Of a DNA stretch of 64,000 nucleotides, positions 1 to 64,000 are shown piece by piece. The DNA is from Salegentibacter salegens (GTDB lineage Bacteria; Bacteroidota; Bacteroidia; Flavobacteriales; Flavobacteriaceae): positions 434,001 to 498,000 of the forward strand of contig NZ_LT670848.1 in the NCBI RefSeq assembly GCF_900142975.1, given 5' to 3'. The position numbers were made by a program, and so were the translations under genes. The notes under the pieces are model-generated. The model saw nothing but the letters and a program-made list of their open reading frames with translations, was not told where the DNA came from and searched no databases. Every line of letters begins with the position of its first letter. Within the stretch, counting starts at the first letter, position 1.

Positions 1-1545
<1,545 letters not shown>

Positions 1546-1570
1546 GCAATTTTAATTCCCACAAAATTTG

Positions 1571-1599
1571 AAACCCGTAAGCGCGCTTACGGGTTTTTT
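1571..1599 (+). terminator. Rho-independent terminator after gyrB
   Basis: A perfect inverted repeat with arms AACCCGTAAGC and GCTTACGGGTT separated by two bases is followed by a T run. It separates gyrB from the next gene. Confidence 0.85.
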
Positions 1600-1674
1600 A
1601 ATACCTTGAATTAACATTATTTTTGAAAAATATTTTTTGCTATTTTTACCCCCATAACTTAACACCTACTTATT

Positions 1675-2670
1675 TTGAAATTTCAAGCTAAATACCTCAT
1701 TCTATTTTTATTATTTTCAGTTAATTCCTACGCTCAGGAGGGCGATGTTACAAAATTCGCAAATGAGATGCTGTATATTGCAGATGAATTTGCAGGACCT
1801 GCAGCCGAAGGGGTTGCTTATCAGGCCGGGGCCGGTTGGTTTACTTCAGCAACTGCTTTAAAACCGTGGAAAGTAGAGATTTCCTTTCAGGGAAATGCTT
1901 TATTTGTTCCTTCTAACAGGCAATCTTTTACAATATCAAATGGTGATCTTGCGGGTGTTCACGAGAGTGGTGGTCCAATTTTGAGTCTTAAAGGAGATGA
2001 AAGTAATGCTGTAGTGCCTACAGCTTTTGGTGAAGAAACTGATGTTTATTTTGAAGGAACTTTATTAGGAGAATCTTTTGAATTTCAGGCTCTCGAAGGC
2101 GTGAATAAAAGTGTGGTAGCATATCCTTTTGTTCAGGCTAATGTAGGTTTACCTTATGAAACAGAATTTTCGGCAAGATTTTTACCTCAGTTAACTGTAG
2201 ATGGAGTGGCTATCACAACTTATGGCGCCGGAGTAAAACATAATTTCTCGCAATATTTTAAATTTAATAATGAAGAAGACTTTCAAGCCGCTGCTATAAT
2301 CGCTTACAGTAAATTTGATGTAGAGTATGAATTTAGTCCTGTAAATATAGATAACGTTGTAAACTTGAATTTGGTAAACGTAAACTCTAACCTGTGGATG
2401 GCATCTGTTATGGGATCTAAATTGTACGGCGATAGTTTTGAAGTTTTTGGAGCTTTAGGAGCAACAAACTCAAACTTTAATTATGCAATGGGCGGTTCGG
2501 GTGTTGCTTTAGGGCCAATTAATTCGGCATTACGCGGTTTAGATCAAAGTCAGGCACAATTTAAAGCCGATTTAGGTTTTAATATTTACTTCAATAAATT
2601 TAAAATTAGTACCATGGCCACTGCAGGTAAGTTTTTTCACCTTAACGCCGGCTTGCATTTTAGAATATAA
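1675..2670 (+). CDS. Exported beta-rich protein, DUF6588-like
   Basis: A 331-residue protein with an N-terminal signal peptide (hydrophobic LILFLLFSV, cleavage likely near SYA-QE). The rest alternates short hydrophobic strands with glycine and asparagine turns and ends in an aromatic-rich strand (LNAGLHFRI), as in outer-membrane beta-barrels. It resembles the DUF6588 proteins of flavobacteria; the function is unknown. The only start that keeps the signal peptide is TTG at 1675; the next in-frame ATG lies about 30 residues in and would remove it. It stands alone between the gyrB terminator and mdh. Membrane location is inferred from the sequence pattern. Confidence 0.7.
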   Translation: MKFQAKYLILFLLFSVNSYAQEGDVTKFANEMLYIADEFAGPAAEGVAYQAGAGWFTSATALKPWKVEISFQGNALFVPSNRQSFTISNGDLAGVHESGGPILSLKGDESNAVVPTAFGEETDVYFEGTLLGESFEFQALEGVNKSVVAYPFVQANVGLPYETEFSARFLPQLTVDGVAITTYGAGVKHNFSQYFKFNNEEDFQAAAIIAYSKFDVEYEFSPVNIDNVVNLNLVNVNSNLWMASVMGSKLYGDSFEVFGALGATNSNFNYAMGGSGVALGPINSALRGLDQSQAQFKADLGFNIYFNKFKISTMATAGKFFHLNAGLHFRI

Positions 2671-2718
2671 AACCCATAGTTTTAACCATATCTTATAGTA
2701 ATACTATAGCAATATTTG

Positions 2719-2726
2719 TATTTTTG
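2719..2726 (+). promoter_or_regulatory. Candidate -7 box upstream of mdh
   Basis: The octamer TATTTTTG matches the Bacteroidetes -7 consensus TAnnTTTG and lies 35 bases before the mdh start. The matching -33 element is weak, so this is tentative. Confidence 0.35.
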
Positions 2727-2761
2727 GAATCAAATATTAATCGATTTAAATAAAATATAAG

Positions 2762-3688
2762 ATGAAAGTTACTATAGTAGGAGCAGGTGCCGTAGGCGCC
2801 AGTTGTGCAGAATATGTTGCTATTAAAGATTTTGCTTCAGAAGTGGTTTTACTCGATATTAAAGAAGGAGTAGCCGAAGGGAAAGCAATGGATTTAATGC
2901 AAACCGCAACGCTAAACGGTTTTGATACTAAAATTACAGGAACTACAAACGATTATTCTAAAACTGCCGGCAGTGATGTAGCAGTAATTACCAGTGGTAT
3001 TCCGCGTAAACCGGGAATGACACGTGAGGAATTAATAGGAATAAACGCCGGGATTGTAAAAGAAGTTTCTTCAAACCTTATTAAGCATTCTCCAAATGTA
3101 ACCTTAATCGTGGTAAGTAATCCTATGGATACCATGACTTACCTTGTGCATAAAACCACCGGCCTTCCAAAGAATAAAATTATTGGAATGGGTGGAGCTT
3201 TAGATAGCGCACGTTTTAAATTTAGATTGAGTGAAGCTTTAGAATGCCCACCATCAGATGTTGATGGGATGGTAATTGGAGGTCACAGTGATACCGGGAT
3301 GGTGCCGCTAACTAGATTGGCTACAAGAAATTCTGTACCTGTATCAGCATTTTTATCTGAAGATCGCTTAAACCAGGTTTCAGAAGATACTAAAGTAGGT
3401 GGAGCAACCCTTACTAAATTATTAGGAACCAGTGCCTGGTATGCACCGGGAGCTGCAGTTTCAGCTTTGGTTCAGGCAATTGCTTGTGACCAAAAGAAAA
3501 TGTTCCCTTGCTCGGCAATGTTAGAAGGTGAGTACGGATTAAATGATATTTGTATTGGAGTACCTGCGATTTTAGGTAAAGACGGACTTGAAAAAATTGT
3601 TGAGATCGAGCTTGATGATGCAGAGTCTAATAAGATTAAAGAAAGTGCAGAGGGCGTGAATAAAACCAATGCCCTATTAGAACTATAA
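2762..3688 (+). CDS. mdh: Malate dehydrogenase
   Basis: NAD-dependent malate dehydrogenase, which interconverts malate and oxaloacetate in the TCA cycle. The 308 residues are normal for the LDH-like bacterial MDH class. The N-terminal Rossmann motif GAGAVGAS is at residues 7-14, the coenzyme/substrate segment VVSNPMDTMTYL near 117-128, and the catalytic histidine segment GGHSDTGMVPL near 173-183. The ATG at 2762 places the dinucleotide-binding strand at the very N terminus, as in the family. It is monocistronic, with a terminator directly after it. Confidence 0.95.
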   Translation: MKVTIVGAGAVGASCAEYVAIKDFASEVVLLDIKEGVAEGKAMDLMQTATLNGFDTKITGTTNDYSKTAGSDVAVITSGIPRKPGMTREELIGINAGIVKEVSSNLIKHSPNVTLIVVSNPMDTMTYLVHKTTGLPKNKIIGMGGALDSARFKFRLSEALECPPSDVDGMVIGGHSDTGMVPLTRLATRNSVPVSAFLSEDRLNQVSEDTKVGGATLTKLLGTSAWYAPGAAVSALVQAIACDQKKMFPCSAMLEGEYGLNDICIGVPAILGKDGLEKIVEIELDDAESNKIKESAEGVNKTNALLEL

Positions 3689-3713
3689 GTAGTTTTAAAC
3701 TTGAATATATGTT

Positions 3714-3744
3714 AAAAAAGGCCGCAAAACTTGCGGCCTTTTTT
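3714..3744. terminator. Bidirectional terminator after mdh
   Basis: Arms GGCCGCAA (3720-3727) and TTGCGGCC (3731-3738) are flanked by A6 on the left and T6 on the right, so the hairpin can terminate transcription on either strand. Confidence 0.85.
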
Positions 3745-3778
3745 ATGTTTAAAAGTTAAATTATTCAAAAAAAAATTG

Positions 3779-3809
3779 TTGGCATTTCATTTTTGAAACC
3801 CTATATTTG
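3779..3809 (+). promoter_or_regulatory. Promoter of secDF (Bacteroidetes type)
   Basis: TTGG at 3779-3782, a 19-base spacer and TATATTTG at 3802-3809 match the Bacteroidetes -33/-7 consensus. The predicted start of transcription is about 35 bases before the ATG of secDF. Confidence 0.6.
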
Positions 3810-3852
3810 TCCGTTTTTAAAATCGACCTAATTAATTATAACTTAAGGAATA

Positions 3853-6800
3853 ATGCAGAACAAAGGACTGATTAAGGTTTTTGCAATTTTATTTGGGCTG
3901 GTATGTATATATCAGTTGTCTTTTACTTTTATTACGAATAGTGTAGAAAGTGAAGCTGAAGATTTTGCCACGCAAAGAATTAGCGAAAATGTAGAAGATT
4001 ATTCGGCGTTGCGAGATGCTGAAGAAGAAAGGTATCTAGATTCGGTAGCGAATAATGAGGTAATTGCCGGCATCACATACAGTGACGCGAAAGACAAGGA
4101 GCTAAATAAAGGGCTTGACCTTAAAGGAGGGATTAACGTAATTCTTCAAATTTCGGTTAAAGATATTCTTGCCGGATTAGCTAATAATACCGACGATCCT
4201 GCTTTTAACCAGGCCATTGCTGAAGCTGATGAAGCTTCTAAAGATAGCCAGGATGATTATATTGATCTTTTCTTTGAAGCTTTTAATGATATTCCCGATG
4301 CTGAACTTGCATCTCCAGATATCTTTGCTAATAAAACCTTAAGCGACGACATCAATTTTGATATGTCTAATGACGAGGTCGAAACCGTTATTCGAAGAAA
4401 GGTTGATGAATCTATTACTTCGGCTTTTGAAGTATTAAGAAAGCGTATTGATAAGTTTGGGGTAACCCAACCCAATATTCAGCGTTTAGGAAATTCAGGA
4501 AGAATTCTTGTTGAATTACCGGGCGCAAAAGATATTAACAGGGTAAAAGGTTTGCTGCAGAGTACTGCACAACTTGAATTCTGGCACGTTTACAAAAACA
4601 CCGAATTAGGTAATTTCCTTGCTCAGGCTAATAATGTTCTTAAGGATGTTGTAAATAAAGATGAAGCAGAAACTGAAACTGATACTACAGCAACAGAAAG
4701 CGATAGTGATATAGACGAACTTCTTGCTGAAAGTGAAGATGATACTACCGAAGTAGCTACAGGAAACAATCCTTTATTTGAATTGGTGCAAGGTCCAGGC
4801 TTCCAGGGAGGTCCGGTAATAGCATATTTTTCTGTACAGGATACCGCAAAAGTTAATAATTATCTTGAAATGTCCCAGGTTAGGTCTATTCTAACTGGAG
4901 AACAACGTTACGCTAAATTTGCCTGGGGAATCCCGGAAGACGAAGAAGGTGTAGTTGGTCTTTATGCATTAAAGGGTAATCGTAACATGGAGCCACCACT
5001 TAGTGGAGACGTGATTACAGATGCGCAACAAACTTACGACCAAATGGGCCGTGTTGCAGTTTCTATGCAAATGGATGGAAGAGGAGCTAAGCTATGGGAA
5101 GAAATGACCGGCCAGGCTTCAACGCAACAGAGTAACATAGCTATCGTTTTAGATAATACAGTATATTCAGCTCCCGGAGTTTCAACCGGGCCTATTTCAG
5201 GTGGAAGAAGCGAAATTAGTGGAGATTTTAGTATTACTGAAGGTCAGGATTTGGCCAATGTGCTTAGAGCAGGTAAACTTCCTGCTTCCGCAGATATTAT
5301 TCAGAGTGAAATTGTAGGACCAAGTTTAGGTCAGGAAGCTATAGACAGCGGGATTTGGTCTTTCGGAATCGCGCTTATTTTTGTATTGATATGGATGATT
5401 TTCTACTACGGTAAGGCCGGTATTTTTGCCGATGTAGCCCTTGCAGTAAACATCTTATTTATCTTCGGAATTCTTGCCGGTTTAGGAGCTGTGTTAACAT
5501 TGCCTGGTATTGCCGGTATTGTATTAACCATTGGTATTTCGGTAGATGCAAACGTACTTATCTTTGAAAGAATCCGTGAGGAACTTGCTAAAGGTAAAAT
5601 GCAGAAAGATGCTATTAAAGACGGATTTAATAATGCGCTTTCTTCAATTTTAGATGCGAATATTACTACCGGTTTAACTGGTTTTATCTTATTGATCTTA
5701 GGTACAGGCCCAATAAAAGGTTTTGCCACTACCTTATTAATAGGTATCGCAACTTCTTTATTTACTGCAATTTTCATCACCAGGTTATTTATAGATGGAT
5801 ATGGTAAAAACGGGAAATCACTTGAATTCTCTACCGGTGCAACCAAAAATCTTTTCAGAAATGTAAAAGTTGATTGGCTTGGGAAACGTAAGGTAGCTTA
5901 TGTAATCTCCGGAATTTTAATTATTCTAAGTGTTGGTTCATTGTTAGTTCAGGGATTAAATCAGGGAGTTGATTTTCTTGGAGGTAGAACTTATACTGTG
6001 CGTTTTGATAAAGATGTTAATCCAACCGATGTTGAACAGGATCTTATTGCTGAATTTGGAAGTGCCGAAGCAAAAACTTTCGGACCAAATAATCAGTTAA
6101 AAATCACTACAAAATATAAAGTAGATGAAGAGAGCACTGAAGTAGATAACGAGATCCAGGAATCTATGTTCTCTGCTTTACAATCTTATCTTCCTGCCGA
6201 TCTTACTTTCGATGAGTTTACTACTGGCGGTGCCGAAAAGGAAATCGGTATTATGCAGTCTATGAAAGTAGGCCCAACTATTGCCGATGATATTAAAAAT
6301 GATTCACTCTGGGCAATTTTAGGATCGCTCGTGGTTATTTTCCTATACATCTTACTGCGATTTAGAAAATGGCAGTTTAGTATTGGTGCCGTTGCCGCAG
6401 TAGCACACGATGTTATTATAGTGCTTGGTATTTTCTCACTTCTTTATAAAGTGATGCCATTTAGTATGGAAATTAACCAGGCATTTATCGCTGCAATACT
6501 TACGGTAATTGGTTACTCATTAAACGATACCGTGGTTGTATTTGATAGGATTAGGGAATTTGTAAACGAGCATACCAGCTGGCCCTTAGGTAGAACTGTG
6601 AATAGCGCTTTAGATAGTACTATTAGCCGTACATTGAACACCTCGCTTACCACCTTAATCGTGCTGCTTGCTATCTTTATCTTTGGAGGGGAAAGCATCA
6701 GAGGCTTTATGTTCGCCTTGATCATTGGTGTAATTGTAGGTACTTATTCCTCTTTATTTATCGCAACACCTGTTATGTTTGACAGTGTGACCGATAAATC

Positions 6801-6855
6801 TAAGATCGAAAAGAAGAAAAAAATTGAAGAAGATTCTGAAGCAACTACTGCTTAA
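3853..6855 (+). CDS. secDF: Protein translocase SecDF (fused SecD-SecF)
   Basis: SecD and SecF, which use the proton gradient to help pull exported proteins out through SecYEG, are joined here in one 1000-residue chain, as usual in Bacteroidetes. The N-terminal membrane helix (about residues 7-27) is followed by the periplasmic P1 region starting with GLDLKGGINV, then the SecD membrane domain (about 500-650). A second single helix near 675-700 and QGVDFLGGRTY mark the start of the SecF half, whose membrane domain (about 815-980) contains GYSLNDTVVVFDRIRE. An acidic, Asp/Thr-rich insert lies near 270-300. It has its own promoter and terminator. Confidence 0.96.
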   Translation: MQNKGLIKVFAILFGLVCIYQLSFTFITNSVESEAEDFATQRISENVEDYSALRDAEEERYLDSVANNEVIAGITYSDAKDKELNKGLDLKGGINVILQISVKDILAGLANNTDDPAFNQAIAEADEASKDSQDDYIDLFFEAFNDIPDAELASPDIFANKTLSDDINFDMSNDEVETVIRRKVDESITSAFEVLRKRIDKFGVTQPNIQRLGNSGRILVELPGAKDINRVKGLLQSTAQLEFWHVYKNTELGNFLAQANNVLKDVVNKDEAETETDTTATESDSDIDELLAESEDDTTEVATGNNPLFELVQGPGFQGGPVIAYFSVQDTAKVNNYLEMSQVRSILTGEQRYAKFAWGIPEDEEGVVGLYALKGNRNMEPPLSGDVITDAQQTYDQMGRVAVSMQMDGRGAKLWEEMTGQASTQQSNIAIVLDNTVYSAPGVSTGPISGGRSEISGDFSITEGQDLANVLRAGKLPASADIIQSEIVGPSLGQEAIDSGIWSFGIALIFVLIWMIFYYGKAGIFADVALAVNILFIFGILAGLGAVLTLPGIAGIVLTIGISVDANVLIFERIREELAKGKMQKDAIKDGFNNALSSILDANITTGLTGFILLILGTGPIKGFATTLLIGIATSLFTAIFITRLFIDGYGKNGKSLEFSTGATKNLFRNVKVDWLGKRKVAYVISGILIILSVGSLLVQGLNQGVDFLGGRTYTVRFDKDVNPTDVEQDLIAEFGSAEAKTFGPNNQLKITTKYKVDEESTEVDNEIQESMFSALQSYLPADLTFDEFTTGGAEKEIGIMQSMKVGPTIADDIKNDSLWAILGSLVVIFLYILLRFRKWQFSIGAVAAVAHDVIIVLGIFSLLYKVMPFSMEINQAFIAAILTVIGYSLNDTVVVFDRIREFVNEHTSWPLGRTVNSALDSTISRTLNTSLTTLIVLLAIFIFGGESIRGFMFALIIGVIVGTYSSLFIATPVMFDSVTDKSKIEKKKKIEEDSEATTA

Positions 6856-6880
6856 GATTTCTTCGGAAATATATAAAGTA

Positions 6881-6912
6881 AAAAGCGCTCCTATTCGGGG
6901 CGCTTTTTTTAT
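6881..6912 (+). terminator. Terminator after secDF
   Basis: AAAAGCGC and GCGCTTTT arms enclose an 11-base loop and are followed by a T run, 25 bases after the secDF stop. Confidence 0.8.
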
Positions 6913-7001
6913 GGCTTGGTTTTGTTGAAACCAGGTTTTTGATTGCGTAAACCTTGTTACCGTGAAATTGGGAAGCCCCAGTGCAATTTTTTTTCTTCTG
7001 A

Positions 7002-7035
7002 AAAGTTCTAAAATAGAGAACTTTAATTATCTTTG
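7002..7035 (+). promoter_or_regulatory. higBA promoter with operator-like inverted repeat
   Basis: The -7 box TATCTTTG is at 7028-7035. Just upstream, 8-base arms AAAGTTCT (7002-7009) and AGAACTTT (7017-7024) form an inverted repeat with a 7-base gap. A repressor bound there would cover the promoter, as expected for autoregulation by the HigA antitoxin. The operator assignment is inference. Confidence 0.5.
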
Positions 7036-7051
7036 TTTTAGATTTTTTATA

Positions 7052-7348
7052 ATGAAGAGAATAGTTTCAAAAAAGACATTGAGAGAATTCTGGGAAAAGC
7101 ATTCTGATTCAGAACAATATTTAAAGACCTGGCACGAAACAACTAAAAGTTCCAATTGGAGTTCTCCAAATGATGTGAAGAAAACTTATATAAATGCTAG
7201 CATTTTAAAAGATAGTAGAGTTGTTTTTAATACTAAAGGAAACTCATATAGATTAATTGTGAAATTCAATTATGAAAGACAGTGGGCCTTTATAAGATTT
7301 GTTGGTACACATGCAGAATATGATAAAATAGATGCTAACACAATTTAA
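7052..7348 (+). CDS. higB: HigB-family mRNA interferase toxin
   Basis: A 98-residue HigB-type toxin (RelE-like fold, ribosome-dependent mRNA cleavage in characterised members). The start at ATG 7052 gives the normal length and the family N terminus MKRIVSKKTLREFWEKH; a longer frame from GTG 6962 would add an unrelated segment and run through the promoter. The family pattern of WSSPNDVKK, the RVVFN segment, YRLIVKFNYERQWAFIRFVGTHAEYD is all present. The toxin gene comes first and is followed 11 bases later by its antitoxin, the usual higBA order. The pair sits between secDF and unrelated core genes, suggesting a local insertion. Confidence 0.9.
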   Translation: MKRIVSKKTLREFWEKHSDSEQYLKTWHETTKSSNWSSPNDVKKTYINASILKDSRVVFNTKGNSYRLIVKFNYERQWAFIRFVGTHAEYDKIDANTI

Positions 7349-7359
7349 AAATTAGAGCT

Positions 7360-7728
7360 ATGAAAATTAAACCTTTAAAAAACGAAGAGGATTACGAGAG
7401 AGCTTTAGAAAGGCTAGAAGTAATATTTGATGCTCCAACTGATTCTGAGGAGGGGGATGAAGCGGAGATCCTTTCTATGATGATTGACAATTACGAAAAT
7501 GAACATTATCCAATTGATGCTCCTGACCCTATTGAAGCAATAAAAATCAGAATGAAAGAAATGAATCTAAAACAAAAAGATTTAGTTGGAGTAATTGGAG
7601 GAAAGAGTAGAGTTTCAGAAATCCTGAATAAAAAGAAAAGATTGTCAGTAGATATGATTAGAGAACTTGAAAAAATCCTACATATTTCCGCTTCTGTTTT
7701 AGTAACTAATTACCAGTTAACGAAATAA
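7360..7728 (+). CDS. higA: HigA-family antitoxin
   Basis: A 122-residue antitoxin. The acidic N-terminal half (EEDYERALERLEVIF, then an Asp/Glu-rich stretch) is typical of the HigA subgroup that pairs with HigB toxins, and the C-terminal half is an HTH_3 fold: helix MNLKQKDLVGVIG, turn, recognition helix KSRVSEILNKKKRLS. It would bind and neutralise the toxin encoded just upstream and repress the shared promoter at the inverted repeat at 7002-7024. No truncation is visible. Confidence 0.88.
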   Translation: MKIKPLKNEEDYERALERLEVIFDAPTDSEEGDEAEILSMMIDNYENEHYPIDAPDPIEAIKIRMKEMNLKQKDLVGVIGGKSRVSEILNKKKRLSVDMIRELEKILHISASVLVTNYQLTK

Positions 7729-7949
7729 AAAACCTGCATAGAACAACGGTTCACTGCATATAGGTGGTAGCGCTAGGAAGAAAATAGTTAACTTGATCAA
7801 CAAACTAATATTAAGCCGACAAATCCGCGTTCCCTTACTCCCAACTGGCCAATAACCGGGATCATTCAGTAATGGTTCAAAACTACAAAAGACTATAAAA
7901 AATCCCTGTGCTGAGCTAATTTAGTAAATAAACAAGCTAGATTAAAAAC

Positions 7950-8444
7950 CTAATCTATCCTTTGAAAATCTATTTTATCACCTACTTCTATATTCCAGTC
8001 GTCAGCAAGTCCGGCGTTTAATTCAAGAACAAACTGAGCCGGTTCTCGAGATGGTAAAGAAGTTTCATCCTGGGGCTGAGCATTCTTCTGAAAACTCACC
8101 GCAGTACTATCTGAAGCGAAATAAATAATATCTAAGGCTATATAAGTGTTTTTCATATAAAAAGACCTGGGCGCTTCATTATTGTAAATAAAAAGCATTC
8201 CCTGTTCGTCTTCCATACTCTCGCGGTACATTAAACCCGTTTCCCTTTCATAGGCGTTATCGGCAATTTCAATATCAATTTGCTGAATAGTATCTCCATT
8301 AGGCTTAAGCAAAGTTGCTTCCCCTTCTTTGGTGAACGTGATTTCTTCCGTTTCTATGGGTGCTTCAGTAGTGTTATCGTCTTTGCAAGCAGATAAGAAA
8401 GAAGCCGCTAAAACAGCCGATAAAATTATGGATTTACGTATCAT
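7950..8444 (-). CDS. DUF192-family lipoprotein
   Basis: A 164-residue exported lipoprotein: N-terminal signal with lipobox FLSAC (Cys20), a Thr/Glu-rich linker, then a DUF192 domain from about residue 45, recognisable by RETGLMYRESMEDEQGMLFIY and YMKNTYIALDIIYF. DUF192 proteins are small beta domains of unknown function. The start overlaps the stop of lgt by four bases (ATGA), so the two are translationally coupled. The linkage to the enzyme that lipidates lipoproteins is notable but may be incidental. Confidence 0.88.
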   Translation of the reverse strand: MIRKSIILSAVLAASFLSACKDDNTTEAPIETEEITFTKEGEATLLKPNGDTIQQIDIEIADNAYERETGLMYRESMEDEQGMLFIYNNEAPRSFYMKNTYIALDIIYFASDSTAVSFQKNAQPQDETSLPSREPAQFVLELNAGLADDWNIEVGDKIDFQRID

Positions 8445-9262
8445 ACAGTTCTTGGTTTGGTGGGACGATACATAAAGTATAATCCTGCAATTATAAACGG
8501 AATACTAAGCCATTGCCCGGTATTTAATAACCAGGTGGTACGCTCTTCTACCTGGGCTTCCTTTACAAATTCAACAAAGAATCTTACCGTCCAAAGTAAA
8601 ACAAGGAAAAGACCAAATAGATAACCTACTTTATGGCGTTTTTCGGTTTTCCAGTATAAAAACCATAGCAATATAAAGATAAGTAAATAGCAAAAAGATT
8701 CATATAACTGGGCTGGATGCCTCGGAAAAGTTTCTCCTAAATTTGCGAAAACCACTCCGTAATCTGAGTTCGTTGGTTTTCCTATAATTTCAGAATTCAT
8801 AAAATTCCCTATTCTTACAAAAATGGCACCACTGGCTACTGGAATAACAATTCGGTCTAAAACCCAAAGCACGGGTTTGTCTAAAACACGTTTACGGTAA
8901 AGGTACATAGCGATAATAATCCCAATAGCTGCACCGTGACTGGCAAGGCCTCTAAAGCCGGTAAATTCAAATTCGGGCTCAAAGCGAACCGGTAAGAATA
9001 TTTCTAATAAATGATTTTGAAAATAATCCCAATCATAAAAAATCACGTGCCCTAATCTTGCGCCTATTAATGTTGCTAAAACCGTGTAAATAAAAAGGGA
9101 GTCCAATTTCTCTATCGAGACTTTTTCCCTCACAAAAATGCTTTTCATAATGTACCAGCCAAGTCCGAAGGCTATCAAAAACATTAAACTGTAATAGTGA
9201 AGGGTAAAAAAACCTAAGTCTAAACCTTCTGAAGGGCTCCAGGTGATTGCGTTAAAAAGCAT
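8441..9262 (-). CDS. lgt: Prolipoprotein diacylglyceryl transferase
   Basis: Lgt transfers a diacylglyceryl group from phosphatidylglycerol to the lipobox cysteine of prolipoproteins in the inner membrane. The 273 residues contain about seven membrane segments. The signature region around GRIGNFMNSEIIG is present as VRIGNFMNSEIIGKPT (near residues 150-165), together with GARLGHVIFYDWDYF and RGLASHGAAIG upstream and the HPAQLYES motif near 188. It is the first gene of a two-gene unit with the DUF192 lipoprotein. Confidence 0.95.
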   Translation of the reverse strand: MLFNAITWSPSEGLDLGFFTLHYYSLMFLIAFGLGWYIMKSIFVREKVSIEKLDSLFIYTVLATLIGARLGHVIFYDWDYFQNHLLEIFLPVRFEPEFEFTGFRGLASHGAAIGIIIAMYLYRKRVLDKPVLWVLDRIVIPVASGAIFVRIGNFMNSEIIGKPTNSDYGVVFANLGETFPRHPAQLYESFCYLLIFILLWFLYWKTEKRHKVGYLFGLFLVLLWTVRFFVEFVKEAQVEERTTWLLNTGQWLSIPFIIAGLYFMYRPTKPRTV

Positions 9263-9312
9263 AAATTAAAATTGATTAGTAGGGTAAAGATACATATTTG
9301 CAAGTAGTTGCC

Positions 9313-9558
9313 CTATATTTTGGTTTCTGTTTTTTCGGGAACCGGGTCGTAGCCTTTTCCGCCCCACGGGTTGCAGCTAAAAATACGTTTTAAGCTAAGC
9401 CAGCCACCTTTAAAAATGCCAAAGCGTTGTAGTGCCGTTAAACTGTATTGCGAACATGTTGGGGTGTAGCGACAAGTTGCCGGTGTAAGTGGGGAAATAA
9501 AATTCTGGTAAAATTTTACCAACAGGATAAACGGATATGCCAACCATTTTTTAAGCAT
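9313..9558 (-). CDS. yidD: Membrane protein insertion efficiency factor YidD
   Basis: An 81-residue YidD protein, thought to assist YidC-dependent membrane insertion. It has the short hydrophobic amphipathic N terminus ([19 protein letters not shown]) and the conserved Cys/Pro block [15 protein letters not shown], with [24 protein letters not shown] near the end. Length is normal. It lies 50 bases upstream of lgt on the same strand and may be co-transcribed. Confidence 0.93.
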
Positions 9559-9660
9559 TGTTTTTCCTGTTTTTAGATGTTTATAATTTTGGCATAAACC
9601 TTGGAATTCAGCATAGATTTTTAATCATTCCTCTAATTTTTGCCACTTTTGCGTCCAGCA

Positions 9661-11151
9661 TCATGCTGGCTTAATAGTGAAAGTGGTGCCTTCTTTCCCG
9701 TCTTTAAGCTGAATTCCCATTTCCTGTAACTGATCTCTAATTTGATCACTTAAAGCAAAATCTTTATTGTTTCTGGCTTCAGCTCTTAGTTTAATAAGTA
9801 GGTCTATTGTTGAAGAAAGCTTATCTGAAGTATCGTTGTTTTCTGAAACCTTATCCAGAAGTCCCAAAACATCAAACATAAAAGCCGACATTGTTTTTTG
9901 TAGTTCCTCTTTATCTTCCGTAATAATTGTGACCGCTTCTTCTTTGATGTTGTTAATCATTTTAACCGCATCAAAAAGTTTAGCGATTAAAATCGGACTG
10001 TTAAAATCATCGTTCATCGCGTCGTAGCAAGACTGTTTCCAGCTCTTAATATCTACGCTAGATTTATCTGAAACGGGAAGCTCATCTATCGCGTGATAGG
10101 CATCCATTAATCGGTTAAAACCTTTTTCGCTTGCTTTTAATGCTTCATCTGAAAAATCCAGAATGCTGCGGTAATTCGCCTGAAGCATAAAAAATCGTGT
10201 CACATTTGGTGAAAATGGTTTGTCTAAAATGTCATTATTTCCGGAGAAAATTTCTTCCGGAAGAATATTGTTTCCGGTACTTTTTGCCATTTTCTTACCG
10301 TTTAAAGTAAGCATATTGGCGTGCAGCCAGTAATGCACCGGATTTTTCCCGGTAGCAGCTTCTCCCTGGGCAATTTCACATTCGTGGTGCGGAAATTTTA
10401 GATCCATTCCGCCGCCGTGAATATCAAATTCTTCACCCAAATATTTTGTACTCATTACGGTACACTCTAAATGCCAGCCGGGAAAACCATCGCTCCAGGG
10501 CGAAGGCCAGCGCATAATATGCTGTGGTTCGGCTTTTTTCCAAAGCGCAAAATCCTGCGGATTCTTCTTATCGCTCTGTGCGGCAAGTTCGCGGGTGTTA
10601 GCGACCATATTCTCAATATCCCTTCCGCTTAACTTACCGTAGTGGTTGGTTTCATTAAATTTCTTTACATCAAAATAAACCGATCCATTTACCTCGTAAG
10701 CAAAACCTTTTTCAATGATGGTTTTAACGATCTCGATTTGTTCAACAATATGGCCTGTAGCCGTAGGCTCTATACTTGGCGGTAAATTGTTGAATTTCTG
10801 TAGAATATTATGAAAATCTATGGTGTAGCGTTGCACTACTTCCATAGGTTCTATTTGTTCTAAACGGGCTTTTTTGGCAATTCTATCTTCTCCGCTATCA
10901 GCGTCGTTTTCCAGGTGACCGGCATCGGTGATATTTCTAACATATCTTACCTTATATCCCAGGTGCTTCAGGTAACGAAAAACCAGGTCAAAAGAGATAA
11001 AAGTTCGGCAATTACCTAAATGAACATTACTGTAAACAGTGGGGCCGCAAACATACATTCCAACGTTTCCTTCGTTTATGGGTTCAAAGACTTCCTTTTC
11101 CCCGCTCATAGAATTGTACATTTTCAAGCTTTGTTCCTGGTAAAGCGCCAT
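9661..11151 (-). CDS. cysS: Cysteinyl-tRNA synthetase
   Basis: Class I aminoacyl-tRNA synthetase that charges tRNA-Cys. The 496 residues are full length. The HIGH-type motif reads [14 protein letters not shown] (around residues 38-51), zinc ligands occur at CGPT, at WHLECTVMS and at [18 protein letters not shown], and the KMSKS-type loop is KKMAKSTGN near residue 280. A C-terminal DALR-like helical domain follows. It is 37 bases downstream of folE and probably shares its transcript. Confidence 0.96.
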
Positions 11152-11188
11152 AGATAGTTAGTTGTTGGTTATTAAGAAATAGAAATTT

Positions 11189-11866
11189 TTAAAAAGAAGT
11201 GTCAAGTTTTATATAGTCAAGAAATTCTCTTTTTACAGATTTATCCTTGAAAGCTCCGCCAAATTCACTGGTTACCGTGCTGCTGTCTATATCTCTAATT
11301 CCGCGGCTGTTCACACAAAGGTGCTTGGCATCTACCACACAGGCAACATCTGGCGTACCCAGGGCTTTTTGTAATTCCTGAACAATTTGCATCGTCATTC
11401 GTTCCTGCACCTGTGGTCTTTTCGCGAAATAATCTACAATTCGGTTCATTTTAGAAAGTCCGATAACGCGACCTTTAGAAATATAGGCCACGTGGGCTTT
11501 TCCAACTATGGGAAGTAAATGGTGTTCGCACGTAGAATAAACGGTAATGTTCTTTTCTACCAGCATTTCACCATATTTATACTTGTTTTCAAAAGTAGAT
11601 GCAATGGGTTTTTTTTCAGGATCCAGGCCTGCAAAAATTTCATTTACAAACATTTTTGCTACCCGTTGTGGAGTTCCTTTTAGGCTATCATCAGTAAGAT
11701 CAAGGCCTAAAGTTTCCATGATTTTTTTTACATCTTTATTGATGAGCGCTACTTTTTCAATATCGCTCAATTCAAAAGCATCTTCACGAAGAGGGGTTTC
11801 TGCACTGGTGCCTACGTGGGCATCTCCCTGCTCATCAATTTCATTCAAAATTTTGTCTATTTTCAT
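11189..11866 (-). CDS. folE: GTP cyclohydrolase I
   Basis: First enzyme of tetrahydrofolate and pterin synthesis, converting GTP to 7,8-dihydroneopterin triphosphate. Zinc ligands are visible in STCEHHLLPIVGKAHVAY and in VDAKHLCVNSRGI; QERMTMQIVQEL is also typical. The reading frame can be extended 15 codons upstream to a TTG (11911), but ATG at 11866 (MKIDKILNE) gives a normal 225-residue protein and is preferred. The N-terminal 45 residues are a variable extension. folK, another folate gene, is elsewhere in the window. Confidence 0.94.
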   Translation of the reverse strand: MKIDKILNEIDEQGDAHVGTSAETPLREDAFELSDIEKVALINKDVKKIMETLGLDLTDDSLKGTPQRVAKMFVNEIFAGLDPEKKPIASTFENKYKYGEMLVEKNITVYSTCEHHLLPIVGKAHVAYISKGRVIGLSKMNRIVDYFAKRPQVQERMTMQIVQELQKALGTPDVACVVDAKHLCVNSRGIRDIDSSTVTSEFGGAFKDKSVKREFLDYIKLDTSF

Positions 11867-11997
11867 ACCGTTTTTACAATAATAGTCGTAAACCGATTGT
11901 TTGGCTTGCAAAGATACATATTTAATAGGTTTTTATGTAATCATAAAAGCCGGGGTTTAAATAGATATTTGTTATTTTGTAACTTCTTAAACCTATT

Positions 11998-13836
11998 ATG
12001 AAACAAGAATCCCTACTTCTTTTTTGTATTTTCTTTCTTTACGGGAGTTTTAGTGTTTTTGGCCAGGGTAGTTCTTGTGAGAGTTTAGATCCATTTTGCG
12101 CCGGGGACGAGGAGCTCGTTTTTCCTAATTCAAACTCAACAAATAGTAGTATCGTAAACGGTGAGCCGGGGCCAGATTACGGTTGTTTGCTATCACAGCC
12201 TTATCCCGCCTGGTTTTATTTACAGGTAGAAGAAACTGGAAATCTTCGGTTTAATATTTCTCAATTTCAAAATGAAAATGGTGGCGGTTCTCAGTACGAT
12301 GTAGATTTTATTGTATGGGGGCCTTTTGAACGAACCGAGGATTATTGTACCGACGATTCTTTAAGCGAATTAAATATTGTAGACTGTAGCTACGAACCCG
12401 ATACGGTAGAACAAATGTATATTCCTAATGCAGAAGCAGGCCAGGTTTATGTGGTTTTGATTACAAATTACGAAGAGTTGCCGGGTTTTATAAGTTTGCG
12501 CCAAACAAACTCCGATCAGGCTACTTCTGGTTCTACAGATTGTGGAATTTTAGACGAAGTGCTGGGTCCCGACAGGTTTCTTTGTGGTGAGGATGAAACA
12601 ACTTTAGATGCAACCACAGAAGGGGTGGAGCGTTATGAGTGGTTTCAATTTAACGAAACTACAGATGATTTTGAAATAATTGCTAATGAAGAAAATCCTA
12701 CTTTAACGCTAACCGATTCGGGCCGTTATAAAGTAATAGTATATGAAAATATAACAGGCCAGGCCGATGAAGATGAAATTGAAATAAAATTCTATAATGA
12801 GCCCGTAGCTAATGTTCCAGATGATCTTTATATCTGTGATCCAAATCAAACCACTATAGATTTAACTTCAGCTTCAGCCCAAATTCTTAACGGAAATACT
12901 TCCGAAGAAGATTATCGGGTTAATTTTTATGAAACGGCACAAGATATTGAAGATGAAAACTCTATTTCTAATCCCTCGGCTTTTCCGGTTGAAGAATCCA
13001 GGGAGATTTTTGCGCAGGTAGAAGGTGTGGAAAGTGGCTGTGTTTCACAGGAAGTTTTTTTTAGTGTAGAACTAACTTTTGTACCCGAAAATTTTCTACC
13101 TGAAGAAAGTGTGGTTTGTGTAGATTTGGATAGAACTGTGCTTGCCCAACAAGGGATTGGCGAAGATTTAGGAGCCGATTATGAATACGAATGGATAGCT
13201 GAAGGAAATACAATTAGTACCGAAGCAGTGTTGAATTTTACTGAAACTCCAAATTTTAATAATGTAACTCTCATTGTTACCGATAACCGCTCTGGCTGTA
13301 ACATAGAGTTCACCACCGCTTTATTAGTTTATTCCCGGCCTGAAAATGTTTTGGTTGAGATTGAAGGCAGCGATTTTACCGGCGGTTATATAATTAACGC
13401 TGAAGCTACTAAGGGAATAGGAGGTGAAACCACCTATGAATATCGCGCCGATAATGGTGCCTGGCAGGAAAGTGCGGTGTTTAGGAATTTAGATCCTGGT
13501 TACCACACTATTAGTGCTCGTGAAATTAATGGCTGCGGAATTACTACTTCTGAAGAATTTTACCTGGTGGGTTATCCACGATTTTTTACTCCAAATTCTG
13601 ATGGTTATAACGATACCTGGAATATTGAAAATACTGCTGAAATTCAGATTAAAAAACTCTATGTTTTTGATCGTTACGGAAAATTAATTAAAGAATTAAC
13701 TCCCAACGGTGAAGGCTGGGATGGTACCTATAATGGTAGAACTTTACCCGCAGACGATTACTGGTTTAGAGTGGAGTTTGAAATGCAAAACGGCACCAGC
13801 GATCACTATGGAACTAATTTTACTTTGAAAAGATAA
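11998..13836 (+). CDS. T9SS-exported cell-surface protein, type B sorting domain
   Basis: A 612-residue secreted protein with signal peptide (LLLFCIFFLYGSFSVFG-QG). The mature part begins with a beta domain containing paired cysteines (about 25-185), continues with Ig-like or PKD-like repeats, and ends in a roughly 80-residue gliding-motility-type C-terminal domain: PRFFTPNSDGYNDTWNI, then LYVFDRYGKLIKEL and the GWDGTYNGRTLPADDYWF block. That domain is the type B signal for the type IX secretion system. The protein is probably surface-anchored or released; its target is unknown. It is divergent from folE and monocistronic. Confidence 0.88.
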   Translation: MKQESLLLFCIFFLYGSFSVFGQGSSCESLDPFCAGDEELVFPNSNSTNSSIVNGEPGPDYGCLLSQPYPAWFYLQVEETGNLRFNISQFQNENGGGSQYDVDFIVWGPFERTEDYCTDDSLSELNIVDCSYEPDTVEQMYIPNAEAGQVYVVLITNYEELPGFISLRQTNSDQATSGSTDCGILDEVLGPDRFLCGEDETTLDATTEGVERYEWFQFNETTDDFEIIANEENPTLTLTDSGRYKVIVYENITGQADEDEIEIKFYNEPVANVPDDLYICDPNQTTIDLTSASAQILNGNTSEEDYRVNFYETAQDIEDENSISNPSAFPVEESREIFAQVEGVESGCVSQEVFFSVELTFVPENFLPEESVVCVDLDRTVLAQQGIGEDLGADYEYEWIAEGNTISTEAVLNFTETPNFNNVTLIVTDNRSGCNIEFTTALLVYSRPENVLVEIEGSDFTGGYIINAEATKGIGGETTYEYRADNGAWQESAVFRNLDPGYHTISAREINGCGITTSEEFYLVGYPRFFTPNSDGYNDTWNIENTAEIQIKKLYVFDRYGKLIKELTPNGEGWDGTYNGRTLPADDYWFRVEFEMQNGTSDHYGTNFTLKR

Positions 13837-13854
13837 TAAGTTGATAGAAAAATA

Positions 13855-14004
13855 AAAGAGCTCCTCACCTTTTTTCAAGGGGAGGTGGCCGCAGGCCGGA
13901 GGGGTAATTTTTAAAAATTCTATTTTAATTATTAAATCTTTAAGCACCCCTTTCTTCAGCTAAAGCTGAATTCATTCCCCTCCTTTAAAAGGAGGGGAGC
14001 TGTT
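13855..14004. repeat. Intergenic composite repeat with inverted ends
   Basis: A GC-rich block whose ends are inversely related: GAGCTCCTC near 13859 and GAGGGGAGCT near 13993. Internally it holds paired segments GGGGAGG/CCTCC and GGCCGCAGGCC. It lies between two convergent genes. Such blocks are frequent between flavobacterial genes; here it could act as a bidirectional terminator. Confidence 0.5.
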
Positions 14005-14014
14005 TATTTTTGTA

Positions 14015-15532
14015 TTACAAATAATTCATCTCCAATAACTCCTCCACATAACTTCTGGAGTTAGAAAGCCTTGGGATTTTATGCTGCCCGCCTAGTTTAT
14101 CGTTTTTCTTTAACCAATCGTAAAATAATTTTTGGCGTGCCTGGTGAATTTTCGGCATATTCAGCGTCATATTGTTATAGCGTTTTGCTTCATAATCGCT
14201 GTTTACCTGTTGCAAGGCTAAATCGAGTTCATACTTAAATTTATCAAAATCTCGCGGCGGATTTTTGAATTCTATAATCCACTCATGGGCGCCTTTTTCC
14301 TTTCCCTCCATAAAAATAGGCGCTGCGGTATAATCTACAATTTCGCAATTGGTAACCAGGGAAGTCTTTTTTAAGGCGGCTTCAGCATTTTCAATAATTA
14401 ATTCTTCCCCAAAAACATTAATGTGGTGCTTGGTCCTGCCGGTTACTTTTATTCGGTAAGGACTTATAGAAGTAAACTTAACGGTGTCGCCTATTTTATA
14501 GCGCCATAAACCGGCGTTGGTAGTAATTACCACGGCATAATTTTTACCGGTTTCAACTTCCGCAAGGGGAATTGCCTTTTCAGCTTCACTTCCATAGATA
14601 TTCATAGGAATAAACTCGTAGTAAATTCCGTAATCCAGCATCAGTAAAAGTTCTTTGGAATCATTTTGATCCTGGCAGGCAAAAAATCCTTCTGAAGCAT
14701 TATAAATCTCGTAAAATCTAAAATCTTCTTTGGGTAATATCTTTTGGTATTGTGGTGCGTAAGGATCAAAACTTACTCCGCCGTGAAAATAAACTTCAAG
14801 GTTTGGCCAAACCTCAAACAGGTTTTCTTTTCCGCTGGTTTCTAAAATATTATTGAGTAAAACGAGCATCCAACTGGGTACACCCGCCAGGCTGGTCACA
14901 TTCTCTTTAATGGTTTCATCAACAATAGCCTGCATTTTTACTTCCCAATCGTTCATTAGGGAAACTTCGTTGCTGGGCGTGCTGCTAAATTCAGCCCAAA
15001 ACGGCATATTCGCAATTAGAATTGCCGAAAGATCGCCGTAAGCCGTGCCATTATTTTTGTAAATCTCCTTGCTGCCGCCCAGTCTTAAACTTTTCCCTGT
15101 AAATAACTGGGATTGCGGATTGTTATTTAAATACATACAAAGCAAGTCTTTGCCTGCGTTGTAATGACAATGTTCAAGAGAATCTTCGCTAACCGGAATA
15201 AATTTACTTTTTGCGCTGGTGGTACCACTAGACTTGGCGAACCATTTTATAGGCGTGGGCCAAAAAATATTGGTTTCGCCCTTCCGGCTACGTTCTATAC
15301 AAGCCTGATAATCTTCATATTGTTGAATAGGAACGCGCCTCGCGAATTCACTATGGGTTTTAATTTCTGAAAAGCCATACTTATTACCAATTTCGGTGTT
15401 TTTTGCTTTGGAAAGCAGGTGTCTAAGCAGTTCGTGCTGAACTTCGTGAGGGTATTTTATAAACAACTCCATTTGATGAATTCGCTTCTTGAGGAACCAC
15501 GAAGCAATGGAGTTTACTAATGGAATTGGCAT
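14015..15532 (-). CDS. GH3-family acyl-adenylating enzyme
   Basis: A 505-residue GH3-fold protein. Plant GH3 enzymes adenylate jasmonate, auxin or related acids and join them to amino acids; the substrate of bacterial homologues is generally unknown. Visible features are the adenylation P-loop-like motif WFAKSSGTTSAKSKFIPVS (near 102-120), the YNASEGFFA motif near 280, LWRYKIGDTVKF near 343 and the hinge before VTGRTKHHINVFGEE. Length is complete. It is divergent from the DUF2797 gene. Confidence 0.88.
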   Translation of the reverse strand: MPIPLVNSIASWFLKKRIHQMELFIKYPHEVQHELLRHLLSKAKNTEIGNKYGFSEIKTHSEFARRVPIQQYEDYQACIERSRKGETNIFWPTPIKWFAKSSGTTSAKSKFIPVSEDSLEHCHYNAGKDLLCMYLNNNPQSQLFTGKSLRLGGSKEIYKNNGTAYGDLSAILIANMPFWAEFSSTPSNEVSLMNDWEVKMQAIVDETIKENVTSLAGVPSWMLVLLNNILETSGKENLFEVWPNLEVYFHGGVSFDPYAPQYQKILPKEDFRFYEIYNASEGFFACQDQNDSKELLLMLDYGIYYEFIPMNIYGSEAEKAIPLAEVETGKNYAVVITTNAGLWRYKIGDTVKFTSISPYRIKVTGRTKHHINVFGEELIIENAEAALKKTSLVTNCEIVDYTAAPIFMEGKEKGAHEWIIEFKNPPRDFDKFKYELDLALQQVNSDYEAKRYNNMTLNMPKIHQARQKLFYDWLKKNDKLGGQHKIPRLSNSRSYVEELLEMNYL

Positions 15533-15641
15533 TATTCTTTATATCTTTACGCGCTGACATGCTTCAGCTGGTTGGCTGGCTAAAATTAATTTAAACTTCG
15601 AAGCTTACAAATCAACTTCGGTTAAAAATAGGGAAAAAAAG

Positions 15642-16436
15642 ATGAGATACGAAGGGGTGTTTAGAAAAATGAGAACTGAGATTACCGATAAGGTACAATA
15701 TTACCTCATTTTTGAAGACGATTTTATTAATATGAACCAGATTCTCGGGAAGAAAATAAGTCTTAATTTTCTTCGTTTTCAATGTTTAAATTGTGGACTG
15801 CAAAAGAAGATTTTCCGCCAGGGCTATTGTTACGATTGTTTTACTTCTATCCCGCAAGCCGGTGACTGGATTATGAACCCGGAATTGAGTAAAGCGCATT
15901 TAGATGAAGAAGACCGCGACCTGGATTTTGAGAAACAGGCGCAATTACAGCCGCACGTGGTTTATTTGGCCAATTCCAGTAATGTAAAAGTTGGAGTAAC
16001 TAAAAAGACACAAATTCCCACCCGTTGGATAGATCAGGGGGCACATGAAGCTATTGAAATTGTTGAAGTTCCCAATAGGTATCTCGCCGGAATCACCGAA
16101 GTAGCCTTAAAAAGTCACGTTTCTGATAAAACCAATTGGCGAAAAATGTTGACCAACGAAGTTTTAGATTTAAACCTTGCTGACGAACGCGATAAGCTCA
16201 AAGATTTTATTCCTCAAGAAGCCAAAGAATATTACCTGGGTGATAGAAAAGAACTGGAAATTGAATTCCCCGTTCTGGAATTTCCAAAGAAAATAAAAAC
16301 CCTGAATTTGGGTAAAAATCCCTTTTACGAAGGCGTTTTAAAAGGAATTAAAGGGCAATACTTAATTTTTGAAGACGGCACCGTTTTCAACGTCCGAGCC
16401 CACGAAGGTTTTGTAGTGGAGTTAGGTGTACTTTAA
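15642..16436 (+). CDS. DUF2797-family protein
   Basis: A 264-residue cytoplasmic protein of the DUF2797 family. A treble-clef-like zinc site CLNCGLQKKIFRQGYCYDC is at about residues 48-66. The central segment VYLANSSNVKVGVTKK followed by RWIDQGAHEAIEI resembles the GIY-YIG nuclease strand pattern seen in this family. The C terminus has a small beta domain ending EGFVVELGVL. No catalytic activity is established. The 109-base gap to GH3 probably contains both divergent promoters. Confidence 0.8.
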   Translation: MRYEGVFRKMRTEITDKVQYYLIFEDDFINMNQILGKKISLNFLRFQCLNCGLQKKIFRQGYCYDCFTSIPQAGDWIMNPELSKAHLDEEDRDLDFEKQAQLQPHVVYLANSSNVKVGVTKKTQIPTRWIDQGAHEAIEIVEVPNRYLAGITEVALKSHVSDKTNWRKMLTNEVLDLNLADERDKLKDFIPQEAKEYYLGDRKELEIEFPVLEFPKKIKTLNLGKNPFYEGVLKGIKGQYLIFEDGTVFNVRAHEGFVVELGVL

Positions 16437-16444
16437 TTGAATAA

Positions 16445-16798
16445 ATCTGATAGAAGCACGTCATGCTGAATTTATTTCAGCATCTAACATGAGGATAATT
16501 AAAACACGTTAGAATCCTATGAAAACGGGATAAGTAATCATTGGATTTACAGATAGCTTCAGTCGTTCCTTCTTCACAATGACGATTTTTTAAAAATTTT
16601 CACTGAAAGAGGAATCTTAATATTTTTTCATGATTATAGTCGTCATTACTTCTCCCGATTTTTATCGGGAGAAGTAATCTCTAGATTTTAACTATTAATT
16701 GAAAGATTGCCGCGGCGACTATAGTCTCCTCGCGATGACGAGGAATTATAAACCCTCACAATTTCCAAAAAAAATACTGGAAACTGTGAGGGTTTTAT
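16445..16798. repeat. Intergenic repeat cluster and terminator after DUF2797 and AsmA genes
   Basis: This gap has no gene. It contains several short inverted repeats: CATGCTGAA/TTCAGCAT near 16462-16485, TCTCCCGAT/ATCGGGAGA near 16651-16673, and a closing hairpin 16750-16797 (AAACCCTCAC ... GTGAGGGTTT) followed by T's. The GTCAT and ATGAC motifs in between are typical of Bacteroidetes intergenic repeats. The last hairpin is likely the bidirectional terminator for the convergent genes. Confidence 0.55.
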
Positions 16799-16799
16799 T

Positions 16800-19481
16800 T
16801 TAGTTACTTGTAGTATCTTTTTTCTTCTTACTTTTTCTCAGGATGCCTCCTAAAATATCTTTGGCCGCATCTTTAACTTCCTCTTCCTGGCTTCTAGGTT
16901 TTTCTTCGGTTTTTGGAGCCTGGGTTTGTGTAGAATCCTGTACAGCAGTAGTATCGGGTTTTTGTTGCTGTTGGTTTCGATTTCCTGTTTGTTTATTAAT
17001 GATATCCCTAATCGCATCCTGACCTCTTTCCTGAAGATTTTCTTTCTGCTTTGCAACAATCCTTTGGGTAAGGTTAGTAACTGCTTGTTGCATATTCACA
17101 TTAATTTGTGGATTTTGAAAAGTTCCTTTTAAGCCTATTGGCAGTGCAACCATCATATTTCGTATTTCATCCCCACTTAACTTGCTAAGCGCGTTTCCAA
17201 CCTGGCTGCCTAACATTCTGGCTGGCACATCGAGGTTAAGATTGTAATTCATATTCATATCAAATCCGTGGCTCCCAGAAACTTCAACATTCACGCCTTC
17301 TACATTAAAATTGAAAGGTTCAATTTGAACCATACCGTCGCTAAATGTTAGGCGTGTTTTAAGTTTATCCAGGTCTATATCTTTAAAATTGATAAAATCA
17401 AGTTGCTGATCTAAGCGTGAAAGCAAAGCGAGTTTCTCAGGATTTATCTCTGCTGTAAGAATTTCTGCAAGTGCATTTCCGGCAAGAGTTGATAATTGCG
17501 GAGTAAGATCTTCATTTAAATTTCCGTTTAATTTAAGATTGGTTTGCAGTTTACCCTGCAATGCCTGGGCTACCGGTGCAAGTCCCTGTAACATCTCCAA
17601 ACCGTTAAAAGATTCAGCGATATTTAGCGCGTTTAGCGCCAGGTCCATATCAAAAGTTGGCGTTGCTCCTTTAGTAGAAACATTTCCTGCCAGGGTGATA
17701 TTTCCGCCGAAAATATTGGTAGTTATATTTTGCAACGTAGCAGTTTCATCACGTAAAATAATAGTTCCCGTGGCGTTTTTAAGTTCCAGGTTGTCATAGA
17801 TCACGGTGTTTACATTAAATGCAATTTCAGTATCTAAAAAGGAAGGGATTTTTACCGCTTCGTTGGAACTCGGAGTAGAAATTTCTCCTGGAGTTTCTTT
17901 TGTATCGGTTTCAGCTTCAGCAATCATAAAATCGTTGATGGCAAAAACATTAGAATTTACATTGAAGTTTCCTTTTAAATTCTGTTCGGTAAACAGGAAG
18001 CCCATCAGGTTTTCAATATTTCCCGAAGCATTGATGTCGGTTTGGCCGGTGGTGAGTTTTAATTCGGGTACGCGCACGTTGCCCTGGTTAAAATTCATAG
18101 TGGCGTTGGCGATCTTCACCTCGTTAGGAATCTCAGGCGATTTATAACTGAAATTTCTAAGACTGGCCGTACCACTACTTTTCACATTTTGATATTGTTC
18201 TTTTTCTATAGAATTCATATCAAATTGCGTGGTAAGATCTGCGGTTAGCACCCCGTTAAGATCCTGCTCAAGTTCCAGCGGATACGCCTGTTCAAGATTG
18301 GCTAAATTAAGCGTGCCTTTAAGCGCCATATCTACAAGCATATTTCCCATCAAGTTTTTTACGCTTCCGTTGGTGGCAAACCTGTCCTGGTCTATTCTGA
18401 AGGTTACATTATCAAAAGTAAGGTAGGTGTCTTCTAAAATTCCGGTTTCATTTAAAATTTGAAGATCAATATTAATATCTTCTACACTTTTAGGAAGATC
18501 GGGATATTTAAAAGAAGCGTTATTAGAACTCACTTTAATATCCATTTTTGGAATATAAGTATCATCTACAATTCCCTGTATTTTTCCATTTACAATGAAA
18601 TCTCCATTGGTTTCTACATTTTCTATGTTTTTTGCGTAGGTCGCCGGAATTACGGCTAGAAAGTTTTTAAAGTCTGAAGAAGGCGTTTGGAAGCTTAGAT
18701 CTATCTCGTTATTATCTTCATTTACCTGCACAAATCCTTCAAAAGTTAACGGCAACTGATTGATCATTGCTTCGTTCTCAAGGAATGTATAACGCATATT
18801 TTTCAGGTCCATCTGAATCACGGCATCAAGGGAAACCTTATTTCGGTTCAGGTAATTTACGCCATCGTAATCTAAAGAAACCAATGCGGTAGATTCGGTA
18901 TCCAGCTCACTTTCAGCTAAAGAAAAATCTCCGGTTCCCTGGTGGTTTAATTCTTCTACATCCAGTAAAAGTTTTTGGCCTACATCTAAATATTTCACCC
19001 GGGAATTATTGATCTCGTAATGCTTTAAATCAAAACTAAATCCGGTTGAAGCTGAATCTGTAGCTGCAGCGGTTGTATCTTGTATAGCGATATCGTAATT
19101 GGCATTCCCTAAAGAATCTACCTTAATATTTAGAAAAGTATTATTCAGCTTAATATCATCCAGAACCTTTGGCTCGTCGGCACCTTTAAATAATTCTTTA
19201 ATAGACATTTCCAATTGAGCTTCTTCCCCAATGGCAAGTGTATCGCCTTTAAAAGGTTCATTATTGATCACGCTAAAATTCTCAATTACTACGGTAGCTT
19301 GAGGGAAACTCCTAAAAAAGCTGAGACTTATGTCGCTAAATTCAACCTGCGCATCCACACTTTCGTTGGCGGTTTTTCGCACATAATCCTTTATTTGTGA
19401 TTCAAATAAAAATGGTGCGACAACCAGTATAACTACAATCACGAGTAATACGATACCGATTATTTTAAATACTTTCTTCAT
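16800..19481 (-). CDS. AsmA-family inner-membrane-anchored protein
   Basis: An 893-residue AsmA-family protein. A single N-terminal membrane helix (IIGIVLLVIVVILVVAPFLF, residues 7-26) anchors a very long periplasmic part rich in beta strands, with the AsmA N-terminal pattern (FESQIKDYVRKTANESVDAQVEFSDISLSFFRSFPQATVVIENF) and an AsmA-like C-terminal region around 560-790. The tail (after about 810) is Gln/Lys-rich and low complexity. AsmA-like proteins are thought to move phospholipid between membranes or shape outer-membrane assembly. It is followed by the terminator at 16750-16797. Confidence 0.85.
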   Translation of the reverse strand: MKKVFKIIGIVLLVIVVILVVAPFLFESQIKDYVRKTANESVDAQVEFSDISLSFFRSFPQATVVIENFSVINNEPFKGDTLAIGEEAQLEMSIKELFKGADEPKVLDDIKLNNTFLNIKVDSLGNANYDIAIQDTTAAATDSASTGFSFDLKHYEINNSRVKYLDVGQKLLLDVEELNHQGTGDFSLAESELDTESTALVSLDYDGVNYLNRNKVSLDAVIQMDLKNMRYTFLENEAMINQLPLTFEGFVQVNEDNNEIDLSFQTPSSDFKNFLAVIPATYAKNIENVETNGDFIVNGKIQGIVDDTYIPKMDIKVSSNNASFKYPDLPKSVEDINIDLQILNETGILEDTYLTFDNVTFRIDQDRFATNGSVKNLMGNMLVDMALKGTLNLANLEQAYPLELEQDLNGVLTADLTTQFDMNSIEKEQYQNVKSSGTASLRNFSYKSPEIPNEVKIANATMNFNQGNVRVPELKLTTGQTDINASGNIENLMGFLFTEQNLKGNFNVNSNVFAINDFMIAEAETDTKETPGEISTPSSNEAVKIPSFLDTEIAFNVNTVIYDNLELKNATGTIILRDETATLQNITTNIFGGNITLAGNVSTKGATPTFDMDLALNALNIAESFNGLEMLQGLAPVAQALQGKLQTNLKLNGNLNEDLTPQLSTLAGNALAEILTAEINPEKLALLSRLDQQLDFINFKDIDLDKLKTRLTFSDGMVQIEPFNFNVEGVNVEVSGSHGFDMNMNYNLNLDVPARMLGSQVGNALSKLSGDEIRNMMVALPIGLKGTFQNPQINVNMQQAVTNLTQRIVAKQKENLQERGQDAIRDIINKQTGNRNQQQQKPDTTAVQDSTQTQAPKTEEKPRSQEEEVKDAAKDILGGILRKSKKKKDTTSN

Positions 19482-19525
19482 TTCTATATTATTTAATTCA
19501 AACCAATTAAGCTGGTTTATTTAAA

Positions 19526-20224
19526 TTAATTATATTTTAATTCTTCGCCTTGCTTCAGCTTAAAGCGTTTTCTAAACGCGTAAACCGCGGCATAGAGCAG
19601 GGGAGTATCCAGCGCGGCAACAATTACTTTAAATAAAAATCCGCTAAATAAAAGTGCGCCAAATAAGTCCCATTCAATTTTATTAAAACTACAGAGCAAA
19701 AACAAGACCGAAAACGTATCTACAAACTGCGAGAGAAAGGTAGAAAAGTTATTCCGAAGCCATAAATGTTTTCCTTTGGTCAATCTTTTCCAAAAATGAA
19801 ATAAGTGAATATCTATATATTGCGCTAATAAATAGGCGACCATAGAAGCGAAAACGGCAATAGTGGTGGCTCCAAAAACCTTTGTGAACAAGTCGTTATC
19901 TATGGGCGACCATTCTGTAGCGGGTACTGCATCTGCGGTGTAGATAATTAACAAAGAAAAGAACGAAGCAAAAATTCCCGTAGTTACTACCTGGTTGGCT
20001 TTTTTCTTTCCATAGATCTCGCTAATAATATCGGTGATCAAAAAAGTAACCGGATAAGGCAAAATGCCTACAGATATTTCAAAAGTGTAAATTCCGAAGA
20101 AATCCCACGAAAAGAATTTTTGAAAAATAAGATTTGAAACAACCAGTGAGGCGATAAAAAGCCCTGCCAGTATTAAATATACACGTTGCGCTGCGAGTTT
20201 GTCTTTCAGTAAAAGTTTAGCCAA
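19526..20224 (-). CDS. Queuosine precursor transporter (YhhQ/VUT family)
   Basis: A 232-residue inner-membrane protein with about six helices. YhhQ-family signature features are visible: ILPYPVTFLITDIISEIYGKKKANQVV (about residues 53-79) and the later FLSQFVDTFSVLF. Characterised members import preQ0/preQ1 for tRNA queuosine. It precedes the asmA-like gene on the same strand by 44 bases and may share a transcript. Confidence 0.87.
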   Translation of the reverse strand: MAKLLLKDKLAAQRVYLILAGLFIASLVVSNLIFQKFFSWDFFGIYTFEISVGILPYPVTFLITDIISEIYGKKKANQVVTTGIFASFFSLLIIYTADAVPATEWSPIDNDLFTKVFGATTIAVFASMVAYLLAQYIDIHLFHFWKRLTKGKHLWLRNNFSTFLSQFVDTFSVLFLLCSFNKIEWDLFGALLFSGFLFKVIVAALDTPLLYAAVYAFRKRFKLKQGEELKYN

Positions 20225-20329
20225 ATTTATTTTTTAAGTCTTCCTGCAAAATTAGGGGTATGTGATTTTGTTTTACTTAATTTGCTGTGAAATTTACAGG
20301 ATAAGCTTTAATAATTTTCTTCAGTTAGT

Positions 20330-21463
20330 TTGAATTCCCCAAAAATAGTACATATCGCCCTGGGAAGCAATGTGGGTAACCGCTTTGAGCTTCTGCAAAA
20401 TGCATTGCATAAAATATATTTAGAAATTGGCGAAGTGCAACTGGTTTCGCAGGTTTATGAAACACCTGCCTGGGGTTTTGAGGGAAATGCTTTTTTAAAC
20501 GCCTGTATTGCTGTTTCTACCAGATTTTCTGCGGAAGAAATTCTTCGGAAATTATTAAAGATTGAAGCTGATGCCGGCCGGGTGCGCTCTGATGCGAAAA
20601 ATTACCAAAACCGAAGCCTGGATCTGGATATATTACTTTTCGAAAATGAAATTTTAGAAACTACAGATTTGGTAGTGCCGCATCCTGCAATGCAAAACCG
20701 AAAATTTGTGTTGCTTCCTTTGGCAGATATCGCTACAAAAGAAATTCATCCCGTTTTTAAAGTTTCTATTGAAAAATTACTTAAGCGGGTGGAGGACAAT
20801 TCAGAAATAAAAGCGATTTCTGAAAGGCTTGAAGTTCCTAAGAAAGCTTTCAATTTAAATAAACTGAATTATATCGCGGTTGAAGGAAACATCGGTGCCG
20901 GGAAAACCAGTTTTTCTACCATGGTTTCCGAAGATTTTAATGCAAAACTCATTTTAGAAAGGTTTAAAGACAATCCGTTTTTGCCAAAATTCTATGAGAA
21001 CAAAGAGCGGTATGCTTTTCCCTTAGAAATGTCTTTTCTAGCCGATCGCTACCAGCAACTTTCAGACGATTTGGCGCAGTATGATCTTTTTAAGGATTTT
21101 GTAATTTCAGATTACGATGTTTTTAAATCGTTGATTTTTGCTAAAATCACGCTGCACGAAGATGAATATGCGCTGTATCACAAGCTTTTTCACTTAATGT
21201 ATAAGGAACTGGTAAAGCCAGACCTCTACATTTATCTCTACCAAAATACAGATCGATTGCTGGAAAATATCAAGACTCGCGGTCGAGATTACGAGCAAAA
21301 TATTCAGCCCGATTATTTAGTGGAAATTAATAAAAGCTACCTGAATTTTATAAAGACCCAAACCAATATGAAGGTGCAGATTATAGATATTTCGGGAAAA
21401 GATTTTGTGAATAATAGAGCCGATTATCTGGCGATTTTAGATGAAATAAAAAAAGCCCCCTAG
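20330..21463 (+). CDS. folK: Bifunctional FolK (HPPK) - deoxynucleoside kinase fusion
   Basis: Two enzymes in one 377-residue chain. Residues 1-160 are HPPK (folate synthesis): ALGSNVGNR, the PAWGFEGNAFLNACI segment, and the NRSLDLDIL and VVPHP motifs. Residues 180-377 are a deoxynucleoside kinase: P-loop VEGNIGAGKTSF near 187-198, the ERFKDNPFLPKFYEN segment, and lid-type arginines in KTRGRDYEQNI. A linker near 160-180 joins them. The only start upstream of the HPPK fold is TTG at 20330; no ATG is available. The same joined arrangement is known in other flavobacteria. Confidence 0.9.
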   Translation: MNSPKIVHIALGSNVGNRFELLQNALHKIYLEIGEVQLVSQVYETPAWGFEGNAFLNACIAVSTRFSAEEILRKLLKIEADAGRVRSDAKNYQNRSLDLDILLFENEILETTDLVVPHPAMQNRKFVLLPLADIATKEIHPVFKVSIEKLLKRVEDNSEIKAISERLEVPKKAFNLNKLNYIAVEGNIGAGKTSFSTMVSEDFNAKLILERFKDNPFLPKFYENKERYAFPLEMSFLADRYQQLSDDLAQYDLFKDFVISDYDVFKSLIFAKITLHEDEYALYHKLFHLMYKELVKPDLYIYLYQNTDRLLENIKTRGRDYEQNIQPDYLVEINKSYLNFIKTQTNMKVQIIDISGKDFVNNRADYLAILDEIKKAP

Positions 21464-21484
21464 CCCCCGAAGGGGGAACTTTTC
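21454..21484 (+). terminator. Hairpin at the 3' end of folK-dNK
   Basis: CCCCC (21464-21468) and GGGGG (21472-21476) with a 3-base loop abut the TAG stop codon and are followed by a short T run. The GCCCCCTAGCCCCCGAAGG context is a common Bacteroidetes intergenic motif. Confidence 0.45.
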
Positions 21485-21545
21485 TCATTGTATGCCCTGC
21501 AAGGTATAGCAAACCTTGGAGGTCTGTTTAAAGTTATTCGAAATT

Positions 21546-22112
21546 TTAATGATTCATATAGGATTGTTCGCGATTGCCGGAAGATATTTTATTGAATAGA
21601 TCCCATAGAACAACACCGGCACTTACCGCAATATTCAATGAATGTTTACTGCCCAACTGCGGGATTTCAATTATGCCATCGCTCGCCGAAACCACTTTTT
21701 GCTGTACGCCTTTTACCTCATTTCCAAAAACCACTGCGATTTTTTCACCGGGTTGAGCTTTAAAATCGTTTAGCATTACAGCGCCTTCAGCCTGTTCGAT
21801 TGAAAAAACTTTTATTTTCTCTTGTTGAAGTTTCTCAACTATATCCAGCACGTTTTCGGCATATTCCCAGGCTACAGTTTCGGTCGCGCCCAAAGCGGTT
21901 TTTTGGATGTCTTTATGAGGTGGTTGTGCGGTAATTCCGCAGAGATAAATTTTTTCGATTAAAAAAGCATCGGCGCTACGAAAAACCGAACCCACATTAT
22001 TCAGGCTTCTAATATTGTCCAAAATCACAATTATAGGCGTTTTTTCAGCTTCCTTGAATTCTTCAACTGATTTACGGTCCAGTTCGCTGTTTTTTAATTT
22101 TCGGTTTTCCAT
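21546..22112 (-). CDS. TrmH/SpoU-family RNA 2'-O-methyltransferase
   Basis: A 188-residue SPOUT methyltransferase. The three family motifs are visible: motif 1 NIRSLNNVGSVFRSAD (about 34-49), motif 2 VVFGNEVKGV (about 128-137), and motif 3 IPQLGSKHSLNIAVSAGVVLWD (about 149-170), which forms the S-adenosylmethionine-binding trefoil knot. The target nucleotide (tRNA or rRNA) cannot be told from sequence. It is divergent from the amidohydrolase gene. Confidence 0.9.
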   Translation of the reverse strand: MENRKLKNSELDRKSVEEFKEAEKTPIIVILDNIRSLNNVGSVFRSADAFLIEKIYLCGITAQPPHKDIQKTALGATETVAWEYAENVLDIVEKLQQEKIKVFSIEQAEGAVMLNDFKAQPGEKIAVVFGNEVKGVQQKVVSASDGIIEIPQLGSKHSLNIAVSAGVVLWDLFNKISSGNREQSYMNH

Positions 22113-22234
22113 AGCGGCAAAAATAGTATTTCTAAGTTTTCTTCGGAAGTGTTCCGTTCGTGTTTTATGCCAATTCCCTAAAGTCTTTTAAGATTTGGTT
22201 TATCTTAGGCTTTTCAGTCAAAAATACAATTAAA

Positions 22235-23632
22235 ATGAATAAAATTATCTGTTTCTTTTTAGTACTAATAATACTGTCTTCCTGTAATAATAAAGAAACC
22301 AAAGCTTACGACCTGGTGATTTATAATGCTCAAATTCTGGATTTGGAAAATGAAAAAATGAGCGAAAATCAATCAATTTTTATTTCTGAAGGAGAAATTG
22401 TTGAGGTTCGAAAAAGCATTGATAAGGAGCAATTTGTAGCCGATAGACTAATTGATGCCGACGGAAAATTTGTGATGCCTGGACTTTGGGATAATCACGT
22501 ACATTTTAGAGGCGGCGATACCTTAATAGATGAAAATAAAGATCTATTACCACTTTTTTTAGCCTACGGAATTACCACGGTAAGAGACGCTGGTGGCGAT
22601 ATCACTCCGAGTGTAATGGAATGGAAAGATCAAATTGCTAATGGTGAATTAGATGGACCCACAATTTTTAGTTCCGGTCCCAAACTAGATGGCGATAAGC
22701 CAGCCTGGCCTGGTTCTATTGAAGTTACTAGCGAAGCTGATATTGTTGCAGCCCTCGATTCGCTGGAAAACCTTGAGGTAGATTACGTAAAGACCTATGA
22801 TGGAAATCTTCCCGCAGAAAATTATTACAAGATCATCGAAGAAGCCGAAAAACGTGGCCTAAAAGTCACCGGGCATATGCCAATGAGTGCCGATTTTATG
22901 AAAGCGGTATCCCTTGGCCTTGATGGTGTCGAGCATATGTATTATCCGCTAAAAGCCTGTTCTCCCGCCGCCGATAGTCTTACTGAACTCGATCTTGGCT
23001 ACGGAATGATGGAGCCGCTTATCGATACTTACGATCCAGAATTGGCCGACGATGTTTTTGCTAAAATGAGTGAAGAAAATGTATATGTTACCCCTACACT
23101 TTATATCGGGAAAACCCTGGCGGAAATTTTAGATGTAGATCATCAACAAGATTCGCTGTTAAATTATATTGGCCCCGGAATTCAAAAAACTTACCAGGGA
23201 AGAATTGAAGGTGCTAAACGGGCAAAAGCATCAGGCAGTAAGATGCGGGAAAAAATGGAAGAAATTAGCACAAGAATGATAAGGCCAATGCAAAATGCCG
23301 GAGTTAGCCTTTTAGCAGGGTCAGATTGTGGAGCCTTTAATTCTTATGTCTATCCCGGGGAATCTTTGCGCGGCGAATTAAATGCCCTGGCAGAGGCGGG
23401 TTTAAGCAATGCAGAAGCCATAAAAAGTTCTATAATTAACGGTCCCAAGTTTATGGATATGAGTGAAAAATACGGCAGTATAAAAGAAGGAAAAGTTGCT
23501 GATCTTTTACTGCTGGAAAAGAATCCTATGGAAAATCTTCAGCATTTAAAGGGTATTATAGCCGTGATAAAAAATGGGAAGGTGATTAACCGGGAGGATA
23601 TACAGAATATGCTTCAGGAAATTAAACAATAG
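22235..23632 (+). CDS. Amidohydrolase-family lipoprotein (imidazolonepropionase-like)
   Basis: A 465-residue secreted metal-dependent hydrolase. ATG at 22235 gives a lipoprotein signal (IICFFLVLIILSSC, Cys17); a longer GTG frame from 22160 would bury it. Metal and active-site motifs of the amidohydrolase superfamily are present: PGLWDNHVHFRGG, VTGHMPMSADF, DGVEHMYY and LLAGSDCGAFNSY. The C-terminal AIKSSIINGPKFM and GSIKEGKVADLLLL close the composite beta domain. It is probably anchored facing the periplasm or surface and hydrolyses a cyclic amide or peptide-like substrate; the exact substrate is unknown. Confidence 0.88.
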   Translation: MNKIICFFLVLIILSSCNNKETKAYDLVIYNAQILDLENEKMSENQSIFISEGEIVEVRKSIDKEQFVADRLIDADGKFVMPGLWDNHVHFRGGDTLIDENKDLLPLFLAYGITTVRDAGGDITPSVMEWKDQIANGELDGPTIFSSGPKLDGDKPAWPGSIEVTSEADIVAALDSLENLEVDYVKTYDGNLPAENYYKIIEEAEKRGLKVTGHMPMSADFMKAVSLGLDGVEHMYYPLKACSPAADSLTELDLGYGMMEPLIDTYDPELADDVFAKMSEENVYVTPTLYIGKTLAEILDVDHQQDSLLNYIGPGIQKTYQGRIEGAKRAKASGSKMREKMEEISTRMIRPMQNAGVSLLAGSDCGAFNSYVYPGESLRGELNALAEAGLSNAEAIKSSIINGPKFMDMSEKYGSIKEGKVADLLLLEKNPMENLQHLKGIIAVIKNGKVINREDIQNMLQEIKQ

Positions 23633-24079
23633 AATGAAGTGGAAATACATTAGAGGTAATTAGTTCTCGCTTACTATTTTGAAATTCAACTTTAGAATAT
23701 AATAAGAGAAAACCCCCAGTTCGTAAATCATAGAATCACTTATCTTTAATTGGGTAAAAACATAATGATATGATGCAGCACGGACTTATGGGATTGGTAT
23801 TTTTACTTTTTAGTACTAGCTTGATTGGAGAACTAAGAGTGGTAGATATGGTTGTGAATAGCTACACCGAAGAATGTGTGGGAGAAATGGAGGGAAACTG
23901 CCTGCTGGTACAGGAAGGAGACCAGATAGGAACTGACGATTGGAGCCTTTTCTATTATGAAGACAGCATAGAAGGTTTTGATTATGAACCCGGTTATATT
24001 TATCACCTAAAGGTGAAAAAGAAAAAAATTAAAAATCCCCCTATGGATGGCTCCTCGATTTCTTATCGGCTGGTAAGAG

Positions 24080-24087
24080 TAATGTCA
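24080..24087. repeat. Left 8-bp target-site duplication of the IS
   Basis: TAATGTCA at 24080-24087 is repeated at 25451-25458, on either side of the IS. Confidence 0.85.
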
Positions 24088-24113
24088 GGGAGTGTTAGCT
24101 CAACTCTGTCTGC

Positions 24114-24145
24114 TTCTTCTCCCGGGGGTACCCCCGGGAGAAGAA
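24114..24145. repeat. 32-bp perfect palindrome inside the IS left end
   Basis: The arms TTCTTCTCCCGGGGGT and ACCCCCGGGAGAAGAA are perfectly complementary with no loop bases. It lies four bases past the transposase stop codon and could form a very stable hairpin on either strand, for example to block readthrough into or out of the element. Confidence 0.8.
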
Positions 24146-24149
24146 AATT

Positions 24150-25388
24150 TTAGTTTTTCGTTTCATTGGTGGCTAAGTCCAACTCTAGCCGACCTTCAAA
24201 TTTAATAGCTAATTGTTGAACTACCAAACCCCAGTTCTGCAGTGGGGCGTTCCATTTCTTTTCAATTCTTCTGGTAGCTAGGTAAACCAGCTTCAATAGT
24301 GCCATATCATTGGTAAAAGCGCCTTTGGTCTTGGTTACTTTTCTTACCTGCCGGTGAAAAGCCTCTACGGCATTTGTGGTGTATATGAGTTTTCTAATGG
24401 GTGCGGTATATTCAAAATAAGCACTCAATCGGTCCCAGTTATCATTCCAGGAACGGATCACTATGGGATATCTTTTGCCCCATTTTTCTTCCAGATCCAG
24501 TAAAGCCGATTCAGCCTGGTCTTTGGTGTCAGCCTTGTACACCAGTTTAAGGTCTTTCATAAAATCTTTTTGATCCTTACTGGCCACATACTTCATACTA
24601 TTGCGGATCTGGTGGACAATACATAGCTGAATATCAGTCTTGGGATAAACAGAATGAATGGCTTCACTAAAGCCCGTAAGATTATCCGTACAGGCAATCA
24701 GAATATCTTTTAAGCCACGGTTGTTTAATTGGGTCAGCACCTGAAGCCAAAAATTGGCCCCTTCACTTTCCGAGATATACATACCCAGCACTTCCTTTCT
24801 TCCAGCTTTATTTATTCCTAAAATATTATACAAGGCCTTGTGCTTTACTTTGCCTTCTTCGCGTACCTTGAAGTGCATCGCGTCGAGCCATAGGATGCAA
24901 TATACCGGCTCCAAGGGGCGATCCTGCCATTCCTTAACCTTGGGAATCACCCGGTCCGTAATATCACTTAGAACGTGTGTGGATATCTTGGAATCATACA
25001 TTTCCTCTATATGAGCTGAGATATCCCGCAGGCTATTGCCCATCCCGTACATGCCTATAATCTGCTTTTCTAAATTATCGGCCAGGATACGCTGGCGTTT
25101 CGCTACGATCTCCGGCTCAAAGGTACTGTTACGATCCTGGGGCGTGTTAATGGTGACGTCCCCTTGGCTGCTCTTTAGGGTCTTTTTGCCTTTGCCATTA
25201 CGCTTATTACCTGCTTTTGAGCCTTTTTCTTCATCGGAAAGGTGCGAAGACATTTCTGCTTCCAGGGCCTCTTCCATAAACTCCCTAAGCATTGGAGCAA
25301 AAGCGCCGTTTTTGCCGGTTAGGGATTCTCCTGATAAAAATTGTTTTAATGCTTTTTCCTTTAATTCCTTAATCTCTTCTTGTGTCAT
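24150..25388 (-). CDS. IS256-family transposase (mutator type)
   Basis: A 412-residue transposase of the IS256/Mutator family with DDE chemistry. Domain order: N-terminal region with MLREFMEEALEAEMSSHLS, DNA-binding helices near 90-150, then the catalytic core with the first Asp in ILWLDAMHFKVRE (near 168), the second in DILIACTDNLTGFSEAI (near 235) and the characteristic CIVHQIRNSMKYV motif (near 262); the catalytic Glu is in TTNAVEAFHRQVRKV (near 345). The length is normal, and no frameshift is seen. Confidence 0.94.
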   Translation of the reverse strand: MTQEEIKELKEKALKQFLSGESLTGKNGAFAPMLREFMEEALEAEMSSHLSDEEKGSKAGNKRNGKGKKTLKSSQGDVTINTPQDRNSTFEPEIVAKRQRILADNLEKQIIGMYGMGNSLRDISAHIEEMYDSKISTHVLSDITDRVIPKVKEWQDRPLEPVYCILWLDAMHFKVREEGKVKHKALYNILGINKAGRKEVLGMYISESEGANFWLQVLTQLNNRGLKDILIACTDNLTGFSEAIHSVYPKTDIQLCIVHQIRNSMKYVASKDQKDFMKDLKLVYKADTKDQAESALLDLEEKWGKRYPIVIRSWNDNWDRLSAYFEYTAPIRKLIYTTNAVEAFHRQVRKVTKTKGAFTNDMALLKLVYLATRRIEKKWNAPLQNWGLVVQQLAIKFEGRLELDLATNETKN

Positions 25389-25450
25389 AATCTAGTCTAA
25401 AAATTTTAATTTAATTTTCAAAGTCTAGACAGACTTGAGATTACACCCTC

Positions 25451-25458
25451 TAATGTCA
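25451..25458. repeat. Right 8-bp target-site duplication of the IS
   Basis: Second copy of TAATGTCA. The bases immediately after it continue the interrupted DUF4377-like frame (AAA GAG AAA GTA TAG). Confidence 0.85.
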
Positions 25459-25599
25459 AAAGAGAAAGTATAGGTTGACAACCTTTAATCTATATTTTTG
25501 TTTTTTCCAGCCCTTACTTTACTCGGCTGGGTGTTTATCTTTAACCAATTATTACAAACTTTTTCAAATCTTGCCTAACTTGCAAAGAAAAAATCATTC

Positions 25600-27432
25600 T
25601 TGCCAAGGTCTAGAAAGTCATTAGAAGCCAATAAAGTCAGTTTTAAAGGAAGTTTTGCTTCCCTAAAATTTGTACCGCGGTTTTTTAGGGAAATCAGGAA
25701 AGTAAATCCTTTGCTTTTTTATGCTAATGTTTTGGCAAGGACTATTAACGCTGTTTTACCGGTAATTATCCTTATTGTGGGGAAATTAATTATTGATGAA
25801 GTGGTTTTACAGATAGCTGCAGAAGAAAAAGACCTTGATAGATTATGGTTGCTGGTAGCAGCAGAATTCGGTCTGGCTATTTTGTCAGATCTAATGAGTA
25901 GGGCGATTAGTTTGACTGATGGTTTGTTGGGAGATCAATACAGTATAGATACTTCGGTTCGTATCATTAAAAAGACTTCAGAATTAAACCTGGATCAGCT
26001 GGAAGATTCCGAGTTTTACGATAAACTGGAACGTGCCCGCCAGCAAACCACGGGCCGCGTAGGTCTAATGTCTAACATTCTCACCCAGGCCGAAGATTTA
26101 GTAGTGATCTTTACTTTGCTTGCCGGGGTAGTAGCCTTTGAGCCCTGGTTGATTATATTATTAGTAGTTTCAGTAGTTCCAACAATTATTAATGAAATTA
26201 AATTCAGCGGCACCAGTTATTCCCTGGCCAGAAGCTGGACGCAAGAACGACGCGAACTGGATTATTTACGCTATGTAGGTGCCAGTGATGTAACGGCAAA
26301 AGAGGTAAAACTTTTCGGACTTTCAAATTACCTGGCAGACCGATTTAAAAATCTTTCTGATACTTATTATTTAATGAGTAAAAAGTTGGCAAAACAGCGC
26401 GCCGGCTGGGGTTCTTTGTTTAATGTGATAGGAACAGGAGCCTATTATGGCGCTTATCTTTTAATTGTTTTTAGAACTGTGGCGGGAATTTTTACACTTG
26501 GTGATCTTACCTTCCTTTCAGGCTCTTTTAATAGACTTAGATCTAAATTGCAGGGCTTTTTTACCCGCTTTACTGCTATTACCGAAAGTGCATTGTATTT
26601 ACAGGATTATTTTGAATTCCTGGACCTTAAATATGCCGAAGAAACTTCGAAAGAAAAATTACCACTTCCGAAGAAAATTAAAAAAGGATTTGAATTTAAA
26701 AACGTAGGCTTTAAATATCCTAAATCTGAAGCCTGGGTAGTACGGAACATTAATTTTGAATTAAAAGCTGGCGAAAAACTGGCTTTTGTAGGAGAAAATG
26801 GCGCTGGGAAAACCACGCTTATCAAATTATTACTTCGATTTTATGAACCTACGGAAGGCGAAATTTTACTCGATAATATTCCAGTAAAAGAATACAACCA
26901 AACCCTATATCAGCAGTATTTCGGAGTGATTTTTCAGGATTTTGTGAAGTTTGAATTAACCCTTCGGGAAAATATCGCCATGGGTGAAATTGAAGAAATC
27001 AAAAATCAGAACCGAATAGACAATGCTGCACAAAAAAGTCTGGCGAACGAGGTAATTTCTGAAATGCCACGCGGCTACGATCAGCAATTAGGGAAACGCT
27101 TTAAACAAGGGAAAGACCTTTCAGGCGGGCAGTGGCAAAAGATCGCGATTGCCCGTGCCTATATGAAAGACGCTGAGGTTTTAATTTTAGATGAACCTAC
27201 TTCGGCCTTAGATGCCCGCGCCGAAACCGAAGCTTTTGACCGGTTTATTAAATTAACAGAAGGTAAAACTGCGGTAATTATTTCGCATCGCTTTAGCACG
27301 GTAAGAATAGCCGATAGGATAATGGTCTTAAAAAATGGTAGCGTACTGGAAATTGGAACACACCGGGAACTGATGCAAAACGATAAACTCTATGCCGAAT
27401 TATTCAATTTACAGGCGCAGGGTTATCAATAA
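25600..27432 (+). CDS. ABC exporter, fused permease and ATPase
   Basis: A 610-residue half-transporter with six membrane helices (about residues 30-330) and a C-terminal ATPase. The nucleotide-binding domain is complete: Walker A GENGAGKTTL (about 400), Q-loop VIFQDFVKF, signature LSGGQWQKIAIARA, Walker B VLILDEPTSALD, H-loop SHRFST. The start appears to be TTG at 25600; the first in-frame ATG lies deep in the membrane domain. The substrate is unknown; lipid, peptide or drug export are typical. The next gene begins 13 bases later and encodes more ATPase domains, but probably serves a different process. Confidence 0.88.
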   Translation: MPRSRKSLEANKVSFKGSFASLKFVPRFFREIRKVNPLLFYANVLARTINAVLPVIILIVGKLIIDEVVLQIAAEEKDLDRLWLLVAAEFGLAILSDLMSRAISLTDGLLGDQYSIDTSVRIIKKTSELNLDQLEDSEFYDKLERARQQTTGRVGLMSNILTQAEDLVVIFTLLAGVVAFEPWLIILLVVSVVPTIINEIKFSGTSYSLARSWTQERRELDYLRYVGASDVTAKEVKLFGLSNYLADRFKNLSDTYYLMSKKLAKQRAGWGSLFNVIGTGAYYGAYLLIVFRTVAGIFTLGDLTFLSGSFNRLRSKLQGFFTRFTAITESALYLQDYFEFLDLKYAEETSKEKLPLPKKIKKGFEFKNVGFKYPKSEAWVVRNINFELKAGEKLAFVGENGAGKTTLIKLLLRFYEPTEGEILLDNIPVKEYNQTLYQQYFGVIFQDFVKFELTLRENIAMGEIEEIKNQNRIDNAAQKSLANEVISEMPRGYDQQLGKRFKQGKDLSGGQWQKIAIARAYMKDAEVLILDEPTSALDARAETEAFDRFIKLTEGKTAVIISHRFSTVRIADRIMVLKNGSVLEIGTHRELMQNDKLYAELFNLQAQGYQ

Positions 27433-27445
27433 AGTTAATTTCAGC

Positions 27446-28693
27446 ATGAATTTAAAACATTACGCCATTTTTGGAACTGACTTTTCAGTAAAGGGAAAAT
27501 TAATAAAGCAACTTTTAGCAGGTAATGCGCCAGCTGAATTCCAGGGATTACAAGGAAAAAATGGCTTACTTTTTTCTGAAACCGTTTTAAATGATTTTAT
27601 AGAAGAAGATTATAAACACGGGAATTCTGCCTTAATTCCGAATGAAAATCGTGCTTTACGAACTTTTTCCAGTGGAGAAAAAAGAAAAGCTTTTTTACAA
27701 TATTTACTTAGCCAAAAGCCTGATTTTCTTGTTTTAGACAATCCGTTTGATAGTCTCGATAAAGCTTCGGTAGCTCAATTAGAAGAAGAGTTGGAGTATA
27801 TTTCCAAAACTACTGTTATCATTCAGGTTTTTAACCGCAAAGAAGATTTATTGCCTTTTGTAGATACAGTTTTTAAGGTTAAAGGGGAAAAGATAGTAGA
27901 AAGTTCAAATGCTTTAGGGTTTTTGAAAAATCAAAAAGTGAGCAATTTTTCAGAAATAAAAACTATTCCGCCGGCGCCGGGAACTTTTCAGGAAATTCCG
28001 GAGATTTTGGTGAAAATGAATAATGTTTCTGTTAGTTATGAAGGAAAATCAATTTTAGAAAATATTAGCTGGGAAATTAAAAAAGGTGATTTCTGGCAAC
28101 TTATCGGGCCCAACGGTTCCGGGAAAACCACCTTGCTTTCTATGATTTATGGCGATAATCCAAAAGCTTATGGTGTAGACTTATATTTGTTTGGAAACAA
28201 AAAGGGCAGCGGCGAAAGCGTGTGGGAAATTAAAAAGAAAATCGGTTATTTCTCTCCAGCGCTTATCGAACTTTTTAACCGAAGAAATACGGTGTTAGAA
28301 ATGATTATTTCGGGTTTGGTAGATAGCGTGGGATTGTATCAAAAACCGAGCGATAAAGATGTAAGATTAGCTAGAGAATGGCTGAAAATCCTGAATTTGG
28401 AGAATAAATCGGGAAAAATTTTTACAGAATTATCTGAGTTGCATAAAAGAATGGTTTTAATTGGCAGGGCGATGATCAAGCACCCACCATTACTTATTTT
28501 AGACGAACCCACCACCTCACTAGACGATAAAAGCGCCCTGGAAATTACTTCGCTAATTAATCTTATCGCAAAAGAAAGTGAAACAGCAATCGTTTTTGTA
28601 TCGCATAGAACAGAGAAAGGCCTGCAGCCAAAAGCAGTTTACCGGCTAATTCCTTCAAAAAATGGATCGAAAGGGGAAATTCTTGTAGAATAA
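27446..28693 (+). CDS. Tandem ATP-binding-cassette protein (ModF-like), first domain degenerate
   Basis: A 415-residue soluble protein with two ABC ATPase domains and no membrane segments. The C-terminal domain (about 190-415) is complete: GPNGSGKTTLLSM, signature-like LSELHKRMVLIGRAM, Walker B LLILDEPTTSLDD and H-loop SHR. The N-terminal domain keeps a signature-like SSGEKRKAFLQ and Walker B-like FLVLDNPFDSLD, but has no recognisable Walker A lysine loop and Asn instead of the Glu after the Walker B Asp. ATG at 27446 is preferred over an upstream start that would overlap the exporter gene. It resembles the ModF/PhrA group; the role is unclear. Confidence 0.78.
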   Translation: MNLKHYAIFGTDFSVKGKLIKQLLAGNAPAEFQGLQGKNGLLFSETVLNDFIEEDYKHGNSALIPNENRALRTFSSGEKRKAFLQYLLSQKPDFLVLDNPFDSLDKASVAQLEEELEYISKTTVIIQVFNRKEDLLPFVDTVFKVKGEKIVESSNALGFLKNQKVSNFSEIKTIPPAPGTFQEIPEILVKMNNVSVSYEGKSILENISWEIKKGDFWQLIGPNGSGKTTLLSMIYGDNPKAYGVDLYLFGNKKGSGESVWEIKKKIGYFSPALIELFNRRNTVLEMIISGLVDSVGLYQKPSDKDVRLAREWLKILNLENKSGKIFTELSELHKRMVLIGRAMIKHPPLLILDEPTTSLDDKSALEITSLINLIAKESETAIVFVSHRTEKGLQPKAVYRLIPSKNGSKGEILVE

Positions 28694-28780
28694 TTGTGGA
28701 AAAAATTGAATAACTTCCAGAGATAATTTTCCTTTAAAATATGGGATTCTGTACTTTAGCGGGAAATAAAAATTAAAATT

Positions 28781-31408
28781 TTGACAGCCAAGAAATCCCC
28801 TAAAGTTACCCCGTTAATGAAGCAATACAATGCCATCAAGGTGAAATATCCTGATGCTTTGCTGTTGTTTCGCGTGGGCGATTTCTATGAGACCTTTGGG
28901 GAAGATGCAGTAAAAACGGCCAGAATTCTTAATATTATTTGCACCAATAGAAATAATGGAAGCGAGCGCACCGAGCTGGCAGGATTTCCACATCATTCTT
29001 TAAATACCTATTTGCCAAAATTAGTAAAGGCAGGGGAGCGGGTGGCTATTTGCGATCAGCTGGAAGACCCTAAAATGACCAAAACCATCGTAAAACGCGG
29101 CGTTACCGAACTGGTGACTCCGGGTGTGGCTTTAAGCGATGAGGTGCTTCATAGCAAATCGAATAATTTTTTGTGTGCTATTCACTTTGGGAAGAAAATC
29201 TTTGGCGTTTCGTTTTTAGATGTTTCTACCGGGGAGTTTCTTACGGCGCAGGGAAATTCAGAATATATAGATAAGTTACTTCAGAATTTTAGTCCGAGTG
29301 AGGTCTTAATTCCGAAGAAAAATAAGAAGGATTTTAAGCAAATTTTTGGCGAAGATTTCCATACGTTCTACCAGGAAGACTGGGTGTTTAAACAAGATTT
29401 CGCTTACGAAACCTTAAACGAACATTTTCAAACAAAATCTTTAAAAGGTTTTGGCATAGAGCATTTGGAAGAAGGGATTATTGCTTCGGGTGCGATTTTA
29501 CATTATCTGGCCGAAACCCAGCATCGAAAACTTCAGCATATAACCGCAATAAATCGCATTGCGGAAGAGGAATATGTGTGGATGGACAGGTTTACGATCA
29601 GGAATTTGGAATTATATCACTCTAACGCAGCAAATGCGGTGACCTTGTTGGATGTGATTGATAAAACCATTTCCCCAATGGGTGGAAGGCTTTTAAAACG
29701 ATGGCTTGCGCTGCCTTTAAAGAATGCCGATAAAGTTAGGAAGCGTCACGAAGTGGTAGGTTTTTTATTGGAAAATCCTTCAGTTTTAGCTGAAATTCAG
29801 CAAAATATTAAAAAAATAAGCGACCTGGAACGGCTTATTTCTAAAGTCGCTACAGGAAAAGTAACGCCACGGGAGGTACTTCAGCTTAATCATTCGTTAC
29901 AGGCTATAATTCCTATAAAAGAACTCGCGCTAAAAAGTAAAAATGAAGCCATTAAAATTATTGGCGATAATTTGCATTCCTGCGAAGTGCTACGGGGCAA
30001 AATAACCGAAAGTTTGCACGAAGACGCACCGGTAAATATTTTAAAAGGAAATTGTATTGCTGAAGGTTTTTCGGAAGAACTGGATGATCTTAGAAAAATA
30101 GCATTTTCCGGTAAAGATTACCTGGATAATATGCTGAAGCGCGAAACTCAAATTACCGGAATTTCGTCGCTTAAAATTGGCAGTAACAATGTTTATGGTT
30201 ATTATATAGAAGTACGTAACACGCATAAAGATAAAGTCCCCGATACCTGGATTAGAAAGCAAACCCTGGTAAATGCCGAGCGTTATATTACCGAAGAATT
30301 AAAGGAATATGAAGCAAAGATTTTAGGGGCCGAGGAAAAGATTTTGCACCTGGAGCAACAACTTTTTGTCAAGTTGGTAATTTGGATGAACGATTATATT
30401 CAACCGGTACAGCAAAACGCGCAACTTATCGCGCAATTAGATTGTTTGTGTTCTTTTGCACAGCAAGCAAAATCCGAAAATTACTGCAAGCCTGATATTG
30501 AAGAACACCACGACCTAAATATAGAAGAGGGGAGGCACCCGGTTATTGAAAAGCAACTTCCAATAGGGGAATCTTACGTTACCAACAATGTCACATTAGA
30601 TCGGGAAAACCAACAGGTAATTATGATTACCGGGCCAAATATGAGTGGTAAGTCGGCTATTTTAAGGCAAACCGCGCTTATTGTTTTAATGGCTCAAATG
30701 GGAAGTTTTGTGCCGGCAAAAGCCGCAAATATAGGTTTGGTAGATAAGATTTTTACTCGCGTTGGCGCCAGCGATAATATTTCTATGGGCGAGTCTACTT
30801 TTATGGTAGAGATGAACGAAACCGCGAGTATTCTTAATAATATTTCTGACCGGAGTTTGGTGCTTCTAGACGAAATTGGGCGTGGAACCAGCACCTATGA
30901 TGGGATTTCCATTGCCTGGGCCATAAGCGAGTATTTGCATGAACATCCCGCTAAACCTAAAACCCTTTTCGCTACCCATTACCACGAACTCAATGAGATG
31001 TGTGATACTTTTGAGCGGATCAAGAACTTTAATGTTTCAGTAAAAGAATTAAAAGATAATGTCCTTTTTCTTCGGAAACTGGTGCCGGGAGGCAGCGAGC
31101 ATAGCTTTGGGATTCACGTGGCCAAAATGGCTGGAATGCCACAACAGGTATTGCATCGCGCTAATAAGATCCTTAAAAAACTTGAAAAATCACACAAAAT
31201 GCAAGATTCCGGGGAGCTTTTAAAGAGATCGGCGGAAGAAGAAATGCAGCTTAGTTTCTTTAACCTTGATGACCCTATTCTGCAGGAATTGAAAGAAGAG
31301 TTGTTACTTATAGATATTGATACCCTAACGCCCGTAGAAGCATTAATGAAATTGAATGAGATTAAAAGAACCTTAGTTGGTAAGGAAAAGGCTAAAGCGA
31401 AAGCTTAG
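28781..31408 (+). CDS. mutS: DNA mismatch repair protein MutS
   Basis: MutS recognises base mismatches and small loops and recruits MutL. The 875 residues are full length: mismatch-binding domain I with [17 protein letters not shown] (Phe-x-Glu motif, about 27-43), connector, lever and clamp domains, then the ATPase with [15 protein letters not shown] (about 615-630), the SxxST loop GESTFMVEM, Walker [17 protein letters not shown], and ATHYHEL. A TTG at 28781 is the only start that includes the conserved [11 protein letters not shown] terminus. A tRNA pair follows, with its own promoter. Confidence 0.96.
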
Positions 31409-31591
31409 GCTGTTTTCTGTTATGGGTTGTCGGTTCTCAGTTTTGACTTTATGAAAGTAGTGAAGCTAATAATTTTTACTAGCAATTTGTTATACTAGTT
31501 GGTAAACAGGTAGTTATCTAGTACGGGTTTTATAAAGGATTTACTGGAATAATTTTTTATTTAAGATTTCTTTTATTTTTTGAAAAAAGGC

Positions 31592-31621
31592 TTTGACATT
31601 ATAAGATTTATATTAAATTTG
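31592..31621 (+). promoter_or_regulatory. Promoter of the tRNA-Gly/tRNA-Leu pair
   Basis: TTTG at 31592-31595, an 18-base spacer and TAAATTTG at 31614-31621 match the Bacteroidetes promoter consensus, about 54 bases before tRNA-Gly. A small CCACGTT/AACGTGG hairpin lies in the leader. Confidence 0.6.
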
Positions 31622-31674
31622 CATCCGCAATACGCTATTGCAGCCACGTTAAACGTGGAAGTTCTTTTAAACAC

Positions 31675-31747
31675 GCGAAAATAGCTCAGTTGGTAGAGCG
31701 CCACCTTGCCAAGGTGGAGGTCGCGGGTTCGAATCCCGTTTTTCGCT
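31675..31747 (+). tRNA. tRNA-Gly (GCC)
   Basis: A 73-base cloverleaf: acceptor GCGAAAA pairs with TTTTCGC, the D-arm contains AGCTCAGTTGGTAGAGC, the anticodon stem CCACC/GGTGG frames the GCC anticodon, and the T-arm contains GGGTTCGAATCCC. The discriminator base is T and CCA is not encoded. Confidence 0.95.
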
Positions 31748-31829
31748 CAGAATGATCGAAAAACTCTTTCGAGTCGCAGGTTCTCCAGAAGAAATGGGGC
31801 TGTTTTTCGTTTATGTATAATATTACCAC

Positions 31830-31914
31830 GCTCGGGTGGTGGAATTGGTAGACACGTTGGACTTAAAATCCAATGGACAATGTGTCCGTACGGGTTCAAG
31901 TCCCGTCCCGAGTA
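31830..31914 (+). tRNA. tRNA-Leu (UAA), island integration target
   Basis: An 85-base class II tRNA with a long variable arm. Acceptor GCTCGGG pairs with CCCGAGT (one G-U), the anticodon loop CTTAAAA gives UAA, and the T-arm reads CGGGTTCAAGTCCCG. Its last 12 bases form the start of the 56-bp repeat that recurs at 60047, so the gene is the attachment site of the island and was rebuilt intact on integration. Confidence 0.95.
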
Positions 31915-31958
31915 CTTAAAGCCTTGTTAATCATCTGATTTTCAAGGCTTTTTTGTTT
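31903..31958. repeat. attL: Island left attachment site (56-bp direct repeat)
   Basis: These 56 bases match 60047-60102 perfectly. They include the 3' end of tRNA-Leu and its terminator. The bases on either side of the two copies differ at once (C vs A before, T vs A after), marking the repeat limits. Confidence 0.9.
31917..31957 (+). terminator. tRNA-Leu terminator, contained in the attachment site
   Basis: AAAGCCTTG and CAAGGCTTT arms with a 16-base loop are followed by T's. The same hairpin is present in the right attachment site. Confidence 0.75.
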
Positions 31959-32282
31959 TTGAGATTTAATTTGTACGCTAAATTGTACGCAGAATGTTAA
32001 AAAATATCAGATTCACTATTTTAACTTTATCCTGTAAGATTTTTCCGATCTTGTTAATGAATCAGTCTAACATAAATTGCTTTAATATTTCTACTAACAA
32101 AAACTCACAAATAACATTAAATAACATCATATAACAACAAATATTGCAAAATAGCATCAAATATTATGATTTCTTGTTCAGCTATTTTATAAATGCTAAA
32201 TTTTAAAATACTTATTATTTTTTCGAGTATAGCGATCGATAAAAGCAATTTTAAAATGATGATATTATTAGTTTTTAATCTT
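31959..32282. other. AT-rich left end of the island, no gene; tandem TGTACGC motif
   Basis: No credible ORF. TTGTACGC occurs at 31971-31978 and 31983-31990, twelve bases apart and just inside the left attachment site, mirroring a pair near the right end; integrase arm-type sites are a reasonable guess. The rest is AT-rich with loose repeats such as AAATATT and ATAACA (32100-32165), and one half-site ATATTGCA of the palindrome that lies downstream. Confidence 0.5.
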
Positions 32283-32310
32283 TATATTGCATATCGCGAT
32301 ATGCAATATA
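32283..32310. promoter_or_regulatory. 28-bp perfect palindrome, likely operator of the HTH gene
   Basis: The half-site TATATTGCATATCG is followed directly by its exact complement, with no central gap. It ends 25 bases before the ATG of the adjacent regulator, the position expected for autorepression. Confidence 0.65.
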
Positions 32311-32335
32311 CGTTACGAAAGGATTGAATACACAT

Positions 32336-32827
32336 ATGAAACCTCAGGATATACTATTGCTGCTAAAGATTATTAGTATTGATGATGTTACTTGGAAACA
32401 AAAAAATGTAGCCGAGGCTTTAGGAATGAGTCAATCTGAAGTGAGTGAATCGGTAGCCCGTTCTAAATATTCAGGTCTATTAGATCCTAAAGGAAAAAAA
32501 GTAATGAAACTGGCTTTCATTGATTTTTTGCAATTCGGATTAAAATATGTTTTTCCACAAAAACCGGGACCGGTAGTACGTGGTATTCCAACTTCGCACT
32601 CAGCCGCTCCTTTAAGGGATCAAATAAAAAGTAGTGAAAATTATGTTTGGCCATCTGGTACAGGAACGTTGAGAGGACAAAGTATAATACCTTTATATTC
32701 TTCAGCTCCCGAAGCTGTTTTAAAAGATAATGATCTTCATGAATTATTAGCCTTGGTAGACGCACTTCGAGTAGGAAGAGCTCGAGAACGCGAAATAGCT
32801 ATAACTGAGCTTAAAAAACGTATATAA
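32336..32827 (+). CDS. Small HTH regulator next to the CRISPR array
   Basis: A 163-residue protein with an N-terminal winged/HTH domain: helix DVTWKQKNVAEALGM, turn, recognition helix SQSEVSESVARSKYSGLL. The C-terminal part has LALVDALRVGRAREREIAITELKKRI, which looks like a dimerisation helix. ATG at 32336 with AAAGGA 12 bases upstream is chosen over TTG at 32324. The 28-bp palindrome just upstream suggests autoregulation. No partner gene lies downstream; the CRISPR repeat region starts within about 80 bases. Regulation of the array or of integration is possible but unproven. I do not recognise a named family. Confidence 0.7.
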   Translation: MKPQDILLLLKIISIDDVTWKQKNVAEALGMSQSEVSESVARSKYSGLLDPKGKKVMKLAFIDFLQFGLKYVFPQKPGPVVRGIPTSHSAAPLRDQIKSSENYVWPSGTGTLRGQSIIPLYSSAPEAVLKDNDLHELLALVDALRVGRAREREIAITELKKRI

Positions 32828-32830
32828 ATG

Positions 32831-32877
32831 GAACTATAAATATCGCTATGGAATTTATTTTTATTCTGATTCACATG
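32831..32877 (+). repeat. Degenerate CRISPR repeat before the first intact repeat
   Basis: The right half, TATTTTTATTCTGATTCACA, closely follows the repeat 3' half (TATTTTTAATCAGGATTCACA), and the left half is only loosely similar. Exactly 29 bases, one normal spacer length, separate its end from the first intact repeat at 32907. This marks a decayed terminal repeat. Confidence 0.6.
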
Positions 32878-32906
32878 ATGGTAAATAATCCTTTGTAGTA
32901 TTTTTA

Positions 32907-35900
32907 GTTGTGAATTGCTTTCAGAATTGTATTTTTAATCAGGATTCACAGGGCTAATTGACCTAAACGATAATGCCAACGGTTGTGAATTGCTTTCAGA
33001 ATTGTATTTTTAATCAGGATTCACAGGAACTCGGTTTCTTTGCCCTTCATCGAGTTGGTTGTGAATTGCTTTCAGAATTGTATTTTTAATCAGGATTCAC
33101 AGGGATCCCCAGGCGTTCTTCAATAGCCGTGCTGTTGTGAATTGCTTTCAGAATTGTATTTTTAATCAGGATTCACAGGCAACCAAAGATAAAGACGAAG
33201 GATCCATCCGTTGTGAATTGCTTTCAGAATTGTATTTTTAATCAGGATTCACAGGTGGGTTTAATACATCGACAAGCAGCGACAGGTTGTGAATTGCTTT
33301 CAGAATTGTATTTTTAATCAGGATTCACAGGCCTGGGTGATGAGGATATGAAACCCATCCTGTTGTGAATTGCTTTCAGAATTGTATTTTTAATCAGGAT
33401 TCACAGGTCTGTACGGGTGAACAGGTTGTAAAATCACGTTGTGAATTGCTTTCAGAATTGTATTTTTAATCAGGATTCACAGGATATCTTCTATAATGTA
33501 TTTTGCGCCTTCCGTTGTGAATTGCTTTCAGAATTGTATTTTTAATCAGGATTCACAGGCATTCTGACCAAAAACATATACGTCATTGCGTTGTGAATTG
33601 CTTTCAGAATTGTATTTTTAATCAGGATTCACAGGAATCAATGGCGTAGTCTATTGTCAATACAGGTTGTGAATTGCTTTCAGAATTGTATTTTTAATCA
33701 GGATTCACAGGATCGTGACCCTCGCCATTGAATAACCAAGCGTTGTGAATTGCTTTCAGAATTGTATTTTTAATCAGGATTCACAGGAAGTTGTTGTATT
33801 TACGCCTTTCCGATATTGTTGTGAATTGCTTTCAGAATTGTATTTTTAATCAGGATTCACAGGAGAACCTTAGGAAATTCTCATTAAAAGAACGTTGTGA
33901 ATTGCTTTCAGAATTGTATTTTTAATCAGGATTCACAGGAATCAAATAACGGTTTGCCCTCGTAATGATGTTGTGAATTGCTTTCAGAATTGTATTTTTA
34001 ATCAGGATTCACAGGTATGCGTTTTTTGTTCTCTACAAATATACAGTTGTGAATTGCTTTCAGAATTGTATTTTTAATCAGGATTCACAGGAGTTTTCGG
34101 TTATTATCGGGGTCTTTACCGTTGTGAATTGCTTTCAGAATTGTATTTTTAATCAGGATTCACAGGATTCCTATGTATTTCAGAGTGGCAGGTTTCGTTG
34201 TGAATTGCTTTCAGAATTGTATTTTTAATCAGGATTCACAGGATGATAAAAAACAGTAATAAGGGTAATATCGTTGTGAATTGCTTTCAGAATTGTATTT
34301 TTAATCAGGATTCACAGGAGATTGGTCCAAAACCATAACGACCTCATCGTTGTGAATTGCTTTCAGAATTGTATTTTTAATCAGGATTCACAGGTCTTCG
34401 GGCAGTTCCAGATCACCAATGTGGTTGTGAATTGCTTTCAGAATTGTATTTTTAATCAGGATTCACAGGCTTGAGGAATTGAAGTGATTTGATTACCAGT
34501 TGTGAATTGCTTTCAGAATTGTATTTTTAATCAGGATTCACAGGCGTTATACTTATTCCTTTAAAGGATATTGAGTTGTGAATTGCTTTCAGAATTGTAT
34601 TTTTAATCAGGATTCACAGGTATTCACGCTGAAACTCCTGAGGGAGACGGGTTGTGAATTGCTTTCAGAATTGTATTTTTAATCAGGATTCACAGGGCCT
34701 GGGTTTTACTAAACCAGGCGACCAGGTTGTGAATTGCTTTCAGAATTGTATTTTTAATCAGGATTCACAGGTGAACGTGGTTTTATCCATAAACTCCCAG
34801 AGTTGTGAATTGCTTTCAGAATTGTATTTTTAATCAGGATTCACAGGGCCGCGTAATGATAAAAGCCAGGTCAAAGGGTTGTGAATTGCTTTCAGAATTG
34901 TATTTTTAATCAGGATTCACAGGCAAAGACAAAGACCAGCTTTAAACCTGGTAGTTGTGAATTGCTTTCAGAATTGTATTTTTAATCAGGATTCACAGGG
35001 TGCGGCTACTATATCATTGTTAGCAGCTAGTTGTGAATTGCTTTCAGAATTGTATTTTTAATCAGGATTCACAGGCTTACTCAAGATCAGGTTGATGAAC
35101 TCACCGTTGTGAATTGCTTTCAGAATTGTATTTTTAATCAGGATTCACAGGTAAAGCAAATATTGAAGCAAAATCAAAGCAGTTGTGAATTGCTTTCAGA
35201 ATTGTATTTTTAATCAGGATTCACAGGTTTAATGAGATCTTAAAAGCGAAGGCCCCGGTTGTGAATTGCTTTCAGAATTGTATTTTTAATCAGGATTCAC
35301 AGGTGTTGTTTTATAGGCTTTTAGCATAGCGCAGTTGTGAATTGCTTTCAGAATTGTATTTTTAATCAGGATTCACAGGAGCTGTGGCTTTGGGGCGTGT
35401 GTTAAATTGGTTGTGAATTGCTTTCAGAATTGTATTTTTAATCAGGATTCACAGGATAATGTTTTATAGGAACTTAAAAGACCTGGTTGTGAATTGCTTT
35501 CAGAATTGTATTTTTAATCAGGATTCACAGGTGTACCGGGATATCTATAGAAGCCGGCGCAGTTGTGAATTGCTTTCAGAATTGTATTTTTAATCAGGAT
35601 TCACAGGTTTCATTTGCTTAACCAACTCGGTAAGCAAGTTGTGAATTGCTTTCAGAATTGTATTTTTAATCAGGATTCACAGGTCTTTTGATTTTGCGAT
35701 CGTGGTTCCTTAGTTGTGAATTGCTTTCAGAATTGTATTTTTAATCAGGATTCACAGGTTGGAATCGCCGCGTCAACATATATTGCTTGTTGTGAATTGC
35801 TTTCAGAATTGTATTTTTAATCAGGATTCACAGGAACGGGAACCGTCAACAAACCGCGTTAAGAGTTGTGAATTGCTTTCAGAATTGTATTTTTAATCAG

Positions 35901-37501
35901 GATTCACAGGATCATTGTCCACGGATCAACAAGTGATTTGTTGTGAATTGCTTTCAGAATTGTATTTTTAATCAGGATTCACAGGAAAATTAGAAATTAT
36001 GACAGTTACAGCCTAGTTGTGAATTGCTTTCAGAATTGTATTTTTAATCAGGATTCACAGGAACGGATATATTGATCCATTATTAGACTTAGTTGTGAAT
36101 TGCTTTCAGAATTGTATTTTTAATCAGGATTCACAGGAAAGTAATACAGTTATAATATGCCAACCTAGTTGTGAATTGCTTTCAGAATTGTATTTTTAAT
36201 CAGGATTCACAGGTTTTTTAATTTCGATGAGTTCATTTTCAAAGTTGTGAATTGCTTTCAGAATTGTATTTTTAATCAGGATTCACAGGATTACGGATTT
36301 GAGAGCGTTTGGAATGCTGGTTGTGAATTGCTTTCAGAATTGTATTTTTAATCAGGATTCACAGGATGAGTAGCGCGGTTAATGTTGCTACTTTAGTTGT
36401 GAATTGCTTTCAGAATTGTATTTTTAATCAGGATTCACAGGATATCGGCAAAATGCTCTTCCAGGATATCAGTTGTGAATTGCTTTCAGAATTGTATTTT
36501 TAATCAGGATTCACAGGGCAATAAAATCATAGAATTCTGGAGTACCGGTTGTGAATTGCTTTCAGAATTGTATTTTTAATCAGGATTCACAGGAGCGTTG
36601 GCGTTTCTTATTGGCTTCATTAGTTGTGAATTGCTTTCAGAATTGTATTTTTAATCAGGATTCACAGGGAATAAAATATATATAACCGTTTTTAGCTAGT
36701 TGTGAATTGCTTTCAGAATTGTATTTTTAATCAGGATTCACAGGTCGTACTTTAAAAACCTGTGAGCCTTCGCGGTTGTGAATTGCTTTCAGAATTGTAT
36801 TTTTAATCAGGATTCACAGGCGTACTTTAAAAACCTGTGAGCCTTCGCGGTTGTGAATTGCTTTCAGAATTGTATTTTTAATCAGGATTCACAGGCCTTG
36901 CCTTCCAGTTAGCTTCCACACTCTAGTTGTGAATTGCTTTCAGAATTGTATTTTTAATCAGGATTCACAGGAGCAGCGATATTTTAGCCTGGCCGGCCAT
37001 GTTGTGAATTGCTTTCAGAATTGTATTTTTAATCAGGATTCACAGGATTTAACATTAAGTGCGTTTCCTTCACTAGGTTGTGAATTGCTTTCAGAATTGT
37101 ATTTTTAATCAGGATTCACAGGAACCATTCGCAACACCTTGTAAGATTCCCAGTTGTGAATTGCTTTCAGAATTGTATTTTTAATCAGGATTCACAGGGT
37201 TACAGGCGACGAAGCCCAGGAATAAAAAGTTGTGAATTGCTTTCAGAATTGTATTTTTAATCAGGATTCACAGGAATTGTTTTTATAACTGAAGGCGAAA
37301 GGGGTTGTGAATTGCTTTCAGAATTGTATTTTTAATCAGGATTCACAGGTTTTTAAACTGGTATGTTTATACACGCTGGGTTGTGAATTGCTTTCAGAAT
37401 TGTATTTTTAATCAGGATTCACAGGTTCAAGGGTTCCTGCATCTTTTAACAGTTGGTTGTGAATTGCTTTCAGAATTGTATTTTTAATCAGGATTCACAG
37501 G
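32907..37501 (+). CRISPR. Type II-C CRISPR array: 61 repeats, 60 spacers
   Basis: Sixty-one copies of a 46-bp repeat (starts GTTGTGAATTGC, ends GGATTCACAGG) were located one by one; all appear identical, including the first and last. Of the 60 spacers 49 are 30 nt and 11 are 29 nt. The repeat ends form a short inverted repeat (TGTGAAT ... ATTCACA). The tracrRNA anti-repeat at 43339-43363 pairs with the repeat 5' half read on the + strand, so crRNAs come from the + strand, opposite to cas9-cas1-cas2. Spacer 51 (36745-36774) and spacer 52 (36821-36849) share 29 bases. The uniform repeats and long spacer list indicate an active system. Confidence 0.98.
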
Positions 37502-37535
37502 ATACCCGCTATAAAAGGCTGGTATCCTGTTTTTT
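37497..37535 (+). terminator. Terminator of the CRISPR transcript, built partly from the last repeat
   Basis: ACAGGATACC (37497-37506, whose first five bases belong to the last repeat) pairs perfectly with GGTATCCTGT (37521-37530) and is followed by T's. It would end + strand array transcription just before the convergent cas2 gene. Confidence 0.75.
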
Positions 37536-37609
37536 AAGGTGTCTCTTAGGATTAAAAAATAAGAAGGTTTTGAGATGTCTTGATTGCATTCACTAGGAGA
37601 TTTAAAATC

Positions 37610-37978
<369 letters not shown>

Positions 37979-37997
37979 TTATCCAAACCGAATATCA

Positions 37998-38894
37998 TTA
38001 TTGATAAACTGGATAAAGAATCCTTCGGCTTAGATTAGCAAAACACTCGTAAAGTGAATTAGTCGTCCTACTAAGGGCTACCATTAGCGGACTCCATTTT
38101 CCATCAATAAAAACATCTAAGGCAGGAATTTTTAGAAGTTGGGATTTCAGGTCAGTAGTCAACTCGTCTATATTCTCTTCCGCAACCACCATTTCATAAA
38201 CCAGATCATCTACATAAATACGATAAGGTTCCATAATATCATCGGCCAGGGCAAAGGCATTGTATTTATTATGATGAAAGATTCCCACACCTGGCAGTAA
38301 GCCGGAACTAATTAGCGCTCTTGCAGTAATTGCTCTAAGAATTGCATAGCCGTAGTTAAGAAGGTTGTTGGGAGGATCCCCGTGCCGATATCTGGTAAAT
38401 CCTTCTATGCTAAAAAGGTTCTGCCAATAATGGGCGGCTGCAATGGCTTCGTGATTTTCAGTATCGCCGCTTTTTACCTCTCCCGCCCAACGCGCCAGTT
38501 TTTTATGGTTTTTATTCCTGCGAAAAAGGTGCTGCGCCTGGTTGCTGATTTTAGCACTAATGGTTTGCTGCCATAAATTTTTCTTTAAAGGCAAACTAGC
38601 GCTGAGTTGAACCGAAAAACGTTCGGTTTGTTCCGTATGCCCAACAAGGGGTTGTAAAATAGAGCAGGGTAGGTGTTGTTTATCGCAATTTACTACCGCC
38701 GCTTTATTTTGAATGAGTTTAGTAATTAGTCCGTTGGTTAGGGTGATTTGTGAGTTTTCTAAAACTAACATCCCGATATCTTCTATGGGTACAGTCTTAC
38801 TCTCTAGTTCTTCTAGCGGATAAGAAACCACTAACTGCTCATTCTTTGTACTGAGATAGGCTGGATTGCCGAAAAAGAGGGTGCGTTTTATCAT
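37998..38894 (-). CDS. cas1: CRISPR-associated endonuclease Cas1 (type II)
   Basis: A 298-residue integrase of the adaptation complex. N-terminal beta domain with SKTVPIEDIGMLVLENSQITLT, then a helical catalytic domain: Glu in ENHEAIAAAHYWQNLF (near 150), His in GVGIFHHNKYNAFALADD (near 205-215), Asp in LADDIMEPYRIYVDD. These are the metal-binding positions of Cas1. Its ATG overlaps the cas9 stop by four bases (ATGA), so translation is coupled. Confidence 0.95.
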   Translation of the reverse strand: MIKRTLFFGNPAYLSTKNEQLVVSYPLEELESKTVPIEDIGMLVLENSQITLTNGLITKLIQNKAAVVNCDKQHLPCSILQPLVGHTEQTERFSVQLSASLPLKKNLWQQTISAKISNQAQHLFRRNKNHKKLARWAGEVKSGDTENHEAIAAAHYWQNLFSIEGFTRYRHGDPPNNLLNYGYAILRAITARALISSGLLPGVGIFHHNKYNAFALADDIMEPYRIYVDDLVYEMVVAEENIDELTTDLKSQLLKIPALDVFIDGKWSPLMVALSRTTNSLYECFANLSRRILYPVYQ

Positions 38895-41800
38895 TTGACG
38901 ATCTTTTTAATATTCCCTAAACGATCAACCTGAAGTTTCCAACACAAGTTTTTTTCCTGAATAAATTCTAATTTATTTAACTGGCTAAATTCTAATTTAT
39001 TAGTAATGGATTTCGCAACTGAAAAAGGAATTCCATATAATCTTTTGTTTGTAAAACTCACTATTTTGTAAATATTTTCTTTTTTGAAGTTTTCAGGAAC
39101 TACCCCTGAGACCATATCTTCCTCGGTGGGAACATATATTAAATCATTCGGTGAAAGATAAAACAGAAACTCTCCTTTGGTATGATCAATAGGAATAGGC
39201 TGTTTATCCTTAATTGGAATATGAGCCAATTGTTTTTGGTGTTCTACCACTTCATTTAAGGGAATTGTTTCAAAGTTTCGCTTTTTCTTCTTATCGTCCC
39301 AATATATCGCAAAGAAAAGATTTGTTCCTTTTGCAGCTTCTACATACTTATCCGTTTTATTACTTCGTTCTCCTACACTAAATTTACTGCCTACTTCATA
39401 TTGTCTTACCTTATAAATGGGTTGGTGATTTTTACCCTTGTTTAATTCTTTTATATTTTGATTCAAATCAGTAATTCCTTTAGGACTGAATGCTTCTGCA
39501 AAATCTTCCTTCCCATTTTGATCTAGATGGTTTTTGACATGGTTCCTTAGAATTTTTTGTATGCTCTTATCAGTAATTTTATCGATATGTTTGTGGTTTT
39601 TTATATCTGAAATATTCGTCCGTGTGGCAGTAGCCACTTTTCCTTTGGGAGTGGGAATATCAATTAATCCGGAAACAGTTTCTTTGTGAAGTGGTTTTCT
39701 AACAGCAAAATTATTTCCCTTTTGTATTTGTAAAGCTTTTTTCCATTGCCCATCTTTCTTTTCCCAATGCCAGGTTTTATTGTTGGTTCGATTTATTACA
39801 CGGATATTCTTCTTAAAACTAATCACAATTTCTTCCAAAGCATTTTTGGCATCTATAGTAAAACCTTCCCAGGGCTGTTTGTAAGATTTTGCAACAGTGC
39901 GTTTTTTACCACCTAATTCTATGTCTTTAGTTTTGCGTAATTTTTTGACTAAACTGTGATTCTTACGTTCGGTGTTAATTGAGGTGATATAATTAATATG
40001 ATCTTTAGTTGTACAGGCAATTACTAAGGCATCTAAGGCGTGGTGACGGTGATCTATGCGTTTTTTGCTGAAGCCTGTTTCAATATCCTTAGGAACTTGT
40101 GTTCTAAAAGCATTAATTTTATTATCCCAATAGCCGTAGTCATTAGATTTTGTAATTTCGTTCATACGTTTGAAACGCGGAGCGATAATTTCATTCCATT
40201 TATCGTTTAGCCCCCAATCTTGTTTAAGTTGACTGGTTATAGCTCCATTTACCGGTACTAGGTTTTTTACTGTAGCTTCTCTTTCATTGGGTTCTCTTAA
40301 AATATTGCTTAGTAGACCTTTTATGAATTTGCTTATATATCGGCTATCATTTAATTGCCTGGTAATAAAACCTTCTGGAATATCCTCGCTCAACAGATAT
40401 TTTAATTTTGTTCGATTCTTGCTGTAGTAGTTTTTGCAATGGGCTTCATATTCTTCCACCGTAAAAATTGTACATTCTTTGCCGTTTATTCCTAATTCCG
40501 GCACAACACATCCTCGGCTGTTATTTATAAACTCATATGCGGTCTGGTTATCCTTATAGGGGTAGGGGTTAATAGCACTTTCGCAAATAACTTTATTATT
40601 AAAAGAGTCATCAAAGAAGCGTGATTGTGGAATAATGTGTTCAATTTGATAATCTGTAGTGAATAGTTTACTCATTGGAATTATATTTCCGGTATATGGT
40701 GAACGATACCCTTGTTCTAACCATAATTTATAGCGTAAAATATCTTTCTTGGTTGGCGAGTTCTTTTTCCTTATCGCTTCAATTTCATCTTCACCTACCT
40801 GATCGTATTTGGCGTTAAAATAAACACCTTCCTCATATAATTTTAGAATTTCTTGTTGATTTGGGGAATAAGGTTTTACTTCTTCAACACCTTCATCTTG
40901 TAGTTCTTCTAGAATCGCTTTTATACGCAGGTTTGTATTCTCCCGTTCGTTATTTTGATTGCTTAATCGTTGCCTTTTTTCAGCTGAATTTTTCATTTCT
41001 CGACCTAATTCGACATGGATTTCAGAGAAAAAATTCGGTTTACTATTACCATAATATTTCCAAATATCCCGGACAACCCTTAAAGTCTCAGGAACCACTT
41101 GCTCAACAATCGGATTTTTAAGTTGATGTTGCTTAAAGGTTTCGTTTAAATAGAATTCGATGTCTGAGGGTGACTGCCAATTGATTATTTCAGAAACCTC
41201 CGAATGCCGCTCGTAAACTGCATAGCAGGCTTGATAAGTATTTAAACCTTCAAAAATATTTTCTTTCTTTTCAAACTTGACAAAGCTTTTTAATACTTGT
41301 TTTTTATAGGCATCATCGGCAACCGTCTCAATTTTATCTTTATTAAAATTAATAGCCCTTAATCGTTCCTGAATATCCTTTATCCGGTTCTTAATTTCAG
41401 GTTTTAAAGATTCCTCATTCCAATATTTTCCCATCCGCATTAGCGGTAAAAGTTTTTTAATAGCTTTTTCTGAATAAGATCCGTAATCATTTGAATAAGG
41501 AGCTATTTTCTTAAAATTTTCGACAAATTCTGATTCTGAAACTTGTTTTTTTCTAGCAAAAGTATCTAAAGCTTTTTCGAAATCTTTTTTGTCTTTTACC
41601 GAGTAAACAATATGCCATAATTCTTTTTCAGTCTTTTTATCAAGAAAGTTTTCTTGTATGCCTTTAATTTTTTTTAATCTTGACAAAAACTCGGCTCGCG
41701 TTGTATTGCAGGGATATTTTTTGTCCTCTACATAATTCCATCGATAGGAGAGGGCATCTTTCTTTTGTTTTGGAATTAACCTTAAATCTGAAAAATATTT

Positions 41801-43246
41801 TAGTAGTTGGTTTTGATCTATTTCTTTTCTATTATTCAAAAAATCAAATAACTCGACTATAGACTCGGCGTCAGGCAATAAAAGGCTTGTAATGTCTTCA
41901 TCAATCTTTGCCTTTTTCTTATCTAAAGCAATTTTCTTATAAATTCTAAGGTTTTGAATAAACTGCCATAATCGAAATTCCTGATAAAATGGATTAGATT
42001 TGGGAATTCCCTTTAATGGTTGTTCTTGAATTTCTCCGTCCTTTTTGAAATACCTTTTCTCATACGCGCAATTTGAAATAGTAGATTTTTTGGTTTTTAA
42101 TGGGCGTTGATAGAAAATAATATCTTCAACAAATAAATAGGTAAAATTCTTTTCCTTAATATTTGATTGATGAGCTTCATTTCGCGGATATAACTCATTC
42201 AGGCATTTCTTATATAAATCTTTATTTTCTAATTCAGGATGAAATTTCTTTTGAACTTCTAAGATTTTTATAAGTTCATTTTTATAGTATTTTCGGTCAA
42301 TGGTTTTCACCAAATTACCTCGTATTTTCTGACTGGGTTTTTTGAGCAGAGTCTCATAAATGAATTCACCTACGGTTTTGTTAGTTTCATCTATGTTTTG
42401 TTCTGTTTTCTTTTTGATGGCAATCCAGTCTTGTTCAGAATCTACTTTTTTAAATGTACGCTTAAGACTGCCATCTTTATTAGTTTTAGTAGTAACAATA
42501 AATTCCCGCTCCTGCTTCTCCCAGTCTTCTGTTTTGGTAATTTCGCGATCATACTCCCACCCGTTTTCAAAAATAACTTTGTAAAGTGACTTTCCTTTTA
42601 CAGCTTCACCAGTATTAACTAATTCTTTTACCGTTAGAGAAACATATTCCTGGTTTTTATTAATTTCTTCTTCCTCGCCACGCAACTGATAATAGCCACG
42701 TTTTTGATTAAAATTTAAAATTAACCAAGCAAGCTCCTCTTTTGATATTTTATCTTTCAATGCTTTTTTGCGCAAATAATATAGAGTCCAATCATAAGGG
42801 ATTTTCAGGTCAGGATGTTTTATTTTAAATTCCTTTGCCATCTCATCAAAAGAATTCTGAAATATAAAATGATGTTTCGGACCACCATTTAATATATAAT
42901 TAAGCTTCACTTCTTTCCCAGGAAGAAACTGACCTAATTTGTTATGAAAATCAATGGATGCTGCATAGTGATCTGGAAGGAAGCCCAGAATATTTAGAAC
43001 ACGATGTAAGCGTTGGCGACGTAATAAATATCGTTCATTTAGTCTTCGCATTCCACGGTAACTAGTTCTTTCAGCTGTCTGTGAAATAGAGTTACCACTG
43101 TCAAACTTACCAAGAATATCTTGACTCATAGGAATTATTCGAGCACCCATGCCCAGAATTTGCCCTTCTTTTTTATTAAAATCTTGCTCAATAAGTGACC
43201 ATCCAATCGAATTTGTACCCAAATCCAGTCCTAAAATACGTTTCAT
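38891..43246 (-). CDS. cas9: CRISPR-associated endonuclease Cas9 (type II-C)
   Basis: A 1451-residue RNA-guided nuclease. RuvC-I GLDLGTNSIGWSL places the catalytic Asp at residue 8; an Arg-rich bridge helix follows (RGMRRLNERYLLRRQRLHR, about 64-84). RuvC-II EIHVELGREM lies near 743, the HNH motif IEHIIPQS has its catalytic His at 870, with NNKVICESAIN behind it, and RuvC-III has HHALDAL at 1068-1074. All catalytic positions seen in SpCas9 have counterparts; the residue before the HNH His is Glu instead of Asp. No csn2 or cas4 is present, which with the size and repeat length places the locus in subtype II-C. Operon order is cas9-cas1-cas2. Confidence 0.97.
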   Translation of the reverse strand: MKRILGLDLGTNSIGWSLIEQDFNKKEGQILGMGARIIPMSQDILGKFDSGNSISQTAERTSYRGMRRLNERYLLRRQRLHRVLNILGFLPDHYAASIDFHNKLGQFLPGKEVKLNYILNGGPKHHFIFQNSFDEMAKEFKIKHPDLKIPYDWTLYYLRKKALKDKISKEELAWLILNFNQKRGYYQLRGEEEEINKNQEYVSLTVKELVNTGEAVKGKSLYKVIFENGWEYDREITKTEDWEKQEREFIVTTKTNKDGSLKRTFKKVDSEQDWIAIKKKTEQNIDETNKTVGEFIYETLLKKPSQKIRGNLVKTIDRKYYKNELIKILEVQKKFHPELENKDLYKKCLNELYPRNEAHQSNIKEKNFTYLFVEDIIFYQRPLKTKKSTISNCAYEKRYFKKDGEIQEQPLKGIPKSNPFYQEFRLWQFIQNLRIYKKIALDKKKAKIDEDITSLLLPDAESIVELFDFLNNRKEIDQNQLLKYFSDLRLIPKQKKDALSYRWNYVEDKKYPCNTTRAEFLSRLKKIKGIQENFLDKKTEKELWHIVYSVKDKKDFEKALDTFARKKQVSESEFVENFKKIAPYSNDYGSYSEKAIKKLLPLMRMGKYWNEESLKPEIKNRIKDIQERLRAINFNKDKIETVADDAYKKQVLKSFVKFEKKENIFEGLNTYQACYAVYERHSEVSEIINWQSPSDIEFYLNETFKQHQLKNPIVEQVVPETLRVVRDIWKYYGNSKPNFFSEIHVELGREMKNSAEKRQRLSNQNNERENTNLRIKAILEELQDEGVEEVKPYSPNQQEILKLYEEGVYFNAKYDQVGEDEIEAIRKKNSPTKKDILRYKLWLEQGYRSPYTGNIIPMSKLFTTDYQIEHIIPQSRFFDDSFNNKVICESAINPYPYKDNQTAYEFINNSRGCVVPELGINGKECTIFTVEEYEAHCKNYYSKNRTKLKYLLSEDIPEGFITRQLNDSRYISKFIKGLLSNILREPNEREATVKNLVPVNGAITSQLKQDWGLNDKWNEIIAPRFKRMNEITKSNDYGYWDNKINAFRTQVPKDIETGFSKKRIDHRHHALDALVIACTTKDHINYITSINTERKNHSLVKKLRKTKDIELGGKKRTVAKSYKQPWEGFTIDAKNALEEIVISFKKNIRVINRTNNKTWHWEKKDGQWKKALQIQKGNNFAVRKPLHKETVSGLIDIPTPKGKVATATRTNISDIKNHKHIDKITDKSIQKILRNHVKNHLDQNGKEDFAEAFSPKGITDLNQNIKELNKGKNHQPIYKVRQYEVGSKFSVGERSNKTDKYVEAAKGTNLFFAIYWDDKKKKRNFETIPLNEVVEHQKQLAHIPIKDKQPIPIDHTKGEFLFYLSPNDLIYVPTEEDMVSGVVPENFKKENIYKIVSFTNKRLYGIPFSVAKSITNKLEFSQLNKLEFIQEKNLCWKLQVDRLGNIKKIVK

Positions 43247-43305
43247 ATACTATGATTTTCGGTAAGTTAATTAATACAAGTTTTATCCCTTTACGGAAAT
43301 CCACA

Positions 43306-43336
43306 TTGTACAATTCAAATATTTGTTTTATACTTG
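43306..43336 (+). promoter_or_regulatory. Candidate tracrRNA promoter
   Basis: TTG at 43306-43308, a 20-base spacer and TATACTTG at 43329-43336 (one base off TAnnTTTG) would start transcription near 43340-43342, where the anti-repeat begins. Confidence 0.5.
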
Positions 43337-43338
43337 TT

Positions 43339-43422
43339 ATACAATTTTGAAGCAATTCACAATAAGGATTATTCCGTTGTGAAAACATTTAAAGCGGCCT
43401 TAACGGGTCGCTTTCATTTTTT
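43339..43422 (+). ncRNA. tracrRNA
   Basis: The first 25 bases (43339-43363) match the complement of the CRISPR repeat 5' half with one gap and two differences (both still pairing as G-U), giving the anti-repeat. A small GGA/TCC nexus-like hairpin follows at about 43365-43373. The transcript closes with a 9-bp stem (AAAGCGGCC, 43391-43399, with GGTCGCTTT, 43406-43414, one G-U) and a T run. It is divergent from cas9 and on the same strand as the crRNA template strand choice requires. Length is about 84 nt. Confidence 0.85.
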
Positions 43423-43507
43423 GGAATAGTAGGGTAGGCCAAATAAGATTAACATAATTACTGAAAATAATTATGATTTCCTATAAAAAATAAGGGAAAA
43501 CCCGTAG

Positions 43508-44770
43508 TTAAATAAAGGTTTTGAAGTCTTTGGAGATTTTTTCTACTACGTATTCTGGGATATTAAGTTCCTTTGTGAATACCGGCCAATTAGAAATCTG
43601 TTCCTGGACTTTCTCGATTATCCCTTTTGGATTTTTTATCGAAAATTCTTCTGCTAACGCAAGCAAATCCTGTAACTGGATGTTATCACGTTTATTATTA
43701 ATAGACAACGCACGGCTGATTTTATGATAATTGAAGTCTACGTTTAATGGGTAGGTGAGATCATAAGCAGGAGCCAGGTTCCATTTGTCTGTTTTTTTAT
43801 CATATATAAAAGAATGATTTTTTAAGTGGTCATCAATATTGGCAAAAACCAGATTAAAAACCATTCGCTTAAAAAGTTCCTGAATCTCATTGTATGGTAC
43901 TTTTAAATCCAGAGCTAATTTGAAAAGATTTTCATAGGATGAGTTCTCTGGTTTTTGAAAGTCCCATCCGGTCATACCGCTTGCAGTTAAAACGTGTTGT
44001 TTTGCTCCGTTTTGCCTATCATATCTCAGCGTAATAAAATGTTTGGTATTAATTAATTTAGAAGGCATCATTGTTATTCCTGCAGCGCTAGCCATCTTAA
44101 AGTAAGCATATTCTATTACTTCTTTATTATAACTATCTTCATTTAAAGAAAGCTTTACCAGGTAATGCTTGTAATCTTTAGAGGAAACAATATCTCCCGG
44201 AATAATCTCTCCTGTTTCAATGTTTTCGGAAATTAAAAGTTTAGGCCTGGCTCCACCGGCAGAGGTTCCCATTTTAAAAATATTTAATAAAGCGAGATTA
44301 TCAAACTTCTTTTCTGAAGTTTGCTCTTTTTGATCTATAACTTGCTTTAATACACTAATAATTTCTTCAAGGTCAATTGCTGAAGTTTTGGGAATATTTT
44401 GTGCCGGTTCATATTCCAGAGCACCCATACCACGATTAGCTACATAGGTTAACTGCTCCAGTGGGGTGAGTTTAGTTTTATCTTTATTATTAGCTTCAAA
44501 CCATTCCTTAAAAATGATATTTCCAAACATATCTGGAAGGGAATCTGCTATGGCTGGAGGTAGTCCTTTAAAAGTATTTCCTTCATATTCGGAGAATACC
44601 TGAACTGGTTTTATTCGTTTAATGATATATGGGAAAATGTTTTGTAATTGATTTGTTTCTAAAAATTCCGGATTATACTGAAAGAAACTTTTACGTTGAT
44701 CCAAATCGTAACCTAACTTTCCAATCTCTTTTTTAAAAAGCTTTACATTAAGAATTGTGTTTTTAGCCAT
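43508..44770 (-). CDS. hipA: HipA-family serine/threonine kinase toxin
   Basis: A 420-residue HipA-like kinase. Characterised HipA toxins phosphorylate glutamyl-tRNA synthetase and cause growth arrest and persistence. Visible: the N-terminal HipA_N region (VFSEYEGNTFKGLPPAIADSLPDMFGN), the Gly-rich loop GTSAGGARPKLLI near residue 183, the ATP-binding Lys in YLVKLS, the catalytic segment NIDDHLKNHSFIYD (near 310) and the metal Asp in LAPAYDLTY. It is full length. hipB lies six bases upstream. Within the island it may act as an addiction module. Confidence 0.9.
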   Translation of the reverse strand: MAKNTILNVKLFKKEIGKLGYDLDQRKSFFQYNPEFLETNQLQNIFPYIIKRIKPVQVFSEYEGNTFKGLPPAIADSLPDMFGNIIFKEWFEANNKDKTKLTPLEQLTYVANRGMGALEYEPAQNIPKTSAIDLEEIISVLKQVIDQKEQTSEKKFDNLALLNIFKMGTSAGGARPKLLISENIETGEIIPGDIVSSKDYKHYLVKLSLNEDSYNKEVIEYAYFKMASAAGITMMPSKLINTKHFITLRYDRQNGAKQHVLTASGMTGWDFQKPENSSYENLFKLALDLKVPYNEIQELFKRMVFNLVFANIDDHLKNHSFIYDKKTDKWNLAPAYDLTYPLNVDFNYHKISRALSINNKRDNIQLQDLLALAEEFSIKNPKGIIEKVQEQISNWPVFTKELNIPEYVVEKISKDFKTFI

Positions 44771-44776
44771 AATTTT

Positions 44777-45040
44777 TTAATATAAGGAGCGATTGGTATT
44801 TTGATCGTTGTAGGCTTTCACACCATTATAAAACTTCTCCAGATCATCGAAATGATGGGCAATTTTTAAAACAGTATCGATTGTTGAATTTCTCCCGCTT
44901 TCAAATTTCTGAATAGTATACCTAGATATTCCCAGTTGATCAGCCAATTCTTGCTGGCTTAATTCAAAACGATCTCTTTGAAGTTTACACCATTTACCGA
45001 GTTCTTCTTTGGTTTGCTTTATAGTTACGAGGTTGAGCAT
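44777..45040 (-). CDS. hipB: HipB-like Xre-family antitoxin
   Basis: An 87-residue DNA-binding antitoxin with a classic HTH_3: LGKWCKLQRDRFELSQQELADQLGISRYTIQKFESGRNSTIDTVLKIAHHF, covering most of the protein. ATG at 45040 is preferred over TTG at 45061. It is expected to bind HipA and repress the operon. A six-base gap to hipA indicates a single transcript. Confidence 0.88.
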   Translation of the reverse strand: MLNLVTIKQTKEELGKWCKLQRDRFELSQQELADQLGISRYTIQKFESGRNSTIDTVLKIAHHFDDLEKFYNGVKAYNDQNTNRSLY

Positions 45041-45126
45041 AATGTATGTTATAGTAAACAAATATAGCTAAAAATAGGGTTATTGTGGATTAAAATAAAC
45101 CTAAACTGTAATTAAAATTTATTTCG

Positions 45127-45246
45127 AGCCCCCATATCTACCATAACTTCCGCCGGATCCTATGCTGTTTTTATAGCATACGGGAAGTTAAGCGTAAAGT
45201 AAAAACAGCATTGGGGCGTTATTCGAATTAGTTAATGAGTTTCCTA
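45127..45246. repeat. Hairpin element, copy A
   Basis: About 120 bases closely match 54341-54459 in the same orientation (roughly nine in ten positions). Outer ends are GCCCC/GGGGC; an inner stem-loop is formed by CTATGCTGTTTTTA-like and TAAA..GCAT arms. It lies between hipB and the metal operon. It may be a transcribed hairpin, a recombination site or part of a former mobilization region. Confidence 0.6.
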
Positions 45247-45335
45247 ATTTTCCCCTTCCGGCTCCCATTCTTCTCTGGTCTATCTTCTAATGCTATTCTA
45301 CCAGAGGTCTTGTTTTAGTCTTCATTCTTTGAAGT
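45247..45335 (-). pseudogene. Remnant of a second bfmA-like mobilization gene
   Basis: This stretch resembles an internal segment of the intact bfmA-like gene at 54655-54735 (about three in four bases, including CTCCCATTC, ATCTTCTAAT and GGTCTTGTTTTAG). It is joined directly to hairpin element A, skipping about 185 bases of the gene's 3' part. No open frame survives. The rest of this gap, to 45552, holds nothing I can identify. Confidence 0.5.
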
Positions 45336-45552
45336 TAGGATCTAGTTACTTACGGTGTGATAGTTCGAGTTTATCCTCTGGCACAAGGGATAAGCCGACT
45401 TGAAAGAGCCAGTTTTTTGTTAAGGTTTCACAGAGGTAGCACACATTTAAGTAAAAGTTCAATATTCGAATATTTAAACTAAAGTTGATATAACATTAAA
45501 ATTTGAAAAATCAGAATCATAATAAAACAAATTATCTAAAAAGAATTATTTT

Positions 45553-47445
45553 TTAAAATCTCATCCGCTGTATTCTTATCGCATTAAGAATTGCAAGGCA
45601 TGCCACTCCTACATCTGCGAATACTGCCTCCCACAATGAAGCCACTCCAAATGCTCCGAAGGCAAGTACAAGAGCTTTTACTCCAAAGGCTAAGATTATA
45701 TTCTGCCATACAACTTGCTTTGTTTTCTTTCCAATTTTTATGGCAGTTGCAATTTTGGAAGGTTGATCTGTCTGAATTACTACATCTGCAGTTTCAATAG
45801 CTGCATCCGATCCTAAAGCTCCCATAGCAAAACCAACATCAGCTAAGGTTATGACAGGTGCATCATTAATTCCGTCACCAACAAATGCCACTTTTTTCCC
45901 CTGGGCTTTGAGATCTTTTACACGGGTAACTTTATCCTGAGGTAACAACCCACCGAAAGCCATATCAATTTTCAATTCCTTAGCTACTTTTTGAACAATC
46001 GTGTCTTTATCACCAGATAACATAACTATAGTTTTTATTCCATATTCACGAAGTTTTGCAATGGCTGAAGGTCCATCTTCCTTAATTTTATCAGCGATGG
46101 TAATATATCCGGCGTATTTGCCGTCTATGGCAACTACCACAATACTTTCTACTATTTCTGTTATGCGGGTAGGGAATGTGACATCGTATTTCTGAAGTAG
46201 CTTAGTATTACCTACAAGAACTTCTTTATTCTCCCATTTTCCTCTTAAACCGTGACCGGCAATCTCTTCCACTTCAGAAACAGTTTCTCTTATATGCGAA
46301 TCCCCGAAAAATTCAACAATTGCTTTAGCGATGGGGTGGGTAGATTTAGCTTCAAGCGCTGCGGTAAGAGCAATAAACTTATTTTCATCCATTTCCTGCA
46401 CCTCCACTTCCTGCACTTTAAAAACACCTTCGGTAAGGGTGCCGGTTTTATCCATTACCACAGTATTTACTTCTGTAATAAGATCCAAAAAATTCGCACC
46501 CTTAAAAAGCATACCATTTTTTGAGGCTGCACCAATTCCTCCAAAATACCCAAGCGGGATAGAGATGACCAGAGCGCAAGGACACGAAATCACTAGGAAG
46601 ACAAGAGCGCGATAGAGCCAATCATTAAAAATGTAATTCTCTACAAAGAAGAAAGGTAATAAGGTAAGTGCAATCGCCATAAAGACTACAATAGGAGTAT
46701 AAATCTTGGCAAACTTTGTAATAAATTTCTGGGTTTTTGCTTTTTGTCCACTTGCTTCTTCTACCAGATGAAGTATTTTAGATAAAGCACTGTCCTCATA
46801 AGCAGAAGTAACCTTAATTTCCACCACCTTCTCAAGGTTAATCATTCCGGCGAGCACCATTTCGCCTTTAGTCTTACTGGCTGGTTTGGACTCCCCGGTC
46901 AGGGCAGCGGTATTGAATGAAGATCCATTGCCCTGGATTTCCCCGTCCAGTGCAACTTTTTCACCTACCTTAATTTGAATAATTTCACCGATTCCTACCG
47001 TCTGAGGATTGGCTGTCACCACCTGTCCATCTTTCACCAAACCTACTTCTTCTGGTCTGTTATCAATGAGTGCTTTTATAGATCTTCTCGATCGTGCAAC
47101 TGCAGCTTCCTGGAAATGTTCCCCGATTACGTAAAATAACATTACCGCAACTCCTTCAGCATATTCCCCAATGTAAAAAGCGCCTAAAGTTGCAATGCTC
47201 ATTAGGAAGAATTCATTAAAAACATCTCCCTTAGCGATATTGGTCAGAGCATACTTTATTACTCTGGCTCCTACGAGAAGGTAAGATATTCCAAAAATCA
47301 GCAACCGAATGTACCCGCTAAACCATTCAGTCCCAAAATAATCAAGAGCAATACCGGCAAGAAGAAGAATTAAACTAATAATGGTAGGGATATAGGAATC
47401 TTTCTTCTCCTTACCGTCATCTATTTTAGCATTTGGAGGCAACAA
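45553..47445 (-). CDS. Heavy-metal (Zn/Cd/Pb-type) P1B ATPase, N terminus frameshifted
   Basis: A 630-residue metal-exporting P-type ATPase of the inner membrane. Visible: membrane helices near 20-110, actuator loop LTGESKPA, the metal-binding CPC in ISCPCALV (near 295), phosphorylation site DKTGTLTEG (near 340), HP motif STHPIAKA, and hinge GDGINDAPVI (near 530). The CPC plus lack of Cu-type motifs favours Zn/Cd. This frame has no ATG; it would start at TTG 47445. An ATG at 47549 opens a 42-codon frame that fails to connect, so a 1-base deletion near 47508-47512 is likely. It is the last gene of the metal operon. Confidence 0.88.
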   Translation of the reverse strand: MLPPNAKIDDGKEKKDSYIPTIISLILLLAGIALDYFGTEWFSGYIRLLIFGISYLLVGARVIKYALTNIAKGDVFNEFFLMSIATLGAFYIGEYAEGVAVMLFYVIGEHFQEAAVARSRRSIKALIDNRPEEVGLVKDGQVVTANPQTVGIGEIIQIKVGEKVALDGEIQGNGSSFNTAALTGESKPASKTKGEMVLAGMINLEKVVEIKVTSAYEDSALSKILHLVEEASGQKAKTQKFITKFAKIYTPIVVFMAIALTLLPFFFVENYIFNDWLYRALVFLVISCPCALVISIPLGYFGGIGAASKNGMLFKGANFLDLITEVNTVVMDKTGTLTEGVFKVQEVEVQEMDENKFIALTAALEAKSTHPIAKAIVEFFGDSHIRETVSEVEEIAGHGLRGKWENKEVLVGNTKLLQKYDVTFPTRITEIVESIVVVAIDGKYAGYITIADKIKEDGPSAIAKLREYGIKTIVMLSGDKDTIVQKVAKELKIDMAFGGLLPQDKVTRVKDLKAQGKKVAFVGDGINDAPVITLADVGFAMGALGSDAAIETADVVIQTDQPSKIATAIKIGKKTKQVVWQNIILAFGVKALVLAFGAFGVASLWEAVFADVGVACLAILNAIRIQRMRF

Positions 47446-47609
47446 CCATCCTGTTCTTTTGACATTCTGGGTCTTGGTTTCTCCGCTGTCCTGGGAGAGG
47501 AAATCTCCATTGAATCGGGAGCTTTTGTCTCTTTGTCTTCTTTAGCCATTTCTACTTGTGTATTATTTGATGTTAAAGCTAAAATAAATAGGTATGCAAC
47601 AGTAGTGCA

Positions 47610-48026
47610 TTATTTCACATTACATCTCTTGCATACTCCCTTAACGACTAAGTTAGCATCTGTTGCCGTATATCCTTTAGGAAGATTAACTACAGGTATC
47701 TTCCTTTCTGTCAGGCATTGTGTCTCACCACAAGAGGTGCAATGAAAATGCAAATGAAGATCTGTCCCTATTTCACAGTTACACCCAACCTCACATAATG
47801 CATATTTTGTTATCCCTGTTCCATCATCTACCTGGTGAACAATTCCCTTTTCTTCAAATGTTTTCAGGGTACGATAAAGCGTAGTCCTTTCAGATTTTTC
47901 AAATGCTAATTCAATGTCAGCCAGAGAAACAGCAAAATCCTTGGTTGCTAAAAATTTATAGATAAGGATCCTCATGGCCGTTGGCCTTATTTGGTTTTCA
48001 GTAAGGAAATTCTCGATTTCGTTCAT
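47610..48026 (-). CDS. Fur-family metalloregulator
   Basis: A 138-residue Fur-family repressor. N-terminal winged helix (ENQIRPTAMRILIYKFL, SRTTLYRTL-type recognition helix SERTTLYRTLKTFEEKG) and C-terminal dimer domain with HLHFHCTSCGETQCL and GVCKRCNVK, giving two CxxC pairs for structural zinc. Which metal it senses (Zn, Fe or peroxide) cannot be told. It lies 18 bases after czcB and 60 bases before the P-type ATPase start region, inside the operon it probably controls. Confidence 0.88.
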   Translation of the reverse strand: MNEIENFLTENQIRPTAMRILIYKFLATKDFAVSLADIELAFEKSERTTLYRTLKTFEEKGIVHQVDDGTGITKYALCEVGCNCEIGTDLHLHFHCTSCGETQCLTERKIPVVNLPKGYTATDANLVVKGVCKRCNVK

Positions 48027-48044
48027 CTCATTTATTTTATAATT

Positions 48045-49223
48045 CTAATGACTGTGCCCACCTTCACCTTTGTTCATCTCTGCCATTAAATAATATGCAT
48101 TATTGAAGGCGAATCTGGTATCTGCAGGAAGATCTTCTAAAAGCTTGATTTCAATCCATCCATTTTCTGCGGTGCCGGGAATTACTTTCACGGGTTTAAA
48201 GCTCCAGGCATCTCCTTCTTCTTCAGCGGTGAACACAAAGAATTTATCTCCATCTTTTGCAAGTGCAGATTCTGGAAGAGCGATACTTCGTTTATCGTCA
48301 ACTGCAATTTTTCCACGGACATACATCCCCGGCACTAAATTGTCTGGACGATTTTTAATTTCAGCATGGACGTGCAAAGCTTTTGGATCCTGTTCAAAAT
48401 TCTGGCTGATGGATATGATTTCGGCAGTTAATTCTGTACCCGGTAAAGACTCGACGGAAAATTTAACCGTCTGGCCCTTCTCTACCTTAGCCACATCTTT
48501 TTCGAACACCAAAAGGTCAACGTGAACGTGTTCTGTATTGATGATCTCAAACATATTAGTTTGTGCCTGGACGAATTGTCCTGTTTTTATATTGACTGCT
48601 TGTACAGCCCCATCAATAGGACTTAAAATTGGTATTTGCCGTTGAATGTTTCCGTTCTTAATGGTAGCAGGATTAATATTCAACTGCCTTAGCTGGGCCT
48701 CTAAGCCGTAAACCTGCCCTTTGACGCTTTGAAATTCTGCTTCTGCTCTTTGAAAAGTTTCCCCGGAACCAACTCCGGCATCATACAATTTTTGCTGTCT
48801 CTGGAATTCCTTCTCTTGAAAGTTCCGTTGGTTTACAGCATTAATAAAATCGGTCTGGATCTTTATAATATCCGGGTGTTCAATGGAAGCCAGTACACTT
48901 CCCTTTTTCACCTTTTCTCCTTCAATTACCCTAATGTTTGCTACGTTTCCACCAATTACAGGGGTGACAGTGGCCTCGTTTTGTGGCGGTACTTCCAGCT
49001 CCCCATTAGCCTCTACAAAGCCTGTCATCAAGCGGGTGCCAAGAGTGTCGATCTTCATACCCAGGGCGTCGTACTGCTGCTGTGAAAGCATAGCTTCTTT
49101 GACCGGTGCCGCTGTATTAGATGGGGGAGTTTCTTCCTGAGGACTTTCGGCAGGTTTCTTTTCCTCACCACAGGAAGCAAAAAAGAGTAGGGTGAAAAGC
49201 AATGATATATTTACAAATTTCAT
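48045..49223 (-). CDS. czcB: CzcB-like membrane fusion protein of metal RND efflux
   Basis: A 392-residue periplasmic adaptor lipoprotein (lipobox FFASC, from ATG 49223; an upstream frame to 49295 is not used because it would lie in czcA). Barrel-sandwich/lipoyl segments (VIGGNVANIRVIEGEKVKKGSVLASIEHPD and LSPIDGAVQAVNIKTGQFV) flank an alpha-hairpin with QRNFQEKEFQRQQKLYDAG. The C-terminal tail is His-rich (GEGGHSH), suggesting metal binding. It links the inner-membrane pump to the outer-membrane channel. It begins 10 bases after the end of the pump gene. Confidence 0.92.
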   Translation of the reverse strand: MKFVNISLLFTLLFFASCGEEKKPAESPQEETPPSNTAAPVKEAMLSQQQYDALGMKIDTLGTRLMTGFVEANGELEVPPQNEATVTPVIGGNVANIRVIEGEKVKKGSVLASIEHPDIIKIQTDFINAVNQRNFQEKEFQRQQKLYDAGVGSGETFQRAEAEFQSVKGQVYGLEAQLRQLNINPATIKNGNIQRQIPILSPIDGAVQAVNIKTGQFVQAQTNMFEIINTEHVHVDLLVFEKDVAKVEKGQTVKFSVESLPGTELTAEIISISQNFEQDPKALHVHAEIKNRPDNLVPGMYVRGKIAVDDKRSIALPESALAKDGDKFFVFTAEEEGDAWSFKPVKVIPGTAENGWIEIKLLEDLPADTRFAFNNAYYLMAEMNKGEGGHSH

Positions 49224-49233
49224 ATTGAATTTA

Positions 49234-52200
49234 TTAGTTGTTAAGGTAAAATTGTAATTCGGCAAGGGCGATCTGGAAATTTTTATAAGCCTCAAGCGCT
49301 TTTAGTTCTGATTGAACGGCATTGTCAAGATTCTGGATAAAAGCTACATATTCAATAGCACCTTCATTAAAAGCAAGAAGAGATCCCTGTCGCTGTTCTT
49401 CGAGCAATGGAAGTACTTCGTCCCTGTAAAATTCCCAGGAAGCCTTCCATTTTTTATAATTCTGAAGCTTAACTAAATATTCCGACTGCACCTGCTCTTT
49501 TGCAAATGCTGCTGACTCTTCTGCCATTTTTTTCTCGATTCTTGCTGCCTTGACGTCCGCATAATCAGAGCCGGAGAGAATAGGAATACTTATTCCTGCC
49601 TGGTAGCTGTAAAATCCGCTGGCACCGTTGACTTTCTGAAGCCCGTACTGCAAATTGAATTTCGGAAGGAAATCAGCTTTTTCTACAGAAACCAGTGCCT
49701 GGGCGACGGCGACTTCCTGCTCAGCCATTTGGAGCAAAGGATGTTCAGCCTGAACCTGGAGTTCTTCTCCTGGGAAAAATCCTGCTTCAAACTCATCAGG
49801 AACTCCGTAAACAGCATCATCGCCAAGCCATAAATTAAGTTTTTGAAGGGCGGTCATATAATCATTTTGAGCCTGTTGTTTTTCAATCTCTATCTCACTT
49901 ATCCTATTTTGCGCGGTAAGCATTTCCAGGCGCGAAATAGCTTCCACTTCATATCGAAGATCTACCGATCTTTTCAACCTAGTATAAAGAGAATCGAGCC
50001 GTTCATACAAAAGATACTGCTGTTTTCCTAAGAAAGCTTTGCTCCAGGCTTTTTTCACCTCCCGGCTTACCTGCAGTTGAGAAAGATCGTACGATTCTTC
50101 AGCAAGATCAATTCGTTCTCCGGCTAATCTTTTCTTTGGAAGTATACCTAAAATATCAATGTTTTGTTGCTGGAACCCTATAGTTGTATAGATTCCTCTA
50201 CTATCCCCAATTTCTTCACCTCCCGTAAATATTTGGGTTTGTCCCAGGTTCCAGGCCGAACTTTTAAAAGCCCGTTCTCGCGCAATTTCCCGGTTTTTAT
50301 TTTTCAAAAGCGGATACTCCTGCAGTGCTAATTCCACAGCTTTTTTACGAGAAATTTCAGGATTTATCTGACTAATCTCCTGAGCCTGAAAAGTGGAGGG
50401 AACCGATAACAGTAGTACTGTAACAGCTACTCCTAATACTAATTTTTTATTGACGTTTACGTTTGTCTTTCTACTTTCTACCCACTGGTATAGGATTGGC
50501 AGAATGAACAAAGTCAATAAAGTTGAAGTGATCAAACCTCCAATAACTACTGTAGCCAGGGGTCTTTGAACTTCAGCTCCCGCCGAATTGGAAATCGCCA
50601 TAGGCAGGAAGCCTAAAATATCTGTTAGTGCAGTTAATAGAATAGGTCTTATTCTGCGTTTCGAGCCTTTCATAATCCTTTCGTTGATGTTTTTTATTCC
50701 ATCCTCCTTCAATTCGTTGAAGGCACTAATAAGTACCAGTCCATTAAGAACGGCCACTCCAAACAAAACGATAAATCCTACACCTGCTGAGATACTAAAA
50801 GGCATATCCCGAAGCCAGAGCGAAAACACTCCTCCAATAGCCGCAAGCGGGATGGCTATATAGATCATTGTCGTTTGTTTAAAAGATTTTAAAGCGAAGT
50901 AGATAAGGATAAAAATAAGTAGCAGCGCTATTGGCACAACTACCTGCAACCTCTTACTGGCTCTTTCAAAATTTTCAAAGGCTCCGCCGTATCTTATATA
51001 ATAACCGGGCGGCAATTCGAACTGAGCATCCAGTTTTTTCTGTATATCTTCAACGACAGATTTAACATCCCGGTTCCTTATATTCACTCCAACATAAGTT
51101 CTCCTGTTTGTGTTATCCCGGCTAATCTGCATCGGTCCCGGTTGATAGCTAATGTCCGCAACTTCTTTTAATGGAACCTGAGCTCCAGAGGGTAATGTAA
51201 CATAGAGATTTCGGATATTTTCTATGCTGGTACGATCTTCCTCCTGAAGTCTTACCACTAGGTCAAATCGCTTTTCCCCCTGAAATATTACGCCTGCTTG
51301 TCCGCCTGCAAAAGCAGACTGAACAAGGGTGTTTAGATCCTTGATCTGCAACCCGTATTGGGCGGTCTTGTTCCTGTTATAATTTATGGTAATTTGCGGC
51401 AGACCTGCTGTTGCCTCGACTTTCATATCTGCAACTCCTTCGACAGTACCAATTATTACACCCATTTCCTGAGCTTTACTGGCCAAAAGATCGAGATCTT
51501 CTCCGTATAATTTGACAGCTATATCTTCCCTAACTCCGGTGAGCAGCTCGTTAAACCGCATTTCCACTGGCTGGGTGAATTCATAGCTCACTCCAGGAAT
51601 AATTTCAATGGTTTCCTTAATTTTTGCAATAAGCTCATCTTTTGTTGTTGCAGAAGTCCATTCAGATTTATCTTTGAGAATAATAAAACTATCTCCAATG
51701 TCCATCGGCATAGGATCTGTAGGTACATCTGAAACTCCAAAGCGCGTTACTACCTGCTCGATTTCGGGATATTCTGCCAGTAATAATTTTTCGATTTTCG
51801 TAGAAGTTTCTATTCCTTCATCAAGAGAACTTCCGGGTTGTAAAATGATATGAAAGGCGATATCCCCTTCATCCAGCTGGGGGATAAATTCTCCTCCCAT
51901 CCTGGCAAACATAAAAACAGCCAGGGCAAAAAATCCAACTGCAAGACCGAGGATCATTTTTCCCCTTTTAAGGGACTTGTTCAATAGCGGCTCATATTTA
52001 TTCTGAAGCCAGATGATCACTTTATCTCCAAAAGATCTTTTTGTGTTTTTGGGTTCTTTCAAAAAAAGAGCTGAGATCATTGGCACGTAGGTGAGACACA
52101 GGATCATTGCTCCCAACATTGCAAAAATAAAAGTAAGTGCCATTGGTTTGAACATCTTGCCTTCCACACCTTCCAGAAATAAAATGGGCAGAAATACGAT

Positions 52201-53571
52201 AAGAATAATTAGCTGCCCAAAAAAGGCAGAATTCATCATCTTTTTTGATGATGATGCTGCGATCTCATTCTTTTCAGATTTAGTGAGTTCGTTTCTTTTC
52301 TTCATTCGTTGGGAGATCATAAAGACAGTGCTTTCCACGATAATTACCGCACCATCTACTATAATTCCAAAGTCAATTGCGCCCAGGCTCATAAGGTTTG
52401 CCCATACACCAAAAGCATTCATAAGAATAAAAGCAAAAAGGAGGGAAAGTGGAATAGTAGAAGCCACTATAAGTCCACCACGCCAGTTTCCAAGTAGGAT
52501 GACCAGTACGAAAATCACAATCAATCCTCCTTCGAGCAGATTAGTGGTAACCGTGGAAGTGGTATCACTTATAAGTTCACTCCTATCCAGAAAAGGTTCA
52601 ATGGAGACCCCTTCGGGAAGAGATTTTTGGATCTGGACGATCCGTTCCTTTACATTTTCAATGACTTTATTGGAGTTAGCACCTTTCAGCATCATCACCA
52701 TTCCACCAACAGTCTCGCCCTGTCCATTTTTGGTAAGTGCACCGTATCTTACAGCACTGCCTATTTTTACATCGGCAACATTTTCTACGGTTATGGGAAC
52801 TCCGCCGCGATTCGCAACTACGATCTTTTTAAGGTCGTCTACACTGCGGGCCAAACCTTCCCCACGAATGAAATTGGCCTGGTGATTTTTTTCAATGTAG
52901 GCACCTCCTGTATTTTGATTATTATTTTCCAGGGCAGTGAATACATCTGAAATCGTAAGACCTATGGCATTTAATTCTTCGGGATCTACAGCGACCTCAA
53001 ATTGTTTAATTTTTCCTCCCACGCCGTTCACTTCTACAACGCCAGGCACCATCGCCATCTGTCTTCGAACGATCCAGTCCTGGATAGTGCGGAGTTCTGT
53101 AGGGGTATAATCATCTTTAAACTCGTCTTCGACCTCAAGGGTGTACTGGTAAATCTCTCCCAAACCTGTAGAAATAGGACCCATAGAGGGCTGGCCGAAA
53201 CCTTCGGGTATTTCCTCTTTTACGGCATCTAACTTTTCAGCCACAAGCTGCCGCGGGAGGTAAGTACCCATATCATCCTCAAAAACAATAGTGACAACAG
53301 AAAGGCCGAATCTGGAAACAGACCTGATTTCATTTACTCCCGGCAAATTACTCATAGCAATTTCCACAGGATAAGTTACGAACTGTTCAATATCTTCGGT
53401 TCCCAGGTTAGGAGCCTGGGTAATCACCTGTACCTGGTTATTGGTAATATCGGGCTGGGCATCTACGGGAACCTGTAACATGCTCCAAATTCCAGCCCCG
53501 ATGAGGACTACGGTAAGCAGCCCAATAATAAATTTATTATTGATCGAAAAATCAATGATCTTGTTAATCAT
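49234..53571 (-). CDS. czcA: CzcA/CusA-type metal RND pump fused to TolC-like outer membrane protein
   Basis: A 1445-residue protein. Residues 1-1030 are a heavy-metal RND transporter: N-terminal helix, PDITNNQVQVITQAPN, membrane helices around 340-540 and 860-1030, with the proton-relay-type GAIDFGIIVDGAVIIVE (near 400). From about 1045 a hydrophobic stretch (VLGVAVTVLLLSVPSTF, Ala-Gln) looks like an internal signal, followed by a TolC/CzcC-type domain (about 1060-1445) with two repeats of long helices (REIARERAF..., EEQRQGSLLAFNEGAIEYVAFIQNLDNAV). Fusion of pump and outer channel is known in Bacteroidetes. The internal signal must be cut or the two halves span both membranes. Confidence 0.92.
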   Translation of the reverse strand: MINKIIDFSINNKFIIGLLTVVLIGAGIWSMLQVPVDAQPDITNNQVQVITQAPNLGTEDIEQFVTYPVEIAMSNLPGVNEIRSVSRFGLSVVTIVFEDDMGTYLPRQLVAEKLDAVKEEIPEGFGQPSMGPISTGLGEIYQYTLEVEDEFKDDYTPTELRTIQDWIVRRQMAMVPGVVEVNGVGGKIKQFEVAVDPEELNAIGLTISDVFTALENNNQNTGGAYIEKNHQANFIRGEGLARSVDDLKKIVVANRGGVPITVENVADVKIGSAVRYGALTKNGQGETVGGMVMMLKGANSNKVIENVKERIVQIQKSLPEGVSIEPFLDRSELISDTTSTVTTNLLEGGLIVIFVLVILLGNWRGGLIVASTIPLSLLFAFILMNAFGVWANLMSLGAIDFGIIVDGAVIIVESTVFMISQRMKKRNELTKSEKNEIAASSSKKMMNSAFFGQLIILIVFLPILFLEGVEGKMFKPMALTFIFAMLGAMILCLTYVPMISALFLKEPKNTKRSFGDKVIIWLQNKYEPLLNKSLKRGKMILGLAVGFFALAVFMFARMGGEFIPQLDEGDIAFHIILQPGSSLDEGIETSTKIEKLLLAEYPEIEQVVTRFGVSDVPTDPMPMDIGDSFIILKDKSEWTSATTKDELIAKIKETIEIIPGVSYEFTQPVEMRFNELLTGVREDIAVKLYGEDLDLLASKAQEMGVIIGTVEGVADMKVEATAGLPQITINYNRNKTAQYGLQIKDLNTLVQSAFAGGQAGVIFQGEKRFDLVVRLQEEDRTSIENIRNLYVTLPSGAQVPLKEVADISYQPGPMQISRDNTNRRTYVGVNIRNRDVKSVVEDIQKKLDAQFELPPGYYIRYGGAFENFERASKRLQVVVPIALLLIFILIYFALKSFKQTTMIYIAIPLAAIGGVFSLWLRDMPFSISAGVGFIVLFGVAVLNGLVLISAFNELKEDGIKNINERIMKGSKRRIRPILLTALTDILGFLPMAISNSAGAEVQRPLATVVIGGLITSTLLTLFILPILYQWVESRKTNVNVNKKLVLGVAVTVLLLSVPSTFQAQEISQINPEISRKKAVELALQEYPLLKNKNREIARERAFKSSAWNLGQTQIFTGGEEIGDSRGIYTTIGFQQQNIDILGILPKKRLAGERIDLAEESYDLSQLQVSREVKKAWSKAFLGKQQYLLYERLDSLYTRLKRSVDLRYEVEAISRLEMLTAQNRISEIEIEKQQAQNDYMTALQKLNLWLGDDAVYGVPDEFEAGFFPGEELQVQAEHPLLQMAEQEVAVAQALVSVEKADFLPKFNLQYGLQKVNGASGFYSYQAGISIPILSGSDYADVKAARIEKKMAEESAAFAKEQVQSEYLVKLQNYKKWKASWEFYRDEVLPLLEEQRQGSLLAFNEGAIEYVAFIQNLDNAVQSELKALEAYKNFQIALAELQFYLNN

Positions 53572-53654
53572 AAAAAAGGATTTAATTCAATTAAAAATGT
53601 GATTGATCAAAGAATGATCAATATCAAAAGGACATAAGTATCCTGTGAATTGAA

Positions 53655-53969
53655 TTAAACCCGGGGAGGCTGAAAGTGGGTATTGGGAATTTCTTCGCCA
53701 AATTTTTCTCCTTTTTGAACAATTAAGGTAGAAATGGCAGGTTCTAAGACTTCAAATGTAATGGTGCTGAATTGAATCACGTGGACATGGCAGCAATGGC
53801 ACTGGCAGAAAGGTGGACATTCATCCTGTCTATCACTTTCCCGGTGATCTTGATCAGCATCAAATACTACTGAAAATTCTTCCTGACCATCATAAACTAC
53901 GGCATCATCACAGGGGATGAAGTTAAGCCCCAGGAAATAAGCAGATAATATGATCGCCAGAATTTTCAT
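53655..53969 (-). CDS. Small Cys/His-rich exported protein (DUF6660-like)
   Basis: A 104-residue protein with a short N-terminal signal (LAIILSAYFLGLNFIPC) and a cluster CPPFCQCHCCHVHVI at about 50-64 that could bind metal. It is 83 bases upstream of the czcA fusion gene and in the same direction, as the likely first gene of the metal operon. ATG 53969 is preferred over a longer frame from 54011. It resembles DUF6660 proteins, which often lie beside such pumps; a metal-sensing or metal-buffering role is inferred only from the cysteines and the neighbours. Confidence 0.7.
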   Translation of the reverse strand: MKILAIILSAYFLGLNFIPCDDAVVYDGQEEFSVVFDADQDHRESDRQDECPPFCQCHCCHVHVIQFSTITFEVLEPAISTLIVQKGEKFGEEIPNTHFQPPRV

Positions 53970-53975
53970 ATTATA

Positions 53976-53983
53976 CAAAAGTA
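53976..53983 (-). promoter_or_regulatory. Candidate -7 box of the metal operon
   Basis: TACTTTTG on the minus strand matches TAnnTTTG and lies just 6 bases before the ATG at 53969, implying a nearly leaderless mRNA. No convincing -33 element is visible. Confidence 0.35.
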
Positions 53984-54340
53984 TGAAAAGATTACTGCAA
54001 TGGTTGTGCAAAACAAGGAGATCTAATCTATTGCAATTTTTTCTCTGACTGGTCCACCTATAATAGCTTCGGAAGATGCGCAGAGCTGGCGGATAATTTA
54101 ATCTTCAACTACCACCGATTTCCTTATTTTTAAGAACACTCCCTTTTTCTAATTATCGAAACACTAAATTGGAATTTAAGTTTCTGATTCTTTTTAATAT
54201 CATTGTCAGTTCAGTATCCTCTTTAGAAAATTAGTGTTGTAATATTAGTTTAGAGCAGAACCTCATAATTTACTTGTAATACTCTAGATAATATTTTAGA
54301 TACATTTGCTGATATGATTTCTTAGCCAAATTTAAGATGA

Positions 54341-54459
54341 TTAAGCCCCATATCTACCATAACTTTCGCCGGATCCTATGCTGTTTTTATAGTGTACGGG
54401 AAATTAAGCGTAAAGTAAAAAAAGCATAGGGGCGTTGTTCTATTTAGATAATGGGTTTC
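54341..54459. repeat. Hairpin element, copy B
   Basis: Second copy of the element at 45127-45246. Here the inner stem is clear: CTATGCTGTTTTTA (54376-54389) and TAAAAAAAGCATAG with a ~26-base loop, inside GCCCC/GGGGC ends. It directly follows the stop of the bfmA-like gene. The part of the gap from 53984 to 54340 holds nothing I can identify. Confidence 0.6.
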
Positions 54460-55035
54460 CTATTCTTCATATTTTCTTTTAAGAATATCTAGTTCGGTAA
54501 AATTAATATCTATTTTATAGTACGGCTTTCCAAAGGTAGGTTCTACTTTAGTTATCCCTTTGATAATCTTAGAGATCATTTCTGAAAATTCCCTTCGATC
54601 TTTTTGCCGTGCATTTTTAAGCAAATCGTATTCCTCCTGCGAAACTTTCCCATCTTCTAGCTCCCATTCCTCCTTGGTCAATCTTCTAATATTTGTTTCC
54701 TCCAGTGGTCTTGTTTTAGCCTCCATTTTTTCAGCTTTATCAAAAAGTCCTGCAAGCATATTATAAGTAGGCTTATGATATTTTTCTTCGTGCTCCCTGA
54801 GCAGGGCAATAATAAAATCCAATCGGCCAATTATATAATTATAAAGCCCGACATAGTGCCTAAAAATTGGACTCCTGGGATGAATCTTTGTGACTTCAAA
54901 AAAGTCCATCATATCATCCAGGCTTTCCGAATGAGAGGGAGCTACATTTTTTGAAAACTTACGAAATCGTGCTGCCGTGATACGATTAATACTAATTGCA
55001 GAAAACAGGCTTTTTCTATCTTTATTTGTTTCCAT
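54460..55035 (-). CDS. BfmA/BtgA-like mobilization protein
   Basis: A 191-residue protein resembling BfmA/BtgA mobilization accessory proteins of Bacteroidetes transposons and plasmids. The N terminus KSLFSAISINRITAARFRKFSKN, then HSESLDDMMDFFE, is the typical ribbon-helix-helix-like DNA-binding start. Most of the rest is helical and charged. In mobilizable elements the gene normally precedes a relaxase gene; none is present here, so the element may rely on a relaxase in trans or be immobile. Hairpin element B lies at its 3' end. Confidence 0.7.
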   Translation of the reverse strand: METNKDRKSLFSAISINRITAARFRKFSKNVAPSHSESLDDMMDFFEVTKIHPRSPIFRHYVGLYNYIIGRLDFIIALLREHEEKYHKPTYNMLAGLFDKAEKMEAKTRPLEETNIRRLTKEEWELEDGKVSQEEYDLLKNARQKDRREFSEMISKIIKGITKVEPTFGKPYYKIDINFTELDILKRKYEE

Positions 55036-55440
55036 TACAGTAATTTTTTTCTTTGCTACTGGGCTTGTTCAGACAAAAGAACTGGTTTTTGCTCCATCGA
55101 TCATTTTATTACATATTTTTAATAATTTATAAAGCACTGAATAACAGTGTTTTAAATTAAAGTATGGCTCCTAAGTATCCACTATGTACAGTAGATTATT
55201 CCCCTGTTTTCAGTAGCTAACGAATAATCCTTATTGTTTATACACCAGGGTTTTAAGTATTAAAAATCATAAATAATTGAATATCAGGAATTTGAAAATT
55301 GTAACCTTGCTTTAGCAGGTTACCCTCTTGCTATTCAAATTCCATCCGCTTCGCTTCTAAAATTTAAATAGCTTTTTCACATCACTAAATCACTAAAATC
55401 ATGTGCTTAATGATCAGCCTTGGAACTCCTTTAAAATTTT

Positions 55441-55548
55441 CTAAAATCCATCTTTGACTACTTTCTCCCTTGATTCTTTTAGGGCTAAAATCTCTTGAGG
55501 AGGTAAGTCAAAAAAGTTAATAGCTGTAATCTTATTTCCCTGATTCAT
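55441..55548 (-). CDS. Possible 35-residue small protein
   Basis: A short frame, MNQGNKITAINFFDLPPQEI and 15 more residues, with an ATG at 55548 and TAG at 55441-55443, lies in the 659-base gap between bfmA-like and dnaC-like genes. Hydrophobic/Pro pattern NFFDLPPQEILALKE looks protein-like. There is no other support. The rest of the gap shows only a weak GTAACC..GGTTAC hairpin (near 55297-55323). Confidence 0.3.
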   Translation of the reverse strand: MNQGNKITAINFFDLPPQEILALKESREKVVKDGF

Positions 55549-55694
55549 TTTCTAGTTTTGAGCTTCTAAAATTAGGCTATCAAACTCTTTTTTTGGCTTA
55601 CTTCCGAATCCTCTTTTTTGGACGAACCTCTTTTTCCTAAGCTGTAGCTTTTGCGAAGGCGTGGAAAATGTGGTGAGGACTTTGTAAGTACTAA

Positions 55695-56360
55695 TCATTC
55701 TCGCCAACTTCTACCTTCCCATTTAATGATATTGAACATTTCCGGCAACCGGTCTCCAATATGATGTCCATACCGGGCCGATATTGCTGAGGGGTTTTCA
55801 TTGGTAGTCACAAAAGTTTTTAATCTTCGCTGGTGTCTTTCATAAAGCAATTTTCCGATGATCTCTTCCCGGTTATAGGCTTTATCTTCTTTACCCACAT
55901 CATCCAGATAAAGTTTTCCGCGGTAATAATCTTCTAGTTTAAAAATGCTGTTTTTATTTTTTTGTGATTCGTAATACCTGGTAAGTAGGTGAACAGTTGA
56001 GATCCGAGGAAACCAAAGTTGTGTACTTCGGGTTCGATCCAGAATTATTCTTCCAATGTTATGAATGGCATCAAAAAGCGTGGATTTTCCTACGCCGTAA
56101 CCTCCATACACCAACAATCCTTTGTCAAGTCCTGGTTTATTTTTTATTATACCAAACTCATTAAAATTAGGCTGTTGGAGGAAATACCGGAAAATGCTGA
56201 AAACTATATGTTGATTTTCCTCCGTTATTTGGAATTCGGGATACTGAGTGCGAAATAAATTCCAGAACACTTGTTTGCTAACCAGTGTTCGTTTAAAGTC
56301 AGGTTGCCTATTTTTTACAACAGGCTTTGATATAATATCTGGAAACTGGGTGCTAGTCAT
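55695..56360 (-). CDS. DnaC-like AAA+ ATPase
   Basis: A 221-residue AAA+ ATPase with Walker A GGYGVGKST (about 90-98) and Walker B KLYLDDVGKED (about 150-160), plus sensor-1-like TFVTTNENPSAI and an arginine-finger-like GDRLPEM. This is the layout of DnaC/IstB-type helicase loaders. Its start overlaps the preceding winged-helix gene by eight bases. Together they resemble a replication or primosome pair of an integrative element. Confidence 0.78.
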   Translation of the reverse strand: MTSTQFPDIISKPVVKNRQPDFKRTLVSKQVFWNLFRTQYPEFQITEENQHIVFSIFRYFLQQPNFNEFGIIKNKPGLDKGLLVYGGYGVGKSTLFDAIHNIGRIILDRTRSTQLWFPRISTVHLLTRYYESQKNKNSIFKLEDYYRGKLYLDDVGKEDKAYNREEIIGKLLYERHQRRLKTFVTTNENPSAISARYGHHIGDRLPEMFNIIKWEGRSWRE

Positions 56361-57159
56361 AACTCTGGATTTTATGCTGAACCTGTAAGTCCATTGTTTT
56401 AAGTCTCATCGGCTTATTACCCTGGGCGATCAACTGCCCGATTTTCTCTCTGAGTTTGTGGGTGCTTAGGATTATTCCTTTCCAAAATTCTTCAGAACCA
56501 TTTAGCAACTCATAGGCAAGCTGAAGTTGTTCTTCTGAAACACCATCTTTTTCCAGCATCAATCGAATTGGCATCAAACAATCATCGAATCCCGCCTGGT
56601 CTACTTTTTTTGTTGGTGCGCCTTTATTTTTTAAATTTTTTAAAAAGAGTTGCTGAAATTTAACCGCCCAGTTGAAATAGACCAGGTAGTTTTCAGGAAT
56701 TTCAGATTTATCAACTTTTAGAAATTCTTTTTTATTTAAAGTTTTAAGGTTTTTTAGTTTAAGGTTTAATTGTTTATCTATACTCGCAATGCTTCGGACT
56801 TGCTGAGTACAGTGCCCGGACACTGCTTTATGCAATGCTCTGTCCAATGCTTTAGGCGGTGCATTGGTATTTTTTACCAAAGCAATAATGTTGGAGGTGT
56901 ATTGGTTTTTGCTTTTCTGTTTCCATTGAATAAAATTCCAATCCACTAGATCTTCAAGGGCGCGGATATAAGTTTTATAGTTCTTGATTCCCAAAGCTTC
57001 CATAGCCAGATCGGTAGGAAAGCCAAATGTTTCTTTCCAGCCTAATCTATTGCAGCGTTCTATGGCAAAAAAGTAAATAGCGGTATGTACGGGTTTAACT
57101 TTGTTAGGATGATTAAAACTGAAATCAAACCACGCCCTTGAAAATTCGTATCCGTTCAT
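56353..57159 (-). CDS. Replication-type winged-helix protein (DnaD-like)
   Basis: A 268-residue protein. The N-terminal 90 residues (VHTAIYFFAIERCNRLGWKETFGFPTDLAMEALGIKNYKTYIRALEDLVDWNFIQW) form a winged helix similar to replication initiators. The middle is Lys/Leu-rich and disordered, and a C-terminal helical block follows. It overlaps the DnaC-like gene. DNA binding near an origin of the excised element is a reasonable inference. No named family is certain. Confidence 0.6.
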   Translation of the reverse strand: MNGYEFSRAWFDFSFNHPNKVKPVHTAIYFFAIERCNRLGWKETFGFPTDLAMEALGIKNYKTYIRALEDLVDWNFIQWKQKSKNQYTSNIIALVKNTNAPPKALDRALHKAVSGHCTQQVRSIASIDKQLNLKLKNLKTLNKKEFLKVDKSEIPENYLVYFNWAVKFQQLFLKNLKNKGAPTKKVDQAGFDDCLMPIRLMLEKDGVSEEQLQLAYELLNGSEEFWKGIILSTHKLREKIGQLIAQGNKPMRLKTMDLQVQHKIQSYD

Positions 57160-57195
57160 AGGAATAAAATTTATAAGTGGATTGAGAAACCGGTT

Positions 57196-57483
57196 CTAAT
57201 GGATTGGGCTTAAATCAATAAGTGCCTGTTCAATTTCGCTTCGCTTATAATACACACGTCGTCCCAATCCATATGGTTTCAGTTTGCCCCGCTTGGTCCA
57301 GTGGTGTACAGTTGAAAGGTCAATTTTAAGCATTTTAGAAACTTCAGTTCTTGTGAGGTATTCTTCCGGTTCCTTTGGACGAAATTCTTGTTTAAGGATT
57401 TCAATTTCTTTTTTCACTCCAAGTAGAATAACGTTTACTAATTCTTCAGGAGTTGTCTGGTGTAGTTGGATAACTTTTTTCAT
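57196..57483 (-). CDS. AlpA/excisionase-type HTH protein
   Basis: A 95-residue protein with a C-terminal MerR-like HTH_17: EYLTRTEVSKMLKIDLSTVHHWTKRGKLKPYGLGRRVYYKRSEIEQAL. The first 40 residues form a helix with Glu/Lys. Small proteins of this type act as recombination directionality factors (Xis) or regulators in integrative elements. It lies between the RteC-like gene and the replication pair. The excisionase role is inferred from fold and neighbours. Confidence 0.75.
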   Translation of the reverse strand: MKKVIQLHQTTPEELVNVILLGVKKEIEILKQEFRPKEPEEYLTRTEVSKMLKIDLSTVHHWTKRGKLKPYGLGRRVYYKRSEIEQALIDLSPIH

Positions 57484-57585
57484 TACATTGTGTTTTTTGG
57501 TTTACAATGCAAATCAATAAAATCTAATGGCATACCATTGGCATACTATGTCGTTAGTACGTCATAACTTTAACTTTTTCTTAAG

Positions 57586-58449
57586 TTAAGATCGGTTTAT
57601 CCATTGTTTCAAATGGAATTCCAGCTCGTGAATTAAGGGTGTTAAGTCTGTGGAACGTTTTCTTATAGATTGAAGTTTTTCACGCTTGTCAAAAGGTAAA
57701 TCTAATAGTTGCTGAAAAAAATCAAATACTTCTTTTTCGGATCCGCCATTAATTTTTTTAGCCTGGATAAGTGCTTTAATTAACTCGGCCAGTTCGAGAG
57801 GAGTACCCAGCCATTTAATACGATTTTCCTCGCGGAATTCTTTCAATTCCCGCTCTTGTAAAATACTATTTACTTTATAATGTTTATCAAGGCTGAGAAT
57901 AGATTTTTTGAAATCTAGAGTGTCCTGTTGGGAATATTGTGGTAGCGGATTATGGAAGGTGAAAAATTCGGTGATAATATTATCCTTCTCTGGAAGATGA
58001 AATTCCTCCAGTTTATTATGAAAAGCTTGAATAAAATCATATTCAGTAAGTAGATGGGGTTGACTTTGTATGGGTAAGCTCGGTAAATTTTTATCGACAG
58101 CTAAGACTCCTGTTATTTGCTGAACAATAGCTTCAAATAATAGAAAGTGGTATTTTTCTTTTGTTTGTAACGGTACTCCTTTATAGAGTAGAGGTCTTTT
58201 ATAAGTAGTATTGAAATAGGCCTTGACCTGGTAAGGCATGACTTTATAATTATTGATGAAGATTAGAATATCGTTATACAGGTCCCTCATAAAGATTTCC
58301 ATATCAACCTTAAAATACCTTCCGTGGGCTTTCTTAAAATAAAAATCGTAAAATGCGGAATTGATATCGATTTCCTGGAATTGCTTTAAGGAACATAGCT
58401 TTAAAACTGGTAGCTGTAACTGGTTATATTCAATATTTTTCGGCTTCAT
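57586..58449 (-). CDS. RteC-like protein
   Basis: A 287-residue protein whose C-terminal part (RIKWLGTPLELAELIKALIQAKKINGGSEKEVFDFFQQLLDLPF..., KLQSIRKRSTDLTPLIHELEFHL, about 207-283) follows the RteC pattern. RteC regulates excision and transfer genes of Bacteroides conjugative transposons. The N-terminal 200 residues are helical and not recognised. It lies 49 bases from the integrase gene, on the same strand. An RteC-like activator of excision would fit, but the match is from memory of the pattern. Confidence 0.6.
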   Translation of the reverse strand: MKPKNIEYNQLQLPVLKLCSLKQFQEIDINSAFYDFYFKKAHGRYFKVDMEIFMRDLYNDILIFINNYKVMPYQVKAYFNTTYKRPLLYKGVPLQTKEKYHFLLFEAIVQQITGVLAVDKNLPSLPIQSQPHLLTEYDFIQAFHNKLEEFHLPEKDNIITEFFTFHNPLPQYSQQDTLDFKKSILSLDKHYKVNSILQERELKEFREENRIKWLGTPLELAELIKALIQAKKINGGSEKEVFDFFQQLLDLPFDKREKLQSIRKRSTDLTPLIHELEFHLKQWINRS

Positions 58450-58498
58450 CTTTTAGATCGATATGATTGGATTCACAATAATTCCCATTTAACTAAAA

Positions 58499-59839
58499 TC
58501 AACTTTTAGCCGCCAGTTTTTCGTATAAATCTGCTATTTGCTGGGCACTATCCATAGCAGATTTTCCTATATATCCTAAGAACATTTTTTCCGTACTATG
58601 TGCGGTGATTCTCATTAATAATGGTGTTGGAAATATACCATATTGGTTAGTTGCAAAAGTCCTGCGGCATACGTGAGAAGTAATCAATTCGTGTTTGGGA
58701 AAAGTGCCGGTTATTTTTCTTTTAGTACCTTTCTCTTTATACCTGCCTTTTTCATCTTTTTCAAGTATTTCTCCGTTTTCACCAAGCATAACAATTTTTG
58801 CTCCTTCTGTAAGTGAATTTATTCCAACAGTTTTACATAGAATTTTTAAATCGTTATTAAAATTTTGAAGGGCTATTGGGTAGGGTAGTCCTTCCTTTAA
58901 AATTTCTTTTGTGGTGGGAAGTACAGGTATACTAACATTTTTGCCTGTCTTCTGTTGTTTCAGTTCAATTAGTTCCAAGCCATTTCTTGTGATAAAATTA
59001 TCCTCTGATAGACGTAGAAGATCACCTCCCCTTTGACCAATATTGCAACCCAATAATAGCCATTTTCTGACATTCTTAAGACTATCAGATTCTAATTGGG
59101 CCTTTTCAATTTTAAGAAGTTCTTCAGGAGTTAAATAAATGATGAAGTCATTTTTTGTTTTTCCTCCTTTTACCTTCTTAAGTTGATGACTAACTTCTAA
59201 ACCATTTATTTCAGCATCTGCACAGACTGACTTGAGATCATCAATTTTTTTTCTGGCATAACCTTCAGAATAATTTTGTGAACTGAGTAGCCAATCTAAA
59301 AATTTTCTACCAAATTTGATATCTACATCTTTCACTCGATACTTTTTAGCCCCTTGGTACTTTTTGAAAACGTTCAAAAGGTTTTTATAGGATTTAACCC
59401 TACTTAAAGAGATTCCCAAGCCTCCTCGAGCATTTTCTCGGGTATGAGAATGATCTATTAATTCTTGAATACAATCTGTTATTAAATCACTTTTAATTTC
59501 ATCATCCACATGTTCATCTTCCTCTGGATTGTAAAAATTGTAAAGAATTTCTTTAAGCCAATTTTTCTGTTCAGGTTTGGGTTTTTGCTTCTTATACTTA
59601 GAAAGAAGAAAGTCTTCTAATTCGGACAGTTTTGAATTAACTTCGGCTATTTTTCTTTTGTCAACTGCATCTAAACCCCGCCTTTTATGCCTTGTAGTAT
59701 TCCAATACTCTTTTGGAACCTCCAACTCTGTTTTAGCTTCAAATTGAAACTTTTTGTTATTATTATCCTTATCTTGTAGGCGCACTGTAAGTGGAGCATG
59801 TTGCCTTTTGGAACGGTAAAGAAAATATATTGTAGCCAT
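58499..59839 (-). CDS. Tyrosine recombinase (island integrase)
   Basis: A 446-residue tyrosine integrase. N-terminal arm/SAM-like DNA-binding domain (about 100-210), then the catalytic domain with Arg I in GQRGGDLLRLS (near 269), HVCRRTFAT (His-x-x-Arg box near 388), and the tyrosine nucleophile in MFLGYIG (near 421). It lies at the right end, about 207 bases from the right attachment site, and is the obvious enzyme for recombination between the 56-bp repeats. TGTACGC motifs lie just upstream of its start. Length is normal. Confidence 0.93.
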   Translation of the reverse strand: MATIYFLYRSKRQHAPLTVRLQDKDNNNKKFQFEAKTELEVPKEYWNTTRHKRRGLDAVDKRKIAEVNSKLSELEDFLLSKYKKQKPKPEQKNWLKEILYNFYNPEEDEHVDDEIKSDLITDCIQELIDHSHTRENARGGLGISLSRVKSYKNLLNVFKKYQGAKKYRVKDVDIKFGRKFLDWLLSSQNYSEGYARKKIDDLKSVCADAEINGLEVSHQLKKVKGGKTKNDFIIYLTPEELLKIEKAQLESDSLKNVRKWLLLGCNIGQRGGDLLRLSEDNFITRNGLELIELKQQKTGKNVSIPVLPTTKEILKEGLPYPIALQNFNNDLKILCKTVGINSLTEGAKIVMLGENGEILEKDEKGRYKEKGTKRKITGTFPKHELITSHVCRRTFATNQYGIFPTPLLMRITAHSTEKMFLGYIGKSAMDSAQQIADLYEKLAAKS

Positions 59840-59884
59840 AAGGATTTATTGAGTAATTATAAAGATAAGACATATTCATTTTTG

Positions 59885-59903
59885 TTGTACGCAAAATGTA
59901 CGC
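59885..59903. promoter_or_regulatory. Tandem TGTACGC motif upstream of the integrase
   Basis: TGTACGC at 59886-59892 and 59897-59903, same orientation, 11 bases apart; the pair inside the left end is 12 bases apart. Likely integrase arm sites or an int operator. The rest of 59904-60046 holds nothing I can identify. Confidence 0.45.
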
Positions 59904-60046
59904 ACGAGGAAGAATATAAAAGAATTTTGCGCAATCCATAACAATTTAACCTGGGACAACATAGTGCCGTGAGCTGTTGATTTTACTAAGCTTATGCTGG
60001 TTTTTGTTGATATCGGAAACGAACTTAAAATTTTAAGGAAACACTA

Positions 60047-60102
60047 CCGTCCCGAGTACTTAAAGCCTTGTTAATCATCTGATTTTCAAGGCTTTTTTGT
60101 TT
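60047..60102. repeat. attR: Island right attachment site (56-bp direct repeat)
   Basis: Perfect copy of 31903-31958. It contains the last 12 bases of tRNA-Leu but no upstream tRNA sequence, and repeats the terminator hairpin. The chromosome resumes at 60103. Confidence 0.9.
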
Positions 60103-60232
60103 ATGTCAATTTCTAAATCTCTTTAGAATATTCTGTAATAAGTTTTTTAATTTATATTTAATCTGGAAAAGCTCAGAAGCTCACCATAAAGAATGTGCTT
60201 ACTTATATTTTCTTTACAAAAGAAGTTGTTTT

Positions 60233-60240
60233 TATATTTG
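60233..60240 (+). promoter_or_regulatory. Candidate -7 box of the lipoprotein gene
   Basis: TATATTTG matches TAnnTTTG and is 22 bases before the ATG at 60262. Confidence 0.45.
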
Positions 60241-60261
60241 GCGCTTTTAAACCACATTTTA

Positions 60262-60711
60262 ATGAAAAGAATTTTATTATTAGTACCGTTTGTTCTATTT
60301 GCGTGTTCTAACGGAGATGATCATTTAGGAGATTCTGATAACCCTATTGTAGGAAAATGGAGGTATAATGGTATTATAGAATATCCTGAAGAGGAAGAAA
60401 CTATGGAGTCTGAAGCTTCTGAATGCTCTGAAAAAAGCACGCTTTATTTTAAAGTAAATGGCAATTTAGAAGCTGTTCATTATCATTCACCATTAGGAGA
60501 TTGTGTTTTAAATGAAATGGCTACTACAAATTTAAACTGGGAGCAACTTTCCGAAGGAAAATATAGAATTAGTGGTGAGAATGGTAGCAATGTTCGAGAT
60601 GAAATTGCTTTCCCTGATAGCAATACCATGCACATGATTTCAAATACAAACTATAATAAATTAGATGTTGTTATAGATAGAAAAGCTGAGGTTTATAAAA
60701 GAATAGAATAG
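60262..60711 (+). CDS. Small exported lipoprotein, lipocalin-like
   Basis: A 149-residue lipoprotein. ATG at 60262 gives a clear signal with lipobox VLFAC (Cys15); a longer frame from 60193 is rejected. After an Asp/Gly linker, VGKWRYNGIIEY starts a lipocalin-type barrel, with CSEKSTLYFKVNGNLEAVHYH and LNWEQLSEGKYRISGENG. The acidic EEEETMESEASE insert lies near 50. Function is unknown. It is the first chromosomal gene after the island. Confidence 0.75.
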   Translation: MKRILLLVPFVLFACSNGDDHLGDSDNPIVGKWRYNGIIEYPEEEETMESEASECSEKSTLYFKVNGNLEAVHYHSPLGDCVLNEMATTNLNWEQLSEGKYRISGENGSNVRDEIAFPDSNTMHMISNTNYNKLDVVIDRKAEVYKRIE

Positions 60712-60895
60712 TTGTTTGTCTTTTCAAATTAACTTTTTTTTAATCGCTTTACTTAATCTTCAGATAATATTTGAATTTATTGGAAGACGTGCATTTATTC
60801 GACAAATTTCGAAATACATTTACCGGGCTTTTCCATTCTTCCATCTTAGCTAATTTTTCTTCATCTCGAATGCGATTTATAATTATTTCAGCCAA

Positions 60896-61876
60896 TCAAC
60901 AATTTTCTTCCGGGTCTTCTACAGCGCAATGGTCGGCGTGGTAGGCATTTCTTTCTCCCATGGGTTTTTCTAATCCCACTGTGGTGTCGTAGCGAGTTTG
61001 ATGTTCCATTTCTGAATTTATTTCGGCGCCCATAAGTACAATAAAGGCGGTTAGAAATAGCCATAACAATAAAATAGCTACTGCGGCAAAACTTCCGTAG
61101 AGATCTGCATAGCTACCAAAATTAGCTACATACCAGGAGAATAACATAGAACCGGCAAGCCAAAATATTGCACCAATTATGGCTCCCCAGCTCACCCAGA
61201 TAAACTTGGGGTTAGTTCTATAAGGAGCAATTTTATAAATCATAGTTAAATTAAGAATTAAAATAAATCCGAGAAACACCCAGCGAAACCATTGCAAGAT
61301 GGCTTCGAGACTGGGGTTTAATCCCAGGTTTTTTACCAATAACGGAAAGAAAATAACAATTAATAAACTAATAAGTCCAACAAATAAACCGCCCGTGGTA
61401 AAAAGTAGGCTAAGAAGGTTTTTTTTGATAATGCCCCTTCCATCAATTTCGTCGTAAGCAATATTTACACCTTCAAAAAGAGCATTTGTACCCTTGTTGG
61501 CACTCCAAATACTTACTGAAATACTTATTAACAAACCCCAGCCAATTTCCTTTCTGGATCGCTTGAGAATAGGTTCCAGGAATTCGGTGATCATTCCAAA
61601 AGCCTGTTTGGGTAAAATTGAACTTAAATGTGCAATCTGACTTTCAATTTCGGAAGGCTCTAAAACCAGGCTATAGATAGAGATTGCTGCAATAAAAGTT
61701 GGAAAAATAGCGAGAAAGAAATAAAAAGCTACGCCGGCTGAAATTATTTGAACATGATCTAACTTCATCTCCTTAAAAACCCGTTTCCCAATATCTATCC
61801 AGCCAGATATTGGAATTTGATGAGGCCATTTTGCCTCTTCTCCACGATATTTTCTTTTTCTCTTGGTTTCACTCAT
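60896..61876 (-). CDS. YihY/BrkB-family inner-membrane protein
   Basis: A 326-residue membrane protein with six predicted helices. Family features: VQIISAGVAFYFFLAIFPTFIAAISIY (about 41-67), IWSANKGTNALFEGVNIAYDE (about 123-143), and YGSFAAVAILLLWLFLTAFIVLMGAEINSE (about 260-290). The old name 'ribonuclease BN' for this family was a mistake. Function is unknown. The C terminus is His/Asp-rich. Confidence 0.9.
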   Translation of the reverse strand: MSETKRKRKYRGEEAKWPHQIPISGWIDIGKRVFKEMKLDHVQIISAGVAFYFFLAIFPTFIAAISIYSLVLEPSEIESQIAHLSSILPKQAFGMITEFLEPILKRSRKEIGWGLLISISVSIWSANKGTNALFEGVNIAYDEIDGRGIIKKNLLSLLFTTGGLFVGLISLLIVIFFPLLVKNLGLNPSLEAILQWFRWVFLGFILILNLTMIYKIAPYRTNPKFIWVSWGAIIGAIFWLAGSMLFSWYVANFGSYADLYGSFAAVAILLLWLFLTAFIVLMGAEINSEMEHQTRYDTTVGLEKPMGERNAYHADHCAVEDPEENC

Positions 61877-61959
61877 TATTTATAATTATGCTGGAATGTA
61901 AATTTATACCCCTAGCATAGGTTTTCCAAAATCTATAGGGATTTTACTCGATAATCGAA

Positions 61960-62045
61960 ATTTAAATGCTCCGTCCCGAAGCACCGGGATGTCTCGAATC
62001 AAAACGTTTTTCTTATAAAATGCCTCGTGGGCTTGCCCCGAGGTA
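61960..62045. repeat. Short intergenic inverted repeats
   Basis: CCCG..CGGGAT near 61975-61990 and CCTCGTGGGC..GCCCCGAGG near 62022-62043 form small hairpins in the gap between the BrkB-like gene and the small lipoprotein. They resemble common Bacteroidetes intergenic repeats. Confidence 0.4.
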
Positions 62046-62085
62046 GTTTACTTATTAGTTCTAAGAATAAGTAGAAATACTATCG

Positions 62086-62196
62086 TTATAAGGGACTACA
62101 ATAGGGAGACCCTGGTCTCTCATTAGATTCAGAGGAATTTTCACAAGCGATAAACAAAAGAAGAATTGCTATTAGTCCTGAAATTTGGAGTTTCAT
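62086..62196 (-). CDS. 36-residue lipoprotein
   Basis: A short frame from ATG 62196 encodes a signal with lipobox (LIAILLLFIAC, Cys18) followed by only 18 residues rich in Ser/Glu/Pro (ENSSESNERPGSPYCSPL). The clear charge-hydrophobic-Cys pattern makes it likely real despite its length. Role unknown. It lies between the MscS-like gene and the BrkB-like gene, on the same strand as both. Confidence 0.55.
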   Translation of the reverse strand: MKLQISGLIAILLLFIACENSSESNERPGSPYCSPL

Positions 62197-62362
62197 TTTT
62201 ACAACATTTGTTAGGGGCTAATATATAAATTTAAGATAATATTAACTATCTGTAGCTGGTATTTGTTAAGAATGTGTGTTTTAAGTGATCACTAGGTTTT
62301 ATAATTTTGTAATAAGAAAAAAGCTTGAAATTTTGTAGAAACTGAAATTAAACCCCATTTTT

Positions 62363-64000
62363 CTAAATAGATGTGCTGGAACCCTCGGGCGGATAACTGG
62401 ATTTGTTTCTAAGGGCATCAATTTGTTCCCTGGTAAATTGTGGAAGCGGCATTTCGCGTTCCTTTTTTAGGTTTTCTACTGCAGCTTCAGCTTCAGCTGT
62501 TTTTTCTTTAGAAAGTCCCTGGTCTTTTCCGAAGTAAATAGTTTGTGAAGGGAAGGCGAAATCGGTACCGCTACGCTCTACAACATCCATCATTCTTAGC
62601 ATAAGATCTTCCCTAATTTCCATAAATCCACTAAAGTCTAAAGCATCCAGATAGGCAAAAATTTCAACATCTAAAGAATGTGCCCCAAAACCAATAAAAC
62701 GAATTCTTGCAGGTTCTTCATAAACTTTGGGATGAGCATAAAGTACTTTTCTTAACTCGGTAAGTAAATAACGTAGCTGGTCAGGTGAAGTTTCGTATCT
62801 AAAATTTAGGACACTTACAAATCTAAACCTATCCCGATGCGCATAATTTTCAATAGTATCTGAAGAAAATGCTCCGTTGGGAATGGTTACCACGGTGCGG
62901 TCTAATGTGCGAATTCGGGTAGATCTAATACCTATTTTTTCAATATTTCCAGTTACTTCTCCTACCCGACAAAAATCACCTACCCGAATTGGCCTATCGG
63001 CAATTAAGGTTATACTTCCCACAAAATTTTCTATGGTTTTTTGGGCACCCAGGGCCAGTGCGATACCACCAATTCCCAGGGCGGCCAAACCAGTCGTAAC
63101 GTCAATGCCAATTGCGCCTAAGCTAAATATAATACCAAAAATTACAATGGCTATTTTAGCAGCCCGTTGAAGAAATAATACTATTGAAACTCCCGCCGGA
63201 TTACCGCGTAATAGCATTTTTTCCTGACTAAACTTTCCAATAAAATCAGATAATCGCCAGAGAAGAATAAGGATGGCCACAATGCCTACTATTATGGTGA
63301 TCGCACTAAATTTTTGGCGTAAAATAATAGATAGTTCAAGGTTTCTGGTGAGGGCCACAAATATCCAAACGGCAACATATAATTTTAAAGGAAGTTTAAC
63401 GGCTGTAATTATTCCTGAAATTGGTTCTTCTCTAATTCTTTTCCATAGTTTTTTTAGAAGAAAGATTAGTGCAGAAATAACCAAAAAAGATATTAAGTAA
63501 CTTAAACCAATAAGTAACAAGGCAACTATCCATTGACCTGCGGGGACACCGCCCCAAAGATACTTATTAAGAACCCCGGGAATTATTTGATCTACAAGTG
63601 CAGAATTTTGAAGGCTAACCGAGCTTATAGCTCCAACAGTTTCAGCAGAAAAAAGCCAGATTGGATTTCCTGTTTCATCCTTGTGCTGTTTCAAGAAAAT
63701 CTCAATTAACTCATCGTCAGGATTTATACTTCCTACTTTCTCCAGGTTTGGTTCAAAATCATCATCGGTTTTTCCTTTAGGATCATCACTAATTAAATAA
63801 TAGGGTAAAATACTTCCTTTTTGATCGAATAAGCGTTGTAAAACCAGGACTAACCGTTCCTTTTCTTCTTCCGAGTTAATAGTCTCGGGAAAATTGAGAT
63901 ATCTCGCGGCGCGATTATAATTTTGCCCGGCCATAGCATTTATAAATCCGTTTACCGTACCTCGTGGCGTTCTTCTGCCTAAAATATCCTCAGGAATCTC
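62363..64000 (-). CDS. MscS-family mechanosensitive channel (partial, start outside window)
   Basis: The frame is open to the right edge: 22 codons precede the ATG at 63934 (…ILGRRTPRGTVNGFINA), so the gene continues outside. At least 545 residues. The N-terminal extension is periplasmic (about 1-150), then several helices, and the MscS pore/beta domain (ATGLAALGIGGIALALGAQKTIENFVGSITLIADRPIRVGD, near 310-350) followed by VTIPNGAFSSDTIENYAHR. The Gly/Ala-rich pore helix and the beta domain are typical. Senses membrane tension and releases solutes. The extra N-terminal domain places it with the larger MscS homologues. Confidence 0.9.
   Translation of the reverse strand, partial: EIPEDILGRRTPRGTVNGFINAMAGQNYNRAARYLNFPETINSEEEKERLVLVLQRLFDQKGSILPYYLISDDPKGKTDDDFEPNLEKVGSINPDDELIEIFLKQHKDETGNPIWLFSAETVGAISSVSLQNSALVDQIIPGVLNKYLWGGVPAGQWIVALLLIGLSYLISFLVISALIFLLKKLWKRIREEPISGIITAVKLPLKLYVAVWIFVALTRNLELSIILRQKFSAITIIVGIVAILILLWRLSDFIGKFSQEKMLLRGNPAGVSIVLFLQRAAKIAIVIFGIIFSLGAIGIDVTTGLAALGIGGIALALGAQKTIENFVGSITLIADRPIRVGDFCRVGEVTGNIEKIGIRSTRIRTLDRTVVTIPNGAFSSDTIENYAHRDRFRFVSVLNFRYETSPDQLRYLLTELRKVLYAHPKVYEEPARIRFIGFGAHSLDVEIFAYLDALDFSGFMEIREDLMLRMMDVVERSGTDFAFPSQTIYFGKDQGLSKEKTAEAEAAVENLKKEREMPLPQFTREQIDALRNKSSYPPEGSSTSI

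Follow-up and report, generated by a model that had tools for sequence, protein, structure and literature searches.

A probable composite island at tRNA-Leu(UAA) of Salegentibacter salegens with a HipBA-marked slot for CRISPR-Cas systems

Introduction

CRISPR-Cas systems on integrative elements have been described before. In the part of the CampyICE1 report available to us (PMC8743540), a type II-C Cas9 lies on a chromosomal element whose integrase is next to a tRNA gene, as in the locus studied here; CampyICE1 is an ICE at tRNA-Met that has conjugation genes, and its CRISPR system is degenerate, with short arrays and no Cas protein other than Cas9. In contrast, the S. salegens island has cas1, cas2 and 61 repeats, no conjugation module was found in it, and HipBA marks an exchange slot. 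A sequence-only reading of this DNA had considered a type II-C system on a mobile unit unusual, but with CampyICE1 as precedent this is no surprise by itself. Vibrio GI-24 and others (PMC6360697) likewise carry CRISPR on integrase islands with att sites, and GI-24 excision was detected by nested PCR. GI-24 differs in being type I-E and from Vibrionaceae, and the available part of that report does not mention a HipBA border.

As for the mobility genes, the excerpt of PMC5704250 at hand describes NBU1, Tn4399 and relaxase-less IMEs with a tyrosine integrase, an accessory mobilization protein, tandem composites and possibly a relaxase acting in trans, all of which recall our island, and NBU1 also inserts in a tRNA-Leu 3' end. 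The island differs from these IMEs by its CRISPR cargo, by having no relaxase that we could find and by an oriT that is a candidate (the hairpin D3). That Cas9s are shuffled in situ in the II-C systems of Flavobacteriales, where close cas1 genes accompany distant cas9 genes, is already in the Extended Data Fig. 9 legend of PMC12669027, as far as that source was accessible; we therefore dropped Cas9 exchange as a novelty and regard our Cas9 A/B pair as a case of it. Unlike in the accessible part of that study, a single genome contains both Cas9s here, one of the two being island-borne, and scars on islands record that a type I system has taken over. Precedents thus exist for island-borne CRISPR and for the swapping of Cas9 in Flavobacteriales, and what looks new is a swap slot marked by HipBA.

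Our explanation, to which we give a probability of about 80%, is that the locus is a composite island of the integrative-mobilizable type at the 3' end of tRNA-Leu(UAA), with a slot that would hold one CRISPR-Cas system at a time.

Results

Perfect repeats enclose 28.1 kb next to tRNA-Leu(UAA)

The window, i.e., the whole stretch of DNA analysed, covers 64,000 nucleotides of the S. salegens chromosome. The genome (4.01 Mb, from a marine-type bacterium) is labeled G000, and compared genomes are labeled G001 to G013 and so on; the genus set comprises 15 genomes, G000 included. Two perfect copies of a 56-bp repeat delimit 28.1 kb between tRNA-Leu(UAA) and yihY.

31830..31915, + strand: tRNA-Leu(UAA), the target gene, last 13 bp inside the repeat
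31903..31958, + strand: attL-like 56-bp repeat, copy 1, perfect
60047..60102, + strand: attR-like 56-bp repeat, copy 2, perfect
60896..61876, - strand: yihY-like gene (name by our reading), chromosomal flank outside the island

That such repeats, one of them over the tRNA 3' end, enclose about 28 kb had been read from the sequence and holds to the letter. When the pair is extended, identity continues to 58/59 bp. No third copy was found inside the island (best ungapped match 29/56), and a tRNA-plus-repeat query of the whole genome returned, at E <= 0.001, the two copies and one 30-bp tRNA-like match. A tyrosine integrase gene lies within the repeats, near the yihY side, followed by genes and elements of mobilization type.

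58499..59839, - strand: tyrosine integrase, 446 aa
57586..58449, - strand: RteC-like protein (PF09357, 3.1e-07)
57196..57483, - strand: Xis-like HTH_17 protein, below the curated cut-off of the naming NCBIfam model
56353..57159, - strand: protein of unassigned family, perhaps replication-related judging by its position
55695..56360, - strand: DnaC/DnaI-like ATPase, below curated NCBIfam cut-offs
54460..55035, - strand: BfmA/BtgA-family mobilization protein (NF041200, 1.8e-19)
54346..54432, - strand: hairpin element D3, copy 1, candidate oriT, 3' of bfmA
45217..45340, - strand: degenerate 3' relic of a second bfmA, ends approximate
45130..45216, - strand: hairpin element D3, copy 2, candidate oriT

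All five predicted gene types (integrase, Xis-, RteC-, DnaC- and BfmA-like) are thus present, with the DnaC and Xis matches under the curated cut-offs. Mobility had been deduced from this gene set, which is borne out for excision but not for self-transfer, since a Pfam scan of 18 island proteins gave no match to a PF03432 relaxase; this negative result counts against the island explanation. One PF03432-type relaxase is encoded elsewhere in the genome (G000:C1:1408443-1409303). From the gene set, we infer that the island may still be excised today. In the mechanism we propose, the integrase would recombine a core inside the 56-bp repeat, the element's own part would be int-rteC-xis-(rep)-dnaC-bfmA with D3, a 167-aa HTH-like gene lies at the tRNA end, and transfer, if any, would involve Int/Xis excision and a relaxase acting in trans on D3.

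D3 may act as an oriT. Covariation in its stem is 0.306, versus at most 0.032 when the stem is slid, while two other measures are not clearly above shuffles. Relaxase, DUF6730 or bfmA relatives lie near D3 in 14 of 19 other D3 loci; in the remaining five, none was found within 3 kb. D3 had no match among plasmids, and the sole plasmid match of the CRISPR half of the island was a 57-bp one in the tRNA region. D3 is offered as a concrete oriT candidate for mobile elements of Flavobacteriaceae.

The site is used by several islands, and the integrase end has moved between species

A related integrase (at least 40% identity) is found at the tRNA-Leu site in 8 of the 15 genus genomes, several of them with other cargo. 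It is contiguous with the tRNA in G000, G007 and G008, and in the five drafts its position follows from yihY, mscS or a copy of the repeat. In G005, ~1.8 kb separates the tRNA side from yihY, and the site has a single, diverged copy of the repeat (44/56) and no related integrase. These observations uphold the earlier assignment to integrase-type tRNA-Leu islands. The proposed check, an empty site with a single repeat, was borne out, with some limits: G005 has both flanks and a diverged copy, and in G009 and G012 one copy lies at the tRNA and ~19 kb contain no related integrase, but the yihY flank is absent from the region read. A symporter gene also lies at the G005 site, as does a short stretch resembling the left arm.

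From int to dnaC (55695-59839), DNA identity is 95.3% with G007 and 95.4% with G006. Corresponding values for G007/G006 are 94.4/92.9% for rpoB, 88.1/86.2% for the left-flank gene and 80.2/79.4% for yihY. With ~95% identity against 79-88% for the flanking genes, the element has, by this comparison, moved between species.

The island carries a type II-C system by gene content

32828..32906, + strand: trailer end of the array, degenerate repeat-like stretch (by our reading)
32907..37501, + strand: CRISPR array, 61 identical 46-bp repeats and 60 distinct spacers of 29-30 bp
37610..37954, - strand: cas2 (PF09827, 4.6e-18)
37998..38894, - strand: cas1 (PF01867, 1.6e-30)
38891..43246, - strand: cas9, 1451 aa, class A
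43320..43430, + strand: predicted tracrRNA, ends approximate, with anti-repeat, conserved core AATAAGGATTATTCCGTTGTGA and terminator

The cas2 side of the array starts at 37502. Gene content (cas9, cas1 and cas2, with no csn2 or cas4 among the island proteins scanned) corresponds to type II-C. The predicted anti-repeat duplex of the tracrRNA reaches -31.8 kcal/mol, compared with a minimum of -27.3 in 100 shuffles, and the core AATAAGGATTATTCCGTTGTGA is conserved across related loci. Searched against phage, the array gave two weak matches to the same 24 nt (E 0.4). Against 281 loci, apart from their own arrays and a pair of island spacer 23 with chromosomal spacer 31, the spacers gave matches of 16-21 nt only, and no spacer is identical to, or overlaps by shared 14-mers, those of G006 (15), G010 (20) or G012 (39). 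Spacer 44, with 27 nt in G196, was the only spacer match in ten short-match intervals checked and is not claimed as a target.

HipBA and an HTH-like gene border a probable exchange slot

43508..44770, - strand: hipA (Couple_hipA and HipA_C)
44777..45061, - strand: hipB (HTH_3)
32324..32827, + strand: 167-aa HTH-like protein (HTH by our reading), tRNA-side border of the slot; PADLOC candidate family PDC-M21A, E 1.5e-47

With HipA_C and Couple_hipA in the putative toxin and an HTH antitoxin upstream, the pair has the domains of a HipBA toxin-antitoxin module. Together with the HTH-like gene, which is also found in G007 and, with an early stop (142 aa), in G011, HipBA would flank a slot for one CRISPR-Cas system at a time, and whole systems may be swapped by recombination between or near these borders. 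Proposed slot contents are II-C Cas9 A in G000, I-B in G007 (probably S. mishustinae), Cas9 B in G004 (S. holothuriorum) and a scar in G011 (Salegentibacter sp. 24).

In G007, HipBA and the HTH-like gene enclose cas8b-cas7-cas5-cas3-cas6-cas1-cas2-cas4 of type I-B and an array of more than 40 copies. Beside hipA, 81/82 nt correspond to the tail region of the island tracrRNA of S. salegens, an orphan tail in a genome with no repeat of the island CRISPR family within 3 mismatches and no genome-wide match to Cas9 A, a query that also missed class B of G000 and G006. The I-B system announced for S. mishustinae KCTC 12263 (PMC4832164) has the same repeat as G007 and a similar array position; the announcement differs in making no mention of an island, HipBA or a tracrRNA scar. 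In G011, a CRISPR-repeat scar (28/29 nt) lies between hipA and the HTH-like gene, and the G004 slot holds a different Cas9, of class B. Finally, the Cas9 A cassette of G003 is next to tmRNA and a tyrosine integrase, and keeps 177 bp of the hipA 3' end at 76%; no repeat of the tmRNA 3' end was found within 20 kb around it. In G010, G012 and G013, no trace of hipA was seen in the flanks read around Cas9 A. Since the Cas9 A query misses class B, that class is under-sampled, and our counts of HipBA islands refer to the compared loci. One island position offers a natural series, with CRISPR present, its type swapped, its Cas9 different or the system lost, and scars that record the history.

Different complete islands could instead have entered the same att site, with no exchange of cassettes within one island. 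The tRNA-Leu site does take several islands, and in G001 and G011 an integrase of 61-62% adjoins the HipBA part, an arrangement that resembles a tandem array. What makes this account unlikely is that G000 and G007 have both sides of the slot in common, i.e., integrase (96%), rteC, xis, rep, dnaC, HipBA and the HTH-like gene, and that the tracrRNA tail of G007 and the repeat scar of G011 were retained at the slot.

We consider it more improbable still that an unrelated integrase element joined an old immobile chromosomal CRISPR-HipBA locus by chance. In its favor, no relaxase was found in the island, HipBA DNA is 89-92% identical in relatives, below the integrase segment, and HipBA is at the site in G004, G001 and G011, where the HipBA part has an absent or truncated integrase end. 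G004 approaches what had been named as a refutation, the same genes without integrase and repeats: HipBA and CRISPR genes are beside yihY, with no integrase or right repeat in 20 kb. A truncated dnaC remains there, however, so this copy looks decayed rather than never mobile. Chance joining also fits poorly with the perfect repeat pair that encloses CRISPR, HipBA and integrase together, with the site regions of G005, G008, G009 and G012, in which HipBA has no match, and with integrase-segment DNA more alike between species than its flanks. Our own explanation is in turn weakened by the slot borders of G007 and G000 (HipBA 89.6%, HTH-like gene 92.5%), which are less alike than the integrase segment, so that these two parts of the composite island need not have moved together. 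The G004 copy, the Cas9 A loci with no hipA trace and the HipBA loci outside the genus described below also count against it.

The scars in three relatives indicate that HipBA and CRISPR share a history. The stronger idea that HipBA generally travels with CRISPR was ruled out, because none of 51 HipA loci outside the genus had CRISPR (tblastn with 13 cas queries in flanks of up to 10 kb, often shorter). HipBA most likely stabilises the element, but whether it is tied to CRISPR by history alone, with no functional link, is an even bet. The 0/51 count and the retention of HipBA without CRISPR in G001 and G011 favor history alone, while HipBA sits directly beside the slot in three CRISPR-bearing islands (G000, G004 and G007). 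The repeat scar by HipBA in G011 and the hipA fragment in the G003 cassette are further ties, all of them of history and not of function. It can now be asked experimentally whether HipBA keeps CRISPR cargo from being lost, and whether crRNAs are shared between a mobile system and that of its host.

The metal-efflux genes are separate cargo

45553..47445, - strand: heavy-metal-type P-type ATPase, 630 aa (metal type by our reading)
47610..48026, - strand: Fur-family regulator
48045..49295, - strand: CusB/HlyD-type periplasmic adaptor
49234..53571, - strand: RND efflux pump fused to an OEP domain, 1445 aa
53655..54011, - strand: DUF6660 protein

CRISPR, HipBA and metal efflux had been taken as one unit. 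The shared history of the first two supports part of this, but the metal genes are absent beside HipBA in G001, G004, G007 and G011 and, on this comparison, appear as separate cargo outside the HipBA-CRISPR unit. They sit between the two copies of D3 and of a 123-bp repeat, beside bfmA and the bfmA relic. Because D3 is duplicated and a bfmA relic is present, the block may come from a second element of the same family by tandem fusion at D3/bfmA, although no third att copy was found inside the island.

A chromosomal Cas9 system has near-identical repeats

S. salegens has a second, chromosomal system, whose Cas9 B can be aligned to Cas9 A only over short stretches (~26%). In contrast, the repeats of the two systems differ at 1/46 nt, and their cas1 and cas2 are 94% and 98% identical. 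For the island tracrRNA, predicted pairing is about as good with one repeat as with the other. For the chromosomal tracrRNA, the predicted values with either repeat (-23.7 and -23.4) do not surpass those of the best shuffles, and a fit to both repeats is therefore shown for the island tracrRNA only. With near-identical repeats and cas1/cas2 and this tracrRNA fit, crRNAs and new spacers from either array could serve both Cas9s, so that mobile element and host would have one immune memory, a possibility we regard as rather doubtful. If true, a host that gains the island would thereby connect a second, unrelated Cas9 to a memory that it already has. Fonfara et al. (PMC3936727, as judged from the part available) inferred that type II systems present as a pair in a cell work independently, each with its own array, and S. 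salegens, with near-identical repeats and unrelated Cas9s, would be a good test of that inference. Finally, a 23-mer, which has no exact match in viral contigs, is common to island spacer 23 and chromosomal spacer 31, pointing to the same or a homologous target for both.

A composite defense island at tRNA-Leu(UAA)

The stretch between tRNA-Leu(UAA) and yihY is a real, mobile-type composite defense island with a well-documented swap slot. Its limits are those the sequence-only reading had proposed: two 56-bp direct repeats with every base identical, one sharing 13 bp with the tRNA 3' end.

Features of the island (window coordinates)
31830-31915, tRNA-Leu(UAA), its last 13 bp common to the first repeat copy
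31903-31958, first copy of the 56-bp repeat
limit at 32827, plus strand, HTH-like gene of 167 aa at the tRNA end of the island
beyond cas9-cas1-cas2, CRISPR array of 61 repeats, all identical
minus strand, cas9-cas1-cas2
limit at 43508, minus strand, hipB-hipA
45130-45252, hipB-side copy of the 123-bp D3 repeat
minus strand, metal-efflux block
54346-54468, bfmA-side D3 copy
minus strand, BfmA-like, DnaC-like, rep-like (family unknown, labeled by its position between the Xis- and DnaC-like genes), Xis-like, RteC-like and integrase genes
60047-60102, second copy of the 56-bp repeat

In an extended alignment, the repeat pair is identical over 58/59 bp. When the tRNA plus repeat was searched against the whole 4.01-Mb genome, both repeat copies and one short tRNA-like match were returned; no third copy was found inside the island, where the best match was 29/56. 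The integrase, Xis-, RteC-, DnaC- and BfmA-like genes previously claimed are all present between the repeats, and a Pfam scan of 18 island proteins detected no relaxase domain. Related elements are known: NBU1 inserts at a tRNA-Leu 3' end and IMEs without a relaxase exist (both PMC5704250), II-C Cas9 can be ICE-borne (PMC8743540), and excisable islands with CRISPR are known (PMC6360697). We found no description of this island in titles and abstract openings of the CC-licensed PMC papers listed for Salegentibacter with CRISPR (8) or for HipBA with CRISPR and islands (10 of 166 matches). Within the array, the adjacent spacers 51 and 52 (36745 and 36821) have 29 nt in common, spacer 51 being one base longer at its start.

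The tRNA-Leu site is a mobile-element hotspot

Among 15 genus genomes, the window's own (G000) included, eight encode an integrase at least 40% identical to that of the window. In G000, G007 and G008, it and the tRNA lie on one contiguous stretch; in the drafts G001, G002, G006, G011 and G014, it was located through yihY, mscS or a repeat copy. An exact or near-exact repeat copy lies next to it in G000, G001, G006, G007 and G008, and one that matches at 40-43/56 nt in G002, G011 and G014. Cargo differs: the tRNA-side contig of G006 carries a cluster for type I restriction-modification that also encodes GmrSD-like (HEC-05) and PDC-M15A proteins, and G008 carries a type IIG (MmeI-like) enzyme flanked by two repeat copies. 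The search for empty sites that had been suggested gave single-copy sites in G005, G009 and G012. In G005, the copy matches at 44/56, and the 1.8 kb from the tRNA to yihY includes a symporter gene and a short left-arm-like stretch; at the G009 and G012 sites (~19 kb covered) neither a related integrase nor yihY was found. Separately, a group II intron domain match adjoins the 61-62% identical integrase in G011 (L076:14316-14436) and G001 (L078:247-367).

The slot beside hipA has held different CRISPR systems

HipA relatives with 91-95% identity occur in Salegentibacter agarivorans, S. holothuriorum (G004) and Salegentibacter sp. 24 (G011). In G000, the CRISPR slot is bordered by hipA (43508) and the HTH-like gene (32827). 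Between these two borders, G007 has a I-B set (cas8b, cas7, cas5, cas3, cas6, cas1, cas2 and cas4) with an array of 40-plus copies, and agrees with S. mishustinae in repeat sequence and array position. Beside its hipA, 81/82 nt are identical to the 3' part and terminator of the window's predicted tracrRNA (score 79 vs. 11 for the best of 500 shuffles). The core of this tail is common to the Cas9 loci of G000, G003, G010, G012 and G013; the G007 version differs by a single change. The island-type repeat is absent from the G007 genome at up to three mismatches, and the island Cas9 (class A) has no match there, a query that also missed the class B Cas9 of G000 and G006, so that G007 may hold class B. 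The cas8b of G007 is split into two ORFs (L066:12462-14302), by decay or sequencing error.

The interval between the hipA stop and a shortened HTH-like ORF is 147 bp in G011, and it retains a 28/29-nt match to the CRISPR repeat (score 26 vs. 11 for the best of 500 shuffles). In G003, a class A cassette that adjoins tmRNA and a tyrosine integrase retains ~180 bp of the hipA 3' end. In G004, a class B Cas9 comes next after hipA, with cas1 94% and cas2 99% identical to those of the window; since this contig stops past cas2 and the tRNA is close to the end of a different contig, the left slot border is outside view. That Cas9 is likewise in two ORFs (L081:14278-18550), from decay or sequencing error. 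Judging by the scars in these relatives, the CRISPR locus and HipBA were associated prior to the losses. Outside the genus, none of 51 HipA loci (54 found, 3 from Salegentibacter) matched any of 13 cas queries, within flanks of at most 10 kb often ended by contig ends.

A second Cas9 system and exchange of Cas9 across the family

G000 also has a chromosomal type II locus (C1:1700000-1719900, L218) with a class B Cas9 of 1419 aa, whose best stretch against the 1451-aa island Cas9 is 26% identical over 244 aa. Its cas1 and cas2 are 94 and 98% identical to the island counterparts, and its array of 54 repeats differs from the island repeat at 1/46 nt. The two arrays have no identical spacers; island spacer 23 (34621-34650) and chromosomal spacer 31 (L218:10488) have 23 nt in common at an offset of 3, so both systems acquired DNA from one invader or from homologous ones. 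Predicted pairing of the island tracrRNA with island and chromosomal repeats (-31.8 and -30.9 kcal/mol) was below all 100 shuffles, while that of the chromosomal tracrRNA was weaker and not beyond the best shuffles.

We compared 47 loci: seven belong to the genus, and the other 40 were chosen from matches in 77/397 family genomes, half with high and half with low similarity to class A. They comprise 24 class A, three class B (genus only) and 20 class C. On a Cas1 tree of 43 loci (four with missing or short Cas1 were left out), Cas9 class changes 16 times, against a mean of 16.1 for shuffled labels (as low in 116/200), and class C as one clade was rejected (p 2e-9, with some long branches). In the 600 nt upstream of cas9, the tracrRNA core was found in 21/24 class A, 16/20 class C and 0/3 class B loci. 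Between G017 (A) and G402 (C), from one genus, DNA is 91% identical across the tracrRNA and into cas9 for about 76 nt; the identity is lost within the gene and is back 25 nt before its stop. Similar breaks and returns are seen for G033/G085 at 80-90% and for G269/G044 at 70-78%, the latter with two short internal matches. Since in situ Cas9 exchange in Flavobacteriales II-C loci is published (PMC12669027, legend of Extended Data Fig. 9), only a detail is added here, on where the putative exchange junctions lie: one is formed by the tracrRNA and the start of cas9, the other by cas1, and passages of that paper hold no statement on this that we found. Three relatives have additional ORFs between cas9 and cas1 (L071:1097-1738, L073:9693-10169 and L219:7193-7789), two with no Pfam match and the third transposase-like by eye only.

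The metal-efflux block is a separate addition

Metal efflux had been counted as one unit with CRISPR and HipBA, which did not hold. The block lies between the two D3 copies (89% identical) and is absent around HipBA in G001, G004 and G011; in G007, a single D3 copy is followed directly by HipBA. Beyond the hipB-side D3 copy is the degenerate end of a second bfmA. G001 has a related block (pump 58% identical) of its own, which adjoins the repeat on the tRNA side of that locus. The most economical account is a tandem fusion of two related elements, which would have lost what lay between them; no third copy of the 56-bp repeat was found in the island as a trace of such a fusion. Within the block, a single 1445-aa ORF (49234-53571) fuses an RND metal pump with an outer-membrane OEP domain.

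Over the segment 55695-59839, DNA identity is 95.3% with G007 and 95.4% with G006, above the values for rpoB (94.4/92.9%) and for the flanking genes (left-flank gene 88.1/86.2%, yihY 80.2/79.4%). Greater likeness than in its neighbors points to transfer of the segment between species. The G007 identities of HipBA (89.6%) and of the HTH-like gene (92.5%) are both below that of the segment, so island parts need not have moved as one.

D3 is a candidate oriT

D3 has matches in 26/397 family genomes, G000 counted. Its hairpin (45130-45216, 54346-54432 and loci L157-L175) is often near mobilization genes in Flavobacteriaceae. With 3 kb covered, the 19 loci outside G000 include nine with a relaxase relative, three with a BfmA relative, two with a DUF6730 relative alone and five with none of these; PF03432 was found in all four relaxase candidates scanned with Pfam (L158, L159, L161 and L170). 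Across 20 sequences (two window copies and 18/19 loci), 34 cells of the 14-bp stem changed on both sides, and the covariation score was 0.306; shuffled pairs scored 0.074 and slid ones no higher than 0.032. The five stem pairs changed on both sides (equalled or exceeded in 30/500 shuffles) and the eight pair types (328/500) say less. Being structured and conserved at mobilization genes, D3 may, we infer, be an oriT. G000 itself encodes one relaxase of the type found at D3 loci (C1:1408443-1409303).
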